Source of the DNA: Clavulina sp. PMI_390
Taxonomy: Eukaryota > Basidiomycota > Agaricomycetes > Cantharellales > Hydnaceae
Assembly (NCBI GenBank): GCA_015039315.1
Contig: WIDE01000038.1
Coordinates: 50,034 to 114,033, forward strand
Length of the DNA: 64,000 bases
Reading direction: 5' to 3'
In this document: in pieces, positions 1-64,000 of the stretch
How the letters are laid out: every line of letters begins with the position of its first letter
Numbering within the stretch: position 1 is the stretch's first letter
Made by a program: the position numbers and the translations under genes
The notes under the pieces: generated by a model
The model's database searches: none
Seen by the model: only the letters and a program-made list of their open reading frames with translations
What the model was told of the DNA's origin: nothing

Positions 1-13
1 GTCGGAGCATCCT

Positions 14-1748
14 ATGCTGTGGTATAACTCCCTCTATGGCGGCCCGCGGGGAGGGTTTTGTCTCTATGATACCAAATCTCCGCATATTGTGCGGTTGCAC
101 GCAAATGGCACTTCACTGCATCGCTATGCTATCAAGAGCTGTGGCAAACAACTCGCGACTCGCAAAACGCGGATGTTCTCAAAATACGTAGACCTCCCAG
201 AGTACCATGTTGACGACGTTGATGGGACTGGCAAATACGAGCTCATGGCTATAGATCTTTTCGAGCCTCTCGGATACTCTCTTCTAGGGTCTGCCGTGTG
301 CGAGGCTTATACGCTTACTCGATTCTCTGACCCAATACCTCCCATACGCGACCTCTTGATGGATTGCGTTCCAGTGGAGGGCTTACCTGCCCTCGAAACC
401 GCTCATCCTCAATCGTCACTCCACTCTCGTGTGTCCCCTTCACCAGCACTCCACAATAACCCGAACCGTTCATCCCTCCCCTTGGATGTCTGCCACGAAA
501 TTGCAGTATATCTTGACTCGCAATCTCTTCGACACCTCTCACTTGTTAATCGGCAGTTAAACCCAGTCGCTAATCGTCGACTCTGGAGAAAATTCAATCT
601 TTCTGGAGCGGATGACGTTGAGTTTCACGACAGATGCCATTCGCTAGCCAGGAATCCCGCCAGGTCACGTCTGGTCCAGCGCTTGACCGTAGGCCCGTGC
701 GTTTGGTCGTGGGGCGAGGACAATCTTGGAGCCATCAACTCTATATGGGACCGTGTTGACCGCCTGAAAGAATTACTGCTTCTTCATAAACCTAATTCGT
801 TGCACCATGCCTGGTCGACCAAACCGTCTAAAGGACGCGACTACCAACCCATTCTGAGGTCAATGCGCCAGAATGCGACGCACCTCCAACTGCGATTTTT
901 CCATTGCGAGGCGTGGCTCCGCCCTCAGTCCTCCCTTTTGGAATTCCTGCGCACTCAGCAGTGTTTGGAAGAGCTTGTGGGGGTTGATGTATTTGCCACG
1001 CGGCCCATTAGCGTCGATGAATCTTTTCTTCCATTACTCAGGGTCCTGGTCTGCCGTAGAATAATCACGGCAACTCTGCTTGCCCCTGGTAGATGCCTCA
1101 AACTTCTCAGCATCAAGGACAAAGTAGGAGCCGTGCATGAGTTACCGTCTTTTGTCGAGGCTCTCGACGCTTGCCCAGGCGTGTTATCAGAGATTCACAT
1201 TCATTTAGATACACAGTATCTCCCCGGTGGCCAAAAAGCATCATTTGCACGCGATGAGCTCGTGGAGCGCCTCATCCAACGATGTACATCAGTGCATACC
1301 CTCGCCTTAACTGGCTGGGTATGCCAAGGGAGAATAATGTCTATTCCGATGCTCTTCCCCAGAGTGACCGATTTTACGTTCCACTCTCCTGCTCCGTGCC
1401 AAGATGACTGCGATAAGGAGCATTTTGCACGTCGGATAGCTGGGGCGGTTAGTGGCGGAATTCTTCGCCTCACGATGCTATAGGGCAGCTACGCCTGGAT
1501 ATGGACCCGCAAGTCTACAAGGTAAGTAAAACTCCCTCTTTTCCCGCTTTCCGAATCCAGGAGTATGTTCTCATCGAACGCATGTTTTCTAGTTTCGAGT
1601 TCACTCTTAGGTCTGCCAAGGGGTTCCCGATTGAGCTCGCCAAAAAGCTCTCTTCACAACGTTATGGTGCGTGTGCCTGAAGCATTGATCGAATTACACA
1701 CTTTGTACTAACCTGCATATCTCAGATAAATACTGGCTGCGCAGATAA
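14..1748 (+). CDS. F-box domain protein, possibly 5'-truncated
   Basis: Likely F-box protein, that is, a candidate substrate receptor of an SCF ubiquitin ligase. After about 155 residues of unrecognised N-terminus there is an F-box-like stretch, SLPLDVCHEIAVYLDSQSL followed by NRQLNPVANRRLW, then a long leucine-rich C-terminal half. The uninterrupted frame ends at a stop at 1481-1483. I prefer three short introns (1448-1488, 1522-1560, 1667-1725), because they keep frame through peptides such as LRLDMDPQVYK and FEFTLRSAKGFPIELAKKL and end in DKYWLRR. The third intron has an exact TACTAAC branch point. The first two introns (41 and 39 nt) are unusually short, so the 3' part is less certain. 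The frame is open to the left window edge, so the true start may lie outside. It is not closely similar to the other F-box genes here. Confidence 0.6.
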
Positions 1749-2086
1749 GGGCCTCCACCTACTCGCTGAGAGCTTCCCCCTTATTCGCTCGGATGCCATA
1801 TTGTTTGTGATTTATCCTAAATTCCTCTCAGCTGGTTTGATAATTTATTCGTTACGTTTGATTAGAAGAGTCAATTGCCTGTGGGGTCGGACCATTGTAG
1901 TGGAGCCAGCATGTCGTGTCTAATGTTTGAATTAATGCTGGTCTTTCACATATCGAGGAAAGGGCACTACACTATCTTTGGTGCCTACCTTTGAACTCAA
2001 AATTTTTCTCATGGAAACTTTGGAAACCGCAGATACCTTATCTCTGGACACGAGTCATCCTCCATTTCTGCTCTGAACAAAACTCG
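1749..2086. other. Intergenic stretch, nothing recognised
   Basis: AT-richer spacer between the F-box gene and the first MBOAT upstream block. I see no convincing reading frame, RNA or repeat. Confidence 0.5.
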
Positions 2087-2363
2087 AACACATTCGCACG
2101 CCTCCGATTTCCTCTTCGCACCCTCGAATAGACATGGCTTGAGACGCTCATTTTGAGAAACCGTAGAACTATCCGCCCTACTAGCAGATCAACGACGTGC
2201 GAGTGCTTCCACGGATTAGCACAAGTCTCTTGTACACATGCGGGCGCGGTATTGGATCTAAGATCGTGGGTATCATGGCCGTCCACACAACCGGCTGTCA
2301 TAGCCATGCCCTAGGGGACCTCCCACCATCTGCTCATCCAGCATGGAAGGACGAGGCTCGTTG
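2087..2363 (+). repeat. MBOAT upstream block, copy A
   Basis: About 280 bases directly upstream of the first MBOAT start. It resembles the sequences before the other two MBOAT genes (near 9150-9416 and 11537-11868). All begin near or contain the phrase CAAAACTCGAACAC (not seen before gene B) and the core CGTGCGAGTRCTTCCA. It is best read as a promoter/5' leader duplicated together with the gene. Confidence 0.65.
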
Positions 2364-4190
2364 ATGGCGTTTGTAAATATTTCGTCGATGGCGCACAACG
2401 GTTCGGTATTCGACGCATGGGGTGGTTCAGCTTCAGTGCCCCTCACAACATTCTTCAACTCGGCCAGTCAAGGAAATATTCTCCGCTTCGTGATCCCTCC
2501 TCTCGAAGAAAAAATCCTCATAACCTGGTCGGCATTGCCAGTGATGTCTGCCCCTTACCCACTGATGCTTCTCATGGCATATCTCTCTCGCCGCCCTGGA
2601 ACATGGCTGTGGCGCTTGGCAATAGCGCCTTTTGCATGCATGCTAACACTACGCTCAGCATTCAGCTATTACTGGAACCCCCCGTTTCATATATATAACC
2701 TTGCGCTTGGTTCGTCATTCTTTTGCTAATCCTTGATTTCGCTTCCGATTTCATACCATGAACTCACCACCGTTGCTCTCGTGTTATCAGGGCTCATGGG
2801 GGTTCCCATGGCTCTAAAAATACTAGAGTTTGCGATATCCCCTCATGGAATGCTGAAAATGGGCGAACACGAACCAGGTCTCCTTGAGAACCCCACCGGC
2901 GACCTAGATCGAACGAGGTGAGCGATGCCACACAATGTAATCTATTTATCGACTGACTAACATTTGGTACCTTTGGAACACGAACAGTGATACTAATAGT
3001 GGCTCCATCAAGCCTCATTCGTGGCGGAGTCCCTTGGTTTCTAGCTGCGTCGACGCCTTGGAAGTATGCTGCACTATGCGCGGAATAGGATGGCAGTTTG
3101 GCACGGGGACAAACGTATATCTCGCTCCTGAGTGGAGAGACACTACCAACAAAGCCCGATTCATCCGTCAGACATCCGCTCTTTGGCTACTCAACTATAC
3201 ATTGTTTGACGTGGTGACGTATGGATTACGGTTGGTTCCTGGCTTGGGCACCCCCGCCGGTGGCTCCATCTTTGCCTTTGGCGGTGATAGCGTCGTGAAA
3301 AAATACCTCATCTCCTTCACCATCACGTTCTTTACCGGCACGACCTTCATCACCGGTAGGTCCCATTTCCTTGATGACCCTCAGCACACGAGTTACGGAG
3401 GTTCTGACGATGTTCATGCTCAATGTCTTGTTACGTCTAGGCTTTGAGGTCGTCCACCAATTGATCACCATATTCGCTGTGATAGTGCTCGACCAAGAGC
3501 CATCGTCCTGCCCGCATCTGTTCTACAACACCTGGCTTGCTGTATCCCTCCATGAGCTCTGGTCTCAACGATGGCACCAACTGCTCCGCCAAACCTTCCT
3601 CATCCTGGGCGGATATCCCCTCTCGTATCTGCTCTCCTCCTCCGCAAGAGTCTTTACGAACATCCTTCGCCTTCCCAAATCCACATCCCACCGTTTGGTC
3701 AGTACGGCGAGACTGCTTGGCTTCCTCGTGGGGACGTTTGTTGGCAGTGGGCTCATCCACTACTGGGGAACCTATGCGATGGGTCGAGGGTCTGATGTGC
3801 ATCCGTTTATATTCTTCTCTGCACAATCTATTGGGGTGATTTTGGAGCGATTGTGGAAATCAGTGACTGGGAGAAAGGTCGGTGGATGGCTTGGTCGTAT
3901 ATGGACAATCCTGTGGGTTGTTGGTGGTATTCAGTGGTGCAGTAAGTCCTCTTTGCTTATCTCTAGATTCTTTCCGCCCTAATAATTGACCCGTTACGTT
4001 TTCTTCCATTGTCACACCTGATTATATGTCCTTGGATATAGTTAATGCCTGGCACGAGCGAGCGTTCGAGAGCGAGATGTTCTTCCCTCCCTCTGTGAGC
4101 CCTGCACACCGCATCGTCTTCCCACTTTTGCAGCACGCCTGCGATGCGATGGGAATATCAGTGTCTCTAGTTTCACCACTCGCATCCTAG
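2364..4190 (+). CDS. Wax synthase-type MBOAT acyltransferase, paralog A
   Basis: Predicted multipass membrane O-acyltransferase of the wax synthase/MBOAT_2 type, which moves an acyl group to a hydroxyl acceptor in internal membranes. The acceptor is unknown. Five exons: 2364-2709, 2791-2917, 2988-3355, 3441-3941, 4042-4190, giving 496 residues. The start at 2364 (MAFVNIS) aligns with the starts of the two paralogs; an in-frame ATG 21 bases upstream is the alternative. Family marks are the SRRPGTWLWRLAIAPFA segment, MRGIGWQFGTG, the SLHELWSQRWHQ motif, and the likely catalytic histidine in GSGLIHYWGTYAMGRG. Exons 2, 4 and 5 match the paralogs base for base in length (127, 501, 149). It appears intact. 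Confidence 0.85.
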
Positions 4191-4593
4191 CGCACAACCT
4201 CAAGCACAAGCAGATATGTTACATCATCTCGTTCGCAAAGCATGTATGCTACAATCGTCTTAGAATATCTATGACCTCATAGTCATAATCAGCCTTGATT
4301 GCTACCACTTTGGATATTCCGATATGTGATTAGTCGTGGTGAGGAGTAGCGCCACCTTCGACACTGGAGAGCCTTATGGATGGCAGCCCCAGAACACAGG
4401 GTGGCAGCTTTGATAGACACTGCGATCAACACCCTGCTCCACACGAGCGCTATCCCTGATGTGGCAACCACGATTAAGAAACTGCATGTTCTCAAAAACT
4501 TGATAAGAATAGAAATTCTATTTGGCCGAGTTAGATAACAATGGAGATAACAGATTAAAGGAAAGGTCTATCGTACGAGTGTGGGTAGCTCGC
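4191..4593. other. Intergenic; MBOAT 3' flank
   Basis: The first ~110 bases weakly resemble the 3' flanks after 11234 and 13682 (shared TATCTATG...CATAGTC pattern), so the duplicated unit included downstream sequence. The rest is featureless. Confidence 0.4.
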
Positions 4594-5946
4594 TCAGCTA
4601 TTAGTTGCGAATACCCTATCGCTAAATACAGCTTTGAGTTCGCTCCAGAACGAGTTTTCACCTGCGGGGAACGTCTCGTTTTCATCATACCCCAGCCTGG
4701 TGTGCTGATATAACTCCAGGACTTCGATCAGCACACCTAACAACGCAACCCGATCCTCCTCATCTGTTGCCTTGAGCGTAACCAGTCGCAGGGTAGGATA
4801 AGGGAGTCCAGCGAGTTTCGCGCTTCGTGAAGCACGTACATTCGACTGAAGCATGTGCGGAACCAGCAAGGCGCATAGGACACTGCTTGCCTCCGCCGCA
4901 TCATCCAACACAACTTCTTGCAGCCGTGGGAGCTTGAGCCTCCTGCGTGGTGGGTGTTGTCCATAATAAGGGAGTGGGCAATCGAGACAGAGTTTTTTGA
5001 CGGACGGGAAGCAGGCGTCGCCGTATGATGGCGATACGCTCAGTGACGCTGACGTCCAATGAATTTCCTCCAAAGCAGGGGCATGGAGGGAGGGGGAAAT
5101 GGGAGAGTATGAGTGATGAAGAACTTTGAGTTTGGGTAGGGCGATGTGTGAGGGTGCAAATGTTTGAAAATTTTCTCTACCAATGAGCCGGAGGCTTGTA
5201 ATTTGGGTGCACGACGCAATCAAGGGTCCGCTCCACCGATGTGAGGTATTCTTGATTGTAAGAGTAAGGTGATTGATCATATTGGCAGGAATTGGAGCGA
5301 TAGGGACTGAAAAAATCGTCACAACCCTTAGAGCGGTAAGGGATGAGGGTTGTGCAAAGATCGTAATGGGCGGACGGCTGAAGTTGATGTCGGAGTCTCC
5401 TGTGAGCACGAGTGTGGAGAGACGCGGCATTGGACCAGCCAGGGGGAAGAGAAGTGTAGCACTTTTGTTTCCCAGCATGTCGCAGCAGAAGGAAAGGCAC
5501 CGCTGTAGGTGAGGTATGACAGGTTCATAGACAGCCATGAACTGTTTGTGGAATGAGAGAACATCAGGGGGTGGGCAGATATAGATATCAATAGACGCTG
5601 TTTTTGAGCGCCTGATAAATGTCGAGATGATGGACCGCCCAACCTCTACTCCCTTCTTGACAATGGACGCGGTGATGACGATACATGTCCACAACTTTGG
5701 TGTCGCAATAGCAACGTTTCGCCAGTAGGAGCACATGGAGGTGATCACTGCAAGGGATTTCAGCTGCTCCCTCGCGTGTGCGTCGAGTTCTGACATTGCG
5801 ATGGGGTATTTCTGAGTAACTTCCTGGAATATTTTGCAACCAGCTCGTCAGGGAGTCTGTCAAAGAACGTTGGGCTCGAAGGATTTGGGATCCTAAAAAT
5901 CATTTAATCAGTCTGAAATAGGATAGGAAGATATGATGGTATACAT
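4594..5946 (-). pseudogene. F-box protein gene with frameshift in the F-box
   Basis: Member of the main F-box subfamily of this window: F-box, then SRWRN-like and LW-type motifs, then a conserved ~330-residue C-terminal region ending in an FW...RVF signature. The start codon is split, with AT at 5946-5945, intron 5944-5893, then G at 5892, giving MIPNPSSPTFFDRLPDELVAK. Immediately after, in a run of four A's (5832-5835), the frame is lost by one base. The expected continuation KIFQEVTQKYPIAMSELDAH lies in another frame, which then stays open to a stop at 4594 (400 residues from an internal ATG at 5796). It is either a one-base deletion or a homopolymer sequencing error. If translated from 5796 it would lack the F-box. 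Its closest relative here is the gene at 14905-16194 (shared SFCCDMLG). Confidence 0.75.
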
Positions 5947-6129
5947 AATGTCTATTCCTTTCTGGTGGTCGCAAACACGCGAGTAGAGCCGAGACACGAC
6001 AACAAACAGCACTAGGTGCAAACAATCAATGACTCGTTGTGCCAATGCACACTTTTACAGCCATTTCGAATGTGCCCTTATATTGAATGCTGTAGAGTGG
6101 TGAAATCATCTGTCTACTGATTTGTGTAT

Positions 6130-6355
6130 GACCATCTGTCGAAGGTGACCTCCGAATGGACGCAGGCGGCGTTTTGCTTGGAAGATGCAATTCTGAGACG
6201 GATTTGCGAACCCAAGTATGTAAGTATATACCATGGCAGCATATACAATTGATAGTGACCAATATGGTTTGCGAGGCACCTCTGCCCAGGAGCGTCGAAC
6301 AAAACTCGAACACTATCACAATTCACTTGCTTCTGATTCACCATCCCCGACTGAA
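6130..6355 (+). repeat. Orphan MBOAT upstream block
   Basis: It matches the sequence before MBOAT gene C: GGTGACCTC near 6146, then GGTTTGCGAGGCACC followed by AACAAAACTCGAACAC and CACTTGCTTCTG (compare 11410-11600). No MBOAT coding sequence follows. It is best explained as the remnant of a fourth, deleted copy. Confidence 0.65.
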
Positions 6356-7028
6356 TAGGAGGGTTTTGTGGGTGCTGGGCTTTCGGCTTTCGGGAATAAC
6401 AATAGTGTTTTTCGGCGATACATGTAGGTTCTCACGTTACGCTTTCTTGGGATCTGATTGGCAGGAGAAATCTGTGGAGCTCAAAAATCCGGCTGAACAG
6501 AGTTCCTTCGGACAATCGGATTTCTGCTTCAGCCCAGTACATGCTTCAACATCTCACCCCGCAATACCAGCACCGCCGCTGAGTATCGTGGATTTATGAC
6601 TAGATCTCGCTTCCCACAATGCCCCCCGCCACACAAGAAAGCCAAGAGTCCCAGCCGAGAGAAGCGAAAGACGCGATTGACTAATACTGAGGTTTGGGAC
6701 GAAGAGCGCACCACGAAATATTCTGCCTGGGGGTTTATGATCTACACCCCGGCGATATAGTTGCTCCTTTGCGCTAGCACGTAAATGTATTGATGATTGC
6801 TGCACGGAACCCAACAGCTCTTGGCGCGCATAGCGGAGAATGTTCGCGTGTTCAATCTCGATACCTCCACTTTCCTTATTAGGAAGTGTGTTGCACTCCT
6901 ATAACTAGTTTCATCGCCTCGTCTCAAGGACCAGCGGCGATAAGCTATAGTTCTCATTGTTTCTTTTGTCGGCGTTAGGCCATCTTCACTTCTCACTTAT
7001 AGTCAGTGATTAGCCATGGTGTACACTC

Positions 7029-7216
7029 AGTTCTCGTTCTTCTCCCGTATCGAGTCCTGAGTCGTACGTCGTTCTCGATTTGCCAGTATCTACCTCGGTC
7101 GCTCACATCTAGTATAATTACTCTCGTGTCGCTCTCGCAGGTAGTTCTTAATTCATATAGTTCTCGTTCTTCCCCCGTATTGAGTCCTGAGTCTTACTCT
7201 CGTGTCGCTCTCGCAG
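7029..7216. repeat. Imperfect direct repeats
   Basis: A ~35-base unit (AGTTCTCGTTCTTC...GAGTCCTGAGTC) occurs at 7029-7063 and again at 7159-7193. A second unit (ACTCTCGTGTCGCTCTCGCAG) occurs at 7120-7140 and 7196-7216. The arrangement suggests a partly decayed tandem duplication of about 75-130 bases. Confidence 0.7.
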
Positions 7217-7673
7217 ACTAACCGATAGAGGTCGTACTCGTACAGAGAAAGCCATCAAGCACTCGGGAAGAGCCTCATGGTGGTTAAATAGATATCTTTG
7301 TAGCGCTTAAGCATTATGTTGTATATGGTAACTTGAACGAGATCAAGACGAGAGGTTGTCACTTGCTCTGCCAGATCTATTTCTTACTTGGATGACTCAA
7401 GCGGCTCCTCTGTCTGCCGAAAACTGTTCAACGGAATTTTATCATCATATGTCCCACCATCTAACTCGTTGGCAGCGGAGAGATGGGATTAATGTCGTAA
7501 TTCCGTAGGGTACACTGTGTACCGTACACACAAAGTGAAAAATCGAGGGAGAACAAGACATTCTTGACGGACGTAACGAGTCTAGACGAAGATTTGGGCA
7601 CAGGATACACGGGTACGCTAGTCGTAGGGACGAGTCTGATGTTGGCCTCAAGTAGTCGAGAGGCAGTTACACA

Positions 7674-7751
7674 GTCGGGGACTTGGCGCTTGCCGCCGCT
7701 ACCGATTCACACCCTCGAATGGGTAGCAGCGGCAAGCGCCAGGTCCCCGAC
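7674..7751. repeat. Long inverted repeat / hairpin
   Basis: Two 30-base arms (7674-7703 and 7722-7751) are reverse complements with two differences, one of which is a G-U pair in RNA, around an 18-base loop. The arms are GC-rich (CGGGGACTTGGCGCTTGCCG in the left arm). Short AGGCA/TGCCT flanks may extend the stem. Candidate origins are a fold-back element, a small-RNA precursor or an inverted duplication. Confidence 0.8.
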
Positions 7752-7895
7752 TATTGCCTGCTATGCATTTTTGTTGTAGATCACTTTACGGTCCTGGTCA
7801 TAGGGAAGTAGTGAATATCTTCAATACTGCAAGCATGTAAGCCCGATTGAAAACAGGATTGACTCTGAATACCGCCCCAGACGACGCAGAGCAAG

Positions 7896-8227
7896 TGTTG
7901 CGGGACGCAACCCGTCTCATTTGATTAGTCCGATTTAGGTAGTTCTTCTTCCGCATTTCCATTCTCCGTCACCTGGCTATCCGCCAGCTGACTCTCTTTG
8001 AGCTTACCATTTCTCTCGTCATACTCCTGTATATTAGTCCGTCCGTGAGGGTTTCCCTTCCTCACTGGATCAACCAGGTGTATCCTCGGTTTTCCCCCTC
8101 ATATTTCTAGCTTCCAAATCATATTGTTCTCTCTATTTATTACGTTCGATCACAGCTTGAGCCCCTCCGGGATTCCGTTCCCATCATCAAGGGGTTTCCT
8201 CCGTGCTTCCGTGCCGGCCCCGTAACA
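7896..8227. mobile_element. Solo LTR with 5-bp target-site duplication
   Basis: The 332-base unit begins TGTTGCGGGAC and ends GCCCCGTAACA, which are imperfect inverted termini of the TG...CA type used by LTR retrotransposons. It is flanked on both sides by GCAAG (7891-7895 and 8228-8232), a 5-bp target-site duplication. There is no internal retrotransposon coding sequence, so it is read as a solo LTR left after recombination between two LTRs. The family cannot be named from this alone. Confidence 0.8.
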
Positions 8228-8232
8228 GCAAG

Positions 8233-9149
8233 CTAGGGCAAAACACGAGGACACGGCTAAAGTCTAGGTAGCAAATAGATTGCTTGTATTTGTCAATAAT
8301 TGAGGATCGACTCACGTGTTATGGTCTGTCACTCAGGGTCGAGAGGTAGTAGGAGGGATAAGATACTCGAAAGTTTAGCTGAGTAGTCAAGCATAAATGT
8401 ACGGATAAACATTCAGACAAGGTGTCGTAGCCGTTGGCTATACGTGTTGTCGAGGGGATCGGAGAACACTTTCTCAGTGAATCAGAGCAAGTTTCATGCT
8501 TTCTCAATTTGGGTGAGTGTGCGCAAAAGTGAGAAAGTCAGCTTGCAAGGGGGCGGGATATACCTTAGCGCGGATGGTTGAGGACCGAGTTAGAGGCTCA
8601 CATTGAGAACGTAGTAGCGGGCGATCGTGGAAATGTCTCCATCGATAGCGGACATCAAAAAGCCCGTGACTCTCTTAAGATAGGAATGGGAAGCGTCAAT
8701 ATATCGAGGTGGATGCATATTATTGTCGTGACTTCACGGACAATTCCTTCACGGTGCATGGAGCGTTGACATGTCCTTATCTGACGGTACAATTGGGTGA
8801 ATAGATTCAAGGAGGACTACAAAAGAGAGCTGGCGAGTTTTCAGGAGGTCTGCGATAACGTTTCATCGATAACGGATAAGGAATTTTTGGAAGAGAAAGT
8901 GTGCCCAGATGATGGTACCATAGAAGGGTTAGAGGGTACAGATATTATGGAGGATACCGTGTAATTTGATATAGATACTTGGACTGTAAACTCCTTTGAA
9001 GGCAGAGGAGACGTTTTGGTAAGGTTAGTGAGAAATAAGCGCCTGTACAAATGGGGAGTTGATTCAGTCAAAATGAATTGCCAAGTTCTCTGCACAGCCC
9101 CCAATACTAGTAGGTGATTCGGACCTCTGTGAAAACCCTCTAATGCTTA
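8233..9149. other. Intergenic stretch, nothing recognised
   Basis: About 0.9 kb between the solo LTR and the upstream block of the second MBOAT gene. No homology to the rest of the window and no convincing reading frame was seen. Confidence 0.5.
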
Positions 9150-9416
9150 CGCAATAGTCGGGGATAGGCATGAGGCTCTTCTTGAGAAACCGTCGAGCTA
9201 TTCGCGTTGCTAGTAAATCGACGTCGTGCGAGTGCTTCCAGGGAAACCCAAACCTTTCGTACCCTGCACGGCCAGGGATTGGATTTAGGATCGTGAGAAT
9301 GATGCGAGCGGGCTGTCAACGCCATCCCTCAGGTGGCCTCCTGTTATCTCCCGTCATCTGCTCGTTTAACACCCAAGTGAGAGGGACGCCAGTCTCCCCT
9401 AGAAGGGCTTCCCGCA
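9150..9416 (+). repeat. MBOAT upstream block, copy B
   Basis: It aligns with copies A and C over most of its length, including CGTCGTGCGAGTGCTTCCA, TCAACGCCATCCCT and GGTGGCCTCCTG. It ends at the start codon of the second MBOAT gene. Its 5' end is replaced by unrelated sequence compared with copy C. Confidence 0.65.
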
Positions 9417-11234
9417 ATGGCGCTTAACATCTCGACCATTGAACGGTGGGGCACATCGCTGCCCGCGTTTTTTGCAACGCCCAACACCGCCTCGACTGCT
9501 CTGCGCGCCTTTCTGCGTCTGATAGTGCCTCTACCCCAAGACAAGATCCCAATAACATGGTCTGCCGTACCGATAATATTCTCGCCCCTCCCATTAATGG
9601 CTTTTACGGCGTATCTCTCTCGGCGGCCAGGAACTTGGCTATGGCGACTAGCGATTGCACCCTTTGCTTCTCTATTGACCTTGCGTGCTGGATTCGGGTA
9701 TCACTTCCCAAACCCTCCCTACCACATATACAACTTTGCACTAGGTCAGTTGCTCCAATCCTCCAAGGGTGTTCTCTTCCAATCATCAGGGTAATATATT
9801 GTCTCATGACCTTCATTATCCCCCCCTCTTTTCAGGGCTCATGAGTGTCCCGATTGCCCTTAAAATACTAGAATTTGCGATATCTCCCCATGGTATGCTG
9901 AAGATGGGCGAAATCGAACCTGGTATCGTCAAAAAGCCTGCTGCAGAGCTCGATCGCGCAATGTGAGCGACGATAAATTTCGTGCCCACCATCTCGCTGA
10001 CATGGAGAGATGCTTTTAAATAGGAGCGGTGATCTGAAAAGTACCCCTCGCGAGCACACTTCGCCACGCAATCCCTTCGTTGCTGGCTTCGTAGACGCGT
10101 TTGAGGTGTGCTGTAGTATGCGCGGCATAGGATGGCAATTTGGGACAGGCACAAATGTCTATCTCGCTCCTGAATGGAGAGATACCACCAACAAAGCGCG
10201 TTTCATCCGTCAGACAATCGCCTTATGGCTGCTCAACTACACGCTGTTCGATGTGGTGACGTATGGGCTACGTTTGGTGCCTGGCTTGGGTACACCCACT
10301 GGTGGTTCCATTTTCGCTTTTGGAGGCGAAAGCATGGTGAAAAAGTATCTCATCTCGGCCACGCTCGCCTTTTTCACCGGCACGACCTTCATCACTGGTT
10401 CGTTTTTCCCACGCAACACTTGGAGCATATTGGCGCCCGTACTAAAATTTGCCATCGCTGATCGGTTTCTCTTGCCCCATTTAGGCTTTGAGGTGGTGCA
10501 CCAGCTTCTCACGCTTTTCGCTGTTGGAGTTCTTAACCAAGAGCTATCATCCTGTCCACATTTGTTCGAGAATCCTTGGATGGCTGTATCTCTCCATGAT
10601 CTCTGGTCAAGACGATGGCACCAGCTGGTCCGCCAGACATTCCTATTCTTGGGCGGATACCCACTCTCATACATCCTCTCGACCTTCGCAAGCCTCGTAT
10701 CCAGCGTTCTTCGTCTTCCCAAGTCTACTTCGCATCGTTTTGTGAAGAGCGCGAAACTACTTGGCTTCCTCGTGGGAACCTTCATCGGCAGTGGGCTGAT
10801 ACACTACTGGGGAACGTATGCGATGGGTCGAGGATCCGACTTACATCCCCTGATATTCTTCTCTGCACAATCGATCGGAATCATCCTAGAGCGAATGTGG
10901 AAACAAGTGACAGGGAGAAAAGTAGGTGGATTGTTTGGCCGTATATGGACAATCATTTGGGTTGTTGGCGGTATTCAGTGGTGTCGTAAGTCTTGCTACG
11001 CTATCGTCAGGTTCTTTTCGCCTGAACGAATACCCCGGTGCCTCGTCCTTTATCATCGAACCTGACGATCTGCTTATGGATATAGTTAATGCTTGGCACG
11101 AGCGAGCCTTCGAGAGCGAAGCGTTCTTCCCTCTATATCTGAGTCCCGCGCACCACATCATCTTCCCCCTTCTACAGCTCGCCTCAGATGCGATGGGTCT
11201 ATCAATCACTCTGGTTTCACCGCTTACTGACTAG
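9417..11234 (+). CDS. Wax synthase-type MBOAT acyltransferase, paralog B
   Basis: Second copy of the predicted membrane O-acyltransferase, 492 residues. Exons: 9417-9744, 9836-9962, 10024-10397, 10485-10985, 11086-11234, with the same intron phases as copies A and C. Motifs include SRRPGTWLWRLAIAPFA, FEVCCSMRGIGWQFGTG, SLHDLWSRRWHQLVRQ and GSGLIHYWGTYAMGRG, whose histidine is the expected MBOAT active-site residue. Intron 3 (10398-10484) is 87 bases with no stop, so the reading frame runs straight through it. The paralogs' equivalent introns are 85 bases and the flanking protein aligns only when it is removed. It looks functional. It is close to copy C, and copy A is more distant. Confidence 0.88.
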
Positions 11235-11409
11235 CGCATGACCCCAACTAGATGGCTACAACACATGTCTATATCTGTGACTTCATTCATACAGCACGTA
11301 TATGAGTTTGTACCGAAGTATCTATGGTATCATCGTCATAGTCGATGCCGACTCACCATACGCCTGTCCAGGTATACATGTCTACAGCTTGAGGAGTTTG
11401 CATAGTAGT

Positions 11410-11868
11410 CTCGTCCGAGGTGACCTCTAAATACACACGTGCTTGGATGGTCCAACTTCGGGCTAGATCTGAAATCGAAAAATGCTGCTCGGTAGAAAAT
11501 ACGATCAAGGTTTGCGAGGCACCATCTAATGTTGCGTTGAACAAAACTCGAACACTCTCACATTCAGTTGCTTCTGGATTCGCCACTCACACTCTTGAAT
11601 AGTCATGACTTGGGACGGCTCCTCTTGGAAAAATTTCCAGCCATTCGCTCTGCTGGTAAATCGGCGTCGTGCGAGTACTTCCACGAATTCTCGGCCCCCT
11701 CGTACCCATGCAAGCTGGGCGCTGGTTGTTGGATCGTGAGAATGATGGCCTTCACGGAGTCGGGCAGTCAACGCCATCCCTTGGGTGGCCTCCTGCCGTC
11801 TCCCCTCATCTGCTCGTCTAGCATCCAAGTGAGAAGGATTCCAGTCTCTCCAAACAAGGCCTCTACCA
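11410..11868 (+). repeat. MBOAT upstream block, copy C (longest)
   Basis: Longest version of the duplicated leader. The 5' half (11410-11600) matches the orphan block at 6130-6355, and the 3' half (11600-11868) matches copies A and B. It ends at the ATG of the third MBOAT gene. Confidence 0.65.
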
Positions 11869-13682
11869 ATGGCGCTCAATACGACGACCATTGATTGGTG
11901 GGGCACATCGATGCCCACGTTCTTTGCAACACCCACCACCGGTTCGACTACTCTACGCGATTTTCTACGCCTTATTGTGCCTCTACCCCAACACAAGACC
12001 CCAATCACCTGGTCGGTGGCGCCAATAATGTACTCACCAGTTGTATTTTGGCTTTTCATGGCATATCTGTCTCGGCGGCGAGGAACTTGGCCATTGCGGC
12101 TAGCGATTGCACCCTTTGCTTGTGTGTTGACGTTGCATGTCACATTTGGATATCATTTTCCAGACCCCCCGCTCCATACATTCAATTTTATGCTAGGTCA
12201 GTTGCTCCACCCTTACATGCAAGGTTCTCTTCCAATCTCATATGTGATCTATTCTCTCGTGGGCTTCCGTTCCCCTCTCTTCAGGGCTCGTGGGCGTTCC
12301 AGTAGCTCTGAAAATACTCGAACTTGCGATATCTCCCCACGGTATGCTAAAGATGGGCGAAATCGAACCTGGTGTCATCGAAAAACCAGCAGTAGAGCCC
12401 GATCGTGCAACGTGAGTGACAACATATATCGTGCCCACCAATTTGCTGACATAGGGAAACGCTTTTGGAACGGAATCGGAATCCCTGCTAGTAAACCCCC
12501 CCAGAATGCTTCGTCACGGCATCCCTTGGTCGCTGGCTTTGTCGACGCATTCGAGGTATGCTTCAGCATGCGTGGGATAGGATGGCAATATGGCACTGGG
12601 ACAAACGTCTATCTGCCTCCTGAATGGAGAGACACCACCAACAAAGCGCGTTTTATCCGCCAGACGGTCGCGTTGTGGCTAATCAACTGCACACTGTATG
12701 ATGTGATAACCTACGGCCTGCGTTTGGTCCCTGGCTTGGGTACCCCCGCTGGTGGTTCCATCTTCGCTTTCGGTGGCGGCAGTACAGTGAAAAAATACCT
12801 CATCTCTGTCACTATTACTTTCTTCACAGGCACAACCTTTATCACTGGTCCGTCTTGGCTTCTGGATCCGTTGCAGCATATTAGCGCCCATACTAATATT
12901 TTGCCATCGTCGGTTTCTCGTATCGCATTCAGGCTTTGAGATTGTGAATCAGTTTCTCACACTCATTGCTGTCGGAGTTCTCAACCAGGATCTATCCTCC
13001 TGTCCACATTTGTTCGAGAATCCTTGGATGGCTGTGTCCCTCCACGATCTCTGGTCCAGGCGATGGCACCAGCTAGTTCGCCAGACCTTCCTCTTCTTGG
13101 GAGGATACCCACTCTCATATATCCTCTCGACCTTCGCAAGCCTCGTATCCAGCGTTCTTCGACTTCCCAAACCCACCTCCCATCGTTTTGTCAAGAGCGC
13201 AAAACTAGTTGGCTTCCTTGTGGGAACCTTCATCGGCAGCGGGCTCATCCACTATTGGGGAACGTATGCGATGGGTCGAGGATCTGACTTGCATCCCCTG
13301 ATATTCTTCTCCGCGCAATCTATCGGAATAATCCTAGAGCGAGTGTGGAAAAAAGTGACAGGGAGAAAAGTAGGTGGATGGGTTGGTCGAATATGGGCGA
13401 TCATCTGGGTTGTCGGCGGTATTCAATGGTGCAGTAAGTCCCCCTTCGCTACTATCAATCTCTTTTCGCCCTGGCCATCGTCCGCTTTAAATTTCTTTTA
13501 TCATTGACTCTGACGATCTGTTCTCGGATACAGTTAATTCTTGGCATGAGCGAGCCTTCCAGAGCGAAATGTCTCTCCCTCCATCTCTGAGCCCTGCGCA
13601 CCGTATTGTCTTCCCACTCCTGCAGCTCGCCTCAGATGCGATGGGTTTATCAGTTACTCTGGTTTCACCGCTGACAGACTAG
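11869..13682 (+). CDS. Wax synthase-type MBOAT acyltransferase, paralog C
   Basis: Third copy, 486 residues. Exons: 11869-12196, 12285-12411, 12492-12847, 12933-13433, 13534-13682. It has the same key motifs (MRGIGWQYGTG, SLHDLWSRRWHQLVRQ, GSGLIHYWGTYAMGRG). One difference is instructive. The AG that ends intron 2 in copy B is mutated here (AATAG became GAACG), and the only downstream AG that keeps frame is at 12490-12491. The intron is therefore longer (80 nt) and the protein loses a few residues before SSRHPLVAGF. Its 3' flank, up to about 13860, also resembles that of copy B. Acceptor and acyl donor are unknown. Confidence 0.85.
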
Positions 13683-13931
13683 CGCATGACCCCAACTAGA
13701 TGACTGCGATGTATGCATGTATCTACCACTTCATTCATGCAGCACGTATCACAGTTTGTACTCAAATACCTATGATATAATTGTCCCAGTCATTGCTGAT
13801 CCACCTCGCTCACGCCTAGACATGCATATACATAGCTTCGAGGAGTTTGCATAACAAGTGCTTACAAACAGTGTTGGCTAAAAGAATGGAATCAATCTAA
13901 GAGAAAGAGAATATAGGCCCTCAACCTTCAG

Positions 13932-14744
13932 TTATGAGTATCCTCTCGCCATGGAGCTCCTTTCGATCCCAAAACGACTGATCGTCTTTTGAAAAGTGTT
14001 ACTCACACTGTGAACCAGCCTGATCTGCTGATACGGCTCGAGCACATTCAACAAAACACTTGACAATACGTGTAAATCCTTTTCATAGCTCGATTTAAGA
14101 GTCACCACCTTAGAGCAAGGATAAGGGAGGAAGGCGGTTTCCATTTTCTCGGATGGCTCTACTCCGAAGTCAAGCGTGGTTGGTAGGAGTGATGCATGCA
14201 GGATACTGCTGGGTCTACGCGGTTCCTCTACTACGAGCTCAGTTATTTGTGAGAACCCTACTTGAAGTTTTCGAGTATTTCGTCTCCGATCTTCGCCATA
14301 CGGACCTGGCCGAAAGAAAGTGGAGCATCTCTGTAGGTGAGGGACGAAGGGTCCATAGAGTTCCATGAATTGCCTATGGGAAGCATCCGCGTTATCGGAA
14401 GGAGGGGACAGAAATATATGATTTGTGACATTTTGAGCGTGCGAGATGATTTCATGCGATTAACCGCGCGACCTTCACTCCTTTCTCCATAAGACGCGAG
14501 TTGATGGTGACACGAGGCCATAGTTTTAGCACTCCAGCCGCAACATCTCGGCAACAAGAGGTCAAAATGAGAGCTGACAGGGCTTTCAAATATGGCGGAC
14601 CATTCGCATCAATCAGGTGAGGTAGAATGGGCTCGGCACAAAGTGAAATGTTCAAAGATCTCTGCAAGTAACTCTTCAGGGAAGCAATCGAAGAAAGTTA
14701 CACCAGGAACGCTGGAGTTCTTTATGGAGTGAAGGGGCATACAT
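13932..14744 (-). pseudogene. Decayed F-box gene with internal deletion
   Basis: Relic of the main F-box subfamily. Reading the minus strand from 14744, a split-start-like AT|GT is followed by an acceptor whose next base is C instead of G, so the initiator is lost. An F-box fragment (FFDCFPEELLAEIFEHF) follows, then frameshifts. The next readable piece has KLWPRVTINS and EKGVKVARLI. A later piece runs from VPHLQRCSTFF directly into the C-terminal region (LVVEEPRRPSSILHASLLP), so the central ~150 codons are deleted. It sits between MBOAT copy C and an intact F-box gene. Confidence 0.85.
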
Positions 14745-14904
14745 GATGGGTCAGATCCTTCGTTAGTGATGAGAAGGAAAAGGAGTAGGACAAGTCAATA
14801 AGCACCATCAATTCTAACAGATGGCTTGCGAATGGCTTAACCCATATAGTCTTTAACAAATATTGGCCACCCGGCTCATCTACATGTCTTTGCGGATAGC
14901 TCCC

Positions 14905-16194
14905 TTAAGTCTCATTGGTGAACACCCTCGCGCCAGATAGCTCTTTCAACTGAACCCAAAACGAATGATCACCCTTGGGGAATGTCTCAAGCCCATTATG
15001 ACTCAATCTGGTGTGCTTATACGACTCCAGCAGATCCGCCAACACACTCGAGAGCGCGTCCAAGTCCTCCTCGCCTGTAGTCTTTAGGATAACTAGCTTG
15101 AGGGCAGGGGAGGGTAGGGCGATGGGCTTCGCTCCTTCGGATGCCTGTGCATCTGGTCCAATGGTGTGAGGAAGGAGTAAGGCGCGGAGGACAGTACTTG
15201 GCATTGGCGCTTCATCTAGCACGAGTTTATGGAGTTTTGGGAAGATGAGTTTCAGACTTGGCGGCTGATTGTGATAATAGGGACGTGGCTTATGGAGGTA
15301 GAGCTCCTTGACCGTGGGGAGGTATGTACTGCCATATGTTGTAAGTGCGGTCAGGGACGCTTCCATCCAATGTATTTCTTCCAAAACGGGAGCTTCGAGG
15401 TAGGGCGTGACCGGATAATAGGAATGATGAAGGACTTTTAGATTCGGCAGTGCAAGGGGCGTTTGGGCGAGTGTTCTGAACACATCCCTGTCGTAGACTT
15501 CAAGACTGGTGATGTTGGAGGAGGATGCGATCAATGATATCTTCCACGTGGATGAAGTATGCACGACAGCAATAGCGAGGCTATCGATTGAGTTATCAGG
15601 GATTGGGGTAATTGGCACCCCAACAATCATCACATCCCGAAGGGCAGTAAGAGATGAGGGCTCAGCAAACACTGTTATGGGTGGAAAATCAAAGGGTATA
15701 AGAGTATTGCCTCCGAGTAGGAGCATGGAGAGACGAGGCATAGGGCCAATGAGAGGGAAGAGTAGCCGAATCATTTTTTCTCCCAACATATCGCAACAGA
15801 AGGAAAAGCACCTGTGGAGATGGGGGATGATAGGCTCATAAACTGCCATAAATTCTCCGTGCAGAGGGTATGTATCGGGTGGTAGGGCTAGATAGACACT
15901 TATTGAGCGGTTTTTCGATCGCTCAACAAAGGCTGAGACGATTGAACGCCCAACTGCCACACCCTTCTTGACCAAATCCGTGGTGACGATGACACAAGTC
16001 CATAGCTTTGATGTACTGATAGTGATGTTTCTCCAGCGAGAATCTATTGAGCTGGTGGTGACGAGTGCTTTTAGTTGCTCTGGTGCATGTGTCTCGAGGT
16101 CGGCACTAGACAACTCGGTGGGATGGGGAGTATGAATAAATTGCTCAAATATTGCTTCGAGGAGCTCATCAGGCAGGCTATTGACGAAAGGCAT
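14905..16194 (-). CDS. F-box protein, main subfamily
   Basis: 429 residues starting MPFVNSLPDELLEAIFEQF: a clear F-box followed by SRWRNITISTSKLWTCVIV. The frame is open a further 86 codons upstream, but that stretch has no family resemblance. It contains the CTTCAG|G acceptor seen before the F-box in sister genes, so I place the start at 16194. Unlike the sisters, no AT|GT donor lies nearby, so the intron here would be in the 5' leader or lost. C-terminal landmarks are PYYHNQPPSLKLIFPKL, LRALLLPHT and the FW...RVF end. The role as SCF substrate receptor is inferred from the family. It is the best match to the frameshifted copy at 4594-5946, so the pair may have duplicated along with the MBOAT genes. 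Confidence 0.85.
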   Translation of the reverse strand: MPFVNSLPDELLEAIFEQFIHTPHPTELSSADLETHAPEQLKALVTTSSIDSRWRNITISTSKLWTCVIVTTDLVKKGVAVGRSIVSAFVERSKNRSISVYLALPPDTYPLHGEFMAVYEPIIPHLHRCFSFCCDMLGEKMIRLLFPLIGPMPRLSMLLLGGNTLIPFDFPPITVFAEPSSLTALRDVMIVGVPITPIPDNSIDSLAIAVVHTSSTWKISLIASSSNITSLEVYDRDVFRTLAQTPLALPNLKVLHHSYYPVTPYLEAPVLEEIHWMEASLTALTTYGSTYLPTVKELYLHKPRPYYHNQPPSLKLIFPKLHKLVLDEAPMPSTVLRALLLPHTIGPDAQASEGAKPIALPSPALKLVILKTTGEEDLDALSSVLADLLESYKHTRLSHNGLETFPKGDHSFWVQLKELSGARVFTNET

Positions 16195-16705
16195 AACAGA
16201 AGATCTAAGCTTCCTGAAGGATAGCGGATTGTTGGTTTGGTGCGAGAGAGGAACACAGTTGATTTGAATTGTGATGAGACCAAGTGCACGTGAATCAACA
16301 ACCACAATCAACGAGGATTGATAAGTTTTTATTTCCTTTTGTGGACGAGGGATAATATGGCACCGTGTGGAAGCTAAGGGGAATACAATAGACCTGCTGG
16401 TTATGCAAGTCGTCAGATGTGGAAATTCAAGCTCGAAGTGACCTGAGGTCAAATAAGTATTATGTACTGCTAGTGGCGTGTAATGGAAGCCGCGAAATGC
16501 CTTATCCTTCTTCTTATGAGCTAATGAAAGTAGTCACAAGAATTGAATATGAGCTGTGTATACACGATAATATGATACCTGAGCAACTTGTATGCCCTAG
16601 ATCATCATAGGGATTTACCGCTCGCTCCTACTACGACTTGGTGTTGTCGAAATCTCGTACTATGTCCCATACTTTCGCAATATTTGAACCGCAGTATGAG
16701 CTGGT
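16195..16705. other. Intergenic between F-box and S9 peptidase genes
   Basis: Upstream region of the minus-strand F-box gene and 3' flank of the peptidase gene. It includes the probable leader-intron acceptor near 16207. Nothing else is recognised. Confidence 0.5.
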
Positions 16706-19700
16706 TCACATCTTCGCAGTCGGCTTTGCCAGCAGGAACCGCTCGAAGAAATACACTGTCGCTGCATTCGTATACTCAATTACGCTTTTTTGTCGGAAAC
16801 CTATTCGACGAGAAAAGTAAGTTTATCACTTCATCTCGCCGGTGTAATCAGAACTCGCCATGCCCTTCTCCTTCACACACGACCAACTCGCTCACAACCC
16901 CTCTCTTTTTCACACCATCCCACATGCGCATCGCCTCGCTCAATGGCACGCGCGTGTCATTCTCCCCATGGGCGATCATCATTGGTTTGGCGATCTCGTC
17001 GACGCGCGAGATGGGGGATATGCGCTCTAGAATCTCGAGTACGCGTGGATCACGTTCGTCGCCGTATTCAGCACGGCGATGATCTTGACGGTGGGGAGAA
17101 GTGTTCTTGAGGAAAGATGGCCAATGGGAGATCCCGAAGCGGGCCAATGCGCAGGTGATGAGTGAAGAGTAATGTACGAGAGTTGCCTAGTCGCGAAGGT
17201 TCGATATTAATGATGAATCCTCTGGGAAGGAATGGGTTAAGGGAAATAAATATCTTACAAAAACCATATAGCCTCCATCTAGCAACACATAAGACGCGTC
17301 AATTATTGATAGCATGAACGAAGCAAGATCACTCACAGGACCCGCCCATGACTGCGATCTTCTCTCCATCAATAGACTCCTTCATTTCCTTTCTCACATA
17401 CTCCAAAATCGCTCCAATATCACTATCTTCGGGATCAGATGTCAGTTCAACCGGAGAGACAAGGGATAGCTCACCGAACGGAATCTTCGCGCTTCTCAAC
17501 ATCGTCGGCTGCCATATAAGTCTTGCCGTATCCAGACGAGCCACGAACGTTGGGGTACATCAAAGCACAGTTCATCTCGTTGAGGACGTAATCATGAATC
17601 CCACTACGAGTGAAAATAAACGAGTGAGTGTCAAGGATCGTCTGTTAGATGGGATGACGAAAGACTAACTGCCGATATGCTGCTCCAGCCTGGCTTGCGG
17701 GCCCACCGTGAATATTGATGATGAGGGAAACGGGGCCCGTAGCTGAGTTCTTCCGAACAGGAGGGTAATACATGACAGGGACCTCGAGGCCATCAAAGCT
17801 CTTGATCAGCAGAAGCTCAGGCGCACGCGTCTCGTATGTTGGGGCGGGAGGCGTTGCTTGAGCGAATTGCGTGACGCGGACAGGTAGCTTCTGTGGACCA
17901 GCGTCGGACGAGGCGGCCGAAAGGTCGAGGTCAGCCTTGAACAGTGCGCTCACGTCCGTCATCCCGAACCATCCTGAGCTGAGATGATCTTTGAGACGTA
18001 GGACGAGCTCTCCGTCTCGTCCGTTGATGTGGTTGGCGCTGAAGAGCAGGTCGCCGCCTCCCCACTTAATCCAGTTGTCCCCGTTGTCACCGGGGACAAG
18101 GAGCTCGATTTCGAACACACGCTCTGCATGTGGTCCGGTGAGCGGCATCGCGTAGAGGGCATGCCATCCGTGCACATTTGCTCGGAAGTACATGATAGAA
18201 GGCGTCACGCGGAGGTAAGCTGTGTCCCAAGGGATAGGGCTGAGCGCGGTGATACCACTACCAGGCTGGCTGGGAGTAGTGATATGGCGCACAGTATCAG
18301 CCACCGAGTCCCAGATCACGACGCTCTCAAAGTCGCCGTATGCATTTGTCAGCATGTACACCAGATGCTCTGTTTCTTTGGTCTGTCCGAACTGGACGTG
18401 CTTCATAGTCATGTCATCGAGAGCACCAGGCGCAGAAGGAGGGACGCCAGGTAGGACGATCTTTCGAGGCTCGCCAGGTTGAGTGAGATTCGAGATATCT
18501 ACAATGTGCGCCGTCATCTTGGAGCTGCTTTCCATGTTCATGATGATGAGTTGTGTGCCGGACGGGGAGAACGACTCGGCGGTCCAGCGAAGGGTAGGAC
18601 TTTTTTGGTCGGTAGAATCAGGAGAAGTAGGCGGTAGCGGCGTGATGAGATATGAGCCCGAGCTGATGTCAAAAGGAGAGTCGTCTCCAGGGTGTTGGGT
18701 ATTGGAGTCCTTGAGACGATGGATATATATCAGTGTGTCACGCCCGTTCTCCCGGTTTGAGCTGTAGGCCAAAAATCTAAAAAGCGGCCAATGAGATGAT
18801 GTCCATAGCTCGGATTAGATGATGCTAGTGTAGGCAAGTACGAGATTATCTAGTGACTGACCGATCATCAGAAGAAATCACAGCAGAATCATTGCGGAAG
18901 TTGTTGTGCGTCACGCGCTCAATACGACCACGACCAGGGGCATTATCGAGTTCCGACGTCAAGCGAGGGAACACGCTGTTCTCCGCCGGTTGTACATCGT
19001 CCTCCCAGTATCGCCTATTATTCGTGATCTCATTCGAGCGGTCAAGGAGAAGGTAGCGTGACAAGCGAAGCGACCACAACATACCATATTTGAGCTTTCT
19101 CACTCCCATCGAGGTCCATCACCATGATAGCCCCACCGCTCCTCCACTGTCCTCCGCGCCAATCATCGCCCAGGACAGGCAAAAAGCTTGATATCGTGCG
19201 GCCCGTACCAATATCGAAATAGGTCAGACGCTCGAGACTAGCTGTATTGGGGTCGCCGCCATCCGCGGAGATAGGGATGCGGAACTTTTGGGCAACCTTG
19301 GCGTCTGCGGGGCGGTGTGTGAGGAATATTCCTCCTGTGGTGGTGGGTTGGGATTTGCCGCTGGTTTGGGAAGGGACCATACGTTCCCACCTGGGGCTTC
19401 CAAAACCTATTAATAGATAGATAGAATCAGTATATGGAAAGTGGGGGAGGTGATTTTGTTGCGGGAAATATCGGTTGGAGCAGGAGTGGAGGCGCGATTA
19501 TCCCATGGTGGAGCGAGAGGTGCAAAGGTGGAGATGGTAACAAAGGGCACAAGAGAGGGTCTTTGGCTGGAATACAAGTTCAGAACATACCTCGAGCGTT
19601 ATCTTCATACATCTTGAGGTCATCAAAGATTCTCTGAGGCACGCGAGGGACATCAATGGTCCTAATACGATCTGCCGGCCGTTCATAGACATGATCTGGC

Positions 19701-19732
19701 GGATCGGACGACGGGATAGACTCGGCAGCCAT
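16706..19732 (-). CDS. S9-family serine peptidase (dipeptidyl/acylaminoacyl-peptidase type)
   Basis: Predicted serine exopeptidase of the prolyl oligopeptidase clan that removes short N-terminal units from peptides: a beta-propeller N-terminal part and a C-terminal alpha/beta-hydrolase. I find nine exons: 19732-19591, 19406-19085, 19014-18862, 18776-17670, 17603-17475, 17422-17337, 17278-17259, 17186-16859, 16800-16706, for 793 residues with frame kept throughout. Catalytic motifs are visible: NIHGGPASQ, YPNVRGSSGYGKTY, nucleophile GGSYGGYMVF (serine at the end of exon 6, rest in a 20-base exon), aspartate in HGENDTRVP, histidine in EGHGFRQKS. The last motif is only restored if the final intron (16858-16801) uses a GC donor. 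No signal peptide or membrane anchor is seen at the N-terminus (MAAESIPSSDPPDHVYERPA), suggesting a cytosolic enzyme. Confidence 0.9.
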
Positions 19733-21414
19733 TGTTCGGGGAGGTTATCAGTAGGTGCAGTGTACTGCCAATCAGCCAGAGATGAGTGAGGGATTTAAGA
19801 AGCGTGACGGCAGACGACTGAACGATGACAATACTGGTGATTCATAATCAATAGGAGAAGAAGGCATGGAAGAACTCATATCGACGCACTTGGCACTTGG
19901 GGGGCGGGAAGCGCCTCTGGCCACAACTTCTGGCTGGTTGATATCAGGATATCAAGATGATTGAGTCCTTTCCATGCCGATATTATTGAACAGTGATCAG
20001 CCTCTGCCGCTCGGGCAAGACTCGGGAACATCGGCTCAGAGGAAGAATCCAGAACGATTCATCATGTAATCTGGTATTTCCGTGTTCCATTGGGTTTGCC
20101 AGTTTGGTAAAGTACCAAGATGAGCATGAAGTAGTTGGGATGACACAAGATGTTTGTTTGTGCCTGCTGTGGACGCATTTCCCACGCTATTTTTCCACAG
20201 GCTGCGAGCCCACAAAATTGGATGGAACGGGTGAATCTTCCGAGAGGTTCCTGCCGCAGCATTGCAGGCTGCTTAGAGTGGCAACATTCATTGAGGTTAG
20301 TAGATCTCATCATTGCTGTCACACCTTATCATCGACGACTTGGCGTGTGTGTCAATTGTCGGAGCACCGGAGAGAGGTACCCCGGTGGTGGTGACACCGT
20401 CGGTGCTGGAGTGGAAGCGGCGGCACGAGGTCGTAGATCTTTGTGCGAAAGGTCGGCGCTATACAGGGCTGGCTGGGATCCAGGCTTATCTGGAAGGCCT
20501 AAAGGGTGTGGCTTGGGATATCTCAGGAACATCGATCTTCGTTCGTGTGATGGTTCTTTCTTCGCGAGCAAGTGTTCACAGAGTTTTGTTGTTCTCCTTA
20601 TTGGGATGCGACAGAGATCCTTATTAGGCGGGGTCGTCGTAAAATGACTCTGGAGATTAGACAGGCACTGTCTAGGGGATGAGTTGACATTAATGATACT
20701 ATCATACCTGTCGCTTTATGCATAGGTGACGTCATGTATATCCCGACCAACCTTGGAGCCAGCAGATTGTTCAAGAGGAGGCAAGTCCCACACTGCAATT
20801 GTCCATCCAGGGTCGGGATCTTTTGGAAAATATAGCTTACCTCCGTCGGAGCGGGGACTACAATGCTATTCCATTATTATAGTAATTCACCCTCCCCCGT
20901 GCGCCAATAAGCGCTGACCTCGTCAGCCTTTCTGACAGGTCTACCTGGCCACATTTAGTGGATCCGACTCGTGCCATCATCCTACCGTCATCGGGTTGCC
21001 AATTCCCCACAACTTATACGCCGACATATGACGCTCGATCCAGCGCTCAATGATCGATGGTTTCACATTGTGGAGTGTGTGACTTTTCGGGCTTGGTAAA
21101 AAGACTGTGTTCATTCGGATTTGCCCCTGCTTGCACTGTTTGCCTCTCTCTCCCTTGCTCTCTGCTCTGTCCTCCATCTCGACCCGCTTGCTAGGGTCGC
21201 TAGTCTCCTCTCTCCACACCAACTTCTCGATCAAGAAACGTTATCGAGCGCCCATTCAACTCTCTATTCAACAGCATTTCCCACCTGCCCGCTTCCCACT
21301 TTAGAAGAGCCCAGATCTGTCGGGGACTGACTGGCTCCACACACAAGCATCATCATCATCATCACACACCCCAAACCCGATCCACAACTAGTTGCGTTTT
21401 GATTCGTCCAGTCC
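19733..21414. other. Intergenic, divergent promoters
   Basis: 1.7 kb between the divergently transcribed peptidase and zinc-finger genes. It should hold both promoters. The last ~300 bases are pyrimidine-rich, typical of a fungal 5' leader. Several open frames exist (for example 20150-20647) but none shows protein-like composition or splice support. Confidence 0.5.
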
Positions 21415-24400
21415 ATGCAAGAGGATGCAGGACACGGACTAGGAGACGACCAGCAGGGCACAGACGGGCCCTCCCCTGATCGTCGTCGTCCTGCCCCTCG
21501 CCCACCGCGTCCCAAGATCTTCCACTGCCCTCACTGTGACAGGTCATTCGACCGTCCCTCTCTCCTCGGCCAGGTACGCTCACCCCATCTGCAATAGTAA
21601 TAATCACAATAATAATGACACGCCTAATTATCGGAAATCTAATATCGCACTCCTCGCCCCACAACCTTACCAAATGCATCTCTGCCAATCGGCATGATAA
21701 ATGCGTTGTGTACTTGTGTGTCCCGCGGCCGGGTACCTCGACTGCTTGTGCCTAACATCACAGCACGTCCTTATCCATACGGGCGAGCGTCGTACGTCTA
21801 TTAAACCCCTCCCGTCAAAACCTCCGTTCTAGATGGTGGCGTGCTGACGACCAACTTTTCATCCTGCTTGCCCTGCTCTTCTACGATTTGCATCTTCTTC
21901 TTGCGCCGCCGTTCAATGCTCTGCCGCCGTTCTCAATGATATGATTGATGCGGATGTGTACTCCTCTGATCCGTGCTCACCCTCAACTGCTCTACGCTCA
22001 TCTCCACTTTGTGTGTGTCTCTGTGACCCTTGCTGGTCGTACTTGTACCTTCGGGCAATTCCGCGAACTGACTACTCAACTGATCGACCTGCCCCCAAAC
22101 ACGCCCCTCCTCGCTTATTCTCCGGTCTCGGTCTCGTCCATCCACTATTCTGGGCGTTGAAATTTTCTATTATGTATTTTCGCATCTCGGCATCTTCTGG
22201 CTCCCATCATTGATTGATAACACAAACTGCGAACACAACGCGCGTTTCCGAACGCTGCTTTTTTTTTTCTTCTCTTATGCCGCTCGATTAACACTCTGCT
22301 ATTTTCACACGCTTCTGCCTCGCTCTCATTTCCTGCCTTCGCTGCTTCGCTATTTCGCTCGGCCTTGACCTCCCGTGTTCCCGCCGCACGACAATGATCT
22401 GGGCACCTGCTCCTCCGCTACTCGCAACGATCCTATTTTTTTTTTCCCTCTCTCGCTATACTTGTGTATGTGTGCGTGCCTGAACAGCTCACTTGTGCCC
22501 CAAATGCAATCAGAAGCGATTTTCGCGGACATCAAACCTTTACAGGTACGGGTCCCTTCCGATTCACCTAATTTGCGCATGTGTGGATTTGCCATTCGAC
22601 TGCCGACTCTTTCATGCGTGTCGCCTTTGTTCGTCTTGTCGTGTCTGACATTCTTTTCTCCATATGTTATTCTTGTCTTTCTTTAGACATATGAGGACAT
22701 GTCGAGGCACGGGTATGGCTTCGTTATCGCTATCGCACTCACACCTCGTGCCCTCCTCGATCTCCGCCTCGGCCGAGGGATCGTCGTCGGATACGACGAC
22801 TCTACCTAGTCAGTTTGGAGTGCTCAGCGCATTGTCTAATCCTGGAGCAGGGAGCTCGATGGGTCCCGGGATGCGCACTCTCAGCGCTGATTCGATCACA
22901 CCGTTCGAGGCACACATGCAGTTGCGCAGAGCACAAGGCGTTGACGGTTTATCAGCATGGACAGGCGGTCATATGTCATCAGGAGGTGGGACGACATCAG
23001 GTGGGGAGGGACCCAGTGGGAGCGATAGTACGTCATACCTTTCGTCGCCGACGCAGCAGCGAGGGGGCAATGGAGGCCATGGCTCGGAGAGCGACCGTAG
23101 CAATGACGGTATCTCCGTCTCTTTACTCCCGACCTCCGTGACGCGTCCCCAACAGCGTGCCCAGCAGATTTCGATCCCTGCTGCACCCATCGAGCAGTCC
23201 CCCAATTTGTATCCTGCAGAATCCCCCGCAGACACGGACGGGGATGAGACCGAGGACCTCGAGATGGATGCGGAGACGGACCAGGAGCCAGAGCTTGAGC
23301 TTACGCCGTGGGGCGGGACGAACCCGCTTGCGAGCTGGTCCCCCACGTCCCCCGTACTGAAGCGCCGTCGTGGTCAGTTCGACGCGCTCTCGTCTCCTCC
23401 TTTACCGCCCGCGGCGATCCCAATATCCGTCCCTGTGGCAATGGGGAGAGGGAGTGCCACGTCGAGCACTACTTCGTCTCCGCTTGCTCTTGCCAAGGGC
23501 CTCAATTTGGTCATGTCGGGGCGGCTCCGGCCAGCTGTCTTACCGCGGAACAACACCAGTCCGTTACTTTCGTTTACGCGCCCCCAAGACCCTGGCGGCA
23601 GTAACGGGGCTGGTCCTAGTACTGGTCTTGGAACTGCGAACGCTACGCCAAGTACGACACCTGCGCTCCCCATCGCTCAGAGGATCCATGTCAGCGATCT
23701 CCCACCAGCACAAGCGTCTCTCATCGCCTTATCTACAACCCCTGGAGCATTCTTGCAACATCCGCATCCTTCAGCGCCGGGATCGCTCATCACGCCACCC
23801 AATTCGGGGTCGGACTCACCCAGCGTGAGCACGAGTCCCAGCGCGAGTCGACACGGATCGTCCATCGTGAGTGGGAGCACAGGCGCAAGTGGGAGCCGGG
23901 TCGCTAGGTCCATTTCTTCGGCAGGGAGCGCAGGTATTGAGGCTCGATTCGGCGACGCATCGCTTCATTCGCCAACGTCTTCTATCCGCTCGGGCTCGCA
24001 GACGAACCTGCCGATTCAGTCGCGCACCCAATCACCGAAGCAGCGACGAGGATTGGAGCTGTACATGTCTGTCCCGTCTACGACGCTCGCAGCTGCGTTT
24101 GCTTCCTCCACCTCAGGCTCAGGCAAGAGGGCCGCGAGTCCCCCTCAACCTCAGGTTGCGAGCCCTCCAGTGGATACGGATGCGCCTCTTCCCCAGCCGT
24201 CGCTTTCGTCCTCATCGTCGCCTATTTCTCCCACTTCGGGCGCCCCTTTCGTTTCCCCTATAGCCCCAATGGTGGTGCCAGGAGCTGCTGCTCCAGCCCT
24301 CGCCCCAGTTTCGAATCCGAATGTACCCACTCCTGCTGGTGGCGTTCCACCAGAATATGCTGTTACTGGCCATCATACCGCCGAGGCCGATGACCCTGAG

Positions 24401-26003
24401 AGGGGTCAAGGGCAAGGCTCACCGAAGAGAATGCGTTACAGTCAGGCGTCAATGCGGAGTCGCACAGTGGGAGGCGTGAATCGGAGTATGGGAGTGGCGA
24501 TGGATGAGCGCGCACGAGCAATGCAAATGCAAATGCCGCCTCCCCCAGCACCACCCTTAGCAGTACCGATCTCAACTACGATGGAGATGCCTCCTCCTTC
24601 GAGCCCTGTTGCGCGGCTTGCTAGTGGTGACAATGGTGGCAGCATCACTACGCCAGGATCCATGCCTGAGTCACAAACGCAAGGATGGGTCGTGCCATAT
24701 CCTGTTTCTACTCCCGTTTCTACCATACCCTCTGGTACAGGATCAAGTCCACATGCGATTTATCACAATCAACTCGCAGCTGCATCATCGACTTCTCAGG
24801 AACCCACCCCTCGGCCATTCCATCACCCTAATTCTCACCAGGATCATCAACAGGCACCTGCGTCTCATATTCCCGGCTCACTTCCTGGTGCTAGCGATGG
24901 TCAACAGCCTCAATCCCAGCCATCATCGCCCACTGTGCCCCTCCGCCAACACCGTCCCACGTCGATCGCGCTTCCATCGCCTGTCACAGCCGCGCAATCG
25001 TATAGCATTGCTGAGAGGTTTCAGCAAATGCGGTCGACCCAGGGCCAGCCACAAAGCGCTCCCGCCGCGGCGTTTCCTATGTATATGCAGTACCCAGTGC
25101 AGACTCAAGGATCAGCGCACCCTCAAACGCAGCATCAGCACCAGACTCAGGCTCAGGCTCAGGCTCAGCCACCACCACCACCACCACCACCACCACAGCA
25201 GCAGCAGCAGCAGTTACCCCCACCTCACTTATCTACTCCCTTGTCAGCGCCACTGTCAAGCGCGACTGTGGGTATCCTGGGATATCCGAGTGTTGGTTCA
25301 GAGAGCTCAAACGGTTGGAGTGCCGCACCTGAGGTAACTCCAGCGATCCAAATGCAGGCGCCGGCGTTTGGCACTCCTCAGGGACAGTTTTACACCCACC
25401 AGCCGATGCAGATCTCACAGGTTATGTATTCACCCGAGCAGCAGCATCATCAGCCACAATATTATCTCTCCCCACAAGCTCCTCATCCACCCCCTCAACC
25501 CCAAACTCAATCTCAATTTCAACATCAGCTGCAGTCACCTGAGCAGCAGTTTACCCCATCATCACAACCCAGTTACCCTACATACACTGCCGATATTCAA
25601 TCACCTCCCAGTGAGGGAGACGATGACAATCGTGGGCTGGCGAACTGGCAATATCAATCACCGCAAGAACTGCTCGCAGAGGCTCAGGCGAGTGCGGTGG
25701 TCCATGAGATGCGCGAGGATTACGAATCTGGTCGAATGGTACGCTATTTTCTTTAATCTCTGTATGCAGGTTACTCGGCTTCAAGACTGAATTTGGACAT
25801 CGATCCTGTCAATATTTTAGTTTCGCCCCCCTCCGCACCCACATGAGATGTGGCCGCCGCCTCCCTCATCAGCCTACCATCCCTGGCCTCAATCACAGCC
25901 GCCACCGCCAGCTAACAACACACCATATCCGCCGCCACACCAACCCCCTGCTCTCCCCCAGCAACAAGCGTACTATCACTATTCACAGCCGCCGTCGTCG
26001 TGA
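21415..26003 (+). CDS. C2H2 zinc-finger transcription factor with long Ser/Pro/Gln tail
   Basis: Predicted nuclear DNA-binding regulator, 1159 residues. Five exons: 21415-21573, 21764-21791, 22488-22545, 22687-25738, 25821-26003. The splices rebuild two adjacent zinc fingers at about residues 36-85: FHCPHCDRSFDRPSLLGQ|HVLIHTGER, then PHLCPKCNQKRFSRTSNLYR|HMRTC. The second finger ends H-x3-C, i.e. C2HC, with a canonical TGERP linker. The remaining ~1070 residues are low-complexity, rich in Ser, Pro, Thr and Gln, with polyPro and polyGln near residue 890 and an acidic patch near residue 195, consistent with activation domains. Exon 5 (FRPPPHPHEMWPPPP to a stop at 26003) is supported by phase and composition. 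The 696-base intron 2 is long for this genome. The target genes are unknown. Confidence 0.88.
25145..25213 (+). repeat. Coding microsatellites
   Basis: Three adjacent in-frame repeats inside the zinc-finger gene: (GCTCAG)n coding Ala-Gln, (CCA)9 coding polyPro, and (CAG)n coding polyGln. They are likely length-variable between strains. Confidence 0.9.
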
Positions 26004-26803
26004 CCCTGACTCTACGGAATCTTGTAGACCTGGGAGGAACGGCTAACCCGTCTGAAATAGGCAGGCGCAAGCTCGGAGCGAATTCCGCATGATTTTCCTA
26101 ACCCCCGTTCTCTTCCCACTCTTCATCCGCTGCTTCTCGTTTCTCCAATTGGATCACACACGCCATCGATCCATGTGCATCACCCTGCACAATTATGCCT
26201 TCCCTTTGTCTCCTCTTCTCGAACAGGAAGAAGATGAGAGCCGTCAGTTTTCGTCAGGAGTCCTTTTTCAATGAGATTATATCTATCTCTTATGCACCTT
26301 GTCGTCGTCCATGGCGTTTAATCATTGTACATGCATCGATGCAACGATTCCCTTTTTGTCCATGTCTTTCTGCATTGCTTTCGGCTCGGTCATCTGTGCG
26401 ACCTACCCCCACATGTAGCTATTTAGTCGTTTCCTACATTACCATTGGCGTAGCCGGAGAGATGTAATACACGTACGCTCAAACTCTACCCTCTGTCCCC
26501 AGTTTCCAATCTGCATCGTAAGATTCAAGCATGGAGCCAATGAAGTTGTTGTGACTGAATTAGTTCGAGCGACACAAAGCAGCCCCAGCCCGACATGATT
26601 TTTTCGCCCTGCCCTGCCGGCAAACGTTACGATGCACATCCAAGTTGATAGCCTGGACATCTGGGGTGCCGAAAATGATTTTTCCGTGGGAAATATCGAC
26701 AACCGCGGCAACACAATTCAATTTCTTTGGTAAACAAGTCCCACCACATGCCAAACGCCTCACAAAGCAAAAATAAGCACAAAAAAAGGTCGCCAGAGGC
26801 AGG
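26004..26803. other. 3' flank of the zinc-finger gene and spacer
   Basis: Probable 3' untranslated region followed by spacer. No further coding signal or repeat was recognised. Confidence 0.5.
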
Positions 26804-26809
26804 AAAAAA
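26804..26809 (-). terminator. RNA polymerase III terminator of tRNA-Ser
   Basis: Run of six A's on the plus strand, so T6 on the tRNA strand, seven bases beyond the mature 3' end. This is the usual Pol III stop. Confidence 0.75.
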
Positions 26810-26816
26810 GGAATAC

Positions 26817-26897
26817 GACGACTGTAGGATTCGAACCTACGCCCTCGAAGAGGAATTGATTTCTAATCAATCGCAGTAACCACTTTGCTAAGCCGTC
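26817..26897 (-). tRNA. tRNA-Ser(AGA)
   Basis: 81 bases, no intron and no encoded CCA. On the minus strand the acceptor arms GACGGCT/AGTCGTC pair. The anticodon stem ATTGA/TCAAT encloses the loop TTAGAAA with anticodon AGA (reads UCU and, after inosine modification, UCC). A long variable arm (CCTC/GAGG), the hallmark of tRNA-Ser, is followed by the T-arm GTAGG-TTCGAAT-CCTAC (internal B box). The anticodon assignment is read directly from the fold. Confidence 0.95.
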
Positions 26898-27202
26898 TTG
26901 CTTGGAAGATGGCAGGAGGCGGTGTATACAACTGTTTACAAGCATGTTTATCTTTCCTCTCAAATAGAGTCTGTTATTGCCTCCTCATGATAAGATGCCT
27001 AGAATTATTCTCCGGGCGTCAATTTCACTCTCTTTGTGTGCGCTGTCGACCGCCTCGTAGGCACTGCGATCGTTGCCGCGGTGATGCCGGCGGCTGGCCA
27101 ATGACCGGGGCCGGGACCGAGATCGTGACATCGCCACTCCTTCCCCTTGCGTCCTTCCCTCTCCTTTCCTCAGCGCCATACTGGGGGACGAATATATGCG
27201 AT

Positions 27203-28783
27203 ATGCTGAGGAAGGCATCGACAGTAAGTGGTCGAATAAAGAAAACGTTTCAGCGTCTCCACCTCTCGTTTTAGGAACTCTTGTCGCTACGTCGCAGAGC
27301 TAAATCGACGAACCAAGCGCCATCTGGTGGTTACAACTCGATTGTTACTCCAACGAAAGTAGATGCACCCTTAGTTGTCACTATTCACGACCCTTTCGGA
27401 AATCTCCCCACGGAAATCCTCTTTGTCATCCTGGACTACATTCAACTTGACAATAGCCATGCTCACACCCTCAGAGCTCTGTCTTCAACATGCCGATCCA
27501 TCCACAACATTGTAACCCCTATCCTCTGGAAGTGCTTCACAATTAACGACTCTGGAGGAGAAGGGGGTGTTGACCTTGACGCACCCGCTGCCCAATGGCG
27601 CCTTCATCTTGCGAGGATGACGATTGCCCTTACCTCAAACAAATCACGTGCTGCGCACGTCAAGCGACTTTCTATCATACTCGCTGGATCCCTAATGCGT
27701 TGGCGCTTCTATGGGGGCGCGGTCGTGAAACAGCTGAGAGGAGCCCTCTACGCGCTTCCCAATCTTAAAGCTCTCCAGATACGAATCCACCACAAGGACC
27801 CAAACTTAATCGCTGAACGCCTTTCCAGCATGCTGGATACGTCCAACTTCCCTTTCATCCTTACGGAGCTTCAATGTAGCTCATCGCTTGAGCCATTTCT
27901 CGTGCCCTTCATCCACTCGCAGCCGTCAATCGAGAGGTTCTCAATCGCAATGGACGTGGGCTATCACTGGTACGAAGGTGTCAAAGCCTATCTCAATCGT
28001 GCTAGGACCTATAAAGGCCTTCTACCTAAGCTCAAGAGATTCATTGGGCCGCCAACCATGGTTCGGACCATATGCTTGGGTCACCGCCTGGAATCCCTTG
28101 AGGTCCAGTCCGGACATGCGAGCCATGACATCGATCAATCGCATGAACCACTTTATCTCCCTCCGCAGAGTATATTTTGCCAGCCTCGTACTGTGACACT
28201 CACTCTCCTCGAACAACGCCACCTTCCTGAGAACATAGGGGATCATCTTCTCGGATTATTATCAAATACTTACTCCATTTTTCTCCCTTCCATACGCCAC
28301 CTGCGCGTCATTGTGGCTTCAGGGAAGCTTGAAACCCCACCCTTTACTGGATTCCCTGCTTCGATGCTTGCTAAACTCGACGCACTGGAAACCATCGAAT
28401 GGTCATGGTCCATTGCGCACCGGGACGAGACGGAGCCTTATTGGAATGGGTGGTGTCGATCGTTCGTGCTCAGCTGCGAGGCATTCCGGCCATCCCTGCG
28501 CCGCATCTCGCTCATGAGCGGACAGGTTCGAACCGTGGAGTTTGTCCGCATCCAAGGAAGGCTGAACGAGGAAGGAGGAAAACCTCTACACAAGCTCCCC
28601 CATATTACATGGTATGCAGACAGCAACCAAATTGATGGTACAGTGCGCGCTACGTGGATGCCGCAGCCTTCAGTTAATGATGCTCTTCTCGAGCTTGACA
28701 CGGGTTCGATATGGTCAATCCACACCGATCTACCTTGGGCGCTAGGACCAATCCTCAACCGCAACACTCGGTCACAGGAATGA
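27203..28783 (+). CDS. F-box protein, divergent subfamily
   Basis: 509 residues in two exons. The long frame before 28783 has no ATG near its start. A 21-base first exon (27203-27223, MLRKAST), intron 27224-27274 (GTAAGT...TTTTAG) and exon 2 from 27275 give a continuous MLRKASTELLSLRRRAKS. The F-box follows near residue 46: FGNLPTEILFVILDYIQL, then LSSTCRSIHNIVTPILWKCF. The rest resembles the leucine-rich repeat-like tail of fungal F-box proteins. It is not closely related to the tandem arrays. Expected to act as an SCF adaptor; substrate unknown. Confidence 0.8.
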
Positions 28784-29131
28784 CATCTCACACAATGGCC
28801 TCACAGCTCCATCCCTCCATCCCAAGCGATGCCACTATAGCTGTTTGACTCACATTTTCATCCGAACTAGTAGTTGTTGTCTCTCTTTTCATCCTTTGGG
28901 GCTGATGTATCCAAATATTGTTGTATTAATGGCTATTGCCCTGCATGTGCGTGACCAAATTACACCATGTTTATTTTCGGGATCATAGGCCTAGTTGCCG
29001 CTAGCCCAAACTATCACGTGCGTAGTTCTCTTCACGGTGCACACGCCATCAGATAAGAGTCTCAACTTGAGTTAGGCCTAGTCTCCCTAACCTCGCGCGC
29101 ACCGATCTCCTGCCCAAGATTTGAGCATGCC
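28784..29131. other. Intergenic, nothing recognised
   Basis: Spacer between two plus-strand F-box genes. It must contain the 3' end of one and the promoter of the next. No motif stands out. Confidence 0.4.
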
Positions 29132-30414
29132 ATGCCCTTGATCGCAGGATTACCTTTCGAGATTCTCGCCAACATCCTCCTCCTTTCATGCCGAGGGTTG
29201 GATGAGACTGCATTTGGACCTGCGGGTGACATCAGTGACGTCGCTCTTGTGCGAGCTGCTACACGGCTATCTTCAGTTAGTTCATACTGGCGGCAGGTCG
29301 CTTTGTCCACTTCTTATCTATGGTATTTCATGGTGGTACACGTGCCTTATGGATGGGGAGTCGATGCTGCAAAAAACATATTGCACATGCGTCTGGAGCG
29401 CTCCAAAGGTGCTCATTTGGCTGTCAAAGTTGTGGCGAGCGGATGCCAGTAGAAAGTCTGTTACAGATGTGGGCCATGATCGTTCCGCATTTGTCCCGCT
29501 GTCAACGGCTTTCCTTTGTATTACTGGACCCTAAATTTGACCCCCACATGTTCCCCTTACCTGGCAACTTCGATTACCTCAAAAGGCTCGACCTCACTGG
29601 GCAGAGACCCCAAACGAAGGGCATTATAGATATCAAAAATTTATTTAGCAGGTCACAAGATCTGAGCGCACCCGTTCTAACGAATTTGGAGATGCGCAAT
29701 GTCATCCGACCCCCAAGATCGTTGGTGAATTTATCCTTTCTACACATTTCGACGTGGGGAATGAAACTTGTTGATCCCTTCCACCCCACCCTCCTACATT
29801 ATTTCGAGACAAATCCTAATTTGGAAACTCTGATCATACGACTCCCATTTTCCGGTCAGGTTGGTCCAAAAAAATGGAGCCCTAGAATCTTACCCAAGCT
29901 TCAACGGCTTCTTGCCGGGCCTTGGAACTGGGCGAGCCTTCTATCTGCCCCCGTAGCGAAAGAGATCGTCCTTTGTGACGACAGGGCTATAAATTACGCT
30001 CAAATACTGCCTCAGAGCCTCCGAACCGTCGAACGCGTTTCTCTCTACAGCATAAGTGACTCTGGTGCCGGAAACCCCCTTCTTCTTCTGCCATGGGTAT
30101 TTGTCCAACAGTTGGACTTCTGTTGTTGTCCCAAAGTGTTTTCCATCTTCCAACTCCTCACAGAGCACCAAGAGATATTCCCTGCCCTCGTTCGAATCAC
30201 AATATACCGTTCAGGGGGGAACGATGTCCCGGAGCACAATATACTTTCATCTCTCCAGCACCTGCTCGCTTCTCGCCTCGATCTAAGCATATCATGTGAT
30301 ACGACGTCATTAGAGCTTGCAAAGAAAGGCTGGTGGGATATTCCCCCGCACCTCAAGAGCAGGGTCAAAAATCTGTCAGGAAGGAATATACCTCATTGGA
30401 CTGGAGAGCATTAA
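29132..30414 (+). pseudogene. F-box gene, second subfamily, disabled by a 4-base deletion
   Basis: N-terminal frame MPLIAGLPFEILANILLLSC...SSVSSYWRQVALSTSYLW...LERSKGAHLAVKVVASG matches the intact gene at 30968-32254, then hits a stop at 29450-29452. The remainder (PVESLLQMWAMIVPHLSRCQ to TGEH at 30414) continues in another frame and matches the paralog to its end. Comparison across the break shows about four bases missing here near 29437-29455. It is either a recent pseudogene or an assembly error. No intron placement rescues it. Confidence 0.8.
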
Positions 30415-30967
30415 CAGGAGGCTAAATGACTTGTACGTGAAGTGAATCTCAGTATCAGATGTCTTATTCTATCAATTTCCTCTCTACCGTGCTATCGTTA
30501 TTATTCCTCAAATGATTTGACTTGCTTTTGATATAGCAGATTGAATATCTAGCTAGAGATACAGTCTACCTTCTTGCAATTTGGATGCATCAAATGGCCT
30601 ATTCATTGGGTTTTCATAGCCCGTAACTGGGAACAAGCCCCATCTTTCATACTCGATTAACCTCGCTGGTTATGTTGTGCTAGCCCCTTGAGTGGTGCTT
30701 GTTGTTGACATCCACGTTATAAGTTCATGCCATGCTGTGCGCTGTGCAAATTATGTCCTAGCTGCACGTGACAACTGAAGCGTGGCGAGCCAAGCCCCGG
30801 GCCTATCTTCGCGACTAACCAGATTCAGAAAAGACTGCATGAAGGGCAGGCTTCAAGAGAAGCAAGCTTCAACCAAATAGGACCTCGTAGTTGTACCGCT
30901 TATACCCCCTCCGCCCTCAACTCCCAATTTCCATCTCCTGGCTCGCTCGAGCAAGGAGAAGTTCATC
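30415..30967. other. Intergenic, nothing recognised
   Basis: Spacer upstream of the intact second-subfamily F-box gene. Pyrimidine-rich leader-like sequence occurs just before 30968. No other feature was seen. Confidence 0.4.
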
Positions 30968-32254
30968 ATGCCATCAAACCCGGAGCTACCCTTTGAAATC
31001 CTCGCCTCAATCTTCGTTCGGTCGTGCGAAAGGCTGGATCAAACTGCTTCTGGACCATGCTGGTCTATCGATGACTCCAACTCTCTGCGGGCTGCAATAC
31101 GGTTGTCATCTGTCAGCTCATTCTGGCGCCACGTCGCCTTATCCACCTCTCACTTGTGGAAACTCATCGTTGTCTTCATGCCGTATGACTGGGGCGTTGA
31201 AGATGCAGTTAATATGCTTCAGTCGCGTTTGGAGCGCTCTAGAGGTGCCCGTTTGACCGTTAAATTCATGGCAACGGACGACACGACCGTTCACAGGCTA
31301 CTGGACATGTGGAACGTCCTTATTCCCCATCTCCCCCGCTGCCAGCGACTTTCCTTTGCCACAATAAGTCCCAAATTCTACCCCTACATCTTCCCCCTCC
31401 CTGGTAGCTTTGAGCATCTCAAAAGATTAGACCTCATTGGCCAGACTTCACAGTCCGTGGGCGTAGAAGAGATTGGGAAGTTATTTAGGACGCCACAGGA
31501 AATGAGTACGCCCTATCTGGCGCATCTGGAAATGCGCAACATCGTTCGCCCCCCCACATCCTTAGTAAATATCTCCTTCTTGAGCATATCAACCTGGGGA
31601 GTGAAGCCCGTTACCCCTCTCTATCCCATCCTCCTACGCTATCTGGACACAAATCCCAACCTGGAGACTCTGATAATACGGGTTCCATTTCTGGGTGAAG
31701 TTGGCTCCAGAAAGTGGAGCCCTAAGCCCCTGCCCAAACTGCAACGGCTCCTTGTCGGACCTTGGGACTGGGCGGGTCTTATATCTGCCCCCACGGCGAA
31801 GGAAATCGTATTTTGCGATGAAGATGTCATTGACAACCCTCAATTCTCACTCAGCCGCCTCCAAACAGCCGAGCGCCTCTCCATTTGCAATGTTAGTCGT
31901 TCTAGGACCGGTCATCCGTTGTTCCTCCTTCCCTGGGTGTTTGTTGAGCGGTTAGACTTCTACTGTTGCTCGAGCATTTTCCCCATATTCCAAATCCTGA
32001 CGGAACAGGCAGGCACTTTCCCAGCCCTCACACAGATTACAATGTACCGTTCAGCTCTGAGAGAATGGAGTGACCACGATTTTCCTTCACGGCTTGGGAG
32101 GCTGCTCGCTGCCCGCCCTCAGTTGACTGTTTCAGCCGACTCAATCTCGACACGCTTCTCAGACAAAGGCTGGCGTGGCTTTTCTCCCACGATGAAGGGG
32201 AGGGTACAACGGATATCGGATGGAAACCTGCCACCATGGGCCGGACCATTATGA
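30968..32254 (+). CDS. F-box protein, second subfamily (intact copy)
   Basis: 428 residues, single exon. The N-terminal F-box is ELPFEILASIFVRSCERLD, followed by LSSVSSFWRHVALSTSHLWKLIV. This subfamily is distinguished by short PxxEILA starts, the phrase PHLPRCQRLSF, and LLPWVFVERLDFYCC late in the protein. It is a tandem duplicate of the broken copy at 29132-30414. The architecture, an F-box plus a long leucine-rich region, suggests a substrate receptor role. Confidence 0.85.
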   Translation: MPSNPELPFEILASIFVRSCERLDQTASGPCWSIDDSNSLRAAIRLSSVSSFWRHVALSTSHLWKLIVVFMPYDWGVEDAVNMLQSRLERSRGARLTVKFMATDDTTVHRLLDMWNVLIPHLPRCQRLSFATISPKFYPYIFPLPGSFEHLKRLDLIGQTSQSVGVEEIGKLFRTPQEMSTPYLAHLEMRNIVRPPTSLVNISFLSISTWGVKPVTPLYPILLRYLDTNPNLETLIIRVPFLGEVGSRKWSPKPLPKLQRLLVGPWDWAGLISAPTAKEIVFCDEDVIDNPQFSLSRLQTAERLSICNVSRSRTGHPLFLLPWVFVERLDFYCCSSIFPIFQILTEQAGTFPALTQITMYRSALREWSDHDFPSRLGRLLAARPQLTVSADSISTRFSDKGWRGFSPTMKGRVQRISDGNLPPWAGPL

Positions 32255-32479
32255 TAGGACCTTATATGGTCGTAGAAGTCTGGCATTATCGCGAAAGAAT
32301 GACAAGCAATACTTTATCTATCTAGGCTGGTTGCCGATTGTACTGTCATTCTTGTTCCTAGCCACTGTTAAGATTAGTCCCGATGTGATGAAAGGTCTTT
32401 GGATCACGAGAGGATTGTGGGATGGTGCCCAATCATCTCATCGGGTGGCTTGGACGGATTTATTCTATTGAAGATTTGG

Positions 32480-32800
32480 AGAGTAAATGAGCCCACGGGC
32501 AAAGATTGGCCAGTAGCTCGAGAAACGCGTCTATGATAGAGCGGCCAATGTCAATGGATTGGCCACTGCAGAATGACAGAACGGCAATCGAAGCCCAAGA
32601 AAATAAAGCTCGAATGGCGATGCTCTCGTGTCATGAGCGTGAGAGTAATGTATTGGTGGACACAGAGGGGAGCGAATATATAGTCAGAAGATTTCAGAAA
32701 GCGGCTCAGCAGGTGCAGCCTCGGAAATCGTCTGTGCTTGAACCCTACACACCCCACGCCGACCCTTGAAGCAATTGCTCCCGACCTGGAGCTCCAATAG
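32480..32800 (-). pseudogene. F-box relic fragment
   Basis: On the minus strand a degenerate F-box (PLSEIF then a stop, LYIRSP) and, further on in another frame, DIGRSIIDAFLELLANL, which matches DIGRSIIEAFL in the intact main-subfamily genes. Only about 90 codons' worth is left, with several stops and frameshifts. Confidence 0.6.
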
Positions 32801-32918
32801 GTGAACAAACACGCCGCTCATTCGTGGCAAACATGTGATTTCCGATCTGACCCGCAAACATGTTCGTCTTTCTAGAACGAGGTGCTCTCGTCTGAGCTCG
32901 TCGCCTTCGCTTACTCAA

Positions 32919-34269
32919 ATGTGTGTTCCCAAATCTCCTCTTCTCTGCGGTAATTTGACTGATGCCTTCTAGGGAGTCGAGTTATTCTTACGCTCACTTG
33001 ACTGACAAGCTACCAGACGAGTTATTGGCAGAAATCTTTGAGCACTACGTTCATGTATCACCCTTCACGCTGCACACACTCCCCATTGCCGGGATGCAAC
33101 AGCTCCACTCACTCCTCACCCTTACTTCCGTATCGTCACGCTGGCGAAACGCTGCAATAGGGGCGTCAATCCTATGGAAGTGGATTGTCATCGCCGCTCA
33201 TGTCGTTGACAGGGGCGCGGATATCGGGCGTTCGATTATAGAGGCCTTTCTTATTCGCTCAAGGAATCGGCCGATATCCATCTTCCTCTCACCTCCCCTT
33301 GATAACTTTACTAATCATGAAGTTTTTATGCAAGTATACGAGTTGGTCATCCCCCACCTGTGGAGATGTGATGGCTTTGGCTGTAACCAGCTAGGAAATG
33401 CGATCACACCCCTCCTGTTCCCCCTAATTGGACCTATGCCACGTCTTAACGCCCTTGTGCTTCTTGGTGATACTACCATCTTTGATTTATCTCCCATAAC
33501 GGTGTTTACCGAACCCTCTTCTCTCGGTGCGCTTCGGAGCGTGATGATTATTGGCGTCCCCATCGCTCCAATTTTGGACAACTCAATTGATTTTCTGAGT
33601 ATCAATCTGAAAAACACATCCCCCACGTGGGTTATGCCTTTGATTGCATCTTCTACTACGATCACTTTGCTGGGACTTACGAGCCCTAATATGCTTGGCA
33701 ATCCCCCTCCTGCCCGGATAGCGCTACCCGCTTTGAAAACTCTCCACCACCAGTACTATACCGTTTCCCCATTCTTCGAAGTCCCCCTACTTGAAGAATT
33801 ACACTGGTCGTGCGCGTCATTTACCGCCACTCCCTCGGATGGTGATGTCAACTTCCCAAGCCTGAAGAAACTTCAGATCTGGAGACCCTTTCCCTACCAT
33901 GACGAGGGGCCTCCGCGCAAGAAACTTGATTTCCCACAACTCACAGAACTCGTGTTGGGAAATGCAGTGGAGCCAAGCACTGCACTCCGCGCACTACTCC
34001 TTCCCAATACACTTGATCCCAACATGAATTCACCAAATAGAGCAACTCCTGTTGCGCTCCCTTACCCTGCACTTCAGTCAGTAGTGCTCAAAAGGACAGG
34101 CGAGGAAGACCTGGATGTGTTATACGGCGTATTGGCCGCCGTCCTCGAGTTGTACCCTAACGTCAAATTGACGTACGACCCTCACCAAACATTCCCTAAC
34201 GGCGATGAAGAGTTTTGGGGCCGGATCCGAACAGCCTTTTGTGCAAGGGTCTTAAGAGGTGACGGATGA
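32919..34269 (+). CDS. F-box protein, main subfamily, plus-strand copy
   Basis: Intact member of the main subfamily. The split-start model is AT at 32919-32920, intron 32921-32972 (GTGTGT...TCTAG), then G at 32973, giving MESSYSYAHLTDKLPDELLAEIF. An unspliced in-frame ATG at 32962 is possible and would add four residues. The F-box runs through SRWRNAAIGASILWKWIVI. The body includes DIGRSIIEAFLIRSRNRPIS, PLLFPLIGPMPRL, the LRALLLPNTLD block, and the end FWGRIRTAFCARVLRG. It is most similar to the gene at 62613-63908. The opposite orientation to its neighbours points to an inversion or dispersed duplication. Confidence 0.85.
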
Positions 34270-34670
34270 GCGAGAGCTGCCTGTATTATGTTGTAGGATT
34301 CTGATGGTGACGAGGTTGTCCAAGCCGCTCCTCTTGACATTTTCTTTTGCAATCATGTGCGAGAATAGTGCCCTCTTCAGTGGAAACAAATGAACAAGCT
34401 TGGTGCTTAGCAAGCAGTTCTTCTATGTGGGAGTATCGCCATGAACCGATGAGATTTGTCAGACTCGGGGGAGATTTCGTCTCCAAATGATGCGGTGACA
34501 GAATGAAATGACCGGATTGCGCAAGGCCATCGCATCCCAGGCTCATGTATGTTGCACTCCCACAAAGTGAAGCATCGTACCCAGGCTATCTGTTCCTGAT
34601 CTCACTCACAACAGATCATAAGAGAGATTCTGATCCGCTAGATGAATTTGTTATTTGCAATACCAGAGAT
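34270..34670. other. Intergenic between convergent F-box genes
   Basis: Shared 3' spacer of two convergent loci. No coding or repeat signal. Confidence 0.4.
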
Positions 34671-36085
34671 CTAGTACTTACAACCGGCATGAGCTCCCCA
34701 ATCTAGGAGTATATGAGATGAGGGAAGTGAAAACACTCGGTTCTCAAACTTTTCCTCCAATTCACGCCAAAAAGTGACGTTTCCCCGCGGAAACGTTTTG
34801 AACTCTTGGTATTGAAGCGTCAAGGACGGATAGGCCCAGAGTATGGCTTCAATTACGGCTAGGAATTTGCCCAGGGCATAGTCGTTTGTCTCCCAGAGGC
34901 CAAGGCGGCAAAGGTTGGGGAATGGAATTTTGCCTGTTTCTCCTGATACCAATATGTCAGCTCGGGATGGGAGTAAAAGTGGTTCCAGCAAAGTGGTGGC
35001 CTGAGCGTCATAAATGTCGAGCTCCTCGAGTAAAGGCATATGGAATCGAGGCGGTGCATTCTCCGTGAGGAAGTGAAGTTCATAAATGGAGGGGGAGTGG
35101 ATTGAGAGATACTTGAGAGTGGGGAAGGAAAGGAGCTCGTTGAACCTGCGGAAACGCATGCGCTTCCAGGAGAGGTGTTCCAGAGACGGCATCTCGAGGA
35201 ATTTGTCAGCACTAAAGCCGCTTTGAGATAGGTAAACCAACTGAGGTAGACGTATCTTTGTAATTGGATTTGCGTCTCCAAACGAGCGGGCGTCTGTCAA
35301 GTTGAGAGAGATCAGGCCCGTACACGATTCCATGAACGGCAATCACCAATGGATTGGGATGGCATTGGGCATACCGTCGCTAATTGTGAGGTCGTGGATG
35401 GAATCGCAGTCGCTGGGGGCTATTGCCAGGCCTGCTATTTCCAATGAAGTTAGGTTTGGCGGAGGTAATGACTCGGCGAAGATGGTCAAAGGGGTGGGGT
35501 TTGTGGTTTGGGCAGCTACGCGTAACCTTTTGAGTCTGGGCATGCCCTGTAGTGGGAAGACCCTTGGGAGAAGCCTCGAATTCATCCTAGACTCTGACCA
35601 CTCAACCCGGAGCGTTGAGCAGCGAGAGAGGTGGGGCTTGAGCGCTTTGAACACTTGCGGGAACTTGTAACGCCAGCTGTCAGCCAATGCGTCCGCAAGG
35701 TATAGATAGATCTCTAGCGAGGCATTTTTCGACCGTTCGATGTAGGCCTCAACGATCGCACGACCAACCTCCACTGACTGAGTCACAAGATCGGGGACGA
35801 TAGCAATCGTCGTCCACAAAATCGGACTTTGGATAGCAATCTGCCTCCAGCGAGAGCAGATAGAGGTGATATCGAGCAATAGCCCTAGCCTCTGCATGAA
35901 AGTAGCCGCGTAGAGTAGCCTGGGCGGACTGAAGACATGATGCTGCAAGACTTCAGCAATAAGCTCGGTGGGTAGAACGTCAATTCTGGGGCGTTGTATT
36001 TCTTTTTCTGCCCTAAGAAAATTAAATTCAGCACAAGTTCAACATTCCCGATGTTGTGATGGTGCAGCCCAGGACAAACTTACAT
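34671..36085 (-). pseudogene. F-box gene with one premature stop codon
   Basis: Split start: AT at 36085-36084 in the context ACCACCAT, intron 36083-36013 with a perfect GTAAGT donor, then G at 36012, giving MAEKEIQRPRIDVLPTELIAEVLQ. The frame continues through SRWRQIAIQSPILWTTIAI and DSIHDLTISDG to a TGA at 35345-35343. It then resumes in the same frame (LPFMESCTGLISLNL) to 34671. In sister proteins this position is W before LPFIASS, so TGG to TGA is the simplest lesion. Otherwise the gene is full length and open, which suggests a recent loss or a strain-specific allele. It is a divergent member of the main subfamily. Confidence 0.8.
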
Positions 36086-36468
36086 GGTGGTCAGGATGAT
36101 GTCGTGTTTGGGAAGCCGTGGGAGCCACGAGTCATTCTCAGATTCCTGTGCTCAGTTTGGCAGTGCAAATTCATTCATCACAAAACACACCAGTACACGA
36201 TCTATGCTGAGAGGAAGAGCACATCCAATGGGAATCGCTCCCAAAAATAAATTTTAAATCAAAATGTCTAATCCTAGTAATACATTGTGATGAAGCCAGT
36301 CGTCCAGTTCAAATACTGCCCTACGAGACAGGATTCTTTTCCTAATTCATTATCGTCACTTTGGCAAGAGGGTGGGGTCAGATGAAGAGGCCACCTGGTG
36401 CCATATACCATGATCGTTGATGGGTATCTTCTTTAATGTTGCTACTCCGTTTTTTTTGTCCTTTGCAG
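36086..36468. other. Intergenic, nothing recognised
   Basis: Promoter side of the F-box locus and 3' flank of the transporter gene. No feature supported. Confidence 0.4.
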
Positions 36469-39463
36469 TTACCCTGCTTTCACGATATATACTTGCCCAA
36501 CCAACACTGCGCATCCCACCACCATCGAGCACCAGATTAGAGGATTATTGTACCGTGCGAAGTCCACAGCGCGGACGTGAATGCCCTTGCGGCCTAGGAT
36601 GTCACGCCATAAGAGCCCAGCGAGTGATGCGCTGAAGGTGAGGGAGAAAGCTCCATAATTGACACCAAGGGCCAGGGCATAGATCTTCATCAATAGATGG
36701 ATAAACGGAATAAAAATGAGCGCCTGAGCAAAGGTTGAACGGATAGTTTTACTTACGGAGGCATCGCGGGTCCGCTCAGAGGGGTTATGATTCGAAAGCC
36801 ATTGTTGGAGAACACGCGAGAGCACGATCGTTGCACCAATATTCGTGCCTGCAAACTGTATTATTAAAACCAGCGAAAATAGTCAGCGAGCTGGAGCCAT
36901 CAAGAAGAGCTAATTAAACCCACATTGCACAACAAGACACTGATGCAGCCCATCCCACCGATAGCACCTAGCGTACCTGTCCGTCTCACCCACTGCTCCC
37001 ATCCATTCGCAAAGATCTCTACCCAACCTTTCGTCACGAGCCCTTGCACAAGGATGAACATTCCGAACGTAAACGGCAATAGCGGGAATGGGAGCTGCGA
37101 GATGACTTTGGATGCGCGAGGGAAGGTGGCTGATATAGCAGCAAGGAGTCTCATGAGTAGAGATTCAAGGGAGGTGGGGGACGAAGAAGGTTTCGTAGGT
37201 GCAGGAGGAGTGGTCGTGTGTTTAGGAGTAGGGGTGGATCCGGGAGGTAATAGCGGAACCATCGAGTTTTGCGTTTGGCCCTCATGAGGTAGAGAAGCCA
37301 TACTCATGGGACCTAGCGTTTCTCCGCCCTCCGTCATTGTCGTGCCGTTGCCAGCGACGGTCGTGACAGTCGCGGCTGTGGCATTTGTACGCGCCCTGGC
37401 ATTCGATGAGCCCTCGGCGCCCTCCTTCTCATCATCAATCGATTCCGGCTCGTGAGTCATGGGACCGGTGGATTGGTATGTATCTCTCCGATACGGGTCC
37501 TTCGCAGCAGCCATTCCCTTCTTCTCATTGACGACAGCAGCTTCCACGTCGCTCTCATCATCTCCCTCTCTCCTCCCAAGGATCCAATCATCGACCATAT
37601 CTCTCGCAAGCATGACAGCCGCCGCAGGCACCGTAATCGCGTACACCTGCACTTTTGCGCCCGCCGCGTTCGTCGCGAGCAGTACTGCAAGCGTGATAAC
37701 GAAAAGGACAACGCAGAAGATCGCTGCGGGGCGATCGAGATGCGGGTCAAGCAGCTCGGCGAGGTTCATCTCGTCGGCGTCGTTTTGGATCGTGCGACGG
37801 CGACGAGGGCCATGGCCATGCCCGTGTGGAGGATGGGCACTTGAATGCGTCGAGAGGCCCGTGCGTGCGCGCGTAAGGGTGATGCTGAGTGGCTCTGATG
37901 TATGAGGAGGATGGGGATGATGAGCATTGCCTTGCTCTGCTAGTGCGTGTAAATCAATCGTTCCGTTGGCTGTCACGCCAGGAATTTCTGGTCCTGCCGC
38001 AGCTGTACCGGGGGTGGGCACCTCACCGGGAAGGGCGTGCATATGAATCGAGTGCGGGACCAGTTCCTCACTTCGGAAGACGAAATAGAGGAGGAAAGGG
38101 AAAAGCACAATGACAGTGAACGCGACAGGGACGATCATATTGGCCGTATATGTCACGTATGAGATGTCAAACGCGCCAGACAGCACAAGGTTAGTTGGGT
38201 TTGAAGAAACGAGGATGGCAGAGGCTGTATTATAGGAAGAAACGGGTTCAACGTTACAATGGCGGCATCGTTTTTGATTATTGAGAACTGCTTGCACGAA
38301 CCAACGTTAGCAGCAGCGAACTGCGCATAAATCCAAGCGCGCGGGTCCTTGATATTTACGGAAGCGGTTGTCATGTAGGCAATAAAGGGCGTCGCAGAGA
38401 GAATCACGGGGTCCTATACATCGAGCATCGCCCCCCCAAAAAGCAGCAGACACACGCAGGGACAAGATAAATGAGCTTGGGATCATTTGGGGAGTTTTCT
38501 TTAATTTGTTCTCAAGACTCACATTTCCAAAAAGTGTCGCCAGCGAAATGTAGAACGAATATAGATAGAAATAGAGGCGACGACCATTGTCTCCTCCTTT
38601 TTTTAATACCCATACTGATAGCCAGCGAATGAGGCCGGTTTGGTCAAGTGAAATCGCAATATATGCCTATCGATTTGCGGGGGGAGATCGGTCGGTATCA
38701 AGAAAACGTTTTGGGGAGGTGAGCGGATGGGAAGCAGTACTTACAAGAGCGAGGAAGAAGGCCATAATAGAGATTGGCACGATGCTGCAGCGCAGATAGA
38801 AGATTCATTATCAGCCAATACACTCTCTTGCGCCAAATGTGCTTCCTCTGAAAGAATGAAGGCTCCTCGAGCGAAAAAAAAAAAAAAAAACGCACCCATC
38901 GCTACCCAGGATCCCATCGTGAACCTCCTTCCGATGGATGGCCGTGCAGGCGAGGAGGAAGAGGACGGCAATCACAGGGCCGGTTGCAAAGTTGATGGGG
39001 AACCTAAGAACGGTCCATGTCGGGGGTGAAGAGGTTGCGACAGGAGCCTTCTCATTCTGCGCACTATCGTTTGTCGTTTCGGTCGCCCTTCCGTTAGGCT
39101 GGTGTGGGGCGTCGATATCATCGACCCCGGGTGATCCAGCTGATGGGGCAGGATGTTTGCCATTCGCGGAAGGCTTGCCACGTATCCGGCGGGGTTTGAG
39201 GATTCGGAGCGCGCTGAAGAGTTTGAAAACAGCGTTTATCAAGGCGGTCGGAAGTGGGATGTGAAGGTGGAATGGAAATACGACGATCGCATCTATAGGT
39301 CAAATAGCGTAGTGTCATGCAAGAGAAATGTTCTTAGTGGTTCAACTCGAGACGCTTTACTCTGGACACTGAAAAATTGAGGAGGCGATAACATACTGGT
39401 TATAACGAACACAATGAGAGTGATTATGCTCTGGAAGTTCCTCACATTGGAGGCAGCCGTCAT
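36469..39463 (-). CDS. ArsB/CitM-like anion transporter
   Basis: Multipass membrane protein of the citrate-transporter-like/ArsB group, 815 residues in seven exons: 39463-39397, 39292-38896, 38784-38745, 38666-38523, 38413-38302, 38224-36924, 36855-36469. Frame is kept at every junction. Diagnostic stretches are DQTGLIRWLSVWVLKKGG, the re-entrant ATPFIAYMTTASVNIKDP, NVASAILVSSNPTNLVLSG, and in the second half CNFAGTNIGATIVLSRVLQ, i.e. the two inverted SNPTN/GTNIG half-sites of this fold. A long hydrophilic His/Pro/Thr-rich loop (about residues 330-560) interrupts the middle. The substrate could be arsenite, citrate or another anion; none can be chosen from sequence. VSKTIRSTFAQ near the C-terminus could instead be a 33-nt intron, but I keep it as coding. 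Confidence 0.87.
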
Positions 39464-41663
39464 TGTTCGTTGCCCCAACCTGCGAACAACAAGGAACCGA
39501 GAGAGATAGAGGAAGAAGAAGTGGTAAAAAGGCTCCTTGAGGCCAGCCTTTTTTATATCTTAAAGCTGTGGAACACAAAAGCGTCTGAAGCCAATCAGTT
39601 GTGGCAGTCAAGTGGTTGCATGCCCAGGCCACGGTGGAAAAGAAGGTCGCACAGCCTCAGGGTATATATACAGGGTTGCGCGCGCTCATGTTTGCCGAAT
39701 CGGGCCACTATCCCCGCGTAACATAACTGTCAACACACTGCCTTTATCGATTTGCCCACTAACAGCTTTTAACAAGCGACTTTTTGCAAACCTTGCTAAG
39801 ACGGTGCCTCGCTAGCTAACGATTGCGATGAGCACGGTGACCGCTCTGTCCCTCATGAGTAATAAGGCCCCAGCGAGGAAATGTTCTTCCTGTCGAGCTC
39901 TGTACCACCGACCACCACAGCCAGCTCGGAGAGTGACTCATCATCGAGTCATTTTGGCGTTGAACTTTTCACTTGTAAACATGAATCAATCCTCTCGCGC
40001 GCTATAGCCTCTTTCTCCTAATCTTTGTCTGGTCATAGCCATCTCTATCGCCACCTAACCACCTCCAGGGCAGTCTTCACGCGCCAAAGACTATCAGCGT
40101 CTTGTCTTCACCACCTTGAACATAGCCCAAGTCTTGAAAGCCTTCCTTGTCTCCTCCCCTCTTGCCCCACAAACCCCAGCCTATATCGCGGCGTAAGGCA
40201 GTCCTCTTCATAAGCGATCGCTCATCGCAATGCTGTACTCAGCGCCCCCCACTTCAATGCTCTCTCCTCACGCCGCGGCAGCGAACACCGGGGATATAGA
40301 GCCGAAATACTGGTTGGTCGGCCGTTCATATTTTCTGTGTACCCTACCAGTCTCAAGCGCTCGCTGCCTGCTAGCAATGAAACCTCCCTCCGCCTCCGGA
40401 GGGCTTCGTGCATATTTTTATGGGCGCTCTAATTTCGGGCGAACGGCTTCAAAGAGCGCTCGTCTGCATCTCTTGCAGATCCATCTAGTACTGCTGAACC
40501 AGCCAGCTAACAGAATTTATCATTGGTGCAGGTTTGTCTGGTCAAATTGTTCTTCGCTCGTTTGGCCCAATCGGAGAATGGGGCGGAGCTAGCTCGGAGA
40601 CTTTTCAAGCACAAGAGCCTCATGTGATATACCCTTGCATTGCGCGCAAATACCAACTCACTTATTCGCTCTGCTATTTATTCTAGTCAGTGTAATAACT
40701 TTTCTCCCTGCTTGCACGCGAGTAGGAGCAGGGCGAAGTGCAGGAAGCAATAAAGCAGCACGCTGGATGGTATACACTCGCTCACTCATTCAGTATTGGT
40801 CGTACGATCGAAAATCAGCTTCTTCTTCTTCTTCGCCGTACAGCTCCGGTCAAATTATCCTTCTACCTGTCGAAACCAAGCTCCCGTTCCAGCAAGCTCT
40901 TGTCGGCGCGTGCTGCGGCGCGCCAGTGCTGTGTCCTACGCGTGTCATCCTTGCACTCGCTTGATTCCTGGGAGATCGATCGATCAACCGGCCGACTAGC
41001 CGACCGCATTCCTTCCTTTAGGGCGCGTTAAGCTTCTTTCAGACAAAATCAGCTGATACAAACTCAACTCGACGCGGCGAGGGGGAGGACAAGGTGAAAA
41101 GATGATGATGGTTTGTATTTTCATGCACGTGAGTGTGTTACATGTGCATGATAAGAGGTAAAGGAAAAAACTACTACTACTACAGAATGATCATATCATA
41201 TTGGAAGAGAGAGGCTGAGGATAGAATAAATAGCTGAATACCATAATAACATAGTAGCAGCGCAACCAATACTACTCGTAGCCAAAAACAAGACAGGATA
41301 ATAAATAGCATGCCAAGGAAAGAAAAAGATAAAAGCGTCCAGCTAGTGTGAGGGACAGACAGACAACAACGTGGATGGGGGTCGGGATGGTGATTTGAAT
41401 GCAGTCGCAGACTGACAGCCAGGGGGTTAAATGGGGAATGTGATAGTGGTAGTGCGGATAAATAGTAATCAGGTGCGCGAGCAGTTGAGGCTCGTGTTCG
41501 TGTTGAGACAAACAGCGGGAGAAAAAAAGAGGCGCGGTCATCACTGCAAGGAGACACACACAATGACCGACCCCGATTGGCTGACACTCCTCGTATCTGA
41601 TCCGACACAGGCTAAAACAGCCGGACGGATGGGCGAAATGCAGGAGAACGGCAGACGCTATTT
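39464..41663. other. Intergenic, 2.2 kb without a supported gene
   Basis: Upstream region of the transporter and 3' flank of the peptidase gene. Open frames near 40230-41031 and 41180-41667 are low-complexity (CTT and CA runs) and show no splice or family support. A small unrecognised gene cannot be excluded. Confidence 0.45.
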
Positions 41664-43245
41664 TCACGGAGGAGTGACAGCGTGCGTCGGCATGGCCGGC
41701 GCGGGCCCACTTCCTCCTTCCTCGGCACCAGCAGAACCATCCGCATCAAAGCTCCTCACATATCCTGCCCACAGCTCGTCCACCGGCGCGCCCGCCTCTT
41801 CCCAGACCCAATCGCCCCAGCGCTCGTACGCCAGACGCGCATTGACGCGGCGGATGAAGCCCTTGGCGGCGGTAGTGCGCGCCTCAGCCCATTCGAGGAA
41901 ATAGGCAGTGCGCTCGTACCTATATATGGGTGTGTGCGTGGATGTGTCGGCGGGCAGTACGCGCATATATGGGTGCGTGTGCATATGTGGGTTATAATGA
42001 AAAAATAATGTGTGGGTTGTTACCAATCCGCCGGTGTGGGGGTGGGGTGTCGGGTGTTTTTCGGTAATTGCATTTATGAGGGATGAATGATGATGGGAGT
42101 GGGTGGGGTTAGAGTTGTAAAGGTGGAGCCAGAGAAAAAAAGCAGCGCAAGTGAGCGGAAGTCCCGGAGAGCGCAGAAAGGGGGAGGTACGAAATAAGAA
42201 ATAGTCAGTCAAGCAATTCGGAGGATGAGCAACATATCACAAGGCGGACAAGCGGGGCGATCACGGTGAACAAGAGTGAGCGCACAAAAAGGAAGCCGAA
42301 TAGTGCAGGAACGATGAACAGGGTGATTGACCGAGGAACCGACGAAAGAAGACGCAACGCGCCCGATGTATGACGGGCTTGATCGCCCATTCCGCCCATC
42401 ATTCGAAAGGCGCTCATCCTCCCAAACTGATCACGCAAGGGGCGCACGAGGCTGCCTCTCGCAGCAGCGGTAACGGCACCACCAGAACAAGAAACGGAAA
42501 CCACAACGAAAAAAATGAAGCGCTCAGGAAGATGAATGAGAAGCGATACTCACCCCGCATCCCATGTCTGCTCCTTTCCAGGTCGAGACTTTCTCCAATG
42601 CCCTGCACCTAGACCCGCTTTTAGCCTCACCCAGTCCGCAACGCCTTCGATCCACCCTCCCGGGGCGCTCCCTTGGCCGTCCCGCTGCCAGACATGAACG
42701 AGCTCATGAATGAGGACGCCTGAGATTTCCCGAAAATTGGACTGGCCAAAGTACGCGGCGGAACAATGAATCTCCTTTGCGTCAGGGTTTGAGGGGGAGG
42801 ACGATGTGTAGGCGACGCCGTCCATCTCGCGGATGAAGACGGTGATGGTGTGGATGGTGGGAAAGCCGGGTGGGGGGAGGGTGTCGCCTGTGGAGCGTCG
42901 CCGTATTGATGATGGAGTGGAGGTTGCTGGTGTTACGGGAACATTTGGGGGGAGTGGTGTTGGCGTGACTCGTGATGACAATGATGATGATGGCGATGAT
43001 GGCGATGCTAATGATGAGGATGATGGTGGGGAATAATATGAGGAGGATGAGGAGAGAGACGTGGGTGGGTCGTAAAGGTCGGCAATAATCGTCCGACAAT
43101 GAGCAGGGAGTATCTCGCCCGCCTGGGATCCAAACTGCTGCAGAAAGTGGATCGCAGAGGAGCCAGTGACAGGATGGAGGCGCAGGGATATGGCCGGGAG
43201 GTCAATTTTTGGTTGCGGACGCGGGAGAGGGGCGGTCAGCTGCAT
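41664..43245 (-). CDS. BSP-family zinc peptidase (peptidase of plants and bacteria)
   Basis: 315 residues in two exons, 43245-42554 and 41919-41664. The junction restores WDAGYERTAYFLEWAE. The zinc-binding helix GVLIHELVHVWQ (HExxH) and the following GGWIEGVADWVRLKAGLG are the signature of the basic secretory protein family, a metallopeptidase group named from plants and also found in bacteria and fungi. No obvious signal peptide starts the protein (MQLTAPLPRPQPKIDLP), although the plant founders are secreted. The central part holds a Ser-rich low-complexity insert (about residues 65-125) encoded by GAT/ATC-type repeats, between the N-terminal strands and the catalytic part. The first exon's GTGAGT donor and TATAG acceptor are canonical. 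Confidence 0.85.
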
Positions 43246-44179
43246 CGTCCTGGAGCAAACTGGTGCTGTGCTGAGCAGTGAGATGTGGTAGAAAGGGGAC
43301 GACGACGATGCCGCGAAGATTTAAGGAGTACAACACCCAAACCCGCTGGACGACAAGCGTCCAGCCCTTGTAGGGGAGGTGGTTGGATGGTGGTGGGGAG
43401 GTGAAGGGAAAAAGAAAGGAGAGGAGGCAACCAGGCGCCAACGAACGGCTATAGGGAGCGATGATTGGCCCCACACACGAACGGCACCACAGCACCATAT
43501 TACAGTTCAAACAGGGTCGCGTCATGAGATCATTTCCAAGACGCGCAGAAAAGCACAGCAAGCACCACAGTCCCGATCGAAGTGAGTGTCCCATGACGTG
43601 CGTGTCGTTGAGGTTGTGCGAAGACAGCAGTTGGTAAGGACACGGGGGACGGGCATCGCAGCAATAACAACCTACCTAACAAAGTAGCCGGGGGCACCGG
43701 TCAACTGTATACAAGGTGGAGAGTGGAGCGTTCTCAGGGCTAGCCGATAAATCGGGTATCTGTCGTAAGAGTGGCCTTCTTCGTCGCAGCAAGCTCCGAA
43801 ATCGACGAGTGAGTACAAGGGGGGGCAAGAAGAGAGGCAGGAAAAGAGAGTGGGAGAAAGCAACGGCGAAAGGGGTGTGTGCGTGGACGGGACGGAATCT
43901 GAACTTGTTCAGCTTTTGATAGCCAGCCAAGCTTCTTCCTGCCCAGAAGGGAAATAAGCTCCAGTCGATCTGGTAGAGGTACCCCTTTATGGTTGTGCAG
44001 GGCAAGCTTTTGGCAATCGAAAACCGCTATCACCACCTCGTAACTCTATATGCAATCGACAGATCGACCACGCTACCGTTTAATTGTATGCCAAGTACAA
44101 GTACGTGATGATTACCACTGAGTTTCACCCCCCCCCCCCCCAGCTCGTGGCTGTCCGTCCTCGTGCCCTCGATGCGGCA
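43246..44179. other. Intergenic with poly-C tract
   Basis: Promoter region of the BSP peptidase gene and 3' flank of the first array F-box gene. It contains an uninterrupted run of 14 C's at 44128-44141. No gene is supported. Confidence 0.5.
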
Positions 44180-45545
44180 TTATGAATAAACAAACACCTT
44201 CTTGCCATACGTCTTTTTCATCTCGCCCCCAAAAATCTCATCACCTTTAGGGAACGTCTCGTACGCATCATATCCCAATCGGAGATCCTGATATGATTCA
44301 AGCAGAGTCATCAACACACCCCGCAATGCATCTAAATCCTCCGGATCTGTCCTCTTCAGTACTAGCAGTGTAAGGACTGGATACGGGAGCGAGGTGGATT
44401 TCGCCACCTCTTCCGATTGGCGCACGTTCGCCTCACGCAGGATGTGCGGAAGGAGCAGCCTTCGCAAGAAGACGCTCACCTCGTTTGCTTCGTCTATCAC
44501 GAGGTCCATGAGCTGTGGGAATTCGAGCTCTGCGAATGGGTATCCACCGTAGTTAGAGGGTGCGAGGTGGTACATGAATAATTTTGAGACAGTCGAGAAG
44601 GAAGAGGGATAATTGACCCAAGGCGGCTGATAGCCAATCATGCAAGATTTCCAATGCAGCTCGTCCAGTACCGGGGCATCCAGATATTGTGAAAGAGTGA
44701 AGCTACTCTGGAAGAGTATTTTTAGGTTAGGGAGGAGTATGGGAGTGGAATGAGTGTCGGCACGTAGGTAGCTACCCTGGAATACCAGGCTGGTCAGCTT
44801 TGTTGACGCGGCAATGAACGGCAGCACCCAATCGCGCACAGTGTATCCCTTGGTCATGTTAAGCCTCTCAATCGAATTATCAGGGACGGGGGAGATGGGC
44901 AGCCCGGATATCGTTGCAACCCAGAGCGCGGTCAAAGTCGCTGGCTCCGTGCATATTGATACTGACGGCACATCGAAATAGACATCGCCCACGAGTGTGA
45001 GGTTAGTGAGGCGTGGCACGGGCCCAGGCAGAGGGAACAGGAGAGGGAGAGAGGCGTCTTTTAGTTGGAAACAGCTAAATGACAAGCATCGTCGCAAGTG
45101 TGGTACGACAGGCTCATAGGCTCTCATGAACGCTCCAGATGGAGAATCAAGGTCCAGTGGTGGAAAAAGATCTATATCAATCGATCGATCTCTCGAGCGC
45201 TCAAGATAAGCCTGCACAATGGCCCGCCCAGCCTCTCCTTTCCTGATGATGCGGTCGTCGATGACGATCCATGTCCATAGCTGAGAGATGCTGATCGCGA
45301 CGCTTCGCCAGCCAGAAGAGACCGATGTGATCGTAAGGAGCGTTTCCAGCTGATCCTGTGCGAGTGGTCCAAATGTGTGCATCTGTGTGCGCTGTATGTG
45401 GCAGTGTGTCCAGTGCTGAAATATCTCAGCTAGCAGCTCATTAGGGAACTGGCCAATGAGGTTGAAAGAGGAGTACCTCGGCTCCCTACATGATCTTTGT
45501 TTCAATAGCCGCTATGAGACGAGGATGCAGCAATAGCACCTACAT
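44180..45545 (-). CDS. F-box protein, main subfamily, array member 1
   Basis: 435 residues. Split start: AT at 45545-45544, intron 45543-45486 (GTAGGT...TGTAG), G at 45485, giving MEPRYSSFNLIGQFPNELLAEIFQHW. The F-box is followed by SGWRSVAISISQLWTWIVI and ERSRDRSIDIDLFPPLDLD. The helix 1 core is FPNELL instead of the usual LPDELL, the only copy here with this change. The C-terminus ends MKKTYGKKVFVYS. It is the first of eight minus-strand copies spaced 150-450 bases apart (44-57 kb), each with its own short promoter. The spacing looks like tandem duplication, not an operon. Confidence 0.87.
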
Positions 45546-45702
45546 AACTTCTAGTCACAGTTAGGAACTCCGCTGGTGTGACGCTTCATGCTTCGAAGGA
45601 ATATGTTACCAGAGGCAATAATGTACTCAGACGCAAGTATATTAACATAAATTATGGGCATCCCAAACCTTGTCATATACGTTCTGGCTATATTGCGCGT
45701 TG

Positions 45703-47072
45703 TCAATCGCTCCCAACCTCAGAGGTGGCGAGCACCCTCCCACCATACGCCTGTCTCAACTCATCCCAAAACTCTTCATCGCCTTGAGGGAATGTCTCTT
45801 GCGCATCGTATTCTAATCTGATATTCCGATATGACTCTAGCAGAGCCACCAGCACCTCCCGCATAGCACCAGTGGTGTCCCCGTCTGTCGTCTGCAGCCT
45901 CACCACTCGAAGGTCAGGGTATGGAAGTACGACGGGCTCATTTGCCTTTTCGTGATGATCGATCCTCTGACCGAACGTGTGTGGAAGGAGCAGCCCGCGT
46001 AAGATGGTGCTGACCTTCATAGCACTGTCTATTGTGAGGTCCGTGAGATTTGGACATTCGATTTTATTTGATGGCGAATGATCGAGGCGGTGGGGAACAG
46101 GACTGTACAAGAATAATTTTGTCACCGACGAGAAGGACGGGACCTGGCTGGGCGTATGAGCCTGCTGACCATGAAGCTGGCATGACGTCCAGTGCAGTTC
46201 TTCCAGTTCTGGAGCATCCAAGTACGGCGAGAGGTTGGATTGGTTATGATAGAGGATTTTTAGATTCGGGAGGATGACACGTGTGGAAGGGACGTCACCA
46301 AGCACGTCGTCGTCCCTCAACGCCAGGCTGGTTGCTTTTGTTGAAGAGGCGACTAGAGGTAGCGCCCATGCAGGCAGAGGATAGTGAACCGATATTCTAA
46401 GTTGCTCGATTGAATTATCGGGTATTGGGGCGACAGGTACTCCGATAATGGTGAGGTTACGGAGTTCAGTGAGTGATGAGGGGTCCGCAAAGAGTGTTAC
46501 AGACGGCAGAGTAACGTCACCCATGAGGAAAAGAGTGACAAGACGTTGCATGGGCCCGGCGAGAGGGAATAATAGAGATATAGTGCTGTTGCTCAGTTGG
46601 TAACAGCAGAAAGCCGAACATCGATGCAGGTGGTGTGTGATAGGTTCATAGGCTTCCAGAAATGCATCAGGCGGAAAGACGTTCCCTATGGGCAGGAATA
46701 GATCTACCCAGATAGAACGATCCTTTGAACGCTCGAGAAAAGCCTCGATAATGTGACGCCCAACCTCTCCCTTTCGAAAGACTTGCGCAACGATGGCAAT
46801 CCAAGTCCATAGTTGAGAGGCGCCGATCGCGACGTTTCTCCAGCGAGAAGAGACAGAGCTGATGGCGAGGAGTGTTCTTAGCTGCTTTTGAGCGATACTA
46901 GGAAACGTGTGCATCTTGACACGTTGCACATATGTACAGTGCTCAAATATTTCAGCTAGGGACTCATCAGGGAGCCCGTCGAAAGGGCGGATAGAGGAGA
47001 TCTCCGCCAACCTAAAGATGGGAGACATCAATGAGGGCTAGCAAATGATGAAAGATGGGGTAACACCAACAT
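45703..47072 (-). CDS. F-box protein, main subfamily, array member 2
   Basis: 436 residues under the split-start model: AT 47072-47071, intron 47070-47012 with a weaker GTTGGT donor, G 47011, giving MLAEISSIRPFDGLPDESLAEIFEHC. Two contiguous in-frame ATGs (47031, 47028) sit inside the proposed intron and are the alternative start. Downstream are SSRWRNVAIGASQLWTWIAI, RHIIEAFLERSKDRSI and LRGLLLPHTFG, ending FWDELRQAYGGRVLATSE. It is intact. Closest array neighbours are members 1 and 3, judged by the THxQ/RxxMHTF-type N-terminus and the RCSAFCCYQL phrase. Confidence 0.85.
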
Positions 47073-47215
47073 TACTACTTGAGCATCGTGAACATCTCAA
47101 TTAGCTAATCAGAGTGACACTATCACCAAGGTGAAAGAATCAATCAAAGTTCTGATGAAAGGCGCTATCGTGTTACAAGATGGAAGCATCCTACAATACG
47201 TCGTTTGCATTGAAG

Positions 47216-48613
47216 CTAGGTTGTACGTCGGTCATCGCTCCCATACACCCAACCCTGCTCATCCAGGATAACGGAAACCCTCTCGCCGTATGCCTTTCTC
47301 AACCTGCCCCAGAACTCTTCGTCATTCCGAGGGGACGTGCAGTGTGCATTATACTCCAATCTGACGTTCTGGTATGACTCGAGTAGAGTTACCAGCACGT
47401 CGCGCAGCAGACCCAAATCCTCCTCATCCGTCATCCCTAATCTCACCAATTGAAGGGCAGGATATGGAAGGATGACAGGGTTAGACCCTTTGGATCGGTA
47501 TGTGGCCGTATCGAGGGTATGGGGGAGGAGCAGTGCGCGCAAGACGGTGCTCACCTCCACCGCATCGTCGATGACGAGATCTCTGAGTATTGGAAACTCA
47601 AGCTTCCTCAATGGGGGATGGACCCGGTGGTATGGGAAAGGGCTGTACATGTAGAACTTGGTGACAGACAGGAATGAGGAAACATGGCCTCGCGTCCGAG
47701 CCGGTGCGCACCCAACCAGCAAGACGTCCAATGAAGCTCGTCCATTGCGGGTGCATTGAGGAATGGTGAGACGGTGAACTGGTTTTGATGGAGTATTTTT
47801 AAATTAGGAAGAGATACGTGAGTGTTAGGAAAGTCGCCAAGCATATCTCCATCCTTTAGCACCAGATTTATCGCTTTGACCGAAGAGGCAATCAACGGAA
47901 GCGTCCATGTAGGAGATGTTTCGTTTATGGAAAGCGTGAGCCACTCGATCGGGTTATTGGGGATAGGCGCGATGGGAACCCCGGTAATTGTCGCATCCCG
48001 GAGCTCAGTGAGGGATGAAGGTTCCGTAAATACCGTCACGGGTGATATATCAACATCCCCCATAAGGACTAGGTCGGTGAGACGGGGCATGGGCCCATAA
48101 AGGGGAAATATCAGAGGAGTCAAAGCGTTTCCTAGCTGGAAACACCAGAAGGAAGAACAACGGTGGAGTTGAGGGATGAGAGCCTCATAGACTCGCATGA
48201 ATGCATCAGGCCCGGATGTGATGTCGAGAGGCGGGAATAGGGCTATTTGAATCAATCGGTTTCTTGAACGCCCAATAAAAGCCTCGATAATCGAGCGCCC
48301 AACATCGCTTTTCTCCAATATTTGGCTAGTAACAACGATCCACGTCCAAAGCATAGAAGTGCCCACTGCACTATTTCTCCAACGAGAACAGACCGAGGTG
48401 ATGACCGAGAGTGTTCTTAATTGTCTCTGCGCCGCGTGAGGAATTGCACTAGCAGGTGTCAGGGCCCGTGGCTCATGAGTGCAGTGTGAGAATATTTCAG
48501 CCAGCAGCTCGTCAGGTAACCCGTCGAAATGGTTGATTGAGAAATCTGACAGCCTGAAAGATGACATTGTTACTGACTAATGTACGGCGAGGCCGTGAAT
48601 ATCACACGTACAT
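47216..48613 (-). pseudogene. F-box gene, array member 3, frameshifted
   Basis: Split start: AT 48613-48612, intron 48611-48554 with a strong GTACGT donor, G 48553, giving MLSDFSINHFDGLPDELLAEIFSHC. The frame is intact through SRWRNSAVGTSMLWTWIVV and up to MDELHWTSCWLGAHRLG near 47700, where one base appears to be missing. The continuation GHVSSFLSVTKFYMYSPFPY is in another frame and open to 47216. The short version would stop at 47608. Because nearly all the protein is otherwise preserved, this is either a young pseudogene or a sequencing error. Confidence 0.8.
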
Positions 48614-48819
48614 GAGTGCAGCGAGCCTGAGCGAGGAAGATGAGTGTGCAGGTTCGTGTGACATCTCATGGTATGCGTGGATACCGATGCCGCCGGGAGA
48701 AAAATTCAGCACGCAATTCGAATCAATTGCTCTTTTATAGTATCCAGGTACGCTATAGGCTGTAATGTACATTCTTGCTATATTTCGATTGGTAGATCGC
48801 TACCTCACTGTTATCCTCC

Positions 48820-50109
48820 TCATCCAGAAACACTCAACACTCTCGCACCATATACCTTTCTCAATTCTCCCCAGAATTGATCATTGTTACTTGGGAAGGT
48901 CTTGAGCGAATCATATTCCAGTCTCGTATTTTGATATTCTTCAAGTAGATCCACTAGCACATTGCGTAACGCAGTAAGGTCTTCTGGGTTGGTCACCTTC
49001 AGCTCCACCACCTGAAGGGCCGGATAGGGGAGCAGGAAGCTGGCCGCTCCCTCGGGCCGCTCCACGGCTGGATCGAGCGTATGTGGAAGGAGCAGCCCTC
49101 TCAGGAAGGTACTTACCTCCACGGCTTCGTTAATCCTCAGCTCCTTCAAACTCGGGAAATCGAGCTTCCTTGGCGGAGGCTCTGTATCATAGAAAGGGAA
49201 GGGGCTATTGAGATAGAGCTTTGTAAGGGCTGGGAAGGATGAAGTGTGCCCGTCAACTGGCTTCACCCCAAGCCAACAAGCCAGCCAGTGGAACTCATCC
49301 AGCGCTGGGGCATCGAGGAACGGTGCGATGGTGCAATGGGCTTGCTGAAGGACTTTGAGCCTGGGTAGGTGGATACGCGTGGATGGAACCTCGCCGAGCA
49401 TATCGTCCTCCCACACCTCAAGCTTCAGCCTAGTGACATTGGTTGAGGAGGCGATGAACGGTAACGCCCACATAGGTAGGCTCTCGCTTAATCCAATAGT
49501 AAGTTGGTCAATGGAGTTGGGGTGTATTGGCAACATGGGGACTCCGAGAATTATCATGTTCCGAAGCGCAGTGAGTGATGATGGTTTTGTGAATGCAGCT
49601 TTGGGAGGCCCATCAACATCACCTACGAGGCGGACAGTGGAGAGGCGTGGCATGTCCCCATGGAGAGGAAGAATTTGGTCAACGATCTCGTTTCTTAGTC
49701 GAAAGCAGGAGAAAGAAGAACACCGGCGCAGGTGGGGTATGACAGGCCCGTAGACTCGCATAAATGAAGGCTCATCAAAAAGTGGTATAGCCAAATAAAT
49801 GTCGATCGATGCATTTTTCGAGCGCTCAATGAATGCCTCAACAACCGAGCGTCCAACATCCGTGCCTCGATGGAAAGTATGGTCAGCAATGACAATCCAC
49901 GACCACAGCTGTGGGGTGCTGATAGCGACGCTTCGCCAGCGGGAGGAGATGGAAGTGGCATCGAGAAGCAGTTTTAACTGTTTTAATCCATCCTCGGGGG
50001 CTGAGCGGCTGGGGAAGGGGGAAATGTGTGTAGAGTGGTGAATTATCTCAGCCAGCAATTCGTCAGGTAGCCGGTCGAATATGACCATGGAGAAGTTTCT
50101 GGTGTACAT
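48820..50109 (-). CDS. F-box protein, main subfamily, array member 4
   Basis: 429 residues, intact, apparently one exon. The start is the contiguous ATG at 50109 (MYTRNFSMVIFDRLPDELLAEIIHH). This copy does not show the AT|G arrangement: the acceptor-like CACCAG before AAC would join to A, not G. The F-box continues with SRWRSVAISTPQLWSWIVI. Characteristic phrases are RCSSFSCFRLRNEIVDQILP and DEFHWLACWLGVKPVDG, ending FWGELRKVYGARVLSVSG. It shares the LPLHGDMPRL-type region with members 5-7. Confidence 0.85.
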   Translation of the reverse strand: MYTRNFSMVIFDRLPDELLAEIIHHSTHISPFPSRSAPEDGLKQLKLLLDATSISSRWRSVAISTPQLWSWIVIADHTFHRGTDVGRSVVEAFIERSKNASIDIYLAIPLFDEPSFMRVYGPVIPHLRRCSSFSCFRLRNEIVDQILPLHGDMPRLSTVRLVGDVDGPPKAAFTKPSSLTALRNMIILGVPMLPIHPNSIDQLTIGLSESLPMWALPFIASSTNVTRLKLEVWEDDMLGEVPSTRIHLPRLKVLQQAHCTIAPFLDAPALDEFHWLACWLGVKPVDGHTSSFPALTKLYLNSPFPFYDTEPPPRKLDFPSLKELRINEAVEVSTFLRGLLLPHTLDPAVERPEGAASFLLPYPALQVVELKVTNPEDLTALRNVLVDLLEEYQNTRLEYDSLKTFPSNNDQFWGELRKVYGARVLSVSG

Positions 50110-50444
50110 CTATTTTAGCGATGACCGTCATGAAATAAGTGCAGAGGGAGCGATACGCTACCAGAGATTTTTGTTGTGTTGTTGTCGGAAGCTCGTGGGA
50201 AACATCACCGGCGCCTGACGTATGATCACTCCTCTGCCAAATTGTAGTGAGGATCCCAACCTGAAAGCCCCACGTTTCTCATTGCAAGATGAAGCAAACC
50301 CGCCTTTTTTCGGTACAGATGGACCCTATGCGTAAGGATTCCAAAGCCAAGTTTGATCGGTGCTTTAGAATTGTCTACGAACTTTGCGCGGGTAGAAATA
50401 TCATATCATTAGCCGCCTCCAGCGGGCTCGCAATTGTAATTTCT
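50110..50444. other. Array spacer, nothing recognised
   Basis: Promoter of array member 4 and 3' flank of member 5. A short plus-strand open frame here (50289-50564) overlaps the end of member 5 and is not considered a gene. Confidence 0.4.
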
Positions 50445-51791
50445 CTACCTGGATATGGCGAATACCCTCTTTCTATATGCCTGCCTCATCTCGCCCCAGG
50501 ACCGTTCATCGCCTACAGGGGACGTCTTGCACATATCGTATGCCAATCTGAGATGCTGATATGACCTGAGCAGGGTTTCCAGAACACCTCGCAGCATATC
50601 AAGGTCCTCTGCGCTCGTCGCCTTGGGTTCTATCATCTGAAGACTGGGGTAGGGCAGCTGTGCGGGCTTTGCTCCATCGGAGACGTCACCATTTGGATCG
50701 AGCGTCTGCGGGAGGAGTAGCCCGCGCAGGAAGGTCCTTACATCCTCCGCTTCATCTATTAAGAGGTTAGTGAGCCTCGGAAAGTCAAGCTTTCGCCATG
50801 GAGGATGATCATGGTGGTATGGGAAGGGGTGGCTCATGTATAACTTTGTAATGGTTGGGAAGGACGAAACACAGCTGTAGTTAGGCTCGACTCCTAGCCA
50901 GCAATATATCCAGTATAGCTCCTCTAGCGCAGGGGCTTCCAAGAATGGCGAAATGGTGAGCTCGGTCTGATAAAGGACTTTGAGATTGGGAAGAAGGATG
51001 CGTTTAGACGGAATCACATTGACCGCGTCCCCATCCAACAACTGCAGAATAGTGACATTGGTTGACGTTTTTATGAATGGTAGGGTCCAGAAGTCCCCAC
51101 CCCCGGCTACAGAGAGGCTTATCTTCTGTGCTGGATTGTTCGGGACTGGCAAAGTAGGGACACCAGCAATTGTCACGTCCCAAAGGGCACTGAGGGATGA
51201 AGGCTCTTCAAACACCCTTGTGGGCGATTCATCAATACTTCCAGTGAGGTAAATTGCGGAGAGACGCGGCATACACCCTTTGAGGGGGAATATCTGAAGG
51301 ATGATCTCCCTTTTTAGCTGATAACAAACAAAGGAAGAACATCGGTCAAGATGAGGTATGATAGGCTCATAAACACTCGTAAATGTCTCAAGAGCAGAGA
51401 AGACGCGACGCGACTGTATATTGATATGCACGTCAATCGACCTGTTTCCCGAGCGCTCGACAAATGCCTGGGTGATCGAGCGCCCAGTCACCGCTCCTTG
51501 ACGGAGGACGTGATGATCAATGACGATCGATGTCCATATCCGTGAAGTAGTGATCCCAACATTTTGCCAGCGGGAAGAGATGGAGGTCGCAGTGACAAGC
51601 AGCTTCAGCCTTACGGAACTGCTGGTGGACAAGGGACTGGGTAAAATATAGGTGAATTGATCAAGTATCTCAGATAGCAGCTCGTCGGGCAGTCTGTCGA
51701 AGAATGATATAGAGAGATCCCTGGATAAACTGGATCTCGGTAATCTCTATTATGAATTGATAAAATAAAGTCGCAAAGATAATGCGTACAT
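50445..51791 (-). CDS. F-box protein, main subfamily, array member 5
   Basis: 425 residues. Here the split start is strongly needed, because no suitable contiguous ATG precedes the F-box. AT 51791-51790, intron 51789-51721 (GTACGC...ATCCAG), G 51720, gives MDLSISFFDRLPDELLSEILDQF. Starting at the next ATG-like position would delete the F-box. It continues with SRWQNVGITTSRIWTSIVI, VFEEPSSLSALWDVTIAGVP, WIYCWLGVEPNYSC and LRGLLLPQTLDPN, ending EMRQAYRKRVFAISR. It is intact. The unspliced intron contains an early in-frame stop, so intron retention would abolish the protein. Confidence 0.85.
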
Positions 51792-52087
51792 CGTTGACCG
51801 TCGTGTTATCAAGATCGAGGTGGGAAATAGCTGAGTCATCAATAGCTCTAGACACCAGATGACGGCATTAATTGGTTTGAGGGACAAGGTTTGGAGCCTG
51901 ATCAATTGACCTTTACAAGATGAGGGATGCGATGCTTGCTCTGCTATCACGAATCGTGTAGATGGTGCCTTAATCCCCAAATTCGATAAAGAAATCTATT
52001 CTCAGCTGCGCTATATGGAATGAATCATTCTATAAGGAAGCTTGCTGAAATGTAAAGGATTCCCAGCTAGCGCGGGTAACGCCTTCC

Positions 52088-53441
52088 TCATCCAGGAGTG
52101 GTAAAGACTCTCTCACCGTATCTCTCTCTCATTCCCTCCCAGAACCGTTTATTGCGTTTGTGGAAGGGATCTTGGGTATCATATCCTAGCCTAACCCTTG
52201 GATATGACTCAAGTAGTGTAACGAGCACACCTCGCAGAGTATCTCGGTCCTTCGCTTTCATTGCCTTCAGCTTTAACACCTGGAGAGAGGGATACGGGAG
52301 TCTTACAATCTCCCCTTCCTCCGACAGGTCCCCCTTCGAGTTGAAAGTGTGTGGGAGGAGGAACCCACGCAGGACGGTACTCAGATCGTGCGCACCATCT
52401 ACGATGAGAGTTTCTAGTAGCGGAAGTGGGAGATTTTGCTGTGGAGGGTAATCGTAGGGGTAATCGTAAGGGTACTGTAGGCAAAGCTTTGTGACGGCCG
52501 TGAAGGACGGGACATGGCCATGGGTAGGGTTGTCGTTGAAGCGAAAGGAGTTCACCTGCAGCTCTTCGACTAGTGGGGCATCCAGAAACTGCTCCACGCA
52601 CGTGTACTTGTGACGGAGGAATTTGAGGTCAGGAAGGTAAATGCGTTTGATTGGACTCTCGTCCACCTGGTCCCTGTCCCACAGTTCTAGGCTAGCTATC
52701 TTGGTCGAAGACGCGACGAATGGCAGTGTCCAAGTAGGGTGGCCGTCTCCTATGGCGAGAACAAGCCGATCAATACCGTTTTCAGGGATCGGCAATGTTG
52801 GAACTCCAACAATTTTCACATCCCGAAGCGCGGTGAGTGATGAGGGGTTTGTAAATGCTGCCATGGGTGGTATGGTCACTTTTCCTGCAAGAATAATTTT
52901 GGAAAGGCGTGGCATAGGTCCTCTCAGGGGAAGAATTCGTGAAACGTTGTTGTTGATTATTCGGAAGCAGTAAAGAGATAAACACCGGTGGAGGTGCGGG
53001 ACGACAGGTTCGAAGATTTGCATGAATATGGCAGAGCGAGAGAGAGCATCCTCTAACGGGAGAACCAGGTATAGAAACAGTGATTGGTTTTTCGAGCGCT
53101 CAATAAATGCCTCCATCATGGAGCGTCCGATGTGTACTCCTCGATCGAGGAGAGGGTCACCGATGACGATCCAGGTCCATAGCTGAGAGGCACCGATCGC
53201 GACGCTTCGCCAGCGTGAGGAGACGGAGGTAGTAATGAGGAGTAAATCCAGTTGGTTTTCTCCATCCTCAATGGACCCGGGGTCAGGGGTCGAAGAGACG
53301 CATGTATAGTGCTCGAATATCTCAGCCAACAACTCGTCAGGTAGTTTATCAAATACGCCTGCAGGAGAGTCTGAATCCCTAAAAGCTGGCTGGTTCAGCG
53401 GTTTTTGTCACAAGGTGAGGATATTGAGGGGCTGCATACAT
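52088..53441 (-). CDS. F-box protein, main subfamily, array member 6
   Basis: 430 residues. The split start is again required: AT 53441-53440, intron 53439-53379 (GTATGC...TTTTAG), G 53378, gives MDSDSPAGVFDKLPDELLAEIFEHYT. The F-box is followed by SRWRSVAIGASQLWTWIVI and HIGRSMMEAFIERSKNQSL. A local oddity is a short YPYDYPYDYPP repeat around residues 306-316, encoded by tandem GGGTAATCGTA units in the DNA. It ends FWEGMRERYGERVFTTPG. It is intact, with no frame problem. Confidence 0.87.
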
Positions 53442-53781
53442 AGGTGGGGGTCGCTTTGGAGATACCAATCGTGGGAAATACGGAAATGATCAAAACCCAC
53501 GTGCCATAGGGGCAACACGAGCTCTTCCGTCCTCGGTTGAATGATAATATGCACTATCAATATGATTTTGTCCGGGAGTAATTGAGAGAGTTTGGAGCAA
53601 GGTGGAAGACTGTTGGCTCAGGTTAGGTAACACGTAACCACGATAGCGACACTAAATATAGCTCAAGTGGGACAAATGGTAAAAGCCAGCAAGAGGAGAG
53701 ATGACTGGGAAGGGGCAAGCACGGAGAGAAGGTGTGAAATAACGCAAGCGTCCATATTTGGGAGAACTATGTTCTCCACGC
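53442..53781. other. Array spacer, nothing recognised
   Basis: Promoter of member 6 and 3' flank of member 7. No coding or repeat feature. Confidence 0.4.
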
Positions 53782-55165
53782 TCATCCAGCAACCGAAAAC
53801 ACCCTGTTGCCGAATGATTGTTTCATCTGAGCCCAAAACCACTTATTAGGTTGAGGGAAAGTTTCATTAACATTATATCGCAACTTGACGGTCTGATATG
53901 ACTCCAACAGAGTCGTCACTGCGTCTTGCAACTCGCCTAGCTCCTCTGGACTTGTCGTCTCAAGTACCACCAGCTCGAGCGCTGGATAGCGGAGTGGAGC
54001 AAATATCATTTGATCTGGTGATATACGAATCGACTTGATTGTGTGTGGCAGGAGCAGCGCGCGAAGGGTTGCAGCCACCTCCCCCGAGTCATGAATCCAG
54101 AGCTCTGTGAGCTGTGGAAACTCGAAACGATGCGGCAAAAGTCTCTCGTGGTCGTGGAGATAGTGAGTTGACTCACGAAACATCGGGGAGTATAAATGGA
54201 GTCTTGTGAGAGATGGGAAAGACGCCATGGGATTTTCGAACCCCCGTGGACCAAGCCAACAGTCCACCCAGTGAAGCTCGTCGAGCACTGGAGCATCCAG
54301 GAAAGGAATTAGGCTCCCACTTGGATGATGGAAGACCCTGAGATTAGGGAGGAAAACATCCATAGATGGGTCCTCGTCGAAAATGTCGAAGATGTTGGTG
54401 TTCAGCTTAAGGCTGGTAACCTTGGTGGAGGAGGCGAGGAATGGTATGGCCCACATATCGCGGCCGCGTGAGCCCAGGACAAGATTTTCAACGGGGTTAT
54501 TATGCATCGGAAGCGCGCGAAGGCCGTTGATTGTCATCTCCCGAAGTGAAGAGAGCGATGAGGGTCCCGCAAATATGGTAATGGGGTCAGCTTCGGTGTA
54601 GCCCTCAAGATAAATCTCGCTGAGACGAGACAAATTTCCTGGGAGAGGAAAGATCCGCTTAGCGATCTCGTCTCCTGGCTGGAAGCACCAAAAGGAATAG
54701 CACCGATGCAAGTGGGGAATAACAGGCTTATAGACTTGCATGAAGGTTTCAGAGCTGGAGGCATGCCCGAGCATGGATGGTATCAGACAGATGTCGATTA
54801 ACTGGTTCCCCGAGCGTTCAAGAAACGTCTCTACGATGAAGCGGCCGGCGTCTGCTCCTTGACGGAGGATGGCTCCAGTAATGATAATCCACGTCCACAG
54901 GCGAGGAGTATGAACTGCGACATATCGCCAGCGGGAAGAAACGGAGGTGGTGATGAGGAGAGGTTCAAGTTGTTTATGCGCATCATAAATGGATGGCCTG
55001 TTCTTTGTCGAAAAGAAAGATGTGTAGCGCTCGAATATGTCGACGAGCAACTCGTCTGGCAGTCTATCAACAAAGTTCTGAGATGGTTTTGTCATTTGCC
55101 TATAGGACAACTGTGTCACTGAGTGCGACAAAGTGAGGATAGAGTTAGAGACGATATAAGTACAT
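53782..55165 (-). CDS. F-box protein, main subfamily, array member 7
   Basis: 439 residues with the split start: AT 55165-55164, intron 55163-55100 (GTACTT...CTATAG), G 55099, giving MQMTKPSQNFVDRLPDELLVDIFERY. An ATG two codons downstream would also retain the F-box. The frame stays open upstream to 55317, but that stretch crosses the intron and lacks family similarity. Landmarks: SRWRYVAVHTPRLWTWIII, RCYSFWCFQPGDEIAKRIFP, WVDCWLGPRGFENP, LRALLLPHTIKS, and the end FWAQMKQSFGNRVFSVAG. It is intact and somewhat divergent from members 4-6 in the central part. Confidence 0.86.
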
Positions 55166-55607
55166 GAGAATCCGTTAATGGGGCGGTGTGGTGGGGATGG
55201 CAGTGCGAGGAAAACAGGTGTTGAGGTACATATACCTGTGACATCGGACTCGTGACTCCGCTTTCTCCTGTTCGTTACGAGGGTCACCCGATCCGAAAGG
55301 GTTTTGATACCAGACATGCATGTAGTCGCTCATAAACACCAGCTGGTGGTGGCGCCCGAGGGGGTGATGGCTCCGGGAAATCAATTGGCCAGTAGGGTGT
55401 TTAGGTCAGGGCGATGGAGCAATGGGGGTTTTGGGCTTCGCCTAAGATTCGAATAGTACCACTTCACGGACGAAATGACACCTGATAGGCGTCATTTACA
55501 CGCATCTTCGTAGTGTGGGCAAGAATTAGTTGTGTTGTATTTTAATCTCTACGTGGTACAAAATACAGTAATTTATCTCTTAGGCAAAAAATGATTCGTG
55601 TCTTACG
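55166..55607. other. Array spacer, nothing recognised
   Basis: Promoter of member 7 and 3' flank of member 8. No supportable feature. Confidence 0.4.
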
Positions 55608-56996
55608 TTAGGTAACCGTTCCCCTTGCTTTCGAGATGGGGTACACTCGCTCGCCGTACTTCTTGATCATATCCCCCCAGAACTTGTCGTTATTCATCGG
55701 GGCCGTCTCGCCCGGGACACACCCTAATTTGACATTAGGATAGTCCTCGAGCAGAGTGACCAACACATCGCGGAGCTCATACACATCCTCCGGCTCCGTT
55801 GACCTCAGTTCCACCACTTGGAGGGAAGGGTACGGGAGCTTGATAGCTGGATTTTTCCCATTTGCAGATCGATCTCGGTTCAAGGCCCGATCGAGTGTGT
55901 GCGGGAGGAGCATCCCGCGCAGGACGGTGCTCGCCTGCTCTGCATCGTCCAAGACGAGCTTCGTAAGGAGCGGGAACTCGAGCTTGCGCTCTGGGGGATG
56001 ATTGTGATGATATGGGAAAGGGGCGTCCATGTAGAACTTTGTGACGGCAGGGAAAGAAGAGATATTGCCAAACGTGGCCTCGGCACCGAGGAAACAAGAT
56101 GTCCAGTGGAACTCGTCCAACGCCGGGGCATCGAAGTATGGGGCGACGGTGAACTGGGTCTGATGGAGCACCTTGAGCTTGGGGAGGAGAACGCGTGTTT
56201 CTGGAATATCGCCCAGCATATCTCCTTCCATCAAACACAAGCTAGTAATGTTCTTTGAGGACTCGATGAGCGGGAGGGTCCATGTAGGCAGGGTTTCATT
56301 GAGAGCGAGGTTGAGAAGCTCGATCTTGTTGTCAGGTATCGGCTGGATAGGAATCCCAATAATCGTTGCATTTCGTAGCAATGTAAGGGATGAGGGCTCT
56401 GTGAACGCTGGTACCAGTGCTATGTCGAGCGTGGGGGCCTCACCCACGAGGAAGAGCGTGGTTAGACGCGGCATGGGTCCGACGAGAGGCAATATGAGAG
56501 GTGCGGTGTTGTTTCCTAGTTGGAAACAGTAAAAAGAAGAACACCGGTCCAGATGCGGTATAAGAGGTACATAGGCTGCCATGAATTCGTCCTGGAAAGG
56601 CTCAGTATCCAGAGGTGGACCCAGGTAGATATCGATTGACCTGTTTCTCGATCTTTCAAGAAATGCTTCGACAATCGAGCGTCCCATGTCTGCTGGTTTC
56701 CTGAAGACATGGTCAATGATGACGATCGATGTCCAAAGCCTTGAGGTGTCAATCGCGATATTTCGCCATCGGGAGGAGACCGAGGTGACGAGGACGAGGG
56801 TTTGCAGCTGCTCTAGCGCGTCTTCGGCGAACGTTTTTGTTCGTATCGAAAGCTTGTCGGTGCAGTACCCGAATATTTCGACTAGTAGCTCATCAGGTAG
56901 CTTGTCAAAGCATTTGATCGACGGTTCTGCAGCCCTGAGGAGCGAATTCTCTACTTGAGGCCATTGAAGCGAGCGCATAGAAGGATGCACATACAT
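55608..56996 (-). CDS. F-box protein, main subfamily, array member 8
   Basis: 442 residues. Split start: AT 56996-56995 (context CCATCAT), intron 56994-56935 with a consensus GTATGT donor and CTCAG acceptor, G 56934, giving MAAEPSIKCFDKLPDELLVEIFGYC. The intron is 60 bases without a stop, so the unspliced frame reads through from the same AUG and would add 20 residues. This is the only copy where retention is harmless. Landmarks: SRWRNIAIDTSRLWTSIVI, ERSRNRSIDIYLGPPLD, LRGMLLPHTLDRA, FWGDMIKKYGERVYPIS. It is intact and is the first gene at the upstream end of the array. Confidence 0.87.
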   Translation of the reverse strand: MYVHPSMRSLQWPQVENSLLRAAEPSIKCFDKLPDELLVEIFGYCTDKLSIRTKTFAEDALEQLQTLVLVTSVSSRWRNIAIDTSRLWTSIVIIDHVFRKPADMGRSIVEAFLERSRNRSIDIYLGPPLDTEPFQDEFMAAYVPLIPHLDRCSSFYCFQLGNNTAPLILPLVGPMPRLTTLFLVGEAPTLDIALVPAFTEPSSLTLLRNATIIGIPIQPIPDNKIELLNLALNETLPTWTLPLIESSKNITSLCLMEGDMLGDIPETRVLLPKLKVLHQTQFTVAPYFDAPALDEFHWTSCFLGAEATFGNISSFPAVTKFYMDAPFPYHHNHPPERKLEFPLLTKLVLDDAEQASTVLRGMLLPHTLDRALNRDRSANGKNPAIKLPYPSLQVVELRSTEPEDVYELRDVLVTLLEDYPNVKLGCVPGETAPMNNDKFWGDMIKKYGERVYPISKARGTVT

Positions 56997-57448
56997 GATG
57001 GTTAAGGGGCAACCAAGTGTGGGTGTGTCCTTGGACTGCGAGCCCGGCGTGACGCAGCATGTTCCGGAGGGTGTCACGCGAGATGTGAGTTGCGTGACTG
57101 ATCCGTGGGAAAAAGCGACTGAACACACTTTTTCTTGGATACGACGCACTAATTCGCATCAAGGATTGCACAGCACTGGAAAGATTGACCTGATTGAACG
57201 CCCTGCATTTGTATACGCATTCTTCTGCCATCTGTGTTTGACAGACTGCACGTGATGGCATTCGATCGGCGTCCCTCGGGTGGGCCTCCCACATGCTCAA
57301 ATCTAAGTTGAATCGCATCCGGCCCTATACTGTACATGATTTTGTGGTCGTCGTTGAATACATGCACTCTCAGAAAGGAAAGGGCCTCCTCTAATTGCCC
57401 CTCGGCCATCTGGCCCTCTCTCTTCTCTTCCCCCCCACCACCACTGCG
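56997..57448. other. Divergent promoter region
   Basis: Lies between the F-box array and the plus-strand membrane protein gene. Pyrimidine-rich just before 57449. No gene supported. Confidence 0.45.
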
Positions 57449-59907
57449 ATGCGTCCCCAGCGTCTGTGTCGTTGGCCACTCTGGGGCGCGCTCCTGCTCC
57501 TGTCGTCTGTCGCCGCCACGCAGATCATCATAGATGACACCAGTTCCTCAATCATCTACACGGGATCGGGCTGGCAGGACGATACTAGTTCATACAATGC
57601 AGGGGGCTCAGCGCACCAGACAGATATTCCGGGCAATCAGGCCGCACTCAACTTCACTGGTATGTCTTGACGCATTTCGCACCTGCTAGTACTGCGCGCT
57701 GAACGAACACATCTACTGTGATTTTTCATAGGTAATTCGATCGTCATGTATGGGAAGACTATGTATGGTGGCGCCGAGTTCTCGTTCTCGGTCGACGGCA
57801 ACGTCAAGGAATGTTCGTGCTACCAGAGCGACGCGAGCACGACTACCTACCAGGTCACCCTGTGCCAGACGACGGGCTTGCAGTCGGGTACCCACCAGCT
57901 CCTTGTTACGCATGTTGGTCAGGCGAACACTTGGCTTAATGTTGACCAGTTCATGTAAGCCCTTTCTCATCCTCCCCTCCTTTCCTTTCTCCTCTGTCTG
58001 TATGGCGTATTTGGTAACTCATTTCGGGTTCTTGATTATAGTGTCACTTCACAAGACGGTGCTTCGCCGCCGAGGTCAGTTGGGCACCGACTGCTCCACC
58101 ATTGTACATCCACAAGCGCTCATTCTATTGCTGGTTATCTCCATTCAGTTCTACAGCCTCGAGCAACTCGCCCACCTCCCCCGCTGGGTCCAGTGGCTCA
58201 CATGGCTCTAGTCATACAGGTGCTATCATCGGCGCCGTGGTAGGCTGCATCGGCGCTCTTGCCCTCGCGATCATCTTCCTCCTGGTACGAGCGATGCGCA
58301 GGCGCCGCATTGCTCGCGAACTTCCTTCTTCCCCGGCAAGCGATCCGGGCTCTGACAGCTCGCTAAAAGGAGGTGACGGTCCCACTCCTCCGGGGTATAC
58401 CACCAGCAAGGGCAGAGGCCATCGCGGCACCAGCTCAATAAGCAGGCTCCCACTTTTGTCAAAACACGGGCGATGGCCGAGCGACGCGACAGTCACCTCC
58501 CTTTCGTCCGCCTCGAGCAATAGTCAGGTCCTTGATATCACCACTCCCGAAGCTGCCCACTTTCCAGCGGGCATCAGCGCCTTTCCTCCAAGCGTTGGTA
58601 GTGGTAGCAGTGGCGGCGTTATGGGTGGCACTGAGATGATCCTTTCTCATGCTGCCGTTGCTGATCGATCGGGTACCGCATTCCCAATCTCAGTGCCACC
58701 GCCACAACAGCCTGCCCCGAATGTCACACTGTCAACGTCGATCTCCAGATCAGGTTCTTTACATCAGCCGACACCGGGAACTTTACCTCCGCCTCTGAAA
58801 TCTCCTCCACCGCTGTCCCCTTCATCAAGCTTTGAGGCGTCAGGGGCAGCGGCAGCGGCGTCCGCGGCTGCTGCAGCTCCCGTTATGGCAATGGTCCCTT
58901 CGTCTCCCACCGTCTCCTCTCCAGCAGGCAACCAGACTTCTCCAGCAACAGCTACACCCACCTCGGCGCCGTATCAGAGTCGTCCACTATCGACCATCAT
59001 AGAGAACGACGCGAGCACAATCCAGAGCAGTCCCAGCCCAGGCCCAAGCTCCCCTGTCAGCGTCACGGCGCCGAGCCCGGGCCCTAGCGAGCTTAGCTCG
59101 GGCAGTGGAGGAGGGCGCCCGACTTCGGGCACGGGCTCGTCGTACTATACTGCGTCTGTCGCGGCAGTTACGCCGTTGCCACCCTCTGGTAATGATGCAA
59201 TTACGATCCCACCGAGGATGGTCCGATTCCAAAGCTTTGCTCTGGACGATGCGAGTGACAGCGATGCAGCCTCGACTGTTGCGCTGAGTCGCTCTGCCTC
59301 GATGTCCTCAGATGTGGGTCCCACCCCGACTCAAGAAGTACCGACACCACCACAGCAGCAGCAGCATTCTCGCTCGAACTCGGGAGAGTCCTCTACATCC
59401 GTCGGTACATCAACGCCGGACTCGTCACTGGCGGCACCAGGCACTGCTCCCGCTCCCGTCACAGTCCCAGAATTAGCACCTCCTCGCATGCCTGCGCTCA
59501 ACCACTCCGACTCTTTCGCATCCACTGTGAGCGGTAACACGAACCCTGCTGACATACAGCAACCACGAGCGATCCGAGCACCCGTCCCGCGGTCCATCCA
59601 AGCGCGACGACCTCCTCTCCTGCGCTTCCACTCCGCAGGGTCCAGCTCCACCTCCGACTTTAGTGTCTCCGGACCAGACTTTAGCACTACCGAAGCAGAG
59701 GAGGGTGTGGATGATGATGACGATATCATGTCGATTAGTTCGTTGGGTGAGCAGTCTGATTCACACCGCACGGGCGTGATCCCGCCTCCCATGGGGAGCA
59801 TCAGCCCGCCGCCGCCATCGTACCGCAGCGCTGCCGTGACCCCTGCGCTTGGGATGAGGAGACCGCAGTCGGTCGGCCTCACTGATGAGTCAGAGATGGA
59901 GATGTGA
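57449..59907 (+). CDS. Single-pass type I membrane protein with beta-sandwich-like ectodomain
   Basis: 741 residues in four exons: 57449-57659, 57732-57954, 58042-58074, 58149-59907. Order: signal peptide (RLCRWPLWGALLLLSSVAA), a ~125-residue extracellular domain beginning TQIIIDDTSSSIIYTGSGW and ending VGQANTWLNVDQF, a Ser/Pro/Gly stalk, one membrane span (GAIIGAVVGCIGALALAIIF) followed by an RAMRRRR stop-transfer, then a ~530-residue Ser/Pro/Thr-rich cytoplasmic tail. The ectodomain pattern (D-x-T-x-x-I-x-Y-x-G-x-W) recurs in many agaricomycete membrane proteins and resembles galactose-binding-type sandwiches. Function and ligand are unknown; a cell-wall sensor is a guess. The frame beginning at 58102 is only a read-through of the last intron. 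Confidence 0.85.
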
Positions 59908-60560
59908 TTGATATGGACACTATGAATACCTCTTGCTTCTTTCCTCTTTTTTTTTTTTTCACGATTTACGTCGTCGTTTCTTTCTTTCTTTCTTTGCTTT
60001 ACCTTGGGGCTTGTGAGGGTTGTCTTAGGCTAGCTTTTTGTACTAGTTTTTACCGTGAGGCTACTTTCCAAATCATCATCTGTACTTACAATGACCGCCT
60101 TGTCCTTTGTAAGTTCCCGATGGTTAAATACTATGAGAATATCACGAGCCTCGTGGTGGATACCAGTCGTATGCCAAGCTCTCCTGAGATTCGCTGGGAG
60201 GAATGACAAGCAGTTAATTTTTCTCACGGAGTTTGCTCGTTTATCCGCCCACCATGTGAGTGCCTCCAACATTGGAAATAATCGCGGCAAGAAGTCAAGA
60301 CAGTCTGTATAGGAATCAAGAACCGAGGATGTCGACTTCCGAGTTTCTACCACCCGAGCTGCACATTGAGATTTCACAGCTTTGCGTCCCTTGCTCCCAA
60401 GCCAATCTGGGGTTCGCCGTTCGTGAATAGGCTTCGAGGGCTAGTATTATATGCGTGAGTAGAGAGCAGTGGATTCGAAACTCGCAGACGCTTACAAACC
60501 CTCATTTGTGGAGGCTCATTTCAATCTAGCGGCAGGTGCCGATATCGCTGACCTAGAAAT
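59908..60560. other. Intergenic with simple repeats
   Basis: 3' untranslated region with a T run near 59949 and a (TTTC)n tract near 59978-59995, then the promoter of the next gene. A short alternative upstream exon for that gene cannot be excluded. Confidence 0.45.
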
Positions 60561-62345
60561 ATGGATGATCAATCATCCACCACTACTCTGCCTCAAGTCA
60601 AGGCTGGTCCTCTCTGGCTACAAAAAATCAATTCGGATATCATCTTCTCCATCACTACGTGGCTAAATCCGCTATCTATACTATCGCTCAGCTTGGTAAG
60701 TCCGTCACGGTTGAAGTTATCCCAAAGGTGTCAGGCAGTGTCATCATGGGGAGTGGGTAGATCTATTATTGATTTACTTCTGTAGACCTGTAGATATCTT
60801 CGATACACCGTTAGGGATGATCGGCTCATCTGGAGCCACGCTATGCGGCACACTGCTGCTGAACATTGCATTGCTCCTCACTCGCTCGATGACCTATCCA
60901 TCAATGATCTTAGGCTCTTCTCCACACGCCCAGCTCGGCTCATGAAGTATCTCAAGAATCCAGAAAATTCCCCTCAGGTTAAAATCACAAAATGCACGCT
61001 TGACTTTGGGCCACTTCTAGCTGCTCCGTCTTCTGGCAATACTAAGTTGACCCCCGAGCTGGAATATCTCGCCGCTGATATCCTCCAAGGAGGGCGGTGG
61101 ATCATATCTGGAGCCATAAATCACACAACTCAGACAACCTATATCTGTTGTTGGGATCGTTTGGGATTTATCTCGGAAGATATTCCTCTTCAACCAGTTG
61201 CGACCGTCACATGGGAGGGGTTCAGGCCAAAGAAGCCCAGGAGGGGAGCGAACTGGTTGCATGCACAGCTTGGTGAAAATAGATCTGTCGTGCTGGCCAT
61301 CCCCGTGCACCGCTGGGAGAGGTGGGCATGAAATTCTGACGCAGCTAATTCCAACACTCTCGTTCTCATTCTGTTCTTCTCTGATAGCACTTGGTCGATA
61401 TCTTATGAGCTCCTCCGCATCCAGTGGACTCCTAATGAACATGTGCCCACCATTGAAAGCGCTGCCCGCTTGGCGCAGGCTGACTACCATGCCTTAGACA
61501 ACGATACTTCTGATTATCGCCTTGAGGGTCCTTATTTGATACTGGAGAGCATGGAGGGAATCGTCATCTGGGACTGGCAGCATGATGAGATTGGTCGTGC
61601 CGATGACGAGGGACACGAGTGGGTATGACTTTTTCTTTATATCTTAGCCTTCTTGTCTCTCAGAGTGCTTTCTTGTTAGGCTAACGGAGCAGGCTTCCTA
61701 ATGGCCACTATCCCACCATATCTCTTCATTATTCATCGTCATATGGGTCATATATCTGTCACAGAGATCCCACAACTGCAGCCTGTGGGAACTGCTGAGT
61801 CCCTCGAGCGGATCTGCCCTCCCTCCAGCATATCTTATCCATTGATAACGGATATGGAAGTTTATGATACTTCTGGCTTCTTCATCATTGACAGCTGGAA
61901 GCCCCCTTCACACCGTTCAGGGATGGTAGTGCTTTACACAGATCGATACCCCAAGGATGAAGGACCACTTGTTCATGTTATCTCTCTCCGTCCAACAGCC
62001 GCAGTACCGCCTCGTCCATCTTGCGTCCTCCAGTCAAAAGAACCGTTTCCAGGTGATTGGATGGATTTCAATTGTATGTCAGTGCTCAATGGGGTTGGAG
62101 CCGTGCTTCTCGACCGCCCGCTTAGTTTTAGCTGGGAAGAGGACGTTCTCGGCCTTCGATTCCACTCTTTTACAGAAGAGGGTGTTCTTGACACGCCGAT
62201 AGATCGCCGATACGATTTTTCCCTCCCGTGCCATGGTAACCCGTCGTCGATTTGCTTGGTGTCGGGGGTGGCAATCCTGAAAAGTCAGGACCCCGGCATT
62301 GATCCATACACCCAGGTCGTTGGAATCATCTCCCTTGAGTTCTAG
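60561..62345 (+). CDS. F-box-like protein, third type
   Basis: 523 residues in four exons: 60561-60695, 60786-61321, 61388-61622, 61680-62345, with frame kept at each junction. The N-terminus carries an F-box-like helix set, LWLQKINSDIIFSITTWLNP then LSILSLSL|TCRYLRYTVRDDRLIW. The rest (YICCWDRLGF, LEGPYLILESMEGIVIWDW, LFIIHRHMGHISVTEIPQL) suggests a beta-rich, WD-/kelch-like domain and not leucine-rich repeats, so it is a different architecture from the tandem arrays. The start at 60561 is the first ATG before the F-box. The role as ubiquitin-ligase adaptor is inferred only from the F-box-like part. Confidence 0.8.
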
Positions 62346-62612
62346 CCCATTACATCTAGACTTTTATGGAGACTAATGGCTTTTCCTCTAAATTTTATAT
62401 ATCACTGTCTTCCATGGGTTGTCCCTCTCGCGTGCACCTTTGTATAGATGTGGTACCATTGACTGGGTCTTGCCCCCCTTAGGATTACAGAATAGCTCTA
62501 CGTAGGATAAACTCTATCATATTTATCCAAGTTCCTCTACGGGAACCCACACCGATCGCTCAGAAAACTAATCACTATAAGACTAAAACTGCCCTCTGCG
62601 AAAAAACCTCAT

Positions 62613-63908
62613 TCATGCACTGACCTCATACACCCGGTGGCCAAAAGTCTCTCGAATGTGACCCCAGAACTCTCGATCGTCAACCGGGAACGTTTTGTGA
62701 GGATCATAGCCCAAACGTACATTCGGGTATGATTCAAGAACGAGTACCAAAGCACTTCGCCAAGCGGCCAAATCATCCTGGTTTGTTCGTTTGATAACTA
62801 TTATTTGAAGGGCAGGATACGGGAGGGCAACACTTTTTGTGCCCTCTAATGCATTAATTTGGTGACCAAGCGTATGTGGAAGGAGAAGTACACGCAGAGC
62901 GGTGCTTGGTTCTGCCGCATATTCCAGAACGAGTTCCGCAAGCTGGGGAAATTCGAGTTTCGTGCGTAGTGGCTGCTCGTGGTTGTATGGCTGGGCTACA
63001 GAGATGTACAGCGTTCTTAGTAGTGGGAAGTAGACGTCGCCATCCGTTGGGCTGATGTCTAATGACGCCAATGACCAGTGCAATTCTTCAAGCAGGGGAG
63101 CATCAAAGAAGGGCGCCACGGTGTTATAGGAGTGGTCAAGGATTTTCAGGTTGGGGAGTGTAACAGGGGAGGGAGGGGCCTTCCCAAGCACATTGGCGCT
63201 CAGGAGAGACAGCGTCGTGATTTTGGTGGAAGAGGCAATGAACGGCATGGTCCACATATCCGGTATATTTTCCAGGCCAATGCTCAGATCATCGATTGGG
63301 TTACCAGGAATCGGGGCCATTGGGAATCCAATAATCATCACATCTCGAAGGGCGGTGAGAGATGAGGGTTCATTGAACACCGTCATGCTCGTATGCGAGT
63401 TGAAAAAGGCGGCGGTGTCCCCAAGAAGCACGAGGATATCAAGCCGTGGCATTGGCCCAGGGAGAGGGAATATAAGCGATGAGATCACAAGTCCGACTCG
63501 GTGAAAGCAAAATCCTTCACATCTCGGCAGGTGAGGAATAACAAGCTCGTACACTTGCATGAATGACTCGTGGGTGTCTTCTGTATCGAGTGGAGGGGAG
63601 AGAAGGAGGCATATGGCGCGGGTCCCTGAGCGCATCAAAAAGGTTTGGATAATCGAGCGCCCAATGTCCACTCCCCTCTCAAAATGATACGCCGCTATGA
63701 CGATCCATGTCCATAGCTTTGATGTTCCGACTGCGATATTTCGCCAGCGCGATGATGTTGAAGTAACGGTAAGGAGCAACTTAAGGTGTTGCAGGCCAGT
63801 GGCGTCAAAATCGTCCAAAGTGGACTCGGATACATAAGTGTAGTGCTCAAAGATCTCCGCCAACAATTCATCAGGAAGGCCATCGATCACGTTCATGGCG
63901 TTCGTCAT
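62613..63908 (-). CDS. F-box protein, main subfamily, distal copy
   Basis: 431 residues, single exon, starting MTNAMNVIDGLPDELLAEIFEHYTYV. A contiguous ATG is used; no AG|G acceptor precedes the F-box, so this copy lacks the split start. F-box continuation SRWRNIAVGTSKLWTWIVI. It is a close relative of the plus-strand gene at 32919-34269 (shared QVYELVIPHL, SPPLDTEDTHESFMQ-type region, LRVLLLPHTLG, YPNVRLGYDPHKTFP). It ends FWGHIRETFGHRVYEVSA. It is separated from the eight-gene array by two unrelated genes. Confidence 0.87.
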   Translation of the reverse strand: MTNAMNVIDGLPDELLAEIFEHYTYVSESTLDDFDATGLQHLKLLLTVTSTSSRWRNIAVGTSKLWTWIVIAAYHFERGVDIGRSIIQTFLMRSGTRAICLLLSPPLDTEDTHESFMQVYELVIPHLPRCEGFCFHRVGLVISSLIFPLPGPMPRLDILVLLGDTAAFFNSHTSMTVFNEPSSLTALRDVMIIGFPMAPIPGNPIDDLSIGLENIPDMWTMPFIASSTKITTLSLLSANVLGKAPPSPVTLPNLKILDHSYNTVAPFFDAPLLEELHWSLASLDISPTDGDVYFPLLRTLYISVAQPYNHEQPLRTKLEFPQLAELVLEYAAEPSTALRVLLLPHTLGHQINALEGTKSVALPYPALQIIVIKRTNQDDLAAWRSALVLVLESYPNVRLGYDPHKTFPVDDREFWGHIRETFGHRVYEVSA

Positions 63909-64000
63909 TAACTCTTCAGGGGTTTCTCGATGAAATGCTCTATAGAATGAGGAGGCTCACGCTGCATATATGAGTAAGCAAGCGGTGCTAGCCACAGAGC

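Follow-up and report, generated by a model that had tools for sequence, protein, structure and literature searches.

Predicted introns inside the initiator codon across a clade of F-box genes in Clavulina sp. PMI_390

F-box genes of the window

The window analysed here is the whole stretch of 64,000 nucleotides taken from contig WIDE01000038.1 of Clavulina sp. PMI_390, a fungus of the Cantharellales (forward-strand positions 50,034 to 114,033) and numbered from its first letter. In the accessible text of PMC6634985, the Clavulina strain appears only in co-culture. The initial annotation of the window had listed ten F-box paralogs whose start codon is divided by an intron. At all ten coordinates, each the A of AT, we find the arrangement AT|GT...AG|G, and once the intron of 52-71 nt is taken out, AT and G together form a Met in frame with the F-box in 10 of 10. 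The frame reaches the F-box core (e.g. LPDELLAEIF), and nine of the ten sites lie on the minus strand.

Four minus-strand copies have no other in-frame ATG ahead of the F-box core, as had been claimed for at least four. The first, at 53441, has AT at 53441-53440, a 61-nt intron (53379..53439), G at 53378 and codons continuing to 52091; its product begins M-D-S and corresponds to public protein P0001. The copy at 36085 (AT 36085-36084, intron 36013..36083, 71 nt) has the donor GTAAGT, reads AUG-UAA when unspliced and gives M-A-E. Similarly, the copy at 45545 (AT 45545-45544, intron 45486..45543, 58 nt) has the donor GTAGGT, reads AUG-UAG when unspliced and gives M-E-P, and the copy at 51791 (AT 51791-51790, intron 51721..51789, 69 nt) has the donor GTACGC and gives M-D-L.

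The single plus-strand copy of the ten, at 32919, has AT at 32919-32920, a 52-nt intron (32921..32972), G at 32973 and codons to 34266; its product begins M-E-S and corresponds to P0005, which takes the split start even though a contiguous in-frame ATG is also present. Two minus-strand copies carry an in-frame ATG within the intron end, where public proteins begin: the copy at 47072 (AT 47072-47071, intron 47012..47070, 59 nt, weak donor GTTGGT, product M-L-A) is covered by P0003, and the copy at 48613 (AT 48613-48612, intron 48554..48611, 58 nt, donor GTACGT, product M-L-S) by P0007. On the same strand, the copy at 55165 (AT 55165-55164, intron 55100..55163, 64 nt) has the weak donor GTACTT and gives M-Q-M, so that codon 3 is a second Met. 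The minus-strand copy at 56996 (AT 56996-56995, intron 56935..56994, product M-A-A) has an unspliced frame that stays open and in frame through the 60-nt intron into the F-box, and P0004 reads through it. Finally, the minus-strand copy at 5946 (AT 5946-5945, intron 5893..5944, 52 nt, weak donor GTATAC, product M-I-P) has the split arrangement, but its frame breaks soon past the F-box start, and a stop lies inside it.

The list of ten was correct but incomplete: the plus strand carries another split copy, at 60254, which has decayed. Here a 57-nt intron (60256..60312) is bounded by CCACCAT|GTGAGT and TATAG|G within an F-box relict (60250-60436) that is absent from the protein-search matches and was detected by pattern search. 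Three other window members of the clade, at 16176, 50070 and 63878, lack a split start. The reported GT donor is present at all ten sites, but 5 of 21 donors across the clade are weak (GTTGGT, GTACTT, GTATAC, GTATTC, GTGGAT).

Other frames lie in the window. Amid the F-box genes, frames at 10010-11062 (+) and 36900-38294 (-) match the MBOAT_2 acyltransferase and the CitMHS and ArsB transporter families, respectively, and a 1030-codon open frame at 22664-25756 (+) has no Pfam match at E 0.001.

The predicted proteins

Of the 21 split clade members, 17 have an unbroken frame of 421-442 codons after the intron; the shorter ones are the copies at 5946, 36085 and 48613 and locus L005. One of four window proteins scored above the cut-off for the Pfam family F-box-like (PF12937; 34.6 vs 24.3 bits), with the others at 20.4, 24.1 and 22.8. 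A structure model with a mean pLDDT of 82 shows helices at the N-terminus and, behind them, a repeat-like tail of strands and helices. Foldseek against solved structures returned a mouse cytoplasmic lattice chain as the top match (E 7e-5), followed by SKP2, FBXL17 and COI1 (E 4e-4 to 1e-3), with query TM-scores of 0.25-0.45. These are probably F-box proteins with leucine-rich-repeat-like tails, and we take them to be likely substrate receptors of SCF complexes. A protein search for relatives in other species returned only distant F-box proteins (best E 1.6e-13 among the 7996 best word-sharing candidates scored).

Census of split starts in the genome

Using one window protein as the query against the 39.4 Mb genome, we identified 24 close loci with E values of at most 1.6e-16, of which the window contains 13. 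They stand apart from a tail that starts at E 1.1e-11. The 11 loci outside the window, picked by protein similarity alone, all have a split start. Overall, a fixed split-start criterion was satisfied by 21 of 24 clade members as compared with 2.2% of 4800 dinucleotide shuffles of the flanks, and a stricter donor (GTRNG) by 16 of 24 vs 0.15% of shuffles, these loci being non-independent trials because they are homologous. The donor and acceptor thus occur at a conserved position in 21 of 24 members; across all split loci listed here, the presence of GT and AG is true by construction. Among 86 other F-box loci, picked mostly for a covered N-terminus from a genome with further F-box loci beyond these, one satisfied the fixed criterion and none had the strict donor, and the same script found an ordinary in-frame ATG within 60 codons in 82. 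Ten split starts in one window therefore exceed chance, as had been argued.

Some loci were dropped ahead of counting. Locus L012, just past window position 64000, is the same gene as that at 63878 and reads N upstream, and the leader of this gene was judged from window sequence alone. Also left out were fragments of the family that lack an N-terminus, for example near 14683 (-), where a short F-box fragment has ATGTATGC ahead of it without a matching in-frame AG|G.

A pair of genes on contig C202, L048 and L049, also have split starts (AT|GTGAGC) and no other in-frame ATG, bringing the split loci to 23 with the 21 clade members. Their neighbour L100 has an ordinary ATG. The three form their own group (support 100/99), and the tree does not settle the backbone between this group and the clade. 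A second, independent gain in the C202 pair is likely, and the tree backbone allows it without proving it. A protein search with the C202 protein found no relatives in other species.

We also searched the whole genome for CAMMATGTRAGT, which gave 54 matches vs 23 for a reversed-pattern control. Of these, 52 were followed up, leaving out two known members (the copy at 36085 and L006), and one, L131, reads N beyond the match. Four of 52 join AT|G to a single-exon frame of at least 80 codons (L120, L142, L147 and L152), and one further match, at window position 60250, is the F-box relict. L142 and L152 have long open frames upstream, and L120 would require an intron of 102 nt that ends in an AAG acceptor. 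The remaining candidate, L147, on contig C280 near 222077, has CACAAT|GTGAGT, a 53-nt intron, CAG|G and an 87-codon frame that is not of the F-box family, making it a possible split start outside this family. This crude test, confined to single-exon frames and so missing multi-exon genes, gives no support to split starts as a genome-wide habit.

Features of the introns and flanking exons

Over the 23 loci, the predicted introns are 48-71 nt long and phase 2, falling between the second and third base of the initiator codon. A GT donor and an AG acceptor are U2-type features, and CTNAY is a branch-point-like consensus. CTNAY occurs at 8-35 nt from the acceptor in 12 of 23 loci, not clearly above shuffles (mean 7.5, with 63 of 1000 reaching 12). 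A purine at -3, the Kozak context, is present in 15 of 23.

Because the donor begins with G, an AUG is already present in the unspliced RNA. This AUG runs into a stop within 25 codons in 22 of 23 loci, the copy at 56996 being the exception, and in 10 of 23 it is followed immediately by one (AUG-UAA, AUG-UGA or AUG-UAG). With shuffled introns, a mean of 20 of 23 loci end within 25 codons and 46 of 500 shuffles reach 22, so no special selection for such early stops in unspliced RNA is demonstrated.

Five genes on C239, whose products begin M-C-T-S and whose acceptors are AAG, provide a comparison among close relatives. Codons 2-5 show 27 of 120 pairwise differences, distributed 0/6/21 over codon positions 1/2/3. 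The last 12 bases of the intron differ at 65 of 120 comparisons and the 12 exon bases before AT at 66 of 120. This indicates coding constraint after the acceptor and none visible before AT; the AT and G themselves are invariant because of how the loci were selected.

Public proteins and alternative starts

The anatomy, the distribution over the clade and the agreement with public proteins can be read directly from the sequences. Eight entries of the protein collection lie over split loci. Three match, from end to end and residue for residue, the products that we predict: P0001 for the copy at 53441 (430 aa), P0005 for that at 32919 (432 aa) and P0010, sourced to NCBI, for L010 (430 aa). Apart from their first Met, where the unspliced codon is AGG, P0001 and P0005 are each encoded by one unbroken stretch of the window; since AGG is no start codon, this Met must come from a spliced model. 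The three collection proteins thus imply intron removal at the level of the sequence models. The other five count against the split start, as only 3 of 8 adopt it: P0003, P0007 and P0004 begin at contiguous ATGs, and P0008 and P0011 begin inside the protein. If the predicted splicing holds, this is also an annotation pitfall, with 5 of the 8 entries starting elsewhere. Also weighing against the split start are the weak donors in 5 of 21 clade members and the AAG acceptors of the five C239 genes.

We consider it very probable that a phase-2 intron in the Met-1 codon has been kept through duplication, and that its splicing is a precondition for an in-frame start where no other ATG exists. The main alternative is that these are 5′-leader introns, or non-functional remnants, with translation starting further downstream at a contiguous ATG that lies either at the end of the intron or near the beginning of exon 2. 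The three proteins that start at contiguous ATGs agree with this, as does the presence of such an ATG ahead of the F-box in 8 of the 21 split clade members and in the unsplit copies at 50070, 16176 and 63878. In contrast, the F-box core of 15 of 23 split loci (13 of 21 in the clade, plus the two on C202) is preceded by no other in-frame ATG, and there the next Met falls at residue 22-151. Moreover, P0005 takes the split start with a contiguous ATG available, and coding constraint in the C239 genes begins at the acceptor. We judge this alternative improbable. The original statement that splicing is needed for an in-frame AUG accordingly stands for those 13 clade members and both C202 genes, but in the other 8 of 21 the contiguous ATG could serve as a backup.

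An even less probable reading is that exon 1 codes further upstream, making the Met internal and the intron an ordinary phase-2 intron that happens to fall in an ATG codon. An in-frame upstream ATG before any stop is found in 3 of 23 loci (the copies at 48613 and 51791, and L005), but not in the other 20, where we reject an internal Met on this test of contiguous upstream frames. In addition, exon 1 of the C239 genes is as diverged as the intron, and the three matching collection proteins start at the split Met. Lastly, AT followed by GT is frequent and could be found ahead of any F-box, as the 1.6-2.2% of shuffled flanks yielding candidates illustrate; the clade census against shuffles and other F-box loci, under both the fixed and the strict donor, together with the three collection proteins, excludes such coincidence as a general explanation and leaves it almost no probability, although single weak loci (L005 and the copies at 5946 and 47072) could be due to chance.

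History of the arrangement

We built a tree of 110 F-box regions, in which the bootstrap is not fully settled and from which L067 and the broken copy at 5946 were left out. The close loci form one clade (support 100/97), in which 20 rows are split and 3 are not. Each of these 3 sits in a different subclade, with split neighbours. All three are on the minus strand and begin with a contiguous ATG. In the copy at 50070 (48820..50109), AT is gone and the ATG lies in a stretch that aligns with the intron end. In the copy at 63878 (62613..63908), an AT stands where its sister has the donor GT. In the copy at 16176 (14905..16194), the ATG is six codons ahead of the F-box core and AT|GT is not preserved. 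Alignment of these diverged leaders suggests that each unsplit member carries a decayed donor or AT. We set aside the idea that the copy at 50070 retains a 9-nt coding remnant of the intron, because the alignment fits equally well a start shifted into the former intron end.

On this tree, one ancestral gain followed by three losses is the simplest account. The earlier proposal of an ancestral and retained architecture is supported by the 21 of 24 members in the census, by a single clade with three scattered exceptions, and by three collection proteins with a Met that only splicing can provide.

Proposed mechanism

Under the preferred reading of a retained intron in the initiator codon, exon 1 would consist of the 5′ leader and AT, and exon 2 of G and the protein. 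Before splicing, AT and the donor G would form an AUG whose frame is mostly short; splicing would then replace the donor G by the exon G, so that the AUG reads into the protein. This organization would have been present in the clade ancestor and kept through tandem and dispersed duplication, and it would have been lost three times as a contiguous ATG took over.

Splicing at the loci beyond those covered by the three matching proteins, use of this AUG and any regulatory benefit are what we infer from this arrangement, as is the coupling of splicing to initiation in this F-box family. If the RNAs are spliced as predicted, most family members would be unable to start the F-box protein correctly from unspliced RNA, and their output would be tied to splicing at the initiator codon. 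More than 20 natural copies, together with sister genes lacking the arrangement, would then constitute a test set for the effects of start-codon introns. In a stronger version, which seems to us unlikely, splicing is a start-codon gate: a consensus donor GTRAGT directly after AT would also act as a start-stop element and keep the F-box protein from being made as long as the intron remains. An independent gain in the C202 pair, if it took place, would on this version mean that the arrangement was selected and not simply inherited.

Comparison with known systems

The nearest known proteins for comparison are the F-box/LRR proteins of SCF ubiquitin ligases (Skp2, FBXL17, COI1): the model likewise has N-terminal helices and a repeat-like tail, but sequence identity is 12-14% and the query TM-scores stay under 0.5. 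At the gene level, introns in 5′ leaders near the start codon are known for intron-mediated enhancement. The F-box genes resemble such genes in having a short 5′-proximal intron ahead of an uninterrupted frame, but differ in that removal of the intron also sets the frame of the AUG.

Among the papers listed by our literature searches on split start codons, none concerned a gene family of this kind. The closest case is Yarrowia lipolytica (2026, PMC13309789), for which the accessible text reports, from transcriptome data, 42 introns whose 5′ splice site directly follows one of the start-codon bases A, T or G. It also reports that introns of this region are spliced efficiently and go with high expression. 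As described there, these belong to the same class as the Clavulina AT|G introns. Single start-codon introns are thus already known, and what is new here is the retention of one across a whole family through its expansion. The Yarrowia study, in its accessible part, gives a genome-wide count without family tracing and without a separate figure for introns after T, whereas in Clavulina AT|G is kept in 21 of 24 paralogs of one family.
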